NCBI RefSeq assembly: GCF_964204865.1
Contig: NC_135263.1
Span: forward strand, 9,655,426 to 9,719,425
DNA: 64,000 nt
Reading direction: 5' to 3'
DNA from: Styela clava
Taxonomy: Eukaryota > Chordata > Ascidiacea > Stolidobranchia > Styelidae
A model generated the notes under the pieces. That model was not told the DNA's origin. It worked only from the letters and a program-made list of their open reading frames with translations, and did no database searches. Position numbers and translations under genes: made by a program. This document shows positions 1 through 64,000 of the stretch, one piece after another; positions within the stretch are counted from its first letter, which is position 1, and each line of letters begins with the position of its first letter.

Positions 1-129
1 CTTATGATCAGCTGTGAGAAGAAATTGGAATCCGGACAGAGCAACGACTTCGACGTCGAGAAACAGAAGCAAAAGTTGACTGATGCAGTTTTCCCACTAC
101 CTTTCACAAAATTTACGGTCTTCATTTAA
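1..129 (+). pseudogene. Creatine kinase, C-terminal end of last exon (copy 1, partial)
   Basis: Frame 1 from the window edge reads LMISCEKKLESGQS and then an acidic/basic tail. This matches the extreme C-terminus of creatine kinases, where the family has a 'MEKKLEKGQSI' helix and then the stop. Everything upstream lies outside the window. In the second copy, 5,680 bp away, the reading frame stops with TAG at the expected C-terminus. Here the same codon (76-78) is TTG, so the frame runs 17 codons further to TAA at 127-129. This could be a stop-loss in a live gene or a sign of decay. The match to the family is clear; whether it is functional is not. Confidence 0.7.
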
Positions 130-1195
130 ATTTATTCTATAGATTATGCTATAATGTCTGCAACTAGTATATATTACCTGCATGATTTACCGGTTATTTA
201 TTGATATTATTACACCCATATATATATTTATTTGTAACATTCACGTTATATATTTGTTTCGGCTATTTAATTAATATGATATTTTCATATAAGTAATTAA
301 AAACATTTGAATATTTATTTTAAGTTCTAAATATGTGATTTTTTACTAGTATTAGAAAACTAAGTTACCGTAATTTAATATCACATTTTCGTTTGACGAA
401 TTCCTAGTTTTCTATATGTGCGTTTCATAATTCATTATTTTATTTCAGTTTTCATTATTTAAATGGGCTATATTCATGAGTTCAGTATTATGTTACTTAA
501 TGTTGAGTTAGAAAAATTATTACTAATAAAAAAAATATCATCATCTAGTTCTTGATCTTTGGTTTATATTATACCGAGCAACCAACAGCTATGTGAGAGA
601 TGAGGCGACGCGACAAGTAGTAACTTAAAAAGAAGGCAGATCATACCGCCAGCGCACTCGAAGAAATTATCTTGGGTTAATGACACCTTCTTACTGTACA
701 TCCAAGAACCATCACCTCTATTGATCGGCGGCTTTCGGTCGGATGTTATACTTATACGTTCTATTGTAACATGAAATTGATGCAACCACCATTCAGCACG
801 GTCATAACGCGGTACAGTTATCCAGTAAGCCCAATTGCAAATCATGAAGATATGTACAATTTCATTTTCAAATGTTACATCAGCATAATTATATTTAGTT
901 CTTTATTGGATAATAATGGAAAACGTATGTTGTCACTTTTTTATTGTTGTCATACGAATTCCTTTCATACATATATATATATACACATAAAATTTCAAGA
1001 GATCACTTACAATATTTACCCTTAATGACATTATTATAGCGAACATTTAAATGGAATATTAAACAAAAGTCACATTTTTATAGTGAGCATGCAATGGATC
1101 AACACTTGCACTAATTTATAAATAATGCTTGGTTGAATAGTAAGTAAGCATTCCTTGAATGAAGTGGATTGAAGTGTATCGATGAAAAGTATGAT
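130..1195. other. Non-coding spacer, copy 1
   Basis: AT-rich spacer between the creatine-kinase 3' end and the last exon of the WxxW gene. I see no convincing gene. Short open frames at 564-845 (-) and 771-1025 (+) are only partly kept in copy 2 and have no recognisable motif. The sequence is well matched by 5810-6872. Confidence 0.6.
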
Positions 1196-2826
1196 CTATG
1201 TTTGAGGCGTTTTGATTATATCTTTATTCAATTCTTTTGCTATAACCTCTCCTACTTGTGAATCTGTGGTCAGATCAGTTCCAATTGGCTTCTGTTTTTT
1301 TGGACCTGTAGTAAAAGCGACAATAATTGTTGAGTGCAAAGTTTGTAAGAGACTTGAATCCAGTAACGAACCAGTTAACACTACTTTATTTACAGATAAG
1401 TAAGTGAGAATAATAAGTAAATGATACTCACATAATTTACAGCAAAATCTTACTGCGTAGTCCTCACAGCATATTCCCTCCGGTTGTTTTTCATTCTTGC
1501 AAATTAGGCCAACCTGAGTGTCCACCACCATGTCGACATTGCCACCCGATTGCCAGGGGTCCTGAGTTGCCACAACAATGGCATCAATCGCAGTTGGTTT
1601 CTCACATACCATGTGCTGGTTTTGGCTTACCAGATCTGACAAAAGCTCGTAGTCGCCTGTACTGTCGGTAGGATCATCTACGTCATACCAGTCTGTCCAT
1701 TTGTACCCTTCTTCGTCGCATTTCGGCACTGCAACGAATACAAAAAAGTCGTGTGGCCAGTTAGATAACATCTCAAATACCAAATAATATTGAATAGTTA
1801 ACAGATGACAATATTTTTAAAGTGCTTGTTTGGCGTATGGCCAATGAAGTGAATGAAAATTCCATCCAATGTAAACTTACATTTCGGACAGCAGAATCTG
1901 ATTTTCAGATCTGGGCAATTTCTATCTCCTCGGCTATTGATACAGGCAACTCCTCCAGCGGGAGGAAAAATAATCAACTGTTGCGCCAATGGTGGTGGAT
2001 CATTGGGATTTACCAACTCAAAATGTTGCGCCACTGGATTTTCACATGGTTTCCTAGGAAAAGACGACCATGTCTCCCAATCACCATTTAAGCTTGGATC
2101 ATCTCTGTCTAACCAACCGCTCCAATCCCCATTTTGACATTTAGGGATAACACCAAGTTCTGTGACATACGAAAGATATTAGTTACAAATTTGAAAGATA
2201 AAAAAAAATTAACAAACACTAAAATAGATAAATACAAGTATATATGGGTTGCCCCATTTTCAAACACAAGTAAAAACAATCGTTCACCGTATTTTAATCG
2301 TTTTTCGCTACAAATATTTATTGCCATTTTCAGAAAATTTGTAAATGATATTATTGTATAGCATAATTTTGGCCATAATCCATACGTCAGCTCACTTGTA
2401 TTCTAACTGAAGTACAGGATTTGTAAAACCACATTTTCTCATGTTAAACGAGTTTAAACGGGGAAATTGATATAAATTTTGATAAAACATTTGTTTCACT
2501 AAGTGGGAGTATTTCTGCTCATGTGGCCTGTTAGGGCACTTGTCTAGCAACCATAATTACCTAATAAAATTGTTTTTCAAATTTTTCCAATCGTCACTGT
2601 TGTCGGAGATACCAAAATGCGAGATGTATAAGGTGTATAAGAATTTAGAACCTTTCAAACAATGTATTAAATAGTTCTCGTGAAAATTATGTGCTTTTCT
2701 GTAATAAATTCGGTATGCAAATTGTAAAATTTTGTAATATATTGTAAAAATATACTTACGGGCACTGCTCTGATCCACGAACATCAACACAGTAAAGCAA
2801 CAGGACAAAACAATTTTGAACATCAT
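1196..2826 (-). CDS. Secreted protein with two WxxW (mucin/CILP-type) domains, copy 1
   Basis: Four minus-strand exons join in phase 1 throughout: 2760-2826, 1881-2159, 1432-1728 and 1196-1305, giving 250 residues. Exon 1 is a signal peptide (MMFKIVLSCCFTVLMFVDQS..). Exons 2 and 3 each encode one WxxW domain. The first has 'GDWSGWLDRDDP', 'GDWETW', a Cys-x-x-Pro and a closing 'IRFCC'. The second has 'WTDWYDVDDP', 'GDYELL', 'GLICKN' and 'CCEDYAVRFCC'. These are the signatures of the Mucin2_WxxW/CILP domain, found in secreted mucins and matrix proteins. The last exon adds a short hydrophilic tail. A secreted matrix or mucus role is inferred from the domain. Splice sites are canonical. An intact near-twin lies at 6873-8503. 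Confidence 0.85.
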
Positions 2827-2898
2827 TTTTTTGCCGATTTCGTTATTTGTTCAACTTTAAAACAAATAGGTATGGCAAAAGTCGGTTTGTGCTGCTAG

Positions 2899-2905
2899 CT
2901 TTATA
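2899..2905 (-). promoter_or_regulatory. TATA box of WxxW gene copy 1
   Basis: TATAAAG on the minus strand, 72-79 bases upstream of the ATG at 2826. The same element sits at the same distance in the second copy, which supports it as the core promoter. Confidence 0.6.
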
Positions 2906-4982
2906 GTAAAATAGTTCCGGTAATGAGTCATTATATTAACCTCAGCTTGTTTTTTTAATAAAAAAAAAATAGATGAGAAAAAGTTTCTCAATCAACTATT
3001 AGTGCACATTAGAACTGCATAATGTAGAAAATTATATTCAAACGCAAATACGGTTTATTTAAACGTGTGTTACATCAACACGTATTAAACAGTTTTAAAA
3101 TGTAGCCTGTAATTAAGATCGACAACCGACAACCCAGTGTTCAAACTAGATGGTATTACATAACCGAATGAATCGAGGCGCAGTACTTACCACTTCATGG
3201 CGGCTCCTGCCACGAACGAACCGCGCCGTCACTTGCAAATGATTTTATGACGATAGCACCGGTATATTCACAAAGTCATGTACCAGTTTTAGTTTTCCAT
3301 GCGGAATTATATATATCTACTTAAACTTGGAACCTAATTAATCAAAACTGTATCCATAAGGAAAATGTTCCATTTTACCCAAAGTTTGTCACCATAAAGT
3401 ATCCTGGCGCTACAGCCTTCATGCTATGATTTGTGGGAGCACAATTTTACCCACCATGATTTTCAATTTGCTTCCGTGGTACCCCGCCTCACGCCATTGG
3501 TTTGTGGCAGCCAAAAAATCAGCCGCCATTAACATAAAGAATTATCTCAATTTCGCATAGCTTGGTCGAACTTTATCGGCAAATATTTATTTGGTAGTAT
3601 TTAAATTTTTTGGAATTTAGTTACCAATGTTTTGTTGAATGACTATCGCTACCTGAATACGTTTCGACATAGGAAAATTATAGAGGATGTTTGTGTTTAA
3701 TACACAGATGCAGGAAAAATAGAGTGCGTCTGTCTTCAAGTTTTAAAAAAATTAAACAAAAAAAAATCACTGCGTCGCACTATCGGCCTTTGGTTTGGTA
3801 ATTGTACGCATTTTTCATTTCTATAGAGGTATAGCGAACAGGAAATATTTATTCCGCTATCGCAAAAAGCGAGATAAACGCACACTAACTAATAAGTAAT
3901 GCATTTCCACCTATTATAAAAGTATTTGTATTACGAATAAAAGTTTCATAACAGATCGTGTTATTCATATATAATATGAAAAGTCAAAAAATTTTCAGAT
4001 GTCTCAGTAATATTCAATATTCTCGTCCAACTACGCTTCCTTATTAGACATTGTTATTCCTGTCTATCGGCCAGTGATATAACTAACTACCGACGAGTGG
4101 TTTCATCTTGAGCCAATTTGCGCCAATAAAATGTTGGTGTGCATATGTGTGGTAGCACTAACATTAAATAATATTGTAAATATTGTCTGATATTTCCTTG
4201 CGACCGATTTGATTTTCAAACGGGAAACAAACAGGCGACGTGAATGATCGTGAATTATGAAAGGAAATAAATGACGAATAATTCAAATATTTGATTTAGT
4301 TATACAAGATCCTTTCTTTCAGAGCAGGAAGTAATACGTCCGAAAGTATTGTTTCGTCTCAATTTATTCTTCACAATCAGCTTTGCAAACGATTGAAGCG
4401 TAATGGACGGTCATATAGGTACAAATGATCTTTTTAATTACAAAATAGTATCACAGGTTGTAAAGAAAATGCAAAGCATTACAAAATTTTGGCAAATTTG
4501 GTCGGGATGGGAATATGTCTCCAATAGCCAATTGAATCAGTCAAAATCAAGGCTTTTTTGTATAACTCTGGCGTACATGAAAGGCTAAATTTGAAGGCGC
4601 ACCAATTCAGTGTTGACTAGCTTTACCATAGATATCTTTCATCAAAATCTATGCCAAAGGCTAACATCTTTTCAGGATAAATATTATACAAACAAGAAAG
4701 TAGACCAATAATTTAAGCCAAACTACATACTTTGTGCCAATTTAAAGAAAATGTATCAAACGAATTTATTCAAATCATCATCACTCTTTCTATCTCAGAC
4801 AATATTTTCAAAATCTCCGGGCTACGTATTAAAATATGTTTGGCACCCTTTCAATATTTCGTAATTCCATATTCATTAATTTTAACCACTGATGCCACTA
4901 ACTGATTTCACCTACCTTTCAATAAATTACTTTGTGTACAAAAATGCAAGCCAATTTAAGCGACACTAAAACATCAAAAACC
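2906..4982. other. Non-coding spacer, copy 1, with an indel at 3095-3330
   Basis: No gene recognised. The spacer matches 8582-10190 except that about 235 bp at 3095-3330 are missing from copy 2. The copy-2 junction falls in a short 'taaac' shared by both edges, suggesting a microhomology deletion in copy 2 or an insertion in copy 1. The small frame at 4403-4588 is not kept in copy 2. Confidence 0.6.
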
Positions 4983-4999
4983 AGAGTAATTTTATTGAG

Positions 5000-5420
5000 G
5001 GAGAACATTTTCTTAGATAAAGGCTCTTCACAACCTGTCACTCATAAGTTATGAGGTGGTATGCCTCAGATTTAGAATGACCAGAACCTTTCCATTTCGG
5101 CATCTCATACATTCAATTTTATCAGCTGTAGGTAGGCTAAGTAAGCTAGTGGACATGGGTTGAACATCAGATCAAAACTGACATCCTCAACATGGGTAAA
5201 TCCAAATCAGAGACCATTAGAACATTCCAAAATCAAGGAACACCACACATCGAAACATTTGTTTCACGCTTTTCTAAGAATGGATGTCAGATGGAGCATT
5301 TCCAGACATGCCTTTTATAAAATTCGGACACTCAATGAAAAGGATTACATGGGAACACAGAGAAACCTAACTCAAGGCCTACGTTGCCAGTGCAAGCTGA
5401 AAAAAGCATTCGCCGTGTGA
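5000..5420 (+). pseudogene. Decayed upstream exons of creatine kinase
   Basis: The frame from 5157 reads G-L-x10-T-W-V-N with a gap-free fit to the creatine-kinase segment G-I-W-H-N-x-x-K-T-F-L-V-W-V-N around residue 220. W-V-N is at 5193-5201. Further on, 'LNEKDYMGTQRNLTQGLRC' resembles the family's 'WNExLGYxxTCPxNLGTGLR'. Around 5000-5080 scattered pieces such as 'EHFL' and 'GGMP' recall 'DHFLFDKP' and 'SGMARDW', but with frameshifts and stops. Order and strand agree with the better preserved last exon at 5574. Identity is low, so this rests on ordered short matches. A profile alignment would settle it. Confidence 0.5.
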
Positions 5421-5573
5421 CCTGGCTCCGAATTTACTGCGTGAACATTCGCGCATTGACCAAGTTGGCCGCCGTAATACCGAGAAGAATAATAGGCAGT
5501 ATTTTCATATTTGATAAAATATGTTATATCTATTATTAGTTTTATAACAAATTTAAATGATTTGTTCTTTCAG

Positions 5574-5758
5574 GTGGAGTAGACACCGCGGCTGGCTGTG
5601 GTACTTTTGATATCTCAAATGCTGATCGACTGGGATTCTCAGAAGTAGAACTAGTCCAAATGGTAATAGAATGAGTAGAACTTATGATCAGCTGTGAGAA
5701 GAAATTGGAATCCGGACAGAGCATCGAATCCGACGTCGACAAACAGAAGCAAAAGTAG
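5574..5758 (+). pseudogene. Creatine kinase last exon with an internal TGA (copy 2)
   Basis: After a 'ttctttcag' acceptor the exon reads [20 protein letters not shown], then [13 protein letters not shown], a TGA at 5672-5674, and VELMISCEKKLESGQS, ending in TAG at 5756-5758. This is the canonical creatine-kinase C-terminal exon (family: [23 protein letters not shown]). The TGA replaces the glycine codon of the usual 'VIDGV' by one base (GGA to TGA). Length and normal stop are otherwise kept. With the poor upstream exons, this is most likely a dead tandem copy whose last exon decays slowly or was refreshed by gene conversion. Confidence 0.8.
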
Positions 5759-5787
5759 ACTGATGCAGTTTTCACACTACCTTTCAC

Positions 5788-6872
5788 AAAAGTTTACGGT
5801 CTTCTTCTAATTTTATTCTATAGAATATATGTTATCCTAATGTCTGCAACCAGTGTATATTACCTGCCGATATTATTACACCCATATATATATTTATTTG
5901 TCACGTTCACGGTATATATTTGTTTCAGCTATTTAATTAATTTGACATTTTCATATAAGTAATTATAAACATTTAAATATTTATTTTAGGTTCTAAATAT
6001 GTGATTTTTTACTAGTATTAGAAAATTGAGTTACCGTAATTTAATATCAATCACATTTTCGTTTGACGGATCCCTAGTTTTCTATATGTGCGATTTCATA
6101 ATTCATTATTTTATTTCAGTTTTAATTATTTAAATTGGCAATATTCATGAGTTCAATATTATGTTACTTAATGTTGAGTTAGAAAAATTATTAGTAATAA
6201 ATAAAATATCATCGTCTAGTACTTGATCTTTGGTTATAATATACCGAGCAACAAACAGCTATGTGAGAGATGAGGCGACGCGACAAGTAGATCACTGAAA
6301 AAGAAGGCAGATCATACCGCCAGCGCAGTCGAAGAAATTATCCTGGGTTAATGACACCTTCTTACTGTACATCCAAGAACTATCACCTCTATTGATTGGC
6401 GACTTTCGGTTCGGGTGTTATATCTATACTTCCTATTGTAACATACAATTGATGCAACCACCATTCAGCACGGTCATAACACGATACAGTTATCCAGTAA
6501 GCCCAATTGCAAATCATGAAGATATGTACAATTTTATTTTCAAATGTTACATCAGCATCTTTAGCATCAGTAATCTTTAGTTCTTTATCAGATAATAATG
6601 AAAAACGTATGTTGTCAATTTTTTATTGTTGTCATACGAATTCCTTTCATACACATATATATACATAAAATTTCAAGAGCATCACTTATAATACTTCCCA
6701 TTAATGACATTATTATAGCGAACATTTAAATGAAATATTAAACAAAAGTCACATTTCTAGTGAGCATGCAATGGATCGGCACTTGCACTAATACATATAT
6801 AATGCTTGATTGGAAAGTAAGTAAGCATTCCTTGAATATAGTGGATTGAAGTGTATCGACGAAAAGTATGAT
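5788..6872. other. Non-coding spacer, copy 2
   Basis: Counterpart of 130-1195; no gene seen. The strip around 6440-6550 resembles 771-880 but neither version has an open frame with recognisable content. Confidence 0.6.
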
Positions 6873-8503
6873 CTATGTTGGAGGCGTTTTGATTATATCT
6901 TTATTCAATTCTTTTGCTATAACCTCTCCTACTTGTGAATCTGTGGTCAGATCAGTTCCAATTGGCTCCTGTTTTTTTGGACCTGTAGTAAAAGCGACAA
7001 TAATTGTTGAGTACAAAGTTTGTAAAAGACTTGAATTCAGTAACGAACCAGTTAACACTACTTTATTTACAGGTAAGTAAGTGAGAATAATAAGTAAATG
7101 ATACTCACATAATTTACAGCAAAATCTTACTGCGTAGTCCTCACAGCATATTCCCTCCGGTTGTTTTTCATTCTTGCAAATTAGGCCAACCTGAGTGTCC
7201 ACCACCATGTCAACATTGCCACCCGATTGCCAGGGGTTCTGAGTTGCCACAACAATGGCATCAATCGCAGTTGGTTTCTCACATACTCCATCTTGGTTTT
7301 GGCTTACCAGATCTGACAAAAGCTCGTAGTCGCCTGTACTGTCGGTAGGATCATCTACGTCATACCAGTCTGTCCAATCGTACCCTTCTTCGTCGCACTT
7401 CGGCACTGCAACGAATACAAAAGAGTCGTGTGGCCAGTTAGATAACATCTCAAATACCAAATAATATTGAATAGTTAACAGATGACATTGCCTTTAAAGG
7501 GCTTGTGTGGCGTATGGCCAATAAAGTGAATGAAAATTTCATCCAATGTAAACTTACATTTCGGACAGCAGAATCTGATTTTCAGATCTGGGCATTTTCT
7601 ATCTCCCCGGTTATTGATACAGGCAACTCCTCCAGCGGGAGGAAAAATAACCAACTGTTGCGCCAAAGGTGGTGGATCATTGGGATTTACCAACTCAAAG
7701 TGTTGCGCCACTGGATTTTCACATGGTTTCCTAGGAAAAGACGACCATGTCTCCCAATCACCAGTTAAGCTTGGATCATCTCTGTCTAACCAACCGCTCC
7801 AATCCCCGTTTTGACATTTAGGGATAACACCAAGTTCTGTGACATACGAAAGATATTAGTTACAAATTTGAAAGATAAAAAAAAATTAACAAACACTAAA
7901 ATAGATGAATACAAGTATATATGGGTTGCCCCATTTTCAAACACAAGTAAAAACAATCGTTCACCGTATTTTAATCGTTTTTCGCTACAAATATTTATTG
8001 CCATTTTTAGATAAATTGTAAATAATAATATTGTATAACATAATTTTGACCATAATCCATGCGTCAGCGCACTTGTATTCTAACTAAAGTACAGGATTTG
8101 TAAAACCACATTTTATCATGTTAAACGAGTTTAAACGGAGAAATTGATATAAATTTTAATAAAACATTTGTTCAACTAAATGGGAGTATTTGTGCTTATG
8201 TGGCCTGGTAGGGCACTGGTCTAGCAACCATTATTACCTAATAAAATTATTTTTTAAATTTTTTCAATCGTCCCTGTTGTTGGAGATACCAAAATGCGAG
8301 ATGTATAAGGTGCATAAGAATTTAGAACCTTTCAAACAATGTATTAAATGATTCTCGTGAAGATTATGCGCCTTTTTGTAATAAATTCGGTGTGCAAATT
8401 GTAAAATGATGTATAATATTGTAAAAATTTACTTACGGGCACTGCTCTGATCCACGAACAGCAACACAGTAAAGCAACAGGACAGAACAATTTTGAACAT
8501 CAT
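6873..8503 (-). CDS. Secreted protein with two WxxW domains, copy 2
   Basis: Same four-exon design as the gene at 1196-2826: 8437-8503, 7558-7836, 7109-7405 and 6873-6982, with identical exon lengths (67, 279, 297, 110) and phase-1 introns, giving 250 residues. Signal peptide, both WxxW domains and the cysteines are kept. About ten residues differ, for example SLTGDWE for SLNGDWE, DWTDWYD for KWTDWYD, and PPT for PQT at the end. No frameshift or stop separates the twins, so both may be expressed and under selection. Function beyond a secreted mucin/matrix-type protein is not known from sequence. Confidence 0.85.
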
Positions 8504-8574
8504 TTTTTGCCGACTTCGGTATTTGTTCAACTTTAAAACAAATAGGAATGGCAAAAGTCGGTTTGTGCTGCTAG

Positions 8575-8581
8575 CTTTATA
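8575..8581 (-). promoter_or_regulatory. TATA box of WxxW gene copy 2
   Basis: TATAAAG on the minus strand, 72-78 bases upstream of the ATG at 8503, matching the position in copy 1. Confidence 0.6.
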
Positions 8582-10190
8582 GTGAAATAGTTCCGGTAAT
8601 GAATCATTATATTAACCTCAGCTTGTTTTTTTAATGAAAAAAAATAGATGAGAAAAAGTTTCTCAATCAACTATTAGTGCACATTAAAACTGCATAATGT
8701 AGAAAATTGTATTCAAACGCAAATACGGTTCATTTAAACGTGTGTTACATCAACATGCATTAAACCTAGAACCTAACCCAAATAATCGTAAACTGTATCC
8801 ATATGGAAATGTTCCAACTTACCCAAAGTTTGTCACCATAAGGGGCAGTCCTGCCATTACAGCCTACATGCCATGGTTTGTGGAAGCACAATTTTACCCA
8901 CCATGGTTTTCGATTTGCTGCCGTGGTACCCCGCCTCGCGCCATTGGTTTGTGGCAGTCAAAAAATCAGCCGCCATAAACATAAAAAAACACCTCAATTT
9001 CGCATAGCTTGGTCGAACTTTATCGACAAATATTTATTTGATAGTATTTAAATTTTATGGAATTTAGTTACCAATGTTTTGTTGAATGACTATCGCTACC
9101 TGAATACGTTTCGACATAGGAAAACTATAGAGGATGTTTGTGTTTAACACACAGATGCAAGAAAAATAGAGTGCCACTGTCTTTAAGTTTTAAAAAAATT
9201 AAACAAAAAAATCACTGCGTCGCACTATCGGCCTTTGGTTTGCTAATTGTACGCATTTTTCATTTCTATAGAGGTATAGAGAACAGGAAATATTTATTCC
9301 GCTATCGCGAAATGCGAGATAAACGCACACTAACTAATAAGTAATGCATTTCCACCTATTATAAAAGTATTTGTATTACGAATAAAAGTTTCATAACATA
9401 TCGTGTTATTCATATATAATATGAAAAGTCAAAAAAATTTCAGATGTCTCAGTAATATTCAATATTCTTATCCAACTACGCTTCCTTATTAGACATTGTT
9501 ATTCCTGTCTATTGGCCAGTGATATAACTAACTACCGACGGGTGGTTTCATTCTGAGCCAATTTACGCCAATAAAATGTTGGTTTGCATATGTGTGGTAG
9601 CACTAACATTAAATAATATCGTAAATATTGTCTGATATTTCCTTGCGACCGATTTGATTTTCAAACGGGAAACAAACAGGCGACGTGAATGATCATAGAT
9701 TAAAAAAGGAAGTAAATGACGAATAACTCAAATATTTGATTTAGTTATACAAGATCCTTAGCAGGAAGTAAGACGTCCGAAAGTATCGTTTCGTCTCATT
9801 CTATTCTTCACAATTAGCTTTGCAAACGATTGAAGCCCAATGAACAGTTATATAGGACACATGGTATGAATGTTCTTTTTCCAATCACAAAATAGTCTCA
9901 CAGGTTGGATTTTGTGCCAATTCACTGCAGAAAATTTATTAAAAGAATTCATTCAAATCATCACCACTCGTTCTATCTTAGACAATATTATCAAAATCTC
10001 CGGGCTACGTATTGTAATATGTTCGGCACATTTTCAATATATCGGAATTCCTTCCTTATTCATTGATTTTAATCACTTCGATATAAATCCGCTATGCCAC
10101 TATAGGGTTTTACCTATTTTTTAATAAAGTAATTTTCTAAATTATCTTGCATACCAAAATTCAAGCCAATCTAAGCGACACTAAAATATA
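8582..10190. other. Non-coding spacer, copy 2
   Basis: Counterpart of 2906-4982 without the 235-bp block. Small frames (8742-8978, 9138-9344, 9870-10124) show no family features and are not equally open in copy 1. Confidence 0.55.
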
Positions 10191-10690
10191 AGGTGAAAAC
10201 GAGTATATCGGTCGGAGACCGAAGACTTATCGATCGAAACTGCGGTTTCGATTCATGACTCTATAGTGACACCGCGTGTTCCATCAGTAATTATTTGATA
10301 ACTCGCTAATTATACGACATAATTCATCCAAAATCAATAGGCTTCTCGTCCGATTTGGAGCAGATTCAACCTCGCTTTCGTGAGATATCGCGTGCATCTA
10401 ACAGACAGACAGACAAATACCGATCAAGATCGATAAGTAACAAGAGAGCTGTGCTCAAATATATGTATACGTCACAAGGTGTCGCTATTTTTTATTTTGA
10501 CACATAAAAAACGAATCTATTGAAGTCCACAGAAATTTTTGAAATAAGTAAAAGCCTTCTGACAAAAAAATTAATCTTCCAATTTCAAAGCAATTGGTCC
10601 AGTATTCGAAGGGAAAAGCGATTTCATCATGACGAAAGAGAAGAGTACTAACAAGAACAACAACATAATATTGAAACGATCGTTATGTAC
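10190..10690. repeat. Probable dispersed repeat remnants
   Basis: Begins exactly where the tandem duplication ends. It has a GC-richer tract, a short (acag)n run near 10405, and near 10597-10660 'ttggtccagtattcgaaggg' followed by an 'aacaacaac' tail. The last part resembles 40203-40280 ('ggttggtccattagttgggg' and then 'aagaataacaac'), as expected for the 3' end of a dispersed retroelement. Family not identified. Confidence 0.35.
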
Positions 10691-11099
10691 ACTGACGTGT
10701 CCAATGAAGGACCTTCTGGCACACCCAGTAAATCATCGAAACAAGAAGTTGTAGAAGAGAGAGAGGAAATTTTCTTTTGGAATTTGCCATTTCTGAAGAA
10801 CAGAACGGTTGTTGAATATAAATATTCTTCGCGATCTTTTGAGAAGCATTAATTTTTTTGGGAACAATTTGACGGTGTTGGCACAGCGACTTCTAATCGG
10901 ATCAACCTTGATATATATCACATCTCTATCAATTTGCCATGATGTTGCTTCATTTATTAGAGATTATGGTTCCAAATCTTGGTCTCAGTTGCACCAGGAA
11001 GATGTGATACAACATTTACCCGGAGCTGAATTTTTAACATTGAGATGTCAATCAGATGAAGACAAGTCAGGTTTATTTTTCCAACTAGTAAATAAATAA
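10685..11099 (+). other. Unrecognised open-frame remnants
   Basis: Two plus-strand frames follow each other. 10685-10852 starts MYTDVSNEGPSGTPSKSSKQ. 10809-11099 contains a tract around 'SWSQLHQEDVIQHLPGAEFL'. Composition looks coding-like, but I recognise no family and cannot join the frames without a shift. It may be part of a decayed retroelement or processed gene. Confidence 0.25.
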
Positions 11100-11339
11100 A
11101 AAAACAAATGAACACAGAAAATACGAGAAAAAAATGAAAATTACTGTTTTACTGGGGGAGGGAGGTCGCGTGTAACCAAAGCTGGTTATCGAGCAGCGAT
11201 ACCCAAGGTTCAAATATCTAATTTGGAGAAAGTGAAATTTTAGAGTTAGGAAACTACTGTATTTGGTGGTGAGTACCGTACGAATCATTAATCTAACACC
11301 GCTTAATAGAGATAGTTAATTTCCTGATATTGCATTAAA

Positions 11340-12501
11340 GGGTCGGAAAACCAACTCTCTCTTTTCCAGTCGTATCTGCAGTATGGCATTGTAACTTGGG
11401 GTAGTGCGTCATCGACTCTACTCCACAGATTAGAAGTTTTGCAAAACAAAGCAATTAGAACCATATGTAGTGCACCTTTCCGATCTAGACTAGATCCTTT
11501 GTACCACAGGTGTCGAATTATTAAGCTTGGTCATATCCATGAATTTGAGATACTGAAACTCATGCACCAGTACTTCGATACCAAGCTTCCCATGGCATTC
11601 GCGGGAATTTTCAGAATGCAGAGTAATATCCATTCATACTTTACTAAATCAGCTTCGTCAAGTTCATATTATGTTCCAAGATATTCATCAAGCAGGACGC
11701 AGAAATACATAAAATACACGGGTGTGAAACTGTGGAATGCCTTACCAAGTACCATTAAATCTTTAGGCTATTACGGTTTCAAATTATATCTAAAAAGTAA
11801 ATATATTAGTTATTATCTCTCTTCCATCAGCCATTGATTGGAGTATTCAGTATAATTCGCCTTCTGTTCATAGCCCAGTAGTCGCATTTGTAGACTGTCG
11901 CCATGGCTGCCCAAAAAGCCGACGGAACTATAGGTGTAAGGAGTCTATTTCTAAAGTACCCGGTACTTTACCAACCTTGGTGCAACCTCTACGCTAAAAT
12001 GCCCAAATTCATTATATTTCAATTTATTGAGCAAGCATATGCCTACCATCCTTAATTTTATGCCCACTTACTGTGGAGCGTTTTGTATATATATATATAT
12101 ACATATCAACGTTTTGTGATCCCTTTGGTGTAACCATTTTCCCTTCGCTCGTCTTTTGTCTTTTATGTAACTTATATACATTTATCCAAATATGCCTTTT
12201 TTATAAATTTATACTTGAGTTGTTTTTCTTTTTTTTCTATTATATGATTTTAGTAAAGTTGCGTTTGCTGCGAATTTTTTCAATGATTCAAAATATGTTC
12301 ATCATAACGACTATTGCATAGTCAATGTTTGTAGCAATACTGAACCAGTAACAGCGCTTTAGGTGTCGCTGATTAAAGACCTAATAAGGTCCTTCGCGAC
12401 TCCTGTCGCACAAATATCCTTATTATTATATTTATTTCCTGTACCATTTTTTGGGCATTTGATGTTCTTGTGACGACGAATAAATGATTGATTGATTGAG
12501 A
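11340..12501 (+). mobile_element. CR1/L2-like non-LTR retrotransposon, 5'-truncated
   Basis: An open frame at 11361-11837 carries the reverse-transcriptase C-terminal region 'YLQYGIVTWGSASS..LHRLEVLQNKAIRTIC', typical of CR1/L2/Jockey-type elements, followed by a closing 'YTGVKLWNALPSTIK'. A 3' UTR of about 660 bp ends with 'gaataaatgattgattgatt' at 12480-12499. Short tandem repeats at the 3' end instead of poly(A) are usual for CR1/L2. The endonuclease and catalytic RT motifs are missing, so this is a dead 3' fragment. Confidence 0.7.
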
Positions 12502-12652
12502 ACTAATTTTCGAGCAGCGACACCCAAGATTGTATTATCCATATAAAAAATCCAAAATTTGAAACTACTGTTGTTAACGGTGAGTACCGTGTGAATTTTG
12601 TGAATTATCTCACTAACATCTCATACTAGAGATGAAAAATCAATAAAACTTA

Positions 12653-12975
12653 TAGGCCGCGAGCCGAGGCCCTGAAAAACGCCTAGAAAGTGAGTTTCGT
12701 AGCGCACATCAGGTAACTACCTGAAAATGATTTTAAAATGTTCCTTAAAAATTTAGTAACAAATATTGCCTTGTTCCCACTTCCAAAAGTTGCACGTTTT
12801 ACGGAAAAGACGCTTTTACTACAAGAAATATGTGCTACGATCTGTCCTATATTCTCTACATTTTCGGCACTGAACAATGACTTCTGCATGACGTAACAAT
12901 TGAATTAAACCAGCTGTTAGCGAGCGGATGAATATTAGTTATTTCTGCTCGACCTTGCGCTGAGTTGGGCAGGCT
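12653..12975 (-). repeat. Left terminal inverted repeat
   Basis: Pairs with 22444-22774. A frame on the minus strand (12683-12889) holds the tract 'FGSGNKAIFVTKFLRNILKS', also present on the plus strand in the right repeat (22524-22856). Since both arms are copies of one sequence, the shared frame may be chance or a remnant of a coding terminal region. Confidence 0.7.
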
Positions 12976-15190
12976 TTCCATAGCCCTGTTTAGTTATTAT
13001 TAGTTAAGTTATGCTAAGACGTTGTTGAAAAATGTATAAGTAAATTATTAAACACTTGTAGATCCTTACCACGGATATGGGCCGTGAGACGAAACCACGA
13101 AAACGCCCAGAAAATGAGTTTCGTAGCGCACTTCTGGTAACTAAATAAATTCTTCAGTTTTGTGTGAAAACGAACATAATGAACGCATTACAGCTTGTTC
13201 CACAATCCTGGTGCGAAATTGAATATAAGAGGTTCCCGGAAATTCAATAACCATAAGTTTACAACGCATACATAAGAACTATACAATTCGAGAGCCCTAC
13301 AGCACACTAACACAAATGTATTCCTGTAATGTTTTGCCTGACCAAAATCGGACTTCCTCAGTCAATCATAATTTATTAGGTAGATTACGAAAAATATGGC
13401 ATACATGTAACCAACAAAAAAAAATACTTTAATTGTGTGACAGGAGTCGGGAGTGACCTCGAAAGCAGCGACACCAACAACGCTGATTCACATTTGAGAA
13501 TAAATTTTATGTAATAACCACAAGCAGTTTACAACAAGAACAGCATAAAAAGCTACATCCATTTTATAGAAGCTATCAAGTATCAAACGTATTTATTTTT
13601 AAGCAATGAAGTCACAAATTAACATCGTGAGCACGAAAACACAAATAAATCAGTTATTTCTCACTTAGAAATTTACCGCAAAAGTCAAGAAAATTAAATG
13701 AATGTACAATATGTACATAACATAGTGAACAGAAATTTTACAATTAATCTTTTTTTAGTTTATGTGGTTATGTATTTGAACAAAGGCAATAATATTTCTA
13801 GAAACAGGACTACGACACTAACAAATGTCCGAAAAAAAAAACAAATGTATGATACTTATTAAATCAACTGTAATATCTAATTCACTTTCTTCTGAATTGT
13901 TTTCGAAATCCACTATCTCAAAAATCGACTTTTCCTCTATAGGTGTACTGTGATTTCTGCAGTCAATACAAAAACAAAAATCTATGCAATTTAAGTTGAT
14001 TTTGGCACACTTTCATAAATTATTTTGACTATTTTTCTTTGCAGTTTGCCAACTCAAGAACTGATTTGAGGGCCACATGCTTCTTCAGTGAATCATTGTT
14101 GGGTGGAGAGTATAATCCTTATGTTTGACAGTGTTAAATAGACGTGCCCTGGTATCATTTACATTCTTCATATCCTCTTCAAATTCCTCAGCTTTATTTA
14201 TTAATACCTCGTTAACCTCAAAAGATCTTCATAGTCGAGGGAAAAAAATGAATTGAAAATCTCAATGAAGTCTCCAACATGAATTTGATGGGCAGTTCCA
14301 ATTGCAGAAAAGTGCTAAAGTATTTCAATATGAATAGCCCATCTAAGCTGTTTGCAACTATTATGATTCTCATATACCTTTAAGCTTCAAGACTTCTTGT
14401 TTAATCCATTTTATAGCACTGATAGCAGCAGGGATCAGAGCCTGCGTTAGGTCGGATTGGTGGAACATTGCCGTTTTCTTTTGTAGTACAGTATCTAAAA
14501 TAAGGAAGAAAATAATATTTGGAGCAGCATGATTTTAAAAATACCCCTAAATACTAACTAATACCTTGAATACATAATGCATTTTATCTGATGTACGGTA
14601 CTAAATGAGCGTATATATGCTCATTGCATGTTCTACAGTCCAGCAGTGTTTGCATACCATTACTAGACTATATCTACACTAAATTTTGATATATCACAGT
14701 CTGAAATGTCCTATGACAGTATGAGTATGGACTATAGACTATATTTTGAAACATCAACTGTTTGTCTACAACTTCATTTCTCACCTCTCAATCATTTCCA
14801 ATGCTACCTTTCTTTCCACTCCGGCATAACTTATCATTGCTTCCCAGGTTCTTGTCGACTCTATGAATTTATATTTAGACCAACCGGCATTAGTAAAATT
14901 GATTAATTTCTTCTCTTTCACACAACCGTGCATTACAGAAACAGCCATTCATTTCTATTTCCAAATATGCTGTGGCCTATATAGTAGTATAAGTCTGCTG
15001 AATAGTCAAGAAGAGTCATTAAATTAATCATAAACATTTCATGCAAGCCAGAAAATATCGTTGTTTGTGACATATTATTCTAGGTCTAGCCTTCCTTGGA
15101 GTTACCGCACCGTACCTATTTAACAAGGTCTTATGAGCTAGTGCTCAACTAAAATTGCTATTTATGGCAAGGATGTACGAGTGTTTAATA

Positions 15191-15192
<2 letters not shown>
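12976..15192. other. Decayed transposon interior; possible transposase relic at 14040-14510 (-)
   Basis: 13065-13145 repeats part of the left TIR in the same orientation ('gagtttcgtagcgcac' and 'tggtaac'). At 14380-14500 the minus strand has an exon-like piece after 'ttattttag' that reads DTVLQKKTAMFHQSDLTQAL, then a short helix-like tail, and a GT donor. Further down come broken frames with 'KKHVALKSVLELANCK'. This looks like degenerate transposon coding sequence of no assigned family. I see nothing else with coding features. Confidence 0.35.

Positions 15193-15222
<30 letters not shown>
15193..15222 (-). repeat. Poly(A) tail of the LINE (poly-T on +)
   Basis: Thirty uninterrupted T on the plus strand mark the 3' end of the minus-strand LINE. 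The purity of the tract suggests a fairly young insertion, though assembly may distort its length. Confidence 0.85.
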
Positions 15223-15225
<3 letters not shown>

Positions 15226-15640
15226 GGGATAATATAATAAATTATAACAAAAAGTATATAACCATTCGAGCAATCATAAGATAAATAATCCAATATTCAT
15301 TTTTTATATGTCCATTCCATCAGTGTTTGAGGTGTTGATCGCATCGGCATACAATTCATCAATTTTTAGTATATTGAGTTAGATTATGTACAATAAACGT
15401 AAAAAATTAAATATATTAGACATGTTCATTCTAATACATACTAAATTTATACACACTAGATTTATAGTTCAAATACAATTCCTTAGTATTTCAAATTCTC
15501 TGACAAAATTTGGTGATTTTCTATTTTTTTCAATGTTGAGTCTGTAAGTGATTGCAGTTTTTATTTGTTTGATAACTAGGTGCTGATTAGGGGGATTACC
15601 TTCGAATATAACAGAATTTCTTTGTATCCATATTTTATAT

Positions 15641-16098
15641 CTAGTGATTGAAATTAAATAAACAATAATATCTAAATCTCGTCTTGTAATGTAACAAATA
15701 GCTTAAATCCAATAAAACACAAGTTTCATAATTTTTCAAAAGTCTGGCATTATTTAATTTCCTAACAGTATTTTCCATAAAATTAAAAACATAATCAAAA
15801 TATTCACAATTCATAAATAGATGGCTAACAAATTCTGGTTCTTTTCCACATAACACACACATATCATTTCCTGCTATATTTCTTATTCCAGGTTTTGTTT
15901 TTACTGGTAAAATATCCCACATTAACCTGAAAAGTTTTCATATAGTTTGCCAGAATATTATTATGAATATTCTCACATGCAATATTTAAATTACAATTGC
16001 GTAGAAAAATTAATCTGTCCCCAGTCATAGAAATAACAATTTTTTTATAAATAGTTTTATGCATATCTTCTTTTATATCTGTACTACTTATGTTATGC
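15641..16098 (-). pseudogene. LINE ORF2 C-terminal fragment beyond the inserted transposon
   Basis: Reading down from the target-site duplication at 16092-16098, the frame continues the ORF2 sequence that breaks off at 18656. After FLRKHN it runs on through 'KIVISMTGDRLIFLRNC'. Near 15930 a one-base shift in an A-run moves the frame into MWDILPVKTKPGIRNIAG and then 'MCVLCGKEPEFVSHLFMNC', the Cys-x2-Cys...His-x4-Cys motif at the C-terminus of L1/Tx1 ORF2. So the element has two lesions: the insertion and this frameshift. Confidence 0.75.
16092..16098. repeat. Target-site duplication GTTATGC (left)
   Basis: Identical to 18656-18662 and directly adjoining the terminal CA of the inserted element. 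Confidence 0.85.
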
Positions 16099-18655
16099 CA
16101 ATGACATTAAACAACATGATAGGCAACTCTGACGTCACTCCATAAGACTACATACGAAAGATTGTATTTCATGATACGCTCCAATGCACATATTTCTCGT
16201 CGTCTTTCGCGACCGTTTTCCACTCGCTTTTGCTACTCGGCGTCTTCTTTACGTGTAGTACCTGCCGTTTTGAGACTGTAACGAAAGAAAATAATCTCTA
16301 TATCCAAGAAGTTTTGCTCACTTGGAAAGCTGGAATGGCAGACAAGCTGTAAAGAGTAATTCTGGACATCATAGACGTTTTTTTTATCAGAGAAGATTGC
16401 ATACGCGATAGCGTAAAGATTTATGTGGGACATTTTGCAGATAATGACAAAGTTCAAAGTTAGTAATTTTAATGTTTGGCTTAAACATTGAAATTTCATT
16501 TAAAGAGAGTGTCATGCAAAACAGCAAAACTGCTGTGATACAATTCCATAACACAAAGTTTGCACCTATCGAACTTGCTTTAGTAGGTGAATTTTTTTAG
16601 ACATATTTAGTTAATCGTAGGTAAAATTGCTGGTACATAATGCCTCGTAGATAGGTTTGTGTCTAAATTTAGGAAATTAGCTCATAGCCCACTAATTAAT
16701 ATTATCTTCTATGCAGGAGGTTGCAGGGCAGATTTAACTTGCAGCCTTACCGATCACCTGACGATGCTCATTTAGTTTGGCTCGAACAAGTCTTCTTGGA
16801 AGACTTGTGTAAATGGAAACTACCTATATGTTTTGCCTTCCTCCGATTTTAGAAGACAAATTTATTCTGAGGGATTCGCATATAATTCTCATTAATTGTT
16901 TGCTGTATATAATTCCTATTAATGGTGTAACTGACTATAACGAGTGGCTGAACTGGTTTAATGAATGACAAATTGAACAATGTGCTTCAGAGAATTTTGT
17001 GAAATGCAGAAATATTGCAACTCCCATTTTTTTCGAAAATGCCATCTTCTTCATGTACTTTGCGTTTAATTTAGTCACTCAAGTGTTTTATTCAAGTATT
17101 CTTTTGCTAGCTTGATGTGTATTCTTAAATGGGTCAAAATGTAAACAAAAAAAAATTAATTTTTCAAAACTACTCTCAGTAAATTGTTTTCTGTGTGAAT
17201 ATTCAATTCCACTTTGAAAAGTTTAAAAAATCTGTTACATTTAGATAAAAAAACTTCCAAAATACTATTACAATTATTGTTAAGCGTTCGAGGGCCGCAC
17301 TGTAAGTATTCTGGGGCCGCGAGTTTGACATCCCCGGTCTAGATTGAAGTTATCCAAAATATATAACAGTATTTTATCATGAATCATGATTATACCCTTT
17401 CCTGAATTTCTTCTATAGTACTACCAAAAGTTGATGAACCAAATATAACGCAGGTGAGTGATCCGTAATCTTTGTTTTTCAAAGCTGTTTCAAGTATGTC
17501 TGGCATGTTTAATGCCTTTTCACAAATAAGACCGCTTATGCAATCTTACGCATTGGAATTTTTAGTCATTTTCTTCAAGCCTTGCAGGATGTAGGGGCCA
17601 TACGCAACTCTACCGGAGGGTCAAATGCCTTTGCATGCCTCCATAGGTTGTTCTTCTATTGCAAACATCTATGGAGTATTCTAATTATATTTCTTGGAAT
17701 CACACTGTCACTGATATGTCGCCAGACTTCTGATATCTCCCCTTCTGCTACAGTTATCCTGTGAATAAATAATAGGAAATTGAGGTTAGACGAATAGTTG
17801 AAAGTTTTGCTTTATGTCGGCTTAATTTTTTGAAATTGATATACTTACTATTTTTGCTATTGCCTCTTGTGCTGCAGGAGTCTCACAATGTTTAGACAGG
17901 TTTGTCCACAACTTTCACATCTGAAGAAAGAGAGGAGATTTATTAATTTTCGTTAAGAATAAATAAAGCAGTCTATATGATTTAGAATGGAAAAGCTAAT
18001 AAATCTCATGTTTAATGTAAAAAATGTTTTACTGAATTTGGTATATAAATCAACTAATAAAAGGGTTTAGTCAGAAAATTACAAGCACTCGTGGCAAATA
18101 CCTGAGAGATCAGACTATACAATATAGACCGGTATGAGTGAAATGTTAGGTGAACTTGTTAACCCTTTGATTCAATACGCAAACAAAAGTGAATGAGCAA
18201 TAGTATGTTACAGCAATGAATATATATTTCTACACTGATTAGAAAAATCTAAATGGAGGTGCATGAACTATTTGAAACCATAAGGGGTAAGTAAATATGC
18301 AATTTCGGCAAATGGGCAACTACGTACCGTACTGATTTGATAACTTCGTAGTATTTGACAAAAGCTGGCTTTCCCACATGTACTTAACAGTGCTATGCCC
18401 GGGTGTGATATACAACAATAGTATTTACCTTACCTTTTTCCGATTTCTTTTTACCTTCAATTTTCCAAAATATCATTAAAATCGACAACAACTGTCAAAG
18501 CAGGCACGAACACCATTTGTGCCACTGCTATGCCTCGAAAGCAGCACACATCCGCTCGTTTTCGTCTCGTCAAGTATGTGCATTGGAGCGTGCTATCGGA
18601 TACGATCTTCGGCCAAAAATGCCGAAGTTGCGCATCATGTTATTTAATGTCATTG
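16099..18655. mobile_element. P-like DNA transposon inserted in the LINE
   Basis: The ends are CAATGACATTAAA...TTTAATGTCATTG. The outer 28 or so bases pair, and a second matching block 'acgctccaatgcacata' lies about 100 bp inside each end. Perfect 7-bp direct repeats GTTATGC flank it (16092-16098 and 18656-18662), and removing the element plus one repeat rejoins the LINE frame. CA...TG ends, short TIRs, subterminal repeats and a 7-8-bp target duplication fit the P superfamily. I could not confirm a THAP domain or transposase, so the family is tentative while the insertion itself is certain. Confidence 0.7.
17283..17336. mobile_element. hAT-type terminal sequence nested in the P-like element
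   Basis: The strip reads 'gagggccgcactg' and then 'GGGGCCGCGAGTTTGACATC', ending in CCCCG. Its complement begins CGGGGATGTCAAACTCGCGG, close to the usual hAT end (CAGGGGTGTCAAACTCG). The partner end was not found, so this is a hAT fragment or a very short derivative. Confidence 0.5.
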
Positions 18656-21478
18656 GTTATGCTTTCTTAAAAATTCTAATATTAATCTATACTCACTTTG
18701 AGGACAAAATCTATGTAAACATGTATTTTTAGTTCTAATCCCCCAAAATGTACTAAGTTGTTGTCCAATATTGTATTCAACAAAGGACATACAAATATGA
18801 TTGTAATCCCCATTATAATCACATTCTCTAGCTTTATAATAATCCAAAACACTAATTATGTACATGCACATTGTAAAAATGGGTATGTTAATAATATCAT
18901 AACCCCCCAAATTTTTTGGTTTGCACAAATTCCCTATTTTCAGTATGCTTCTTCCATTGAATACAAATTTTTCCACCATGTCATTCACTCTTTTTCCTAT
19001 AGAATTTGGCATCGGAAATACTTTCGATAAATATAGAAACTGCGGCAACACCTTTAATTTTACTAATATACATTTGCCCTCTAAAGTCAACTTGATATCC
19101 TGTAATTCTCTTACAACATTTTTTGCTTCCTCTAAACATTTCATCCAATTAATTTGACACATATCTATATTCCCAAATGTAACATTTAATATTTCCATGG
19201 ATTCAACTTCACTGATGTCTTGTTGTGGGTTTATTCGTCTCCAAATTCCAATTCTCATTAATTTTGTTTTAGATTTGTTCAATTTCATACCTGTTGCTAT
19301 TTGATGCCTTTCAATAACTTTCAATGCTTCTTTTATGGAATTTTCTTTACCTAATGCCAGAGTCACGTCATCAGCAAATCCAAGACTTTTCAATTCATTA
19401 TTTCCTGGTACAACAATTCCACGAATATTATTTTCTGTGTTTATATATATTATAAGTGGTTCTATTGCAATTATGAAAATAAACATACTAATCGGATCAC
19501 CTTGACGAATTCCTCTTTCAAATTTAATTTTAGAAGTCAAATACTCATTTACTATTATTCTAGCTTCAGAACCTGTGTATAATTCCCGAATCAAACTTAT
19601 AAATTTGTTTTCAAATCCAAATCTTTCTAACACTTTATATAGGTACTTCAAATCTACAGAGTCAAAGGCTTTCATGAAGTCCAGTGACAATAACGCATTT
19701 TCTCCAATAATATTTTTTTCTTGTTGACATACATCTCTAATAATACTGAGTATTTCACTAATTCTTCTTCCTGGTATTGCAGCTTGGTTTTTGTCTATTA
19801 TATTAGGTAGTAAATTTTGAATTCTATTTGCTAAAATCTTTGTAATAATTTTGTAGTCTGAATTTAATAGAGTTATGGGTCTATAGTTTTTTATTTCATC
19901 TTCTGCCCCCTTTTTGTGTATCAGTGTTATGTAACCAATTTTTAAAGTATCAGGTATATGCTCTTCTTCATACATTTCTTTTATTACCAATATGAATTCT
20001 TCTTTTATTATGTCCCAGCATTTTTTGTAAAATTCTATTCCCAGACCATCTGGTCCTGAAGTTTTTCCTTCTTTAAAACTTTTAATAGTTTGAAATATTT
20101 CTTCTCTTTCTATATTTTGCTGTAATATTTCATTTTCTTCTTGTTGCACTTTTCTCCCTGTTGTTGGTATCCTATTTAAAAAAATATTCTGTTGTGTCTC
20201 ATTGCATTCAACTTTACTATAGAGTTCTTTGTAAAAGTCTGTTACAATATTCATTTTGTCCTCAAGTTTATTTTGTATTGTGCCGTTTTTGTCTTTCAAT
20301 TTTCTAATTGTTGTTTTCATATGTCTGTTTTTCAATTGTTTGAAAAAGGATTTAGTACACTTTTCGTAGTTGTCATATTTTTCTGCAGTATTCTGGATTA
20401 ATAGTTTTTTATCTCTCTCTTTTGTTTTCTTGATTATTTCACTTTTCTTTTTATTTAGCAAGGTCAAAACTCTTTCTCCATTATCCAATTTTTCCTTAAG
20501 TTCTTGTAATTTTTCCATATCTCTTCTATGTTCCTCTTTTTCTACTCTGGACATCTTAACAGAGAATTCAATTACTAGGTCTTTTATTTTTTGTTTTATC
20601 TCTATCCACCATAACGCCTTGGATTCAAACAGCCATTGTAATGTTTTCCAGTTATCCCATTTATGTTTCAGTTCTATCATAAAATCATTATTTTCATAAA
20701 CTTTAACATTGTTTTTCCAATATCCTCTACCTCTTTCTTCCATTGTTGTGTCTACTTCAACTTCAATTATGTATTTATCATGATCAGAAAAAATTGTGGG
20801 ACTGCATTTATAATCTCTAATTTTACATCCATTTTTAGTACAGTAAAATCTGTCCAATCTTGCTTGAACCATGTTGTTACGCCAAGTAAAAAAGGGATTC
20901 GCATTTGTAAACCATTCAATGGAATCAGCTAACTGAAACACTTCTATCAATTGATCAAGAGACTCTGAAACATATTCTCTACGTGGTCTCTTATTCACAT
21001 TCCCGACACGGTCCCTATCAACATCATGTACACAATTTGTGTCTCCCCCTAAAAATACATTGAATGGTGAATACACAAAACGATATAATTTATCATAAAA
21101 CACTTCTTGCGTTCTTACTACAGTTCTACATGGGGCATATATATTTACTAAATGTATTACTTCACAACATATATTTATATCTGTAGCAAGTACCCTTCCT
21201 TCCCCATCCCATGAAATATTTTCAAATTTATGATAAGCCAGTTTTGATTTCAGTAATATTGCTACACCACAAGAATTAGATAGCCCCGAATTCCATAATG
21301 AATTTCCCCATTTCCAATCCCTACTCCATTTACTTTCTATATCATTGGTACTATGAGTCTCTTGAATAAATATAATGTCTGCATTTTGATTAGATAATTC
21401 TTTAAATAAACTTTTTCTTTTCTGATCATCACGAATTCCATTAACGTTTAAAGTTAGCATTGTTATGTATATCTCCAT
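18650..21478 (-). CDS. LINE ORF2: endonuclease and reverse transcriptase
   Basis: A single 942-codon frame starts MEIYITMLTLNVNGIR. The apurinic-type endonuclease shows all the usual catalytic blocks: LNVNG, QETH, GDTN and SDHD. The reverse transcriptase follows with 'YRPITLLNSDYKIITK', 'GRRISE', 'LLSLDFMKAFDSVD', 'RGIRQGDPIS' and the active site FADD. It nicks target DNA and copies the RNA in place. The last codons (after FLRKHN) come from the inserted P-like element, so the natural C-terminus is at 15641-16098. The upstream 940 codons have no lesion, so transposition was probably recent. ORF1 ends 43 bases upstream, the usual dicistronic layout. Confidence 0.9.
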   Translation of the reverse strand: MEIYITMLTLNVNGIRDDQKRKSLFKELSNQNADIIFIQETHSTNDIESKWSRDWKWGNSLWNSGLSNSCGVAILLKSKLAYHKFENISWDGEGRVLATDINICCEVIHLVNIYAPCRTVVRTQEVFYDKLYRFVYSPFNVFLGGDTNCVHDVDRDRVGNVNKRPRREYVSESLDQLIEVFQLADSIEWFTNANPFFTWRNNMVQARLDRFYCTKNGCKIRDYKCSPTIFSDHDKYIIEVEVDTTMEERGRGYWKNNVKVYENNDFMIELKHKWDNWKTLQWLFESKALWWIEIKQKIKDLVIEFSVKMSRVEKEEHRRDMEKLQELKEKLDNGERVLTLLNKKKSEIIKKTKERDKKLLIQNTAEKYDNYEKCTKSFFKQLKNRHMKTTIRKLKDKNGTIQNKLEDKMNIVTDFYKELYSKVECNETQQNIFLNRIPTTGRKVQQEENEILQQNIEREEIFQTIKSFKEGKTSGPDGLGIEFYKKCWDIIKEEFILVIKEMYEEEHIPDTLKIGYITLIHKKGAEDEIKNYRPITLLNSDYKIITKILANRIQNLLPNIIDKNQAAIPGRRISEILSIIRDVCQQEKNIIGENALLSLDFMKAFDSVDLKYLYKVLERFGFENKFISLIRELYTGSEARIIVNEYLTSKIKFERGIRQGDPISMFIFIIAIEPLIIYINTENNIRGIVVPGNNELKSLGFADDVTLALGKENSIKEALKVIERHQIATGMKLNKSKTKLMRIGIWRRINPQQDISEVESMEILNVTFGNIDMCQINWMKCLEEAKNVVRELQDIKLTLEGKCILVKLKVLPQFLYLSKVFPMPNSIGKRVNDMVEKFVFNGRSILKIGNLCKPKNLGGYDIINIPIFTMCMYIISVLDYYKARECDYNGDYNHICMSFVEYNIGQQLSTFWGIRTKNTCLHRFCPQSEYRLILEFLRKHNQ
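18656..18662. repeat. Target-site duplication GTTATGC (right)
   Basis: Identical to 16092-16098. Together they show that a 2,557-bp unit was inserted into LINE ORF2. Confidence 0.85.
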
Positions 21479-21520
21479 CAGTTTCTTCTTATATATATTT
21501 TGATAGTTTCTTATAAAATT

Positions 21521-22390
21521 TTAGCTTGTTTCCATATTTTCATCTACTTCATTCTTTCGTTGTAATTTTATTACTGGTTTTTGTTGTCTTTGTTCTTTTG
21601 CTTGTTTTTTTCTAACTGGACTATGTGATATATCACCTTGTTTGTCATCTTCCAATTTTTTATTTTCTTTTCTTATGTATAATATAGTGCTTCCTGAGCT
21701 GTAGGTTTTTTCACAATCTGTTTCTTTATTTTTCCTCAATTGTATACTTCGTTGCTCTATTTCTTGTTCATCACTTTCATCAGTACTAATTTTAGACAAG
21801 TTTCCAAACATTTGAGCCCTGATGTCGATTTTTTCTTTTTCTCTTGTAGTTTCATTTGGTGTGCTCTGTCCATCATTGGGTTTCATTTCATCTGGTTTGT
21901 TCTTCATCTTTGTATGGTTCTGTTTTGTTTCAATATCATCAATTGATTTTTCTTTAAGGCTTGATAAACTGTATTCAGTGGATGATTCAATCACTACCAG
22001 TACGTCTTTTTCTTTACTTGCCGAATCAGGGTATTCGGAGGAATTTCCCTGCAGCACTGCATTTTCTTCATTTATTGAATTGTCATACTCGGTTGACGAT
22101 TCATTTACTACATCATTCTTTTCGTTATTTTCGCTAATCTTCATACTACTATTCATTGTTTGGGTCTTTTCTTGATTTTTTTGTTTTTCATTGAAGTTTC
22201 TATATCTTTCTAATTTTGGGATATAGTACTCACAATTTTCCATCATGTGGTCAGTACTCCCACATATTCGACATGTTGGTTTTTGTCCATAATATTTTAC
22301 GAACAGTGAATATCCTTTGATTTTGACATTTGATATCTTAATTTGATATCTTAATTTGACATTTAATATCTTACCTATACTTTTCAACAC
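21521..22390 (-). CDS. LINE ORF1 fragment with CCHC zinc knuckle
   Basis: The open frame of about 289 codons has no ATG at its upstream edge (a GTG lies there), which fits 5' truncation. Residues 35-50 read 'YYGQKPTCRICGSTDHMMEN' and then C, a Cys-x2-Cys-x4-His-x4-Cys knuckle like that in Tx1-type ORF1. The rest is a long, low-complexity, Glu/Ser/Lys-rich tail. ORF1 proteins bind the element's RNA in the ribonucleoprotein. The N-terminal domains expected in full-length relatives are missing. Confidence 0.75.
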   Translation of the reverse strand: MLKSIGKILNVKLRYQIKISNVKIKGYSLFVKYYGQKPTCRICGSTDHMMENCEYYIPKLERYRNFNEKQKNQEKTQTMNSSMKISENNEKNDVVNESSTEYDNSINEENAVLQGNSSEYPDSASKEKDVLVVIESSTEYSLSSLKEKSIDDIETKQNHTKMKNKPDEMKPNDGQSTPNETTREKEKIDIRAQMFGNLSKISTDESDEQEIEQRSIQLRKNKETDCEKTYSSGSTILYIRKENKKLEDDKQGDISHSPVRKKQAKEQRQQKPVIKLQRKNEVDENMETS

Positions 22391-22443
22391 CTCCTTAGAA
22401 TAACTGGACTAATATTACCGGTAACTGAAAAAAACTATGGAAA

Positions 22444-22774
22444 GGCTACTCAACGCAAAAGCGAGCAGTTGAGTACATCTGATATTCATCCGACCACTGG
22501 GGATCCACCTACAGCTGACTAACTTGACTGTTACGTCGTGCAGAAGTCTGCGTTCATTGGCCCATGATACCGGAAAAGCAGAGAAAATAGGACAGATGGT
22601 AACACATATTTATTGCAGTAAAAGCGTCTTTTCTGTAAAACGTGCAACTTTTGGAAGTGGGAACAAGGCAATATTTGTTACTAAATTTCTAAGGAACATT
22701 TTAAAATCATTTTCAGGTAGTTACCTGATGTGCGCTACGAAACTGAAAGATAAATGGCCTCGGCTCGCGGCCTA
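22444..22774 (+). repeat. Right terminal inverted repeat
   Basis: Inverted counterpart of 12653-12975, ending GGCCTCGGCTCGCGGCCTA. Differences between arms show an old element, older than the LINE inside it. Confidence 0.7.
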
Positions 22775-23049
22775 TTATATTACATCCTGCTTTTACCCGA
22801 GAATCACAAGAAAAACGACTTGGTGGGGAATCCCCGAGTTTTGCTGGTTTATTTGATGTAAACTGCTGCTCTCGAAGATGTTAGGGAATTTTGAAGGTGA
22901 CCTTTCTCCGTTTGGTTACAATAGGAAGTGTCAGACGATGCTCATTGATGAAATAAAAACAGGTACAATAAATTGAATAAGAATGACACACTAGGTGTTA
23001 TAATTAAGAATAGTTCAATATCAGTAAACGACAACCAATGGTACCCTGT

Positions 23050-23165
23050 TCGGTGCTCCCGATGTATGTGCACTAAGATGGTGCACAACCTGAACATAGG
23101 ATGTGTACCAGATTTGGGTTATCAGGTTGTGCGCCATCTTGGTACACATACTTTTGGAGCGACCC
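23050..23165. mobile_element. Hairpin MITE (family with 49685-49790 and 51690-51770)
   Basis: Near-perfect palindrome. The left arm has 'agatggtgcacaacctga', the right arm has the complement of 'accaagatggcgcacaacct'. Two more copies of the same palindrome occur at 49685-49790 and 51690-51770. A stem of about 45 bp and no coding capacity fit a non-autonomous foldback element. Confidence 0.6.
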
Positions 23166-23837
23166 CAGTTGTTTTGAAAAAAAAGTTTTTTCTTGGATAC
23201 ATACTGCAAGAAAAGCTTGGAATGTAACTCATAGTTATGAATATTATAGGCAATCATCAAGGGAGACCGATGAACAAGGTATACTTAACTGGCTTGGAAG
23301 AATTCTTTATTGCTGAAGAGCAAAAACAAACATGACACCATGAGAGTTGTTTTATCGTCATGGGGACACACGATGACGTTTAGCAAGGAAGTAGACGGTC
23401 TTTTCTACACAGTTTATTACCGTCGAACGACATCACCTGAAAATCCTACTACGTTACAAATTTTAGCGTAATACGTAGTCCTACGTTCACTCCATCGTGT
23501 GGCGGTTTTGCGTTGCGCGTTTGTTGTGTTGTCACGTGTTTTTGATTGCTTGTCCTTTTTTAAGTCGTGTCTGTTGCATCGTGCACACTGTCTTTTTTGT
23601 TCTCTGACTATGACGTCTTGATATCGTATCCGAGCGTTGAATACAAAAGCACACCGTGAATACTTGACTGCTTATCTTGTAAACCTGTGTACTGGGCAAC
23701 AGAATAGCCAAGTATTGGTCAGTTTTCAAAAGTCAATTAAATTGTGGTTTAGCGAGGAAGTAGACGGTCTTTTCTACACAGTTTATAACCGTCGAACGCC
23801 ATCGCCTAAAAACCCCGCTAAGTTACAAACACACCTC

Positions 23838-23965
23838 TGTCACAACCGCTGGTCGTTTACGGCCTGCTCTACTATAAATTACATGCTTCCGAAACAAATA
23901 ATTGGCAATCTAATCCCATACTCAACATGGACTTGTACGCTATCCTGGCGAAACGCTGCTGCGTT
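23838..23965 (+). repeat. SINE fragment
   Basis: Contains 'accgctggtcg..tacggc', 'catgcttccgaaacaaataa' and 'ctaatcccatac', all found in the same order in the complete SINE at 29437-29738. The tRNA-like head is missing. Confidence 0.5.
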
Positions 23966-23990
23966 CAACGTATCATGAAACCGGTTGATC

Positions 23991-24194
23991 GGTTCCATAA
24001 CATTTGAACCCAAGTACATTTGAACCCATGACAAGTGCAACTGCATACTATTGCACCTATAGAATTTTTTTTTGTTTTACGGATATTTGAACCCATACTA
24101 ACCCTAACCCATGGGTTTTAGCACCCGCGTATAGATTGAACCCGCGGATATACACATGGGTTCAAATGTACGTGGGGTCGAATGTACGGTCATC
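23991..24194. mobile_element. MULE-type MITE, 204 bp
   Basis: Inverted copy of the 203-bp elements at 54141-54343 and 60483-60685. The ends carry TTCCATAACATTTGAACCC and the complement of GGTGACCGTACATTTG. Flanks 23982-23990 and 24195-24203 match at 8 of 9 bases (cggttgatc/cggtttatc), consistent with a 9-bp target duplication. It contains a telomere-like 'ctaaccctaaccc'. Confidence 0.65.
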
Positions 24195-25086
24195 CGGTTT
24201 ATCAACTATTACGATAATATACACAGCATGGAAATCGAACCTGCGAACCAACGCAGGGAAATCAGACTGTCAAAGGTGCGATAGCAAGTGTATTCCTAAC
24301 ACTTGATACGACTAAATATTATTTTCCCATAATCCCTAAAATTCTATAATTTTCAGAAAATTAGTTTCACAAAATAATGTTCAGTGAGTAAACAATTCCA
24401 GAATACTGCAATATATTAATCATCATCTATTGCGATGAAATGAAACTTCAACACTTCCCGACTTCAAGTGCTTCAGAGGATATAGTTCAAGCAGACTTTT
24501 ATGTTTATTAATTAAACTGGGAATGACAGAGAAAGTTCAAAACCAACGTAAGAATGCCCCTTTTTGCATCCGCTCAGAAACACTACTCACTCAGACAGAT
24601 TAATTTTCAGTTGTGTTTCGGAAATTTAAAAATAAATCAGGTAAATCAATGATCACTTTATCTTCTTAATTGCAGTTATCAAAAATTAGTGTAGAAATAG
24701 CAATCACTTTATAGTTTAATTGCAGTTATCAAAAATTAGTGTAGAAATAGCAATAGACTAGGGTAAAAGTTTTTACCGGTATTTTTAAAAAACCGATTGT
24801 TTAATGCTATGAATCAGAATGATGGTTTAAAACGAATACCCGATTTTACAGGCGCAAACTCTCGAAATAAGCATCGAAAATTTTGCAATGGTAAAGTATA
24901 GGAAGAATTTTCCGGGGGTCAAAGGTCGGGGAAAGGTTCATTGATCTACTGAAAATAATTTTGTGAGCACGTATTTTTTACCGCGTATATATTTTTCAAT
25001 GTAATTCTGTCGATTGTGGAAATTCGCGGATTCGACATTCCCGTGCGTTTGCGATTTCGGGTTGAGAAAAACTGCAATACTTCGAG

Positions 25087-27505
25087 ATGCCGGAAGAACG
25101 CGATCTGTAAGTGCATTTTTTGTATACTGTCCTATAACTTATCGTCTTACGTCATAAATAGACTATGTAGATCCTATCCCTTTAATATTAATCAGTTCTA
25201 CCTAATTTATTTAATAATAAATACATGCGAATCAAACTTGACCTTCTGGTCGGTTTGTAAACTTGCTGACTAATGCAGAGCGAATATAAACCTACAATTG
25301 TATATTTCAGAAAATTGCACTTTTTATTAGTGTCTTCATTGATTTTCAGTAGTAGAGATGCTATGACTGTATGAAGTAGTTACCGGTACTGTTACTGATT
25401 TCCAAATCCCAAAATTTTTATTCCAACATGGAAATGGACCCATGTAAAACTGTTCATTTTTGTTTTTTCAACGTTAGACCTCCCGGTGTCCAACCTAAAC
25501 GTGATCTTGCGAAAGAGGCAAAGTTTAAATCTGAAGAGATAAAAGAAACCTTTCCTGTGATTGAATTCAAGAGCAAATTTAATCCTCTATATTTTGTTGG
25601 CTCTTTAGTTGACTTTTTCTACGCCAAACCTATTGTTGCAGTTCAAGGTATGAATATTTCTCTATTAATTAGTCATGAGTCCTTGGGATTATCAAGCCAA
25701 ATTAATCTCATTGATAAATAATAGTCAACTTGACCCAAAGTTTTTATCTTGCATTGAACCAGCGGTTCACAACCTTTTTCGTTGAATTCTTCCCTTTGCC
25801 TATTTTAGAACTATTTGTTCCTGCCTTCCCGTTAACGAATCCATTGTTAGTGCTATATGCAAGTCGCACTCCCGTTTATTGGGTATTCATAAATCAGTTT
25901 TTCAGTAATAATAAAAAATCAACATTAGCGATACTACTGCAAATACAAAGCAACATTTTTACCTGAGAAGAATTGTTTGGACCAATAATATTTTAAAAAT
26001 GACTAGGATTCAATAATGTATGACAACGTATACCCCGGCATTAGCAAGGTCAACTACCCAAGGTGATTGCATTTCGATGAATTTTATCTGCTATTTCTAT
26101 TACAAGCTGAAAATTAACGTCATAGGTAGTGGAGCGTTTTAGAAAGGCTGTTTTTTCAATGCTTCAGAATCTTGACCTTGAACAGGAACTTCTTTTGATC
26201 ATTTTCTATTTGAATACAGGTCTATTGGAAAACTTTCGAGGACCAAGTAACAGAATTTATTATCATCGTAAATTTAGGAGAGTTCCTGAAATATGGGAAT
26301 GCGAATTGAATGACAGCACATGCGTTTACGAAGCTGAAATACAATTTAGACGTGACAAGTGAGACATTCTTATGTTATTTGTGATACTCATGGTATTTCA
26401 TTAAACATCATTTTGAGCTTAAATATCAGCCTTTGTCTCTTATAAATACTATTACTGTAATTTACTGACCATCAGGCGCACTTTAAATCCCTTTTTCTCA
26501 AAAATCGATTGTGCGTCTCAGGTAGTGCTTTATTGCTCACACTCTAAACCAGTACAAGTACTATTGTTTCATAAACAAGCTGCTGTTTTGCATTTTCTTT
26601 GAATAAAATATATTTTTCATTAAAAAATACTTATTTTTTTTGTTTAATGAGCGTTGTAAATGGGTCCTTGAAAATTACTCCACAAAAACCACTTCGTCTC
26701 ATAGTCCGGTGCGCCTTATATATGGACGAAACCACAATCTAAGTAATTTACGCTTGATGGTCTGTAAAGTACAGTAATCTGACATGAACTGGTACTTGAG
26801 CGAATCTGAGTTGAGAATATAAAGTGCATTGATTTTTCAGACTTGTGGAAACAGAAATACTTGAAATTTTAAAGAAGGACATGGAAACTTGTTGCCATTC
26901 TAATCCTATCGTATATGGTGACGTGTGTGAACCTCTCATCAAAGAATACAAGGAAATGAAAAAAAATTGGATGATTAAATGTAAGTTTTTGGGTAACCAA
27001 TGCTACTTTGACGACAGCTGTGTATACCATGCGTTGATAAATATCAAACTTTAAACATAATGAAGCTCTACTGAAATATCTGTTTGTAAAACTTGCCTCA
27101 TGCCTGTCAATGTGAATGTAAAAATTGCCCACAAGTGTTAAATTTTTCTGCAGCAATTGAATGCCAACAAAATTATGTAGACAATATCAGGTTTCGCATA
27201 CACCTTTTTTAAGCGAAAGAAGACAAATTCCTAATTGCTAGTTATGTAAATATGGCCGACAACAGGTATCCAAATTCTAATAAGTGTCATTGCACCAATC
27301 AATTTCTATCTTTCGCATAACAGCCACCTAATTAGCTGCCTGTTTCAACTTTACAGATGGAGATCTTGCTCATACGTTGAGCGCAAGATCAGTACTCAAC
27401 AAACAAAAGAACAGGCTCATAGAGACCCGTTATAAAGAGCGGGTGGGATTGAATGCAGACCTTGAATGGCTCTATGATGATGTTCCTCTTTCTCGATTCA
27501 GTTGA
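25087..27505 (+). CDS. NDUFB10: NADH dehydrogenase 1 beta subcomplex subunit 10 (complex I, PDSW)
   Basis: Five exons join in frame: 25087-25106, 25478-25647, 26220-26358, 26841-26980 and 27357-27505, giving 205 residues. The core 'YYHRKFRRVPEIWECELNDS' followed by TCVYEAEIQFRRD matches the family signature 'YYHRQYRRVPDITEC..CMYEAEMQW+RD'. Two further cysteines follow in 'METCCHSN' and 'VCEPLIKEY', as in the twin Cys pairs of this subunit. The C-terminal Arg/Lys-rich helix is present. The protein is an accessory subunit of the membrane arm of mitochondrial complex I. The start MPEERDL was chosen because its GTAAGT donor joins exon 2 in phase. The gene is convergent with COPS6. Confidence 0.92.
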
Positions 27506-27537
27506 AAATATTTTTCTTTAGTTTGTTTTTGCTTATA

Positions 27538-27543
27538 AATAAA
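27538..27543 (+). terminator. Polyadenylation signal of NDUFB10
   Basis: AATAAA lies 33 bases after the stop codon at 27505. No competing signal is closer. Confidence 0.6.
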
Positions 27544-28066
27544 TCTTCTCCCCAAGTTGCCAGACAGATTGTGGTCTTATGTGGCAGGGTAGACAAGGTC
27601 CGGGAAATGCTGCAGGGCTCAGAGTAAATATAACAGATTCACAGGGCCAACATTTATTTCCCATAATTCTAGGTGATCAAATTACGAGTGCTTGTTAGTT
27701 AGCTAGCGTATATATGTATAATGTTTCAATCTAATCACCGGTTGGCTTAAAATTAGTTTTTAACCAGGGTTCTAGCCGATTTGTACTGAGGTTCCTCGCA
27801 GCATCTCCATAAAATCGTGACTGAAGAAGAGACAAGATATGGAAAACTGGTTAAATCCAATTCAGACGCCCTTCCTACCCATGAACGAGGTCTGTGCCAA
27901 AACAATGGCACTCACTGCTTTGTATTTATAAAAGTGCTTGAGAAATCTTATTAAATTTCTGGAATCTAACAAACCTGAATACAACTTGTTCATAATAATG
28001 CTATATATTTATTACAAGTTCAGATAGAACAAAAAAATGAAAATAAATCATTGAATTACAAATTGT
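27544..28066. other. Convergent intergenic spacer
   Basis: Between the 3' ends of NDUFB10 and COPS6. Nothing is seen beyond an AATAAA on the minus strand near 28005-28010 that could serve COPS6. Confidence 0.55.
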
Positions 28067-29332
28067 TCATGGAAACAGGCCTCGAATTCTTCTTCCAACA
28101 CCTTGTCTGTCACACATTACATTAAATTTTGAAATAAATTGATTCATTGTGTGACAGCCCTTACTTATTACCCCTAAATATGTCATCAATGTAACATCAT
28201 TATACTGATCATACAAATCCTTTGAAAGCATGTCACAATCTAATACTGGCAATCGATGACATAGAGCATAAGCTTCTCGTGTTATTTCATGGTTGTGTGG
28301 TAGTTTTCCTTCTTTCACAGCCTGTAAATTTAATAGATTTGAAAATTGTAAATGAAACAATTTGAACTGAAAATATGTAACACGCTGACCATCAGACTCA
28401 AACAAGATAAACCATTAATTTCAAATAGTAGATGTCTAGCTGAGATAACCTTGTACAAACTGGGGTGAACCTAGAAAATATAACAGAGACAACAAGATAC
28501 ATTTACAAGACCTTGCTGGCCTAAGCCAGTTGTGCGACAAGTAACACGTTACTTACTTACTTCGGAGAATATGCAGTAATGCTACCTTTGACAAAATTTA
28601 TTTCATGCTTTATAAAAAGGAAGAAATTACCTGGATATAACGTTGTAGAAAACAAATTCGTGTGTGCAACATTGATATCGAATTATGTTGGCTTTGTAAA
28701 TGATCAGCAGCTGACGAATTAAGAGATCCAGATTCAACGTTTGACACACGCGCAACATGATCGACACCGATTCTCTCAGCTTCTTCTGTTGCTAGAGTAT
28801 ATGGCAACTCTACAAGTCGCATTTGGGCTTCACCATCACCCAAATCAATAACTGATTCGAATGCACTTATTGGTAAATCGCTTGAGAGTGCCTGAGGATT
28901 AAGTTTTACAATAATCGGACATTCTGTTATGCCGCACATTTGTTTATGTATTTTCAAATCTGCTTCAGTTGGTGATCCACCTGTGGTATACCATCCCAAA
29001 AAATCTAAATCTTTGAATACTTGTTTGAACTGCTCTTCTTTGGTATAATAATAATCACTATCTATTACAATTTCACCAGTATTACTATTTTGTGTATAGA
29101 GCAACTCAAATGAATTCATGACTTCAACTTTTCTTCCTGTTTGCTTCCCAATTAGGGCACCAAGTACTTGTATTGCCTGTCCTTCCTGCGCACGAATTCG
29201 AGTCCAATGTTCAGAAATATTCATGATAACCAATGGGTGTAGTTGCACTGCAACACTTGCTGATGTTCCTGTTGCTGCCATGACAGATTTCTTCGAAGAG
29301 GTAGCTACAGAGGATGATTCTTCAACATCCAT
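28067..29332 (-). CDS. COPS6: COP9 signalosome complex subunit 6
   Basis: Two exons, 28631-29332 and 28067-28321, join in phase 0 to give 318 residues, near the family's usual 310-330. The MPN domain has '[19 protein letters not shown]', '[20 protein letters not shown]', '[20 protein letters not shown]' and '[11 protein letters not shown]'. Exon 2 carries '[18 protein letters not shown]' and ends '[13 protein letters not shown]', typical of CSN6. The zinc-binding JAMM residues of CSN5 are not present, as expected. The protein is a structural MPN- subunit of the signalosome that removes NEDD8 from cullins. Confidence 0.95.
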
Positions 29333-29436
29333 TTCAGTCGGTTATAAAATATGACCAGAATATGTTTAGCCCTACTGCTAAATATCAAGAATGGTAATCA
29401 TGGGCTTTTAGTTTTGACTATTAGACATGTAATGTC

Positions 29437-29738
29437 TGTAGACTGGCGAGGCGGTGTGGGTCATCGTGCTAAGAGTTAGGAATACGCTCGCCACCGAACC
29501 TTTAATTTCTCTGTGTGGGTTCGAATCCTATGCGGGGATGGTTATGTGCGAGAGTGGTCGGTTACGGCTTCCTCCACCATCAAGTCCATGCTTCCGAAAA
29601 CAAATAACTAACTAATCCCATACAGCCATACCTGACATAGAATGGTAACCAGACGAGAGGCCGTGGTTAGCTATATGATTAAGCAGTCCTATCGACTTCC
29701 CTCTCCTCCGGGATAAGTACGTAAATCCTATCCTATCC
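29437..29738 (+). mobile_element. tRNA-derived SINE, complete copy
   Basis: The tRNA-like head has a B-box GGTTCGAATCC and an A-box-like region about 50 bases before it. A body with 'ggttacggcttcctccacca' follows, and the tail is a (TATCC)n repeat. The insertion is flanked by TAATGTC at 29430-29436 and 29739-29745, a target duplication of at least 7 bp. It lies about 100 bp upstream of the COPS6 start codon. Related pieces occur at 23838 and in each unit of the 42-64 kb array. Confidence 0.75.
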
Positions 29739-29804
29739 TAATGTCAAAATGTGGGGGTAGAGCCGTGATAAAATTTAACATACTGACAAACTGCAGGGAA
29801 TCGG

Positions 29805-30189
29805 AGTGGAAGTGGTGACTCCTCTGCGGCCCACGGGCCGGGGCCACGACCCATCGAATTGGGCCTCGGCCCATCAGGCTATGGGCCGCGGCCCATCAAG
29901 TTGTGTAAAGGGACTATTCACTTGGCTAACACAGACAGTCCCCGAATTCATAATAGAACTATAATGTAAAAAATCTGATTTTTTTTTGTCCTAACCCTAA
30001 CCTGGTACAGGAGTATATTTTTTTGTTCGAATATTGACAGTTTTGTAAAAATTGAAAATTTTGGTAAGATGATTGAAATTTTCCTGATGGGGCCGCGGCC
30101 CATAGCTTGATGGGCCACGGCCCATGTGGCCCAATTAGATGGACCGTGGCCCCGGCCCATGGGCCGTAGAGGAGTCACCACTCCTGTAG
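29805..30189. mobile_element. GC-rich inverted-repeat MITE, 385 bp
   Basis: The arms carry repeated 'ggcccat' blocks (left 'tgactcctctgcggcccacg', right 'catgggccgtagaggagtca') and pair over more than 100 bp. A perfect 9-bp duplication GGGAATCGG flanks it (29796-29804 and 30190-30198), as made by MULE-type transposases. The centre includes 'cctaaccctaacctggtaca', shared with the array near 45370, 52970 and 59310. The GC-rich arms stand out sharply against the AT-rich surroundings. Confidence 0.75.
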
Positions 30190-30198
30190 GGGAATCGG

Positions 30199-31302
30199 GA
30201 GTACAAATTTTGATTTCAAAATAAATAATTGAAAACACTGGAACTGAAAAAGGCCTGTAAACACGAAACACACATCTAGCAGCTTTGGAAGTAGTGTCGA
30301 ATTATTTTTAACAAGAGCATTGACTTCGAATCTCATAAATACAGTACTGCAGTACCGGTATGATTTTTTGAGTTTGGAAAATTAAGTTTGAAAGGGCTGA
30401 AGGGTGCAGCCTGTAAGTGTGAAGAACCCCAAATTACAGTCTACCTTAATTAAGAATAATCTTGATGGACGGCAGTAAGAAAGAACACTAGGTCTAGTCA
30501 CCTGCAGGTCTACTTTCAGACCTTTATATTTTTCCTATGTCTGCCAGTCTGTGTACAGCAACAGTCTTACTAATACAGAGCAACAACATATTCCGGCATT
30601 CAAACATTTATAAAGTTCTGCAAATACAGAATTAGTCTGCCTGAAATTATACACACACATATAGGTCTACACACAAAAAAAAAACACGGGTCAAAAATTC
30701 AGGAAAGCCACCAAAACTTCGAACGCTAAACTTGCCCATTGACTTTCGTTTTTAGTTGACAGCATATTATCACAAATGACGCCACACGTGTTTTTTACAG
30801 TGTTCCCAATAAGTCACTGATGATAAAAGAGCCAGAAATACTATTGAGGCGAAGACAAGATTGAGGAATGATTGTCAATTGTTATGCTTTGCTTCAGTAG
30901 CGCCCTTTCCACCCCATCGTTGATTATTCTATGCGTATAATCGTAATGCAGCCTCAGAAGTGACGACGTGGGAGAAGCTGAGAAATTACCTGTTAGCTGC
31001 TGGGCGAAGTGAAACTTGATCTTGAAATTTACTGACCTACGCTGAAGCTCGTTGATTATCGTATGTTCAATGTCTTTAAACCCGACGTTTGAAACGTATT
31101 GGAAATTGTCATAGGGTGTTTAGATGAGAATAAAAATTTTGGATACATTTTGATGTTTATAAATGTATATGTACGTAATTTGAAGTATTAAAATAGCCTG
31201 AGGCAGTTTATCTTTGGCTTTATTTCACTCGCGTTAGTTCTTGGAACAACCTACGTTCTACTTTGCAGCATTAGAATTCAGTTAAATTTTGATTTGTAGA
31301 TT
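30199..31302. other. Upstream region of GALE
   Basis: No gene seen. 'gatttgtag' immediately before the GALE ATG context looks like a splice acceptor, so a 5' UTR exon may lie in this stretch. Confidence 0.4.
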
Positions 31303-33949
31303 ATGGGGTCGACGGGAAAAACTATACTGGTAGCCGGGGGTGCAGGCTATTTGGGATCTCATGCCGTCGTGGAGCTTTTGAACGCTGGTCACCGGTAAGT
31401 CAACTTCGTTAATATTACAAGATTCCAGAATGAATGTTTTTCGACTTCCAATTTCATTTTGTTTTCCGTAACAATGACTAATGAGTATTACATCGAGAGG
31501 TGACATGCATTGCGCGTTACCCCTATATATTTGTTTTAACACTCGATCAGTGAGCATAATATTCACATTCATAATATTCAACGCTTTGATTTTGTTCATT
31601 TGTCCTGTTTATTGTTGATGGTCGCGCACTGCATGGTATTTCTTATACTTTATTCTAAGTTATGCTTGTCCTCCTAGGTTTTGTGTTAGCTTAATGTTGT
31701 CTATTTCATTTTTGCTGGTATTGATGGACTTAATTGAAAGTATTTAACAAATATTTGACGTCGAAGTTGTGGATGTCAGTAGGCTGGCTGGACATTGAGC
31801 AACGGCACTATGTGTTGACAATTGATTGAAAATAACTTTAAAATGATTGTCATTAATTACATAAATAATATATATAATAATAATTTTCCAACTTTGTTGT
31901 TGTTCCATGTGTAAATCATGTACCAACCAAACAATAGTACATATCGAAATAACCAAGAATTAAAACGTTCACGAATTTGATCAATATAGCTGTTATTCTT
32001 TCAGTAAATACAACTTGGCCATCAGAGTACAATTGTATTGCTAATCTGTCAGCGTTTTCAAATGTAATCGAATAATACATCAAAGGCAGTCAGACAATGC
32101 ATTTTTATCATTTTACCTAACTTTCAGAGTTGTTGTCGTAGACGACTTGTCAAATTGCCAAGAAAATTCAGAAGATATAAATGGATTTCCTCCGTCGTTA
32201 GTCCGAGTTAAACAAATCACTAGAAAAGAATGTCTTCATTATGCCAATGGTACGTCAACATATTACAAATTTTCGCAGTGTATAATTTAAAACAACCCAA
32301 CACGAATTTGTATTCAGTTTATATATGTAATTTCATCTATCATTTGCTTGTTGGACACGAAATGTACATATTTGTTATTATGGTATTGTTGTTGTTAGAA
32401 TTCTTTTTCATGTTATTATTAAAAAAATCACCTCCCTCATCAACTACTGGACCAATTGCTTAGAAATGTTCATCGGTTGAAGATTGTATTTTTTGCTGAA
32501 AGTTTATTAGTTTTGTTTATTTCGAAATTATTTTGCGAACTTATGGCGAATTAACAACATTTTTTTTTCAGTAAACGTATGTGATAAGGCAAGTTTGAGT
32601 GCTGTATTTGACAACTTCAACATTGATACAGTGTGCGATTTTTCTGGTAAAAAAGCAGTCGGGGAAAGCACAAAAATGCCTATGCTCTACTACAAAACCA
32701 ACTTGACTGGTAGGTACCGGTGTATTTTTAGGTATAAAAGAGAAAAATGTAGGTCCATGTATATTCAACATCACGTGTTGTAGATCATATAGCCTAAATC
32801 AAGTCCCCTGCCCGAATGTCCTTGGGAAGTAGCATAAAGTATTGCGTTCAAATTCATTGCCTGTGTGACTGTGTCCGTCTTAGTTCCGCAAATATGGTTC
32901 GATTTTTTCCCACATTCTGCTCTCTTAAATCAGTGCCGGCGCTTCGAAGTTTAGGGATTTCGGTGGTGGTGGAATTAGGGCCGGATTGGTATTTCCAATT
33001 TCAGACGTCTAAAAGTCGAAAGCAGGTTTCAAAAATGCTCAAATTACTGTGAAAATTTGATGTTATATTTACATTGTCATCGACGCTTCTTACCACAATC
33101 GAAATTTATTATTACAGGGACTATGCAACTTCTTCGTTGCATGAAAGAGCATAACGTCAAGAATTTCCTATTCAGTAGCTCATGTACTGTGTACGGAGCG
33201 CCTGATCCCAAGACCTTGCCCATGAAAGAGACTGGCCAAGTGGGCATGTGCCATTGTCCCTATGCCAAAAGCAAGTTGTTTTGTGAAAGTTTGCTTGAAG
33301 ACATGACAATTGGTGCGCCGGATTATTGGAAAATTGTTATCATGAGATACTTCAATCCTGTTGGAGCTCACGAGTCCGGACTGCTAGGTGAAGATCCAAA
33401 AGGAGATCCACAAAATTTATTGCCAAAGCTGGCACAAGTAAGTCTTTGGAATCAATGCAACTTGTTGGTATATATTGGTCTATAGACTAAATAAATTGAT
33501 GCTATATGTTAATGTATAATACCGTACATTATATTATATATATTTAAAATACTAGGTTGCAATTGGAAAAAGACCTATTCTGAATTTGTATGGAAATGAT
33601 TATTCAACTACGGATGGGACACCAATACGGGATTACGTGCATGTTATGGACGTTGCAAAGGCACATTGTAGTGCTATAAATAAGTTAGACGTGAGTAACA
33701 ATAGCAATTCTGTTCGTAAAATACGAAGGTACTCGTATCTTGAAATACAAGTCAAATTTTCATTCTCGTAGTATTGTTATCTTGTTGCTAATATTATTTT
33801 CTCAAAGATATAATTAATTTTTTTTTAAATTTAATAATAGAGAGAAGGCACTGGATCATCCATTATATGTAGCAATAATGTGTATTTGGGCTGATTGTAG
33901 TGAGGCTATTGTTAAAATTCTTCATTTGTTGGAAGCGTGAAGCACATCT

Positions 33950-33986
<37 letters not shown>

Positions 33987-34289
33987 TTTTAGTTTATAAA
34001 GGGCCTTTCTGTCTATAACATTGGGACTGGCAAAGGAAAATCTACGTGGGATATGATACGAGAGTTCGAGAAAGCATGTGGTATGGAAATACCCTTACAA
34101 ATATGTGATCGAAGGCCGGGAGACGTTCCAGCAATTTTTTCCGATACAAGTAAAGCCGAAAGAGATCTTGATTGGAAGGCGGAGCGAACTCACCAACAGA
34201 TGTGTGAAGATTTATGGAGATTTTACACTCTAAACCCGAATGGATATCAAGATATATCCGCGTTGACAGAAGCTGGAATAGCTATTTAA
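31303..34289 (+). CDS. GALE: UDP-glucose 4-epimerase
   Basis: Six exons join in phase: 31303-31394, 32128-32249, 32572-32709, 33118-33437, 33556-33690 and 33993-34289, giving 367 residues against about 348 in human. The NAD-binding motif GGAGYLGSH is at residues 11-19, then VVVDDLSN. The catalytic Ser lies in FSSSCTVYG and the Tyr-x3-Lys pair in CPYAKSK. 'RYFNPVGAHESGLLGEDPKG', 'GNDYSTTDGTPIRDYVHVMD' and 'VYNIGTGKGKS' are family hallmarks. The enzyme interconverts UDP-glucose and UDP-galactose in the Leloir pathway. One oddity is that the usual 'IHFAGLKAVGES' reads CDFSGKKAVGES. ATTAAA at 34370-34375 may be the poly(A) signal. The gene is convergent with the minus-strand gene that ends at 34474. 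Confidence 0.94.
32345..32515 (+). repeat. Dispersed repeat in GALE intron 2
   Basis: 'gttggacacgaaatgtacat', a gttgtt run, 'tactggaccaatt' and 'gattgtatttt' align in order with 47350-47520, 55530-55690 and 61880-62040 in the array. It is a diverged copy of the same repeat. Family unknown. Confidence 0.5.
33951..33986. repeat. (AT)n microsatellite in GALE intron 5
   Basis: About 17 AT units directly before the acceptor of exon 6 at 33993. The acceptor 'acttttag' follows within a few bases. Confidence 0.8.
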
Positions 34290-34473
34290 AAAGCGACTTC
34301 GATGACCGTCAATGAATTGTTTATTATTTTTGAAGTCCGTGACCAAATTCTTAGTAATATTTAATCTTGATTAAATGCTGAATATCTATAATGGCGTCCA
34401 AACCACTGTCTATATTGCAACCCAATAATCTTCTATGGAGGAGGCAATGCAAATAGCAATTGGAAACACATCC

Positions 34474-37400
34474 TTATTTCTGTAATTCGTCTAAAACCTT
34501 CCAAATAGCAAGATTAGAATGTTTACTTTCATTCCAACGAGTTTGCAAGGCAACTCCTGACCATGACGACGATGGTGAATACGCAAAAACAGTGCTTTTG
34601 CGACAAAGCTCGTTTTCAATTAAAGAGATCAACTCATGAGTGTCCCTCCATATCACTGAGCATTTTCTTTTTGGATAATTTTCTACCAAAAAGTGCATCA
34701 AGTCGACTTTGTTAAAAACTCTTATTCTCCAGCATTTATCGTCTTTAAAGCGTGCCAATTTGCTTTTATTTTTTTCCAAGAATAATTTGTTCAGGAAATC
34801 GTTTTGAAAGCTTTTGTCCAATGATTGCTGTTTGACCTTCAACACAAAAAATTGAATTGTGTTCTGTTGTACGTATATATATGATTGTGGATAATTCATA
34901 TTATAACTTCGATCTAGATTTTTGGCAACGAATGTCGAGAGAATTTTTCAACTGACCAATACAGTGCTTACAGCGCTATACCTGTGGGCATAATAAACTA
35001 CAATGTTGGTACAAGGTGGGCAAAGGTTTTTGTCAGGGGTAGCATTAACAAAAGTAGTTTTCTCAATTTTTTCAAAAGACCATATCATATAGTTTGTACC
35101 TATAGTTAAAATTTATTTCGTAAAATATCCCGAATTAAATTTAATAATAAGTATATCAGACGACAGAGTAAAAACATAGTTTAGAATTTAGATATTTTAC
35201 ATAAAGTTTAAAGATAAATCTAAATTTTGTATGCAATTGTGAGAAATTTCCACAACTTTCTTCAAAAGCGGGGGGCCGCACAAAATGCTTAATTCTTGTT
35301 CTATGAAATCAAATTCTTCCGAGTAGATTATAATATTGGTCGGATATGCAGAAAAAAAATATCTAGCGTTCCATTGAGACATAGCGAAAAAGTACATCTT
35401 TATACCTTTCCGACAAGAATCAATTTAAATTTCATTGCATGCAAGACTTACAAGTGCACTCACTATTTCATGGTCATCGGTAGCAAATGCTAAGTAAACG
35501 TTAACAACAACACTTTTCAGACATTTGGACTTGTAGAAATTGGGATGCTGTGAAAGATAAACGTATGTAAGAGCACGGTATTCGGTATAACATTGGTGTT
35601 ATTGGTTAGTAGTACGGCGATCTTCTTGATAACGCTCACCTAGCAGTTAATTAATTATCTTATATATATATGGCAAAATAAATATTTAAAAAAGATTAGA
35701 ATCGCACACTTATGAAGTATAAATATATATAACGTAAAATAAAGTTTTCTGGCAGACAAAATTCGAAGATTTGAGTTTAGAAAATCATTGCGAAAAAAAA
35801 CACCACGCGAGTTTCGAAGCAGGTTACTGTTGCGTACCATATTTTCTATGTAGTCTTTGGTTAGGAGAAGAGTAGCTGATGCGAGATCGGAAGATTCCAT
35901 CCGTTCCAGTTTTCGGCAAAATTGTAGTCTTGTTCGATCTGGATTGCAGTACGAAAATTTCCACTCTTTGTTGTATCTATATGATGTATTTTGAATAAAG
36001 ATTTCATTGAATATCATATTGTTGGATTTTTTACTTCAACATCTGTGATCTAATGCAAACGCAAGATAAGATTTTATACATTACAATTTATACATAATAT
36101 TTCTCTGAAGTAATGAAAATCGACAACGCGGCTATCACATAGAGAAATTTAGATATATACTCTTCAAATCATAACGACAAAATATTTTAGTGAATATCAC
36201 ATTGGGTTACATTACCATGCCCGGATTATAATACAAAACAAAAACAGAAAAATTAAACGAACATTATTATACTAATACGAAGTTTATCCATTATGTGAAA
36301 CACGAACAACATTATTATCTTTGTGTTTAATATTTCACTGATAAATTGGCTCTTCAGCACGTTACAAAATAAGACTTCAACCCACCTCCAATGAAAAGCA
36401 ATGTATTCGGAATTTTGAAGAATCTCTTTTACAAACTTCTGAGCGATATCTCTGACGTATTTTGGTCTTTGTGTAAAAATTTCAATTATTTTCATAAGAG
36501 TTTCGCTTGATGTGAGTTTCAGGTTATTTGATTTCAATGTGGTCGGATCTTTTTGCGTTTGTTCCAAAAGTTGTTCATCGAGATTAGTGATGGGCCTCAA
36601 TAAGCTTTTGTAGGTGTTTATCATAATTCCACATGGCAGATGAGACCTTCACATATTATGAATCAAAAAATGTGAGAAGGGTTATAAGGAAGAAGGAAGA
36701 ATATACAGGAGAGGTAGTAAATGCCGAATAATATTTTATATGAATCTAACAATGCTTACATATACTTGGTCCTAACCATATCCGGGTGCATTCCGGATAC
36801 TGGAATACGTCGGATGGGTAGTGATACAGTTGTTGTACAGTTTTTGCTCTTTCTGTATCGAATTGTCTCATATTCTCGATCTTTTTTGATGAGGCTTGAA
36901 TAGCGTGACTCCAGTAACATTCCACATGTTTTATTAACATATCTCTCAAATCCGCACGCAACTTTCTTTGTCTGGAAATCATGAGGCATGGAATTATTAC
37001 ATGAATTACTGTTATTCATCAATTGTCAAGTTCAGCGCATCTTCGATTGGCATGATTTTTACTAAACTAAAAAAAAAACAGTGTAATGCCACTATAAAAT
37101 ATTTGTATATCTTTATCTCGGAAACAGATATCCTAATTTGACCAAACCTCTTTGATCGGTAATTTGATTTCAGCTAATTCATCTTATTTGAATTTCATTG
37201 ATAGCAAATTTTTTTTTTTTTGTTATTATTATTTGTTCATTTCTGCGTGTCTCGAATTCATTGTTGCTATATTGACATCAGATTGAGAAACCATAATTTA
37301 AGTTTAGGATCTACAACACAAATTTGATTTACCTGGAATCCAATATCAAATCGTGAATCACATTTTCGTTTCATATCTTTTATAGTAGCAACAGAAATCA

Positions 37401-38615
37401 ATCGTGAAATCATTTGAACGTCGACTCTCATTCCAGTAGGCACAAGTCCCGCGGTTCCACGGTCTTTGTCTTTGAAATGAGGTTTGAACGGCGGTACAAC
37501 AAGCGTTCTGATTGTACACAAAACAGATACATAAGATTTGTAGACATATTTTTAGTCCCTGAAGCACAGACATGAAAACATATAAAATATACCTGTTGGT
37601 TTTTATGGCAACAAATATTGCCTCTTGCAATCCCATCAATTCATTACTTGGTCCGTTTATTATGGCTGTATACATAAATCGATTTGGATCCAAAGTAACT
37701 AATGGTTCTAATGAAGACATCTTCCAGTCTAAATCGTGTTCCAGGATTTGACAAAAGTCAATTGATGTATCCTGATTGAAGAAAAATCTAATTGTTGATG
37801 ATAACCTATACTGCGACTGCTTAGGAAATCCAATATTATCGAATTGTAATGCAGTCATATCGTTCAGGCCATATGGACAATGACAATAATGTTAGATCCC
37901 ATAAAAAGTCCTTTATATTAGTAAAACCTTCAAAATCTCCAGATTGTTATTGTACTTTATTGTACATCATAAAAAAAATATATATACAAATAAAGAACGA
38001 ATCACTAACATTTTTCAATCCTTCTTCATGCAAACTGTTCACTTCAAATTTTATTTCTTCCTGGAAGGTATGCCCTACGTCCTGTCGATTTTCCAGCGAT
38101 TGAGTATCTTAAAAATATTTGAAACTTTCCTCAAACGATAATTCGAAAATCATCCAGTGTATGTCCATATTATAAAATATCTTGACCTTGACAGTAAATG
38201 ACTAGACAAATAGCTTGGCCCTTCTAATGCCATTCATAACTGAGTGATATATCACATATCAATGAACAAATTCGCATCAAAATATAGTATTGAGAATTCA
38301 AGAGAACTGTATTTTTTTAAAGCAATGCTGATTTGTAATTATTGTATCATTCAGTGTTACAAAGTGGTTGATTACACAATCAACCGTTTTCAATTCTGCA
38401 GAGTATATATCTACTCTTTTCGTGTCAGCTATAAAATGTACAGAAAATTCTCAATCTTAGTCAAAACTACTGGCATTTGTTAAATAAAAATTCATACTCG
38501 AAATTTTAATTGTAACTGGCTGTCTTTCCAATGACCACAGAAGTAATAGTGTCATATAATATGCTGTTAAGATTAACAGTATGACAATAACTGTACTGAT
38601 CTTCAGATGCGGCAT
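34474..38615 (-). CDS. O-fucosyltransferase-like type II membrane protein
   Basis: Nine minus-strand exons join in phase to 546 residues: 38498-38615, 38010-38107, 37593-37771, 37333-37507, 36760-36971, 36386-36646, 35838-35976, 35452-35547 and 34474-34836. A short cytosolic start is followed by one membrane helix (ISTVIVILLILTAYYMTLLL), as in Golgi transferases. The donor-binding fold shows 'GLQEAIFVAIKTN' with RTLVVPPF, 'SHLPCGIMI', the HxR motif 'YIAFHWRYNKEW' (created across the exon 6/7 junction), 'VVVNVYLAFATDDHEIV', and a C-terminal 'AYSPSSSWSGVALQTRW'. These fit the GDP-fucose protein O-fucosyltransferase superfamily (PF10250). The acceptor is unknown. An in-frame ATG further upstream (38676-38678) is possible. 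The gene is convergent with GALE, 184 bp apart. Confidence 0.82.
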
Positions 38616-38699
38616 TGCAGCTCGATGAAAAATCTCAAACCTCGTCTCGTTGAATATGGTGACATAAAAATGAGTCATTTCATTGTGTGCCCAGCATGT

Positions 38700-39217
38700 T
38701 AACTATAATAACAAGAATATAATGATGTTTTATTAAATAACATGCCCTTTTTTACTGTATAACAAAATTTAAATCGCCTCCAGTCATGACTTATAGATGG
38801 ACTATCTATACCTAGAGTATGAATTAACTATATCGAATGTCTTTTAACGTGAACAGCAAAATTGCTGAGAAGCTGTCAATGCAATTACATGGAAGCATTG
38901 CTGCGTTTTTGTCACAGTGGTGTCTGCAGGAAATGTAAAATTGTTTAGTAAATTCAATGCATGATGTCATGATCTCTCAATACCGTAAGGCGTAAGTTAT
39001 CGTCGTAAGACGCATGCGGCCCGCGTTTGGAACACCCTGGTCTATAGTATTCCCGCAATCAAACATTTAACGAACTCCAAAACACGTGTCGTGGGCATAT
39101 TGGTGGTCGTCTTGGTTACATCCATTCTGATTGGCAATTAAGTGGTCATCGTGCTTGGCTTCCATCACAAAGTTACATAAAAGGGATGCCGAAACGCTGG
39201 GATCAAAAATACCTATT
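38700..39217. other. Spacer with a hAT end at about 38990-39039
   Basis: The strip ends 'atgcggcccgcgtttggaac' and then ACCCTG before 'gtctatag'. Its complement starts CAGGGTGTTCCAAACGCGGG, a hAT-type terminus. The left partner was not found. The rest shows no gene. Confidence 0.45.
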
Positions 39218-39499
39218 CTAGTTACGTTCGTCATCTTTAACGTTTCTTCTGTAGTTATTCAGGGTATGGTGCTGAGACTGTTCAGTTGGCGGTAACGCTG
39301 CTGATAATTTGGCGCCTATATTGACGAGGGCTTTTTGCACGACATTAATATCCCATTCACCTGCTCCCTTCACGATTTTGATTGCCGGAAATTCCTCAAA
39401 CACAAGTATGAAAACTGCTATCTCTGTCAACTTATTAATTATTCCGATTTTCTTTCCGGAGTGGAACACGACACTCTTCACGTGCATCAGTTCGACAAC
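39218..39499 (-). CDS. Unrecognised 3'-terminal exon
   Basis: After 'aatttacttcag' (acceptor at 39500) the minus strand stays open to a stop at 39218. It includes 'IGIINKLTEIAVFILVFEEF' and, further on, 'GEWDINVVQKALVNIGAKLS'. The amphipathic, well-mixed composition looks more like real protein than AT-rich noise. I found no upstream exon and no family match, so this could also be a chance frame of about 90 codons. Confidence 0.3.
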   Translation of the reverse strand, partial: VVELMHVKSVVFHSGKKIGIINKLTEIAVFILVFEEFPAIKIVKGAGEWDINVVQKALVNIGAKLSAALPPTEQSQHHTLNNYRRNVKDDERN

Positions 39500-39836
39500 T
39501 GAAGTAAATTAAATTGTCGGATGTGAGTGAAAATCATTATAAAATGCATATAAATAATATCGACAGTGTTGATTGGATTCAAATTATGTTATATGAATTG
39601 AAACTCGTGTTTAAATTTATGTAAGATCGATTTCAAACAGACAGTTGCAAATATTTTACAAACTATTTGCCAACAAATTCCTAAAATATTATTTGTGTAT
39701 CTTTGTATTGTCCAGCATATATATATTTATATAGCTAACCTGTAACCTACTTGAACCAGCTGTAACCGGAGGACAAACTTTGCTTGGCCCACTATATTAT
39801 TCAATCGTATTAGGCTTTCTCTCACAGGGAAAGTAT

Positions 39837-40059
39837 GAAAAATCGAACCCAACCCTGTCGTACACAATCTCTTTATGTGATGTGCTACATGGAAAGGTAT
39901 GGCAGACAAAAGCAACGCTATTTAGACAAAGCTATACCAAAATCGATTAACCAATGTTGCCGGCATAGGTGTAGCATGAAACAACATCGCCTCAATTTAT
40001 GTATCAAACTGGCAATTTGGCTTATTAGTGTTATATACTATGTAGCATTTCTTAAATAA
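39837..40059 (+). CDS. Small cysteine-rich frame of unknown nature
   Basis: About 74 codons beginning MKNRTQPCRTQSLYV, with a basic KQR site, then 'INQCCRHRCSMKQHRLNLC' and a hydrophobic end. It has no signal peptide at its start. Cys-Cys-x3-Cys recalls an insulin A-chain, but the last spacing is nine residues instead of eight and no B-chain is seen. Possibly a chance frame. Confidence 0.2.
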
Positions 40060-40697
40060 ACTTGGCCCGGTGCTGCTCTGTTCACTCTTTTACAAATGAG
40101 GTACAAGACGGACACGTCGGACCTAAAAACAATTGTAAAAAAAGAAAAGTAATAGTCTTCTATTAACTTCTTTCATCTTTAATAAATAAAAATGTTAAAT
40201 CGGTTGGTCCATTAGTTGGGGAGAAAATCGTTTGTCACAGCAAAAATATAACATCAACTACGCCAACAAGAATAACAACTCAGCAAAAGTCCGATCTAGA
40301 AAACCTTCAACAGAAACGTTGCTGGCTCCTCACAGATCACTTATTACTATAAGATACGAATTTTGTGTTGCCAAATGTCATGCCGGGAATCCGTAATCAA
40401 ACTTATTTTTGCATGAAAAGCTTGTTATTAATAATGTAAGGAAATGAATTAGGCCGGCTCCACACGTCGTTTCCACGTACATAGTTAGAGTGAAAATCAT
40501 TCAAATCCACAGTAACCATCAGTATATACTTGCGATGTACAACAACAACGATTGGCATGGTGCTTGATGGAATATTTTCCCGGTTAAACAGTTTCCCCTG
40601 ACATCGATCTCTGCGTAGGAAAAAATATTTTACCGATAAAACCAGCGTCTATTTCATGCCCGATGATACATTTGTAAAGAAACACAAGAAACTCAAC
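40060..40697. other. Spacer upstream of the small secreted gene
   Basis: Contains a retroelement-like 3' remnant near 40130-40285 ('ggttggtccattagttgggg', 'aacaagaataacaac'), similar to 10597-10660. A TATA-like 'gtatata' at 40522-40528 lies about 170 bases before the ATG of the next gene. Nothing else recognised. Confidence 0.4.
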
Positions 40698-42538
40698 ATG
40701 GATGCAAAACTTCAATTTCTTGTTTGTTTCATCCTCATACTGTTGATAATCTACAACTCCCCAGTCACCGGGCTTTATCACGGATTCAAGAAGGGTAAGG
40801 GATGTTTCATGTCTCGCAACAATCGAGGTTGCCTAATCGAGGGTTATTTTCTTTATACTGAGAGTTAGGCTGGAGTCGTATTTATGATAGGCTTAATATC
40901 TTTGCAATAACTGAGACGAGGATAAGTAGCATTATGGGAAGATGCTAGGTAGAGCTAAATAAAATATAACTATTGCATATGGTATTCACCAGATAACTTT
41001 GAAATAGGAGTTGAGAGAAGATTGTATTTAGCTTGAAAGCTTATTCTAAACCGAATTTTTTGATTAATTAAGATATGTTATATTTAGCTTCAATGGAAAA
41101 ACCGCAACCGACTTAAATCAAAGGTCTCTAACCAGCAATGACAATATAATTATGAGACTATACCTCATTGTCCATATCACCGGGCATAATAATTATTCGA
41201 ATCCATACCATACATACCTCCATACATAATAGAATTAGGAAAAAGGGTTTTAACCAAAGACGTATTTGATTATTCAAGAACATGCATGTTTTGTCTTTCA
41301 CAGATGTTCAAAAACCTATGGATCTGGAACGTTTTGATAAAATTTTCGAGGGTAAGTTGAATTTTGAGATTCAATACGATCTTTTTATCGTTTCTCAAGT
41401 ATTAACTCAGTCTATAATATTTGTGTCTATGATTCAATCTGACACATATTTATATAAAATACGAACGCTAATGTCGTTTTGTTATATATATATAAATATA
41501 TATACTTTTGCAATTGTAATTTCGAGGAGGTATAGTATCCAAAAGTGGTTTGCATTTCATGTCGGTTTACCTGTCCTTGTATGCCAGAGGTGGCGTGATA
41601 AATATAAGTGGCTTAAAATATTTTTAACTGTAATATTTCGATTTGTATACGATTTGATTTTGGAACACATAGCCTGTTATAGTATATATACGGATTAGAA
41701 ATATTACGTCTGGATTGTTTATATATTTAAAGGACCGTGAAATAGTTTCAACTGAGAATTTTTTCAAAATGAACGTTTTCTTATATATTCGATTTTTTTC
41801 TTTCGTTCAGAAAATGAAATTTAACGTCAAACGCAATCATATATAATGCGTATACTTAGACAATGAGAAAAAAGAAGAAAATTATTTGTTGATTTCATTC
41901 TCTTTGTGTGTGAATAAAATAAATGCATAATAAAAATTGAATAGTTTGTATATATGTACATACATTAACATTGAGCATGTGATTCACTCGAAAATATAGT
42001 TATACAGTGGTGAATTGTAGCTAGAGCTATTACTGAAAAGAGGTAAAAGAGACGTAAAAGGATGTACCAAGGGCAAATTGTCCTTGTCCAAATTGTCCAC
42101 ATCATCGCGGGGGTGCGATTTTACATTCATTGTTGACCGTCAGTGAGAGTTATAGTTCAAATGCATATGTCTAATACCATGGACTAGGAGAAAATCGTAC
42201 AAGGTAACATCACAAGAAGACTTATCGCCTATAAACAGATCTATTAAATATATATATTAATTACAAAGTTCTAGGAAGACTGCATGATTTTATTACTGCT
42301 GTTATTACTTTCAGTGGCACAAATCCCTGTCATAATACAAACAAATTGCAACGGAAAAAGCATTCGGCGAAAACTCCTTATAAATATTTATCCTATACTT
42401 CATTTTATAAGCGTGTATTATGAGTTACAGGTTTCTGACGTAAAATACACACAAGGATCCGAATATAATAAACTAGGCTTTCAACGCGCGCGATTTTTTT
42501 TTTTAGTTTTTTTTTCCGAATGCGAATGTTTAACATAG
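40698..42538 (+). CDS. Small secreted protein, possibly lipocalin-like (founder gene X0)
   Basis: The exons proposed are 40698-40794, 41304-41351 and 42315-42538, all phase 1, giving 122 residues. Exon 1 is a signal peptide (MDAKLQFLVCFILILLIIYN.., cut near VTG). Exon 2 is exactly 48 nt, as in the minus-strand paralogues. Across the exon 2/3 joint the protein reads PMDLERFDKIFEVAQIPV and then IIQTNCNG. This resembles the first conserved stretch of lipocalins, 'FDLEKYxGxWYEIARIP...C', but the G-x-W is missing. The donor after exon 2 (GGTAAGTTG) is strong, although the frame stays open for 115 more codons if unspliced. Exon 3 is the least certain part. The lipocalin link is a hypothesis. Confidence 0.5.
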
Positions 42539-42742
42539 TGTTGGCTACATTAGACTCTAATATGCACACTTTTCTGTGCACAATTTTCTGGTGGAGGAAT
42601 GAGCGATATTATACTGGATTTCCCGATTTTATTTAATCCGAAGAGACGGAAATATTCGTAGAGCCCAAATGTAATTTTTGCTAGGTATGATTTTGATCTC
42701 TCAAAAGTACCTCATTTGCAAATCCTGCTCTTAGGCTCACGT

Positions 42743-42749
42743 TATAAAA
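42743..42749 (+). promoter_or_regulatory. TATA box upstream of Y1
   Basis: TATAAAA about 140 bases before the first ATG of Y1. It is conserved at 56514-56520 and 62918-62924 before Y2 and Y3. Confidence 0.5.
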
Positions 42750-42889
42750 GAAACTCTATTCAAAAAGGTAATTAATATGAATCACACAACAATTATCGGT
42801 GTATTATATTTAACAGCACACAAAACACGTTACTCTTCATTTTCATTGTTCAATGTTCATTTGATCAAATCTGGTTCTCTAAATTGAAA

Positions 42890-43102
42890 ATGCAGGAAAA
42901 CATGAATAAAGCGTCATTATTGAGTTGCGGTATGTTTATTATTCTAATATATATACCAACACTCAATAAATCATTTTGTTGGCAAAAATCTGTTTTGAAA
43001 TCAGATCAAGGTTGCATTGCAAAATGCGTTACAATTTCTTTCGTGAACCATGAAACAATCGATGGAGGTTTACAGCACATAATAAAAATGTTGGAAACGT
43101 AA
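42890..43102 (+). CDS. Small secreted-protein gene Y1
   Basis: 70 codons from MQENMNK; the inner Met (42902) begins a clear signal peptide, MNKASLLSCGMFIILIYIPT. The mature part has three cysteines (CWQ.., GCIAKC) and ends in 'VNHETIDGGLQHIIKMLET'. That end aligns with exon 2 of the X genes (V-x-[RH]-E-[ST]-[MI]-D..L..[FI]..[LM][FL]E), so Y and X share ancestry. In Y the exon-2-like part is preceded by 'acaatttctttcg', which looks like a splice acceptor with AG changed to CG. Y may therefore be an X copy reading through a lost intron. Function unknown. Confidence 0.45.
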   Translation: MQENMNKASLLSCGMFIILIYIPTLNKSFCWQKSVLKSDQGCIAKCVTISFVNHETIDGGLQHIIKMLET

Positions 43103-43230
43103 AACAATGGCTTATTTTATCTAGTACTTAAGAAATATTGTGAAAACATTTCAAATAATAGGTCAGGATAACGAAAAAAATTATGAAAGATAAACTTATT
43201 TTCAACTACATAAAATCGAAATACTCTGAC

Positions 43231-43517
43231 CTTCAAACAGGTTCTCAAACTTCTCCAGATCCATAGATTCACGAGGCACTGTAAAGAGATGTAAAATTGA
43301 TATTGCTGAAATACCCACTGGTACATATATGCTTAACCAGCGTAACTATATCAATCCTTTAGCTAATATTGAACAATGCATACAATTCATAAAAATGATA
43401 CAAGTGCTACAACTTACCTTCTTTATATCCATTGGCATTAAATGCCATAACTGACGAGTTCAAGAAGATCAGAATAAATGCAATTAAGCAAGTTAGAAAT
43501 TTTACATTCATTTTCAT
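43231..43517 (-). CDS. Small secreted-protein gene X1
   Basis: Exon 1 at 43418-43517 encodes the signal peptide MKMNVKFLTCLIAFILIFLN and a short start FNANGYKEG. After a GTAAGT donor, exon 2 at 43231-43278 is 48 nt, phase 1 to phase 1, and encodes VPRESMDLEKFENLFE. Exon lengths and phases equal those of the plus-strand gene at 40698. The donor after exon 2 would be GTCAGAG, which is weak. If it is not used, the frame stops after ten more codons at 43202. A third exon was not found. The gene is convergent with Y1, and about 130 bp separate them. Confidence 0.5.
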
Positions 43518-45756
43518 TTCTGGTATATAGTGTTACCTCGGATAAACGAACTATTAATCTGTGTTAAGTGAAAAAATTTTATCAAACAAAATTAATTATG
43601 CTTTAACCTAGTAATTTTTTGATTTTTGCTTTTTCAAATAGTTTGCTTAAAAGTACCACTAACACGATCCATGATGTTAGCTATCTATTTTTTACTCTAG
43701 ATAAGTATAAATTGAACAGCTACAATGGGCGTATATAAGAATATCCAAAACAGGCAGACAAGACAGGAAATAATTTGATTCAACTACCCTGTCAACCGAC
43801 AGTGATAGTTGTTTTACGTGCATTAGCACTGTTGATTTTTTTTTGCTCGATTGTTTCCTTTTGAACACAGTTCCTATCTGAAAGTATTCATCCGATATAA
43901 GATGTTACAAAAATACTTGTGCGACAAAGTAATCAAATTGGCTTCCTGGACCGAGACGAAATCATCATCTCACCGTCTATCTCTATCCTATGTCCTGACT
44001 AAAAAGAAAGACAGTCACACGTTAAATTATGTGGAAACGACATCCACGTACACGACGAACGTTTTTGGCAGTGTGTGGCTGAATGTGCATATCCGTTAAA
44101 ATGACACATCTATAATTTATCATATATATGAACTGATTTGTTGTTTAAACTAAGATCAAATATAGATCGTGTATTAGGTACATTAGAATAGCCTCCGTGT
44201 TGTCAGGTTCATATCACGGATTTCTTTGATTTTTTACATGGTGATAGTGCAGTTGGTAGAACGCAAAAGTTTTTTATAAATGTTTTCAAATTCAAAAAAA
44301 TAATGCATCAATTCATGACCCCGATTCATTTGCCAAATCATTGCGAATCACAATCTGTTGACAAAGTGGTTAAATCATACGATTTCCTATTTCGGTCAAC
44401 CCGTTTCCGAAAACAATCAATTTGACCAGAGATCAAGTCAATACATAATATATATGAATATTATCATCTGTCGGAACGTGGAAAAGCACCATTTTCACTG
44501 TCTATACCTCGGTATCGTTAAATTTATTGTCACACCAACTTCAAACGAATTCAGTGAAAAAATTTGCATCTTGCTCTTTCCCCACTACTTTCCCAAATTT
44601 GCTTTAAATAATGGAAGTGCTAGCAATTTGAAGTCCATTTTCGATGTGTTTGCCTGTCAGATCCAATCGATAAGGAGATTTCATAAAGCCCATTTTAGAA
44701 AAACATTGATTGTACAAATATGTTGACCCAGAAAGCGTCATATTTGAAACCATAGAATATTTCAAATGTGGAAAATTATCTTGGTTGCAATGTTTTCGGT
44801 AAAAATTGCCAAGATTTATTTTCAAACACTTCGCTGTCAAATCTGACTTATTCTCGAATAGATTTGTACAAAATCGACTGATATGCTGAAACCAAAACTC
44901 ATTTAGCTCCCGTATCTCATCATAGTAAAATTTTTCAACCTCTTTTCTAATTGCCTGACCTCTGATCACCGTCTGTGGGTTCGAATCCATGGTGTGGTTC
45001 ACGTAACCGCTGATCGGGTTCGGCTTCCTCAACCATCAAATCCGTGAATCCAAAACAAATAAATGGATCACGTGGACTGGTAACTGGGCGAGAGGCCGTG
45101 GTTCGCCATAATATACTTTAGACATCTCATGCCTCATACATTTTGCCGTTTTGAGAACTTATGATTTTGATTTTTTTATATATAAAAAATATTCGCGGTT
45201 CAGGAGTGTGTGTACCAATATGGAGGTAACTAATTTTGTTCGCCTACTTTACATCAAGTTGTATAAACTATAAAGAGACTGAAACCTATGGACAGGGGAT
45301 ATATTCATTTTGCTCACACAAACAGTCCTCAAACTCGTGATATAACTAATCGGCATAGTGTTATGGCCTAACCCTAATCTGGTACATATGCTACGGGAGT
45401 ACTAAAATATTAATTATGAAACTTATATTGCTATCTGAAATTGAATAAGTAAGTTTCCGTCTTCATTACTAATTGAGGGGCAAGTTAAAAGTAACTTGCA
45501 TGATTTTTTTTATTATTATTTTGTAACAGTTCCAATACAAACATTGATAGATAGATTTAAATTTATATTCAAAAAATGAATTTTAACTCGGCCAATATCG
45601 TATGACCAATCAGTTTTCTATTCGAAAATGAATTCATATTCTTGGGATTGTTTTGCAAATCTTGGGATTTTTCAACAATTTTCTTAAAAATAACCGATCG
45701 ACTGCAATAGAATGGAATCAATGTTACGATTACAGATCAAATTAATAACGCCAACA
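43518..45756. other. Array spacer, unit 1 left half
   Basis: 43845-44480 is a diverged relative of 46215-47040 within the same unit ('gaacacagttcctatctgaa', 'ttgccaaatcattgcgaatc'), so each unit has an internal two-fold repeat. A minus-strand frame at 44604-45032 ('LTAKCLKINLGNFYRKHCNQ') is broken in units 2 and 3, so I do not call a gene. A SINE piece lies at 44946-45110. Confidence 0.5.
44946..45110 (+). repeat. SINE piece, unit 1 (first)
   Basis: B-box GGTTCGAATCC in 'tctgtgggttcgaatccatg', then 'taaccgctgatcggg' and 'actgggcgagaggccgtggt' as in the full SINE at 29437. Counterparts are at 52566-52725 and 58910-59066. Confidence 0.6.
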
Positions 45757-46161
45757 ATGCCGACAAAATAGACAGCAACTAAACGTACGATACGACGTGC
45801 GCAAACAGAAAACGCCAGCTTGTATGTCGTGGAATTTACAAGATGGCAAAAAAGTCGATTCCGCTGCTTCAGGCAATTACTTGCCTCATCTATGCTAGAC
45901 AATGTTCAAATGTAGATACTGTGACGAATACCTGTGTTGGGATTGGCATAATAAAGTTCCATGTTGGGTAGAAAATTGTTCAGCAATCTTTCGCGTTCTT
46001 TATTATTCCGTTATTCGCTGATAAAACGCAATCTGATTCATATTTTGTACGTTTTGCCATAATTTTATGGAGCTTATGCTGGCAGTTAATGTCAAAACCT
46101 TGTGCAAACGTTGAATGCGTGACATCGGGTAATATAATTATCTTCCGCAGGCATCTCGATG
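45757..46161 (+). pseudogene. Histone H3 relic, unit 1
   Basis: Diverged copy of the relic described at 53693. Here the 'PRK' codons have become CCG ACA AAA followed by TAG. Later tracts keep R-W-Q-K-S and the stretch resembling the H3 'NLCAIHAKRVTI' and 'RRIRG' codons. It is not translatable. Confidence 0.4.
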
Positions 46162-47620
46162 TAACGTGTTGCATTACCGCAATATACGTACCGAAGGGCG
46201 GAACGAGATTAATCATTGCTACTCGATTGTTCCCTTTTGAACACAGTTCCTATCTGAAAGTATTCATCTGATATAAGATATTGCAAAAATACTTGTGCGA
46301 CAAATGAATCAAATTGGCTTCTTGAACCGAGACGAAATAATCATCTCATCTTTTCTCCTATGTCCTTACTAAAAGGAAAGACAATCTCACTTGAAGTCAG
46401 TGAGTTTTAGTCTTAATAATCGACGATAAATCATACATAATCCATTGTGAAAAATGTTATCAAGTATTGCATAATCTGACCAAAGTTTATCCCTATACCA
46501 TAATACTTTCATAGACGTTTGCGGAGTATCATGACAAATCAAGGGGAAAACAACATTCACGTTGTTGAGCGTTCCCGATTCTGGTTATCAGTAGTGTGTA
46601 GCTGAATGTACATATCCGTTAAAATGACACGTCTATAGTTTATCATATGAACTGATTTGTTGTTTAAACTAAGGTCATTACTTCATTTGAACCAGTAACT
46701 TTTATTGGAATGCCTTCAGTATTTCACTTAGTTTGTTACATAACATAAAAAGTTATATGAAAATAGAAAAAAAGATCGTATAATAGGCTTTATATCACGG
46801 GTTATTTTGATTCCGTACACGATACACAAAAGTTGTTTATAAATGTTTTCACCACCAAATTTAAAAACATAAGGTATAAATTCAAAATCACGATTCATTT
46901 GCCAAATCATTGCGAATCACAATCTGTTGACATGACGGGTAAAGCATGCGATTTCCTTTTCCGGTTTACCCGTATCCAAAAATAATTAACTGGAGCAGAG
47001 CTCAAATTTATACATAATATATATATTTGTATGATTACTGTCAAGTGCAAATACGCACCAATGCACCATTTCCACTGTCAATTCGGGTATCGGTAACTTC
47101 ATTGCGACATTCTGGCAATCTGTGCTTCCAAATCATTTTGCTAATGTTTTATTTTACGCAAACCTGTGGATAGATTTTTTAGGGCTTTATGTGCGACACG
47201 TCATCAGAATTGAAAATAATCACGCACCTTGTGGTGGTCAGGCGAAGTCGCAAAGACTACGGTACCGGTAGCATCCTATAACAGATTAACCCGTGTCCCG
47301 TACTACTTCGTTTTGGCCTTTTGTCTATATATGTAAGCCTCGTTCTCTTGTTGGACACGAAATGTGCGTAACGATCGTTTTGTTAATATGTCGTTGTTGT
47401 TCTTGTGTTATTATGTTGTTGTTGGTATTTTTCTTCTTGTTGTTATGAGAAAATCCCCCTTTTCATTAATTATTCGACCAATTGAAAATTTTCGTGGTCA
47501 AACATTGTATTTGTCGATAGAAGGTATATATTGCAAATATTTATTTGAAATATTTCGATGAAGTCATGAAAATTGCGCACCTTGTTGTTCCGCGTTTGTT
47601 GCTTGCTGGTGGTCAGGCGA
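46162..47620. other. Array spacer, unit 1 right half
   Basis: Includes the empty target site of the MULE-type MITE (CCGCAATAT once, at 46177-46185), the second half of the internal repeat (46215-47040), and a (ttg)n tract near 47395-47430 in the repeat shared with GALE intron 2. No gene recognised. Confidence 0.5.
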
Positions 47621-48775
47621 AGCTTGAGCGTTAGTAATGCGCTCGTCACCGCACTTCTGAATACCTTCTATGTCAGGGATGGCGAACCACTGACCCGCGG
47701 GTCACAAAGTGACCCACCGCGTTTTATTCGTGACCCGCCAAGGCACGAATAAAATATTTAAAAAAATGCTAACATACCAGTGATAAAAATTGATAAAACC
47801 GGCCTTAAATTAATTTAACAATACCTAAACTATTATAATCTACCGTCAGTTGGGCAGTCAGGGCCGCGAGAGCTCATATTCAAATTGTTAATTTCGGGAC
47901 GGTAATTTTCAAAACCCCTAATCTTGGACGCATGTCTGTAGTGCACCGCTGTGAACCATTATTCAGCTATTGGCTCTGACATCGTTTATGACATAACAAT
48001 GCAACTGATATGTTCATTTGTCGCTATGTCTGGTCTCTTTCGAAAGTTTATCTGCAGACTGTTTTAGGGGTTATGCGAGAACTAGATGCTACTTTGTATT
48101 TTATTAGTTCCTCGTCCGCAATATCGTTAGGAGAACAAAATCTTTCAGACTTGAAATAAAAGCCTAGAAATCTGAAATGACAATGGGGCAGTGTAAAAGT
48201 GCCTTAATGAGGTTGAAAATTGATCGAAAAATAGAACACTGTCAGGGTGGGATTCGCTCCAAACTCTTTGAAACCGTAAAATAATTTACTGCATCATCCT
48301 AAACGTTTTTGGTAATTCATATGCGTGTTTTCGTACTCTAATTTCATAAAATCGGGAGCCATAAAAAGTCCCTGATAGAAGTGATGCATAAGTAAAGCCT
48401 GAAACTACACCAACAGAAGCCTAAAAGATTTGTTTCAGAAGTTTCTCATAGATACAAACATTGATCATATATCTGTGACCCACTCTCTTCTGTTCCGCAA
48501 TAAAAATATAATTTTTGACCCATTCATTGAAAAAGGTTCGCCATCCCTGTTCTATAGGTTCGAATCCGTGGGGATAGTTACGTTCGAGAGGATTGCTGGA
48601 CTTCTCGTCAGCATAGGGTGGTCCACGTAACCGCCGGTCGGTTTCGGCTTCCTCCACCATCAAGTCCGTGCATCTAAAACTAAAACTGGCTAACTAATCC
48701 CATACCCGACGTAGACTGGTAACTGGGCGAGAGGCGGTGGTTGGTAAACGCGCGTCTAACGACATCTTTGATTAA
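47621..48775 (+). repeat. SINE copy in unit 1, split by a hAT element
   Basis: The tRNA-like head 'ggtcaggcgaagcttgagcg' lies before 47673 and the B-box GGTTCGAATCC at 48557-48567 lies after the hAT element. Uninterrupted counterparts are at 55790-56040 and 62135-62395. Confidence 0.65.
47674..48549. mobile_element. hAT element, 876 bp, private to unit 1
   Basis: The ends are CAGGGATGGCGAACC and GGTTCGCCATCCCTG, perfect 15-bp inverted repeats. Flanks are TTCTATGT (47666-47673) and TTCTATAG (48550-48557). Units 2 and 3 keep the empty site 'accttctataggttcg', so the 8-bp duplication was TTCTATAG with two later changes on the left. No transposase frame. Confidence 0.85.
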
Positions 48776-49513
48776 CCTGCGTTGGCGGTGATTATAAGCA
48801 TACGTTTAGTTCCCATAAACAACAGGGCGGCGCGAGGCGATCTCATGAATAAAAAATGTGGGGCTCCACGCGGTGTTACGTAGAACGTCGTCTTTTGTTT
48901 ATTCAACTCCCTAAAATTATTTATCCTATACTTAATTTTACAAGCGTTTATTTTGATTTACAGGTTTCTGACATAAAATACTCACAAGGATCCGAATATA
49001 ATAAACTAGGCTGTTAGCGCGCGCGATTTTTTTTTAGTTTTTTTTCTTAATGCGAATGTTTAACATAGTATTGGCTACACTAGACTCTAATATGCACACT
49101 TTTCTGTGCACAATTAATCATCTCATATTTCCTTCTATGTCCTGACTAAAAAGAATGACAATCTCACTTTAAGTCAGTGAGTTTTAGTCATCATAATCGA
49201 CGATAAGTCATACATAATCAATTGTGAAAAATGTTATAAGTTTATCCTTATGCCACAATTCTTCCATATACGTTTGCAGAGTATCACGTTAAATTATGTG
49301 GAAACAACATCCACGTACACGACGAACGTTTTTGGCAGTGTGTGGCTGAATGTGCATATCCGTTAAAATGACAAATCTATAATTTATCATATATATGAAC
49401 TGATTTGTTGTTTAAACTAAGGTCAAATATAGATCGTGTATTAGATACGTTAGAATAGCCTCCGTGTTGTCAGGTTCATATCACGGATTGCTTTGATTTT
49501 ATACACGATGATA
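48776..49513. other. Unit 1/2 boundary and deletion scar
   Basis: 48919-49020 resembles the last part of X0 exon 3 but hits a stop (GGC TGT TAG). At about 49115 'ctgtgcacaatt' runs straight into 'aatcatctcat', which in unit 3 lie 1.45 kb apart (56402 and 57853). The Y/X pair was deleted here, probably through the short 'aat.atca' match. Confidence 0.65.
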
Positions 49514-49684
49514 TAGTCCGGCAGATAAGGGGACCTTTTTGGCCCAAGTTTGATTTCAGACATAAAGTTTTTTTTATTTGTGATTATTCATCTTGGGGTC
49601 ATTGCCCATCATTTCTACATGGGTGTGGAGTTTGCAGCCTTGAGCAATTTTTTTTACGGCTCGATATTTGTATTAGTGTTTTTC

Positions 49685-49790
49685 GTCAAACCTGTGCATC
49701 ATAATGACGCACAACCTGAACCATAACCTGTTACAATACTATGTTTAGGTTGTGCGCAATCTTGGTGCACAAACTACGCAAGCACCAAGC
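49685..49790. mobile_element. Hairpin MITE copy inside the 2.4-kb transposon (left)
   Basis: Palindrome with 'atgacgcacaacctgaacca' and 'aggttgtgcgcaatcttggt', same family as 23050-23165. Confidence 0.55.
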
Positions 49791-51689
49791 ACCGTGCTCC
49801 CAGATAACCGATCAGCGGCCTCCAAGGAGGACGGGGTCCCCTTTTAAGAAACCCAGTCATAAACTAAAAGAGGCGACCGTGCTTCTCTTGCCTGTTGTCA
49901 TGCTGTCCCTGGAATTTAGCTACAACAAAAATTTCACAAGAACGGATTTTTAAATTTTATGATTTTATTAATATCCTCAACAATGAATGATATACGGGTG
50001 GTAAAATGCCAAGTTATTCCAACAACATGATCATGTTTTGCAATTTACAACTAATATTTTGTATGTAACTTTGTTTGACAGAGCCCCAAGAGCTCTAACT
50101 ACAAATATCAAATATGTGAGGCCAAAAAAAGCAGTGGCACACTACAACATTGTAAAATGTGCTGTATTTACGATAGATAATAGGTTTACCAAAAAGAATT
50201 ACATGAAAAATGGTAAAATAAAGATCAATTCAGCAATATCTACTTGGTGATATATGCATCTGTTGATGTTGTGTTTGTTTCGGAAGTTTAATAACAGAAT
50301 TAATTGTGGTTGTTGGGGATGTTTTATAAAAAGGTTGCATGGAAAAAAGTTTTCACAAAATGTCAAGGTTTGATAGTAGTAGAGAAGTAGAAAAAATACT
50401 CCCATGTTTTTTTTATTTTATTTGATAACCACGCCACAGAACTTCCCCGATAAGTATACGCAGCAATTGCGAGAGGCAGAAATGCCAAGATGGGATTTCA
50501 TCGCATTGCAAACCAATATTAGCAATTCTTATATATATTCGCGCATTCCCACCTGAACAGCGTGGAAAAGATTATACCCATCTACACACTTTAAGTACTA
50601 TGTCAGTGAGCTTCATATTATCGAATATCAGTAAAGGAATAGTGCAATGGGAAAAGACATATAAGGCGGAACTTTCAGTAGTATACAATCAAATAATCTT
50701 ATTGTAGAATATATATTTAAAAACATTTCGTCACGCCAACTGCAGTCCGAAACTTTTTGTCTCTGGCTGAGCTTAGATACCAATTGACACGCATGTAAAC
50801 TGGTAAGACTGTAAGAGGCACGCGATGGAGCAGATACTAAGAGTATCCATCCCCCAGCTGTCATTTGAGCGGGTACTGCTGTTTTTATTGCAGATGTTAC
50901 TGATCTTTTTGTATTTAAGATTTACTGGCATCACCGATTTAAGAATATTGGAAACCAACACGCAATATTACAAAACTTACTTTTAACACGAGGTTTGAAT
51001 GAATGAAAAAGCTGAAACTAGTATTCTTTAGAACAGCATACAAATTCTATGGAATGAAATCATACACAAAAGCTCGTCAAAAACCTATAGCTCAATAATC
51101 AAGTGGAATTTGATACATGTGCGCAAAAATGTGCGCGTTACTACGTACAACCGAAGCACGCAGGAAGATGTGTGTGATGTACTAGTATTCAAAACTTTGA
51201 CTCAACTATGTTGGCATAACAGGTGCACATCTCGGTTTCGCATACGCATACCTTCTATCTCCACAAGGATATATTAATTTTGCCAAAGTCAATGCAGCAC
51301 TGAAAGGTTGCGGTTCTTCCAAAAGAAAACTCGTTACACATCTTTAGATACCAGTGGATGGTTTTACATGGCCTTGTTCGGAGTGAAAGACGAGGTCAAA
51401 TATTCCAATCCAATTCAACTAATAAAATATTTCCCAAGTCCCTAAGCTTAAACTAGGAAAACGAAATGCGCGCGGCAACGCAAATGTAGTTTGAAGAGCG
51501 CAATAGAAAGTGGCTAGATGCTGTCGATGGATCTTGGCTTGTATTAGTGAAATAAACCACCATTTATTCTACTAAAATTAAATTTCTGACATTGTAAGGA
51601 GATTCAATGTTGCCATGTATGCAAAACTAAACCATGTAGTTATGAAATAATTGTTTTTAACAAAAAGGCGCTCCTGAAGTATTCGTACC

Positions 51690-51770
51690 AAGATGGCGCA
51701 CAACCTGAACATTGTATGTTTACCAAGTTAGGGTTCAGGATGTGCGTCATCTTGGGCCGAATACTTTAAA
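51690..51770. mobile_element. Hairpin MITE copy inside the 2.4-kb transposon (right)
   Basis: 'accaagatggcgcacaacct' pairs with 'aggatgtgcgtcatcttggg', and the pairing continues into 'gtattcg'/'cgaatac'. Same family as 23050-23165. Confidence 0.55.
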
Positions 51771-51912
51771 TCCACTTAAAAAAAATTGCTCAACATTATA
51801 TACTCCACACCCACCTGGGTATCATTATATATGTCATATACATTATATCTAAACAATAAAAAAAACTTTATGTCCCAAAACAATGTTAAGGCCCGATTCT
51901 GCCGGACTAATA

Positions 51913-53030
51913 GTGCAGTTGGTAGAACGCAAAAGTTTTTTATAAATGTTTTCAAATTCAAAAACATAATGCATCAATTCATGATCCCGATTCATTTGCC
52001 AAATCATTGCGAATCACAATCTGCTGAAATGGTGGTTAAACCATACGATTTCCTATTTCGGTCAACCCGTTTCCGAAAACAATCAATTTGACTAGAGATC
52101 GAGTCAATACATAATATATATGATTACTATCATCTGTCGAAACGTGGAAAAGCACCATTTCCACTGTCTACCCCGGTATCGTTAAATTTGTTGTCTCACC
52201 AACTTGCAGCTTGCTCTTTCCCGACTACTTTTCCAAATTTGCTTTAATTAATGAAGTGCTAGCAATTCGAAGTCCTTTTTCGATGTGAGATTTCATAAAG
52301 CCCATTTTAGAAAAACCTTGATTTTACAAATCTGTTGAGCCAGATAGTGTCATATTTGAAACCATAAATTATTTCAAATGTGGAAAGTTATCTTGGTTGC
52401 AATAATTTCGGTTAAAATTGCCAAGATTTATTTTCAAACACTTCACTGTCAAATCGGACGTATTCTCGACTAGATTTGTACAAAATGGACTGATATGCTG
52501 AAACCAAAACTAATTTAGCTCCCGTATTTCCTCATAGTAAAATTTCTAAACCTCTTTTCTAATTGCCTGACCTCTGATCACAGTCTGTGGGTTCGAATCC
52601 ATGGTGTGGTTCACGTAACCGCTGATCGGTTCCGACTTCCTCAACCATCAAATCCATGCATCCAAAACAAATAAATGGACCACGTGGACTGGTAACTGGG
52701 CGAGAGGCCGGGGTTCGCCATATGCTTGAGCCATCTCATGCTTCATACATTTTGCGGTTTTGAGAACTTATGATTTTGGTTCCTTATATATATAAAAAAT
52801 ATTCGCGCTTCAGGAGTGTGTGTGCCAATATGGAGGTAACTAATTTTGTTCGCCTACTTTACATCAAGTTGTAGAAAGGGACTGAAACCTATGGGCAGGG
52901 GGTATATCCACTTGGCGCACACAAACAGTCTTCAAACCTGTGATATAACTATTCGGAATAGTGTTATGGCCTAACCCTAACCTGGTACACATGCTACGGG
53001 AGTACTAAAATATTAATTATGAAACTTGTG
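51913..53030. other. Array spacer, unit 2
   Basis: Matches 44250-45410 of unit 1 and 58255-59370 of unit 3. It holds a SINE piece at 52566-52725. No gene recognised. Confidence 0.5.
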
Positions 53031-53038
53031 TTCTATGC

Positions 53039-53356
53039 CAGGGCTACTCAACTGGCGGACCGCGGTCCGAATCCTGACCTTTCGAGTATTTGATTCGGAC
53101 CGCACCTAATTCTTTATTTTAGATCATTAGCCCCACTTTTGAAGTTTTCTTTTATAAAATGACCCTTGTAGTTTTGAATATATATGAAAAGAACTATAAC
53201 ACCATAATAAGCAATTTTGATTAAATAATAATCATTAGCCGGTCGAGGAAGTGTGCGTTTTTAAGAATGCCGATATATAAATTCTGGAAAGACCGGAGCG
53301 AAATAATTTTGAAGTTTTGTATGCGGATCTTCGGTAAAAATAGTTGAGTAGCCCTG
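53039..53356. mobile_element. hAT MITE, 318 bp (unit 2)
   Basis: Perfect 14-bp ends CAGGGCTACTCAAC/GTTGAGTAGCCCTG and a perfect 8-bp duplication TTCTATGC (53031-53038, 53357-53364). It is absent from unit 1 near 45410. A copy at 59381-59698 in unit 3 has the same flanks and was spread by unit duplication, not by a new insertion. Confidence 0.9.
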
Positions 53357-53692
53357 TTCTATGCTATCTGAAATTGAATACATAAGTAAGCTTTCGTCTT
53401 CATTACTAAATGGGGGCCAAGTTAAAAGTAACTTGCATGATTTTTTTATTATTATTTTGTAACAGTTCCAATACAAACATTGATAGATAGTTCTAAAATT
53501 ATATTTAAAAAATGAATTTTAACGCGGCCAATATCGTGTGACCAATCAGTTTTCTATTCGAAAATGAATTCATATCCTTGGGATTCTATTGCAAATCTTG
53601 GGATTTTTCAACAATTATCTTGAAAATAACCGATCGACTGCAATAGAATGGGATCAATGTTACAAGAACAGATCAAATTAATAACGCCAACA

Positions 53693-54098
53693 ATGCCGAG
53701 AAAATATACAGCAACTAAACGTACGATACGACGTGCGCAAACAGAAAACGCCAGCTTGTATGTCGTGAAATTTTCAAGATGGCAAAAAAGTCAATCCTGC
53801 TGCTTCAGGCAAATACTTGCCTCAACTATGCGAGACAATGTTCAAATGTAGATACTGTGACGAATACCTATGTTGGGATTGGCATAATAAAGTTCCATGT
53901 TGGGTAGAAAATTGTTAAGCAATCTTTCTCATTCTTTATTATTCCGTTATTCGCTGATAAAATCGCAATCTGATTCATATTTTGTACGTTTTGCCATAAT
54001 TTTATGAAGCTTAAGCTAGCAGTTAATTTCAAAACTTTGTGCAAACGTTGAATGCGTGACATCCGGTAGAATAATTATCTTCCGCAGGCATCTCGATG
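53693..54098 (+). pseudogene. Histone H3 relic, unit 2
   Basis: The frame from 53693 reads MPRKYTATKRTIRRAQ, against H3 'APRKQLATKAARKSA' (8 of 14 core positions the same). After a deletion relative to H3, the sequence around 53763-53820 keeps 'cgtgaaat', codons for K-S and a Leu-rich run matching '[20 protein letters not shown]' across a frameshift. Near 54035-54095, 'aactttgtgcaaacg..gcgtgacatc' and 'cgcaggcatctcg' correspond to the 'NLCAIHAKRVTI' and 'RRIRG' codons. Order and spacing (about 390 bp against 340 expected) fit a decayed H3 or H3 variant. Stops and shifts make it non-functional. Confidence 0.5.
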
Positions 54099-54140
54099 TA
54101 ACGTGTTTGCGAATATAGCTATCTTGCATTACCGCAATAT

Positions 54141-54343
54141 GGTGACCGTACATTTGAACCCATGTACATTTGCACCCATGCGTATATCCACGGGTTCAAT
54201 CTATATGCGGGTGCTAAAACCCATGGGTTAGGGTTAGTATGGGTTTAACTATCCGTGAAACAAAAAAAATTCCATAGGTGCAATAGCATACAGGTGCAAT
54301 TGTCATGGGTTCAAATGTACGTGGGTTGAAATGTAATGGAACC
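54141..54343. mobile_element. MULE-type MITE, 203 bp (unit 2)
   Basis: Imperfect terminal inverted repeats (GGTGACCGTACATTTGAACC against GGTTCCATTACATTTGAACC). A perfect 9-bp duplication CCGCAATAT is at 54132-54140 and 54344-54352. Unit 1 has a single CCGCAATAT at the same place. Carries 'gggttagggtt'. Confidence 0.85.
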
Positions 54344-54352
54344 CCGCAATAT

Positions 54353-55789
54353 ACGTACCGAAGGGCCGAACGAGATTAATCATTGCTACTCGATAGTTCC
54401 CTTTTGAACACAGTTCCTATCTGAAAGTATTCATCTGATATAAGATATTGCAAAAATACTTGTGCGACAAATGAATCAAATTGGCTTCTTGAACCGAGAC
54501 GAAATACATCTTTTCTCCTATGTCCTGACTAAAAGGAAAGACAATCTCACTTGAAGTCAGTGAGTTTTAGTCATCATAATCGACGATAAATCATACATAA
54601 TCCATTGTGAAAAATGTTATAAAGTATTGCATAATCTGACCGAAGTTTATCCCTATACCATAATACTTTCATAGACGTTTTCGGAGTATCATGACAAATC
54701 AAGTGGAAAACAACATTCACGTACACGACGAGCGTTCCCGATTCTAGTTATCGGTAGTGTGTAGCTGAATGTGCATATCTGTTAAAAGGACACGTCTATA
54801 GTTTATCATATGAACTGATTTGTTGTTTAAACTAAGGTTATTATTTCATTTGAACCAGTAACTTTTAATGGAATGCCTTCAGTATTTCACTTAGTTTCTT
54901 ACATAACATAAAAAGTTATATAAAAATAGAAAAAAGGATCGTGTAATAGGCTCCATATCACGGGTTATTTTGATTCCGTACACGATACAAGAAAGTTTTT
55001 TATAAATTTTTCAACACCAAATTCAAAAACATAAGGTATAAATTCATGGTCACGATTCATTCGCCAAATTATTGCGAATCACAATGTCGGTTAAAGCATG
55101 CGATTTCCTTTTCCGGTCTACTCGCATCCGAAAACAATTACCTTGAGCAGAGCTCAAATCAATACATAATGTATATATTTGTATAATTACTGTCAAGTGC
55201 AGATACGCACCAATGCACAATTTCCACTGTCAATTCGGGTATCGTATCATTAACTTCATTGCGACATTTCGGCAACCTGTGCTTCCAAATCAATTTGCCA
55301 ATGTTTTATTTTACGCAAACCTGTGGATAAATTTTTTAGGGCTCTATGAAATCCCTTTTTGCGACACGTCATCAAAATTGAAAATAATTGCGCACCTTGT
55401 GGTGGTTTTGCGTTAGTGGTCAGGCGAAGTCGCAAAGACTACGGTACCGGTAGTATTCTATGCCAGATTAACCCGTACTACTTCGTTTTGGCCTCTTGTC
55501 CATGTATGTAAGCATCGTTCACTAGTTGGACACCAAGTGTGCTTAACGATCGTTTTGTTAATATGTCGTTGTTGTTCTTGTGTTATTATGTTGTTGTTGT
55601 TGTTGTTGGTATTTTTCTTCTTGTTGTAATGAGAAAATCCCCTTTTTCATTAATTATTCGACCAATTGAAATTTTTAGTGGTCAAACATTGTATTTGTCG
55701 ATAGAAGGTATATATTGCAAATATTTATTTGAAATATTTCGATGAAGTCATGAAAATTGCGCACCTTGTTGTTCCGCGTTTGTTGCTAG
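54353..55789. other. Array spacer, unit 2 right half
   Basis: Equivalent of 46186-47620. A (ttg)n tract at about 55590-55607 is longer than in unit 1. No gene seen. Confidence 0.5.
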
Positions 55790-56040
55790 CTGGTGGTCAG
55801 GCGAAGCTTGAGCGTTAGTAATGCGCTCGTCACCGCATTTCTGATTACCTTCTATAGGTTCGAATCCGTGGGGATAGTTACCTTCGAGAGGATTGCTGAA
55901 CTTCTCGTCAGCATAGGGTGGTCCACGTAACCGCCGGTCGGTTTCCTCCACCATCAAGTCCGTGCATCTAAAACTAAAACTGGCTAACTAATCCCATACC
56001 CGACGTGGACTGGTAACTGGACGAGAGGCGGTGGTTGGTA
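55790..56040 (+). repeat. SINE copy, unit 2
   Basis: Head 'ggtcaggcgaagcttgagcg', B-box GGTTCGAATCC, then 'accgccggtcggtttcctcc' and 'actggacgagaggcggtggt'. No hAT insertion, in contrast to unit 1. Confidence 0.65.
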
Positions 56041-56660
56041 AACGCGCGTCTAACGACATCTTTGATTAACCTGCGTTGGCGGTGATTATAAGCATTTTTA
56101 GTTCCCAAAAACAACAGGGGGGCGCGAGGCGATCGCATGAATAAAAAATGTGGGGCTCCACGCGGTGTTACGTAGAACGTCGTCTTTTGTTTATTCAACT
56201 TCCTAAAATTATTTATCCTATACTTCATTTTATAAGCGTTTATTTTGATTTACAGGTTTCTGACATAAAATACTCACAAGGATCCGAATATAATAAACTA
56301 GGCTTTTAGCGCGCGCGATTTTTTTTTAGTTTTTTTTCTTAATGCGAATGTTTAACATAGTATTGGCTACACTAGACTCTAATATGCACACTTTTCTGTG
56401 CATTTAATCCGAAGAGACGGAAATATACGTAGAGCCCAAATGTAATTTTTGCTAGGTATGATTTTGATCTCTCAAAAGTACCTCATTTGCAAATCCTGCT
56501 CTTAGGCTCACGTTATAAAAGAAACTCTATTCAAAAAGGTAATTATTATGAATCACACAAGAATTATCGGTGTATTATATTTAACACTACACAAAACACG
56601 TTGCTCTTCCTTTTCATTGATCAATGTTCATTTGATCAAATCTGGTTCTCTAAATTGAAA

Positions 56661-56873
56661 ATGCAGGAAAACATGAATAAAGCGTCATTATTGAGTTGCG
56701 GTATGTTTATTATTCTAATATATATACCAACACTCGATAAATCATTTTGTTGGCAAAAATCTGTTTTGAAATCAGATCAAGGTTGCATTGCGAAATGCGT
56801 CACAATTTCTTTCGTGAACCATGATACAATCGATGAAGGTTTACAGCACATAATAAAAATGTTGGAAACGTAA
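56661..56873 (+). CDS. Small secreted-protein gene Y2
   Basis: 70 codons, same signal peptide as Y1. Differs at TLDKS for TLNKS and 'HDTIDEG' for 'HETIDGG'. The frame is also open upstream to 56487, but that part contains the TATA box and is probably not translated. Copies Y2 and Y3 are the same in this frame. Confidence 0.45.
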   Translation: MQENMNKASLLSCGMFIILIYIPTLDKSFCWQKSVLKSDQGCIAKCVTISFVNHDTIDEGLQHIIKMLET

Positions 56874-57002
56874 AACGATGGCTTATTTTATCTAGTACTA
56901 AAGGAATATTGTGAAAACATTTCAAAGAATGAGTCAGGATAACGAAAAAAAATTATAAAAGATGGACTTCCTTCCAACTACATAAAATCGAAATACTCTG
57001 AC

Positions 57003-57282
57003 CTTCAAACAGGTTCTCAAACTTCTCCAGATCCATAGACTCACGAGGCACTGTAAAGAGATGTAAAATTTATATTGCTGGAATATCCACTGGTACATAT
57101 ACTTATAACCAGCGTAACTATATCAATCCTTTAGCTAATATTGAACAATGCATACAATTCATAAAATGATACAAGTGCTACAACTTACCTTCTTTATATC
57201 CATTGGCATTAAATGCCATAACTGACGAGTTCAAGAAGATCAGAATAAATGCAATTAAGCAAGTTAGAAATTTTACATTCAT
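57003..57282 (-). CDS. Small secreted-protein gene X2
   Basis: Exons 57189-57282 and 57003-57050. The first ATG of X1 is lost here, so translation would start at the next Met, MNVKFLTCLIAF. Exon 2 is again 48 nt in phase 1 and unchanged in protein. Without splicing after exon 2 the frame runs 16 further codons with a different end from X1, so the downstream sequence is not conserved as protein. This favours a splice donor at GTCAGAG or a decaying gene. Confidence 0.45.
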
Positions 57283-59380
57283 TTTAATTTCTGGTATATA
57301 GTGTGTTACCTCAGATAAACGAATCTATTAATCTGTTTTAGGTGAAAAAAATTATCAAACCAAAATAAATATGCTTTAACCTAGTAATTTTTTGATTTTT
57401 GCTGTTTCAAATAGTTTGCTTGAAAGTACCACTAACACGATCCATAATGTTAGCTATCTTTTACTCTGGATAAGTATAAATTGAGCAGCTACTGTCCCAA
57501 TAAAGTATCGGAATATCCCAATGAAGTTAAATGCTCTTGAATAGGCATTATAAGTGAAAATTGGTATCGTTTTCTGCATAAAGTCATAAATCATATTATG
57601 CATCGATTTTTTTCTCTGCGCAAATAAATTGTTCTCGGAAACAGGCAAACAGGGCAGGAAATCATTTGATTCAACCACCCTGTCAACAGACAGTGATAGT
57701 TGTTTTCCGTGCATTAGCACTGTTGAAATCTTTTTTCATCGGATTGTTCCCTTTTGACCACAGTTCCTATGCGGAGGTATTCCTCTGATGTAAGATGTTG
57801 CAAAAATACTTGTACGACAAATGAATCAAATTGACTTCTTGAACCGAGACGAAATAATCATCTCATATTTCCTTCTATGTCCTGACTAAAAAGAATGACA
57901 ATCTCACTTGAAGTCAGTGAGTTTTAGTCATCATAATCGACGATAAGTCATACATAATCCATTGTGAAAAATGTTATAAGTTTATCCTTATGCCACAATT
58001 CTTCCATATACGTTTGCAGAGTATCACGTTAAATTATGTGGAAACAACATCCACGTACACGACGAACGTTTTTGGCAGTGTGTGGCTGAATGTGCATATC
58101 CGTTAAAATGACAAATCTATAATTTATCATATATATGAAATGATTTGTTGTTTAAACTAAAGTCAAATATAGATCGTGTATTAGATACGTTAGAATAGCC
58201 TCCGTGTTGTCAGGTTCATATCACGGATTGCTTTGATTTCATACACGATGATAGTGCAGTTGGTAGAACGCAAAAGTTTTTTATAAATGTTTTCAAATTC
58301 AAAAACATAATGCATCAATTCATGATCCCGATTCATTTGCCAAATCATTGCGAATCACAATCTGTTGAAATGGTGGTTAAACCATACGATTTCCTATTTC
58401 GGTCAACCCGTTTCCGAAAACAATCAATTTGACTATAGATCGAGTCAATACATAATATATATGATTACTATCATCTGTCGAAACGTGGAAAAGCACCATT
58501 TTCACTGTCTACCCCGGTATCGTTAAATTTGTTGTCTCACCAACTTGCAGCTTGCTCTTTCCCGACTACTTTTTCAAATTTGCTTTAATTAATGGAAGTG
58601 CTAGCAATTCGAAGTCCTCTTTCGATGTGAGATTTCATAAAGCCCATTTTAGAAAAACATTGATTGAACAAATATGTTGAGCCAGAAAGTGTCATATTTG
58701 AAACCATAAATTATTTCAAATGTGGAAAGTCATCTGTGTTGCAATAATTTCGGTAAAAATTGCCAAGATTTATTTTTAAACACTTCGCTGTCAAAACTGA
58801 CGTATTCTCGACTAGATTTGTACAAAATCGACTGATATGCTGAAACCAAAACTAATTTAGCTCCCGTATCTCCTCATAGTAAAATTTTTCAACCTCTTTT
58901 CTAATTGCCTGACCTCTGATCACCGTCTGTGGGTTCGAATCCATGGTGTGATTCACGTAACCGCTGATCGGTTTCGGCTTCCTCAACCATCAAATCCATG
59001 CATCCAAAACAAATAAATGGACCATGTGGACTGGTAACTGGGCGAGAGGCCGTGGTTCGCCATATTCTTGAGCCATCTCATGCCTCATACATTTTGCGGT
59101 TTTGAGAACTTATGATTTTGGTTCCTTATATATATAAAAAATATTCGCGCTTCAGGAGTGTGTGTGCCAATATGGAGGTAACTAATTTTGTTCGCCTACT
59201 TTACATCAGGTTGTAGAAAGGGACTGAAACCTATGGGCAGGGGGTATATCCACTTGGCGCACACCAACAGTCTTCAAACTCGTGATATAACTAATCGGAA
59301 TAGTGTTATGGCCTAACCCTAACCTGGTACACATGCTACGGGAGTACTAAAATATTAATTATGAAACTTGTGTTCTATGC
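57283..59380. other. Array spacer, unit 3 left half
   Basis: Matches 43518-45410. A minus-strand frame at 57454-57720 is open here but not in unit 1. A SINE piece lies at 58910-59066. No gene recognised. Confidence 0.5.
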
Positions 59381-59698
59381 CAGGGCTACTCAACTGGCGG
59401 ACCGCGGTCCGAATCCTGACCTTTCGAGTATTTGATTCGGACCGCACCTAATTCTTTATTTTAGATCATTAGCCCCACTTTTGAAGTTTTCTTTTATAAA
59501 ATGACCCTTGTAGTTTTGAATATATATGAAAAGAACTATAACACCATAATAAGCAATTTTGATTAAATAATAATCATTAGCCGGTCGAGAAAGTGTGCGT
59601 TTTTAAGAATGCCGATATATAAATTCCAGAAATACCGGACCGAAATAATTTTGAAGTTTTGTATGCGGATCTTCGGTAAAAATAGTTGAGTAGCCCTG
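59381..59698. mobile_element. hAT MITE, 318 bp (unit 3)
   Basis: Same ends, length and TTCTATGC flanks (59373-59380, 59699-59706) as the copy at 53039-53356. Inherited through unit duplication. Confidence 0.9.
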
Positions 59699-60034
59699 TT
59701 CTATGCTATCTGAAATTGAATATATAAGTAAGCTTTCGTCTTCATTACTAAATGGGGGCCAAGTTAAAAGTAACTTGCATGATTTTTTTATTATTATTTT
59801 GTAACAGTTCCAATACAAACATTGATGGATAGTTCTAAAATTATATTTAAAAAATGAATTTTAACGCGGCCAATATCGTGTGACCAATCAGTTTTCTATT
59901 CGAAAATGAATTCATATCCTTGGGATTCTATTGCAAATCTTGGGATTTTTCAACAATTATCTTGAAAATAACCGATCGACTGCAATAGAATGGGATCAAT
60001 GTTACAATAACAGATCAAATTAATAACGCCAACA

Positions 60035-60440
60035 ATGCCGAGAAAATATACAGCAACTAAACGTACGATACGACGTGCGCAAACAGAAAACGCCAGCTTG
60101 TATGTCGTGAAATTTTCAAGATGGCAAAAAAGTCAATCCTGCTGCTTCAGGCAAATACTTGCCTCAACTATGCGAGACAATGTTCAAATGTAGATACTGT
60201 GACGAATACCTATGTTGGGATTGGCATAATAAAGTTCCATGTTGGGTAGAAAATTGTTAGGCAATCTTTCTCATTCTTTATTATTCCGTTATTCGCTGAT
60301 AAAATCGCAATCTGATTCATATTTTGTACGTTTTGCCATAATTTTATGAAGCTTAAGCTAGCAGTTAATGTCAAAACTTTGTGCAAACGTTGAATGCGTG
60401 ACATCCGGTAGAATAATTATCTTCCGCAGGCATCTCGATG
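60035..60440 (+). pseudogene. Histone H3 relic, unit 3
   Basis: Nearly identical to 53693-54098, with the same frame start MPRKYTATKRTIRRAQ and the same lesions, so it was dead before units 2 and 3 separated. Confidence 0.5.
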
Positions 60441-60482
60441 TAACGTGTTTGCGAATATAGCTATGTTGCATTACCGCAATAT

Positions 60483-60685
60483 GGTGACCGTACATTTGAA
60501 CCCATGTACATTTGCACCCATGCGTATATCCACGGGTTCAATCTATATGCGGGTGCTAAAACCCATGGGTTAGGGTTAGTATGGGTTTAACTATCCGTGA
60601 AACAAAAAAAATTCCATAGGTGCAATAGCATACAGGTGCAATTGTCATGGGTTCAAATGTACGTGGGTTCAAATGTAATGGAACC
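60483..60685. mobile_element. MULE-type MITE, 203 bp (unit 3)
   Basis: Same length and CCGCAATAT flanks as the copy at 54141-54343, inherited through unit duplication. Confidence 0.85.
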
Positions 60686-60694
60686 CCGCAATAT

Positions 60695-62134
60695 ACGTAC
60701 CGAAGGGCGGAACGAGATTAATCATTGCTACTCGATTGTTCCCTTTTGAACACAGTTCCTATCTGAAAGTATTCATCTGATATAAGATATTGCAAAAATA
60801 CTTGTGCGACAAATGAATCAAATTGGCTTCTTGAACCGAGACGAAATAATCATCTCATCTTTTCTCCTATGTCCTGACTAAAAGGAAAGACAATCTCACT
60901 TGAAGTCAGTGAGTTTTAGTCATCATAATCGACGATAAATCATACATAATCCATTGTGAAAAATGTTATAAAGTATTGCATAATCTGACCGAAGTTTATC
61001 CCTATACCATAATACTTTCATAGACGTTTGCGGAGTATCATGACAAATCAAGTGGAAAACAACATTCACGTACACGACGAGCGTTCCCGATTCTAGTTAT
61101 CGGTAGTGTGTAGCTGAATGTGCATATCCGTTAAAATGACACGTCTATAGTTTATCATATGAACTGATTTGTTGTTTAAACTAAGGTCATTACTTCATTT
61201 GAACCAGTAACTTTTAATGGAATGCCTTCAGTATTTCACTTAGTTTCTTACATAACATAAAAAGTTATATAAAAATAGAAAAAAGGATCGTGTAATAGGC
61301 TCCATATCACGGGTTATTTTGATTCCGTACAAGATACAAGAAAGTTTTTGATAAATTTTTTCAACACCAAATTCAAAAACATAAGGTATAAATTCATGGT
61401 CACGATTCATTCGCCAAATTATTGCGAATCACAATGTCGGTTAAAGCATGCGATTTCCTTTTCCGGTCTACTCGCATCCGAAAACAATTAACTTGAGCAG
61501 AGCTCAAATCAATACATAATATATATATTTGTATGATTACTGTCAAGTGCAGATACGCACCAATGCACAATTTCCACTGTCAATTCGGGTATCGTATCAT
61601 TAACTTCATTGCGACATTTTGGCAACCTGTGCTTCCAAATCAATTTGCCAATGTTTTATTTTACGCAAACCTGTGGATAGATTTTTTAGGGCTCTATGAA
61701 ATCCCTTTTTGCGACACGTCATCAAAATTGAAAATAATTGCGCATCTTGTGGTGGTTTTGCGTTAGTGGTCAGGCGAATTCGCAAAGACTACGGTACCGG
61801 TAGTATTCTATGCCAGATTAACCCGTACTACTTCGTTTTGGCCTTTTGTTCATGTATGTAAGCATCGTTCACTAGGTGGACACGAAGTGTGCTTAACGAT
61901 CGTTTTGTTAATATGTCGTTGTTGTTCTTGTGTTATTATGTTGTTGTTGTTGTTGTTGGTATTTTTCTTCTTGTTGTAATGAGAAAATCCCCTTTTTCAT
62001 TAATTATTCGACCAATTGAAATTTTTAGTGGTCAAACATTGTATTTGTCGATAGAAGGTATATATTGCAAATATTTATTTGAAATATTTCGATGAAGTCA
62101 TGAAAATTGCGCACCTTGTTGTTCCGCGTTTGTT
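60695..62134. other. Array spacer, unit 3 right half
   Basis: Matches 54353-55789, with the (ttg)n tract at about 61940-61957. No gene seen. Confidence 0.5.
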
Positions 62135-62395
62135 GCTAGCTGGTGGTCAGGCGAAGCTTGAGCGTTAGTAATGCGCTCGTCACCGCATTTCTGATTACCT
62201 TCTATAGGTTCGAATCCGTGGGGATAGTTACCTTCGAGAGGATTGCTGAACTTCTCGTCAGCATAGGGTGGTCCACGTAACCGCCGGTCGGTTTCGGCTT
62301 CCTCCACCATCAAGTCCGTGCATCTAAAACTAAAACTGGCTAACTAATCCCATACCCGACGTGGACTGGTAACTGGGCGAGAGGCGGTGGTTGGT
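62135..62395 (+). repeat. SINE copy, unit 3
   Basis: Same layout as 55790-56040, with the fuller 'ggtttcggcttcctccacca' body that unit 2 lacks. Confidence 0.65.
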
Positions 62396-63064
62396 AAACG
62401 CGCGTCTAACGACATCTTTGATTAACCTGCGTTGGCGGTGATTATAAGCATACGTTTAGTTCCCAAAAACAACAGGTCGGCGCGAGCCGATCGCATGAAT
62501 AAAAAATGTGGGGCTCCACGCGGTGTTACGTAGAACGTCGTCTTTTGTTTATTCAACTTCCTAAAATTATTTATCCTATACTTCATTTTATAAGCGTTTA
62601 TTTTGATTTACAGGTTTCTGACATAAAATACTCACAAGGATCCGAATATAATAAACTAGGCTTTTACCGCGCGCGATTTTTTTTTAGTTTTTTTTCTTAA
62701 TGCGAATGTTTAACATAGTATTGGCTACACTCTAATATGCACACTTTTCTGTGCACAATTTTCTGGTGGAGGAATGAGCGATGTTATACTGGATTTCCCG
62801 ATTTTATTTAATCCGAAGAGACGGAAATATACGTAGAGCCAAAATGTAATTTTTGCTAGGTATGATTTTGATCTCTCAAAAGTACCTCATTTGCAAATCC
62901 TGCTCTTAGGCTCACGTTATAAAAGAAACTCTATTCAAAAAGGTAATTATTATGAATCACACAAGAATTATCGGTGTATTATATTTAACACTACACAAAA
63001 CACGTTGCTCTTCCTTTTCATTGTTCAATGTTCATTTGATCAAATCTGGTTCTCTAAATTGAAA

Positions 63065-63277
63065 ATGCAGGAAAACATGAATAAAGCGTCATTATTGAGT
63101 TGCGGTATGTTTATTATTCTAATATATATACCAACACTCGATAAATCATTTTGTTGGCAAAAATCTGTTTTGAAATCAGATCAAGGTTGCATTGCGAAAT
63201 GCGTCACAATTTCTTTCGTGAACCATGATACAATCGATGAAGGTTTACAGCACATAATAAAAATGTTGGAAACGTAA
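63065..63277 (+). CDS. Small secreted-protein gene Y3
   Basis: Same 70-codon frame as Y2. It sits in unit 4 with the same TATA box and convergent X partner. Confidence 0.45.
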   Translation: MQENMNKASLLSCGMFIILIYIPTLDKSFCWQKSVLKSDQGCIAKCVTISFVNHDTIDEGLQHIIKMLET

Positions 63278-63406
63278 AACGATGGCTTATTTTATCTAGT
63301 ACTAAAGGAATATTGTGAAAACATTTCAAAGAATGAGTCAGGATAACGAAAAAAAATTATAAAAGAGGGACTTCCTTTCAACTACGTAAAATCGAAATAC
63401 TCTGAC

Positions 63407-63686
63407 CTTCAAACAGGTTCTCAAACTTCTCCAGATCCATAGATTCACGAGGCACTGTAAAGAGATGTAAAATTGATATTGCTGAAATATCCACTGGTAC
63501 ATATACATATAACCAGCGTAACTATATCAATCCTTTAGCTAATATTGAACAATGCATACAATTCATAAAATGATACAAGTGCTACAACTTACCTTCTTTA
63601 TATCCATTGGCATTAAATGCCATAACTGACGAGTTCAAGAAGATCAGAATAAATGCAATTAAGCAAGTTAGAAATTTTACATTCAT
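63407..63686 (-). CDS. Small secreted-protein gene X3
   Basis: Exons 63593-63686 and 63407-63454, starting MNVKFLTCLIAF as in X2, with the 48-nt exon VPRESMDLEKFENLFE intact. Sequence past exon 2 again differs (a stop ten codons on if unspliced). Convergent with Y3. Confidence 0.45.
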
Positions 63687-64000
63687 TTTAATTTCTGGTA
63701 TATAGTGTGTTACCTCAGATAAACGAATCTATTAATCTGTTTTAGGTAAAAAAATTATCAAACCAAATTAATTATGCTTTAACCTAGTAATTTTTTGATT
63801 TTTGCTGTTTCAAATAGTTTGCTTGAAAGTACCACTAACACGATCCATAATGTTAGCTATCTTTTACTCTGAATAAGTATAAATTGAGCAGCTACTGTCC
63901 CAATAAAGTATCGGAATATCCCACTGAAGTTAAATGCTCTTGAATAGGCATTATAAGTGAAAATTGGTATCGTTTTCTGCATAAAGTCATAAATCATATT

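Follow-up and report, generated by a model that had tools for sequence, protein, structure and literature searches.

In Ciona, the linear cationic antimicrobial-peptide precursors Ci-MAM, Ci-PAP and those of the KH.S921 family are short, begin with a signal peptide, are cysteine-free after cleavage and have an acidic C-terminus, and most Ciona precursors run from the signal peptide through a cationic segment to an anionic helix, as set out in the parts of PMC7387483 drawn on here. The precursors modelled below are likewise short, start with a putative signal peptide and would be cysteine-free after cleavage, with an acidic C-terminus, and one of the Ciona precursor ends in those parts has their pattern MDLE....L.E. 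They differ from the Ciona precursors given there in carrying no convincing cationic amphipathic segment, and the similarity is marginal after correction. Schistosome micro-exon genes (MEG) are alike in that duplicated genes yield secreted products from short exons; they have long series of alternatively spliced micro-exons, whereas the models of the present genes comprise three exons, with a single short internal one (parts of PMC10526429). More generally, an excess of phase-1 introns close to where the signal peptide is cleaved is well known (parts of PMC1626468).

The genes lie in a 64,000-nt stretch of Styela clava DNA (the window), which has 32-38% G+C and is eukaryotic, and animal by its genes. 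A preliminary description had proposed that several tiny secreted proteins sharing a fixed 48-nt exon form a family, spread in both orientations, and the family itself is supported as far as sequence can tell. With a probability of about 0.7, the plus-strand gene X0 on one side and the minus-strand genes X1, X2 and X3 on the other go back to two old paralogues in inverted orientation, one of them later amplified in tandem; the gene has three exons and would code for a secreted precursor of 51-53 residues. The basis for this reading is homology between two lineages, splice dinucleotides, equal phases, equal ends and tandem copies.

Gene models and their tandem context

Allowing one substitution at most, the six-frame translation of the window contains the motif MDLE[RK]F at four places: 41318 (+), 43264, 57036 and 63440 (-). 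At all four, the 48-nt exon is preceded by AG, followed by GT, and in phase 1 at both ends. Splice sites and phases confirmed the earlier claim that X0 and X1-X3 have two exons in common, the first signal-peptide-like with a phase-1 end, the second of 48 nt and in phase 1 on both sides (Table 1). Further family members were found in the window neither by the motif scan nor by a scan for 48-nt frames. We consider it probable that this is a real gene family, each gene encoding a very short secreted peptide of ∼27 residues.

Table 1. Modelled exons and associated features of the four genes, in window coordinates
Feature	Position	Strand	Remarks
X0 exon 1	40698..40794	+	signal-peptide-like, 97 nt, phase-1 end, donor gtaagg; aligns with X1 exon 1
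X0 exon 2	41304..41351	+	48 nt, phase 1-1, encodes DVQKPMDLERFDKIFE; acceptor ttttgtctttcacag, donor gtaagt
X0 terminal exon	41811..41824	+	E-N-E-I-stop; matches X1 ENQI
X0 possible polyadenylation signals	41913..41934	+	AATAAA at 41913 and 41929, 88 and 104 nt past the stop
X1 exon 1	43418..43511	-	signal-peptide-like, donor gtaagt
X1 exon 2	43231..43278	-	48 nt, VPRESMDLEKFENLFE; acceptor tacatctctttacag, weaker donor gtcaga
X1 terminal exon	42865..42878	-	E-N-Q-I-stop
X2 exon 1	57189..57282	-	gene model
X2 exon 2	57003..57050	-	one synonymous difference from X1
X2 terminal exon	56636..56649	-	gene model
X3 exon 1	63593..63686	-	gene model
X3 exon 2	63407..63454	-	gene model
X3 terminal exon	63040..63053	-	gene model
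Tandem array, 6.4-7.3-kb units	42372..64000	.	starts near 42372, 48905, 56197 and 62555; self-BLAST

The modelled precursors have 52 residues in X0 and 51 in X1, or 53 if X1 starts at an extra ATG two codons earlier (43517), which is present in X1 alone, the other copies having ATT there. Among acceptors read in phase 1 after exon 2 of X0, none listed has a pyrimidine tract as rich as that of the terminal exon at 41811 (93%); the corresponding X1 acceptor has a tract of 71%, which is not the richest of its list. In X1 and X3 an AATAAA follows the stop by ∼230 nt. In X2 a 51-nt deletion took out the downstream AATAAA, and the adjoining variant ATTAAA was kept. These hexamers after the stops count as supporting evidence only, since AATAAA is frequent in A+T-rich DNA.

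X0 stands immediately before the tandem array, whose last unit is cut by the window end. Units 1, 3 and 4 carry X1, X2 and X3, respectively, and unit 2 has no X gene. X1-X3 are 94-99% identical in DNA, marking them as recent tandem copies of one gene. The four proposed members therefore count as two independent ones. The spread in both orientations likewise comes down to one inverted pair, X0 and X1, the other two copies having arisen by tandem duplication, as self-BLAST indicates.

Several other features of the array and its surroundings were recorded. Unit 2 (49112) lacks ∼1.45 kb including the X gene and contains a 2.4-kb insertion (49513-51910). A stretch of ∼325 nt, CAGGGCTACTCAACTGGCGGACCGCGGTCC..., is found in units 2 and 3 (53036-53362 and 59378-59704), not in unit 1, and may be a small non-autonomous DNA transposon. 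A repeat of ∼200 nt containing GTACATTTGAACCCA or a close variant lies at 23991-24192 (inverted), 54143-54343 and 60485-60685. Opposite intron 2 of X1-X3, a 70-codon ORF (MQENMNKASLLSCGMFIILIYIP...) with three Cys after a hydrophobic stretch is open in all three copies (42890-43102, 56661-56873 and 63065-63277, all +). It has no Pfam family, and by eye its copies at X1 and X2 differ at three non-synonymous and two synonymous sites, which does not demonstrate selection; read from the second Met, the frame is similar to the Ciona consensus MNKSALL (0.4% of shuffles). Elsewhere the window holds Mucin2_WxxW domains, an epimerase gene fragment, a gene for COP9 signalosome subunit 6 whose product closely matches CSN6 chains of known structure (E 2e-85), and a LINE at 18650-22408 (-) with a 956-codon frame containing endonuclease and reverse transcriptase domains, preceded by a 295-codon frame. 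Positions 1-9907 form a tandem duplication (offset ∼5.4-5.7 kb, 92-93% identical) with Mucin2_WxxW domains in the first copy at 1196-1816 and 1798-2178 (-) and similar ORFs in the second at 6873-7493 and 7475-7855. Rfam at gathering scores and ARAGORN gave nothing in the window.

Homology, constraint and the terminal exon

Open phase-1 frames of 48 nt between AG and GT are common, with 149 in the window, so that it is the match in peptide sequence that matters and not the frame. The 145 frames outside the family score at most 6 against the two family peptides; between X0 and X1 the score is 39. Exon 2 taken alone is moderately beyond chance, as the best of 40 Markov windows reached 36, and an unrelated repeat at 45668, 53604 and 59946 (-) scores 31-32 in the exon-2 comparison and lies outside the top frames of the 48-nt scan. 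For the joined proteins (exons 1-3), 22 of 53 positions are identical between X0 and X1, with a score of 107 against 43 for the best of 2000 exon-wise shuffles, a match well outside chance. Different codons are used at 13 of the 20 identical non-Met residues, and DNA similarity between 40600-42500 and the reversed 43000-43800 (31) is not above that of shuffles (30-34 in the five best of 30). Judged from the sequences, this is the pattern to be expected where the protein has been conserved and the DNA has otherwise drifted; the lack of DNA similarity above shuffles between X0 and X1, together with the tandem origin of X1-X3, means that two lineages are in view. Signal peptides had been said to have diverged more than the second exon, and this is only slightly true: the identities, counted by hand on the alignment of the joined X0 and X1 proteins, are 12/32-33 in exon 1, 7/16 in exon 2 and 3/4 in exon 3.

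The ending of the genes was sought among candidate terminal exons with a pyrimidine tract of at least 60%, taken on either strand from 41352-43230 (11 after X0, 13 after X1). The best pair of equal length is ENEI/ENQI, with a score of 17; the next reaches 14 with 29% identity. Among 1000 random Markov-2 pairs, none combined a score of at least 15 with 75% identity, a criterion that was fixed after the ENEI/ENQI match had been seen and that covers equal-length pairs only; with identity disregarded, 12 of 1000 reached the score. The last exon that had been proposed for X0 (VAQIP, at 42315) is probably wrong. It lies past the two AATAAA at 41913 and 41929, which would terminate X0 upstream of it, the breakpoint of the tandem unit (42372) falls within it, and the acceptor at 41811 gives an ending like that of X1.

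Within the array, the modelled CDS of X1 and X3 differ at none of 156 positions as against 61 of 1181 outside (Fisher p 0.0004), and those of X1 and X2 at one, a synonymous difference, as against 62 of 1136 outside (p 0.0025). In a block test the constraint is weak: when blocks of matching sizes were drawn at random, 4.2% of the sets had at most one variable column. For X2 and X3 no constraint is visible (p 0.52), these copies being too alike to show it, and between X0 and X1 dS is saturated, leaving no usable dN/dS (from an alignment with the gap at the start, unlike that of the joined proteins above).

Alternative readings

The weak exon-2 donor of X1-X3 (GTCAGA), the loss of AATAAA in X2, the disappearance of the gene from unit 2 and the inability of the X2-X3 pair to reveal constraint would all agree with the X genes being copies, decayed or never expressed, of a gene for a small secreted protein that was functional in the past. 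We think this rather improbable, as there are no frame breaks and no lost AG or GT in any of the four copies and the CDS of X1-X3 is almost invariant. The same weak donor favours a different ending of X1-X3 from that of X0, either by read-through of exon 2, which in X1 gives GQSISILCS-stop, or through an exon VLDKISH[CR]FTF...SRKKL-stop of 32 codons near exon 2, which would yield a basic C-terminal peptide. The frame of the latter is open in all three copies and closes with TAA in X1, with TGA in X2 and X3 (by eye). Such an ending is possible and yet unlikely: the read-through ends are not alike among X1, X2 and X3, the acceptor of the VLDKISH exon in X1 is AAG, and the ENQI ending agrees with ENEI of X0. 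Far less probable, and in our opinion next to negligible, is that exon 2 of X0 spliced to VAQIP is the diverged start of a lipocalin or other calycin. Lipocalins start with F-G-K-W-Y-E-I-A-R-I-P, with G-x-W in the first conserved region, and form a barrel of ∼150 residues. By eye FDKIFEVAQIP recalls that start, and the acceptor at 42315 is good, with 71% pyrimidine, opening a 74-codon frame. The run shared with lipocalins, D-L-E-R-F....E-V-A-Q-I-P, however, exists only in the X0 joint of the preliminary description, which is itself unsupported for the reasons given above (the AATAAA pair and the breakpoint). At the place of G-x-W stand D-K-I in X0 and E-N-L in X1, and no VAQIP-like exon is among the candidates listed for X1-X3. 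The supported model has 51-53 residues and even the VAQIP-joined X0 has 122, short of the barrel. A profile search of that joined protein gave no Pfam family at E up to 1, the 36-residue X0 joint matched nothing in PDB at E up to 10, and the joined 122 residues gave, at the same limit, five weak PDB matches, none a lipocalin. We therefore rejected a lipocalin identity, given the absence of G-x-W and of any family match and the unsupported joint; the lipocalin reading would have misled.

A relationship to ascidian-type linear antimicrobial-peptide precursors, in which the acidic part would have been kept while the basic part shrank or sits on an unrecognised exon, is an unlikely alternative. 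The anionic end of KH.S921.1, MDLEDMQLLWE, resembles MDLEKFENLFE of X1 with a score of 33, equalled in 3 of 2000 shuffles when this one segment is compared; taken as the best of 18 Ciona segments, the shuffle fraction becomes 0.06 for X1 and 0.16 for X0, a marginal similarity, and the best segments for X0 are others, S775.5 and MAM-A. The putative signal peptide of X0 agrees with the Ci-MAM consensus (equalled by 1 of 5000 shuffles) and that of the shorter X1 form with a second Ciona consensus (0.18% of shuffles); the best fits are thus to different consensuses, among eight comparisons, and shuffling of signal peptides overstates significance. At 51-53 residues, the X precursors fall within the 50-100 residues of a Ciona-type LCAMP. 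After the signal peptide, however, the model has a 7-residue basic/aromatic stretch in place of a cationic amphipathic helix, and the mature peptides have a negative net charge of about -2 and -4. A search of intron 1 for a hidden cationic exon gave none in X1, where the intron has 139 nt, and one weak candidate in X0 (GWSRIYDRLNIFAITETRI, 50% pyrimidine, charge +1). The open phase 1-1 frames that the introns contain in addition to exon 2 (one and three in X0, none and two in X1), which bear on the comparison with schistosome MEGs, are unsupported. With no convincing cationic part, we did not make the Ciona-type LCAMP assignment and keep it as a lead. One may also speculate, at very long odds, that these are a new family of stand-alone secreted acidic peptides in which the anionic pro-segment of an antimicrobial-peptide precursor survived and the cationic killing part was lost, and which now neutralise the animal's own cationic peptides outside the cell, the genes being kept in variable copy number.

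A putative secreted peptide and its role

We return to the preferred reading, that of old paralogues of one three-exon gene. According to this model, exon 1 would encode the signal peptide, followed by a few basic and aromatic residues (LYHGFKK or FNANGYK), and exon 2 with the four-codon terminal exon the conserved acidic tail [PS]MDLE[RK]F-x-x-[IL]-FEEN[EQ]I. The signal peptides were judged by eye from a hydrophobic N-terminus with -3/-1 sites, and cleavage is predicted after about VTG or VMA. Transcription and secretion would then produce a linear, cysteine-free, acidic peptide of 27-28 residues, its net charge of about -2 or -4 being a hand count. The working part may be the conserved acidic tail, which either a partner would bind or which would serve as an acidic pro-segment. 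An amphipathic alpha-helix in the tail was considered and dropped, as its helical moment at 100 degrees, the angle of the shuffle comparison, is ordinary, 49% and 59% of shuffles being as high; the moment itself is higher at 120 degrees.

Pfam and PDB searches of the family proteins gave no convincing family or solved structure. A Pfam match of X0 to Ac76 (E 0.025, 15 bits against a cut-off of 22.5) and a PDB leucine-rich-repeat match of X1 (E 0.04 over the full sequence, 77 and 89 for the single stretches) were taken as chance. In viral contigs, 33 pattern matches yielded no relative by tblastn. Among the matches listed by a literature search, titles and the starts of abstracts held no description of such a family, which is weak evidence of novelty, and four sequence strings taken from the family motif led to no paper.

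The product is most likely, on this evidence, a lineage-specific extracellular peptide, with a role in host defence as a first guess. X0 and X1-X3 are probably a real small family of an ordinary kind, that of lineage-specific secreted peptides. Annotation can easily overlook genes this small, with a last exon of four codons, or model them wrongly, and here the likely gene ending emerges only from the comparison of two diverged paralogues. If expressed, these genes would add a family of secreted peptides that undergoes copy-number change.
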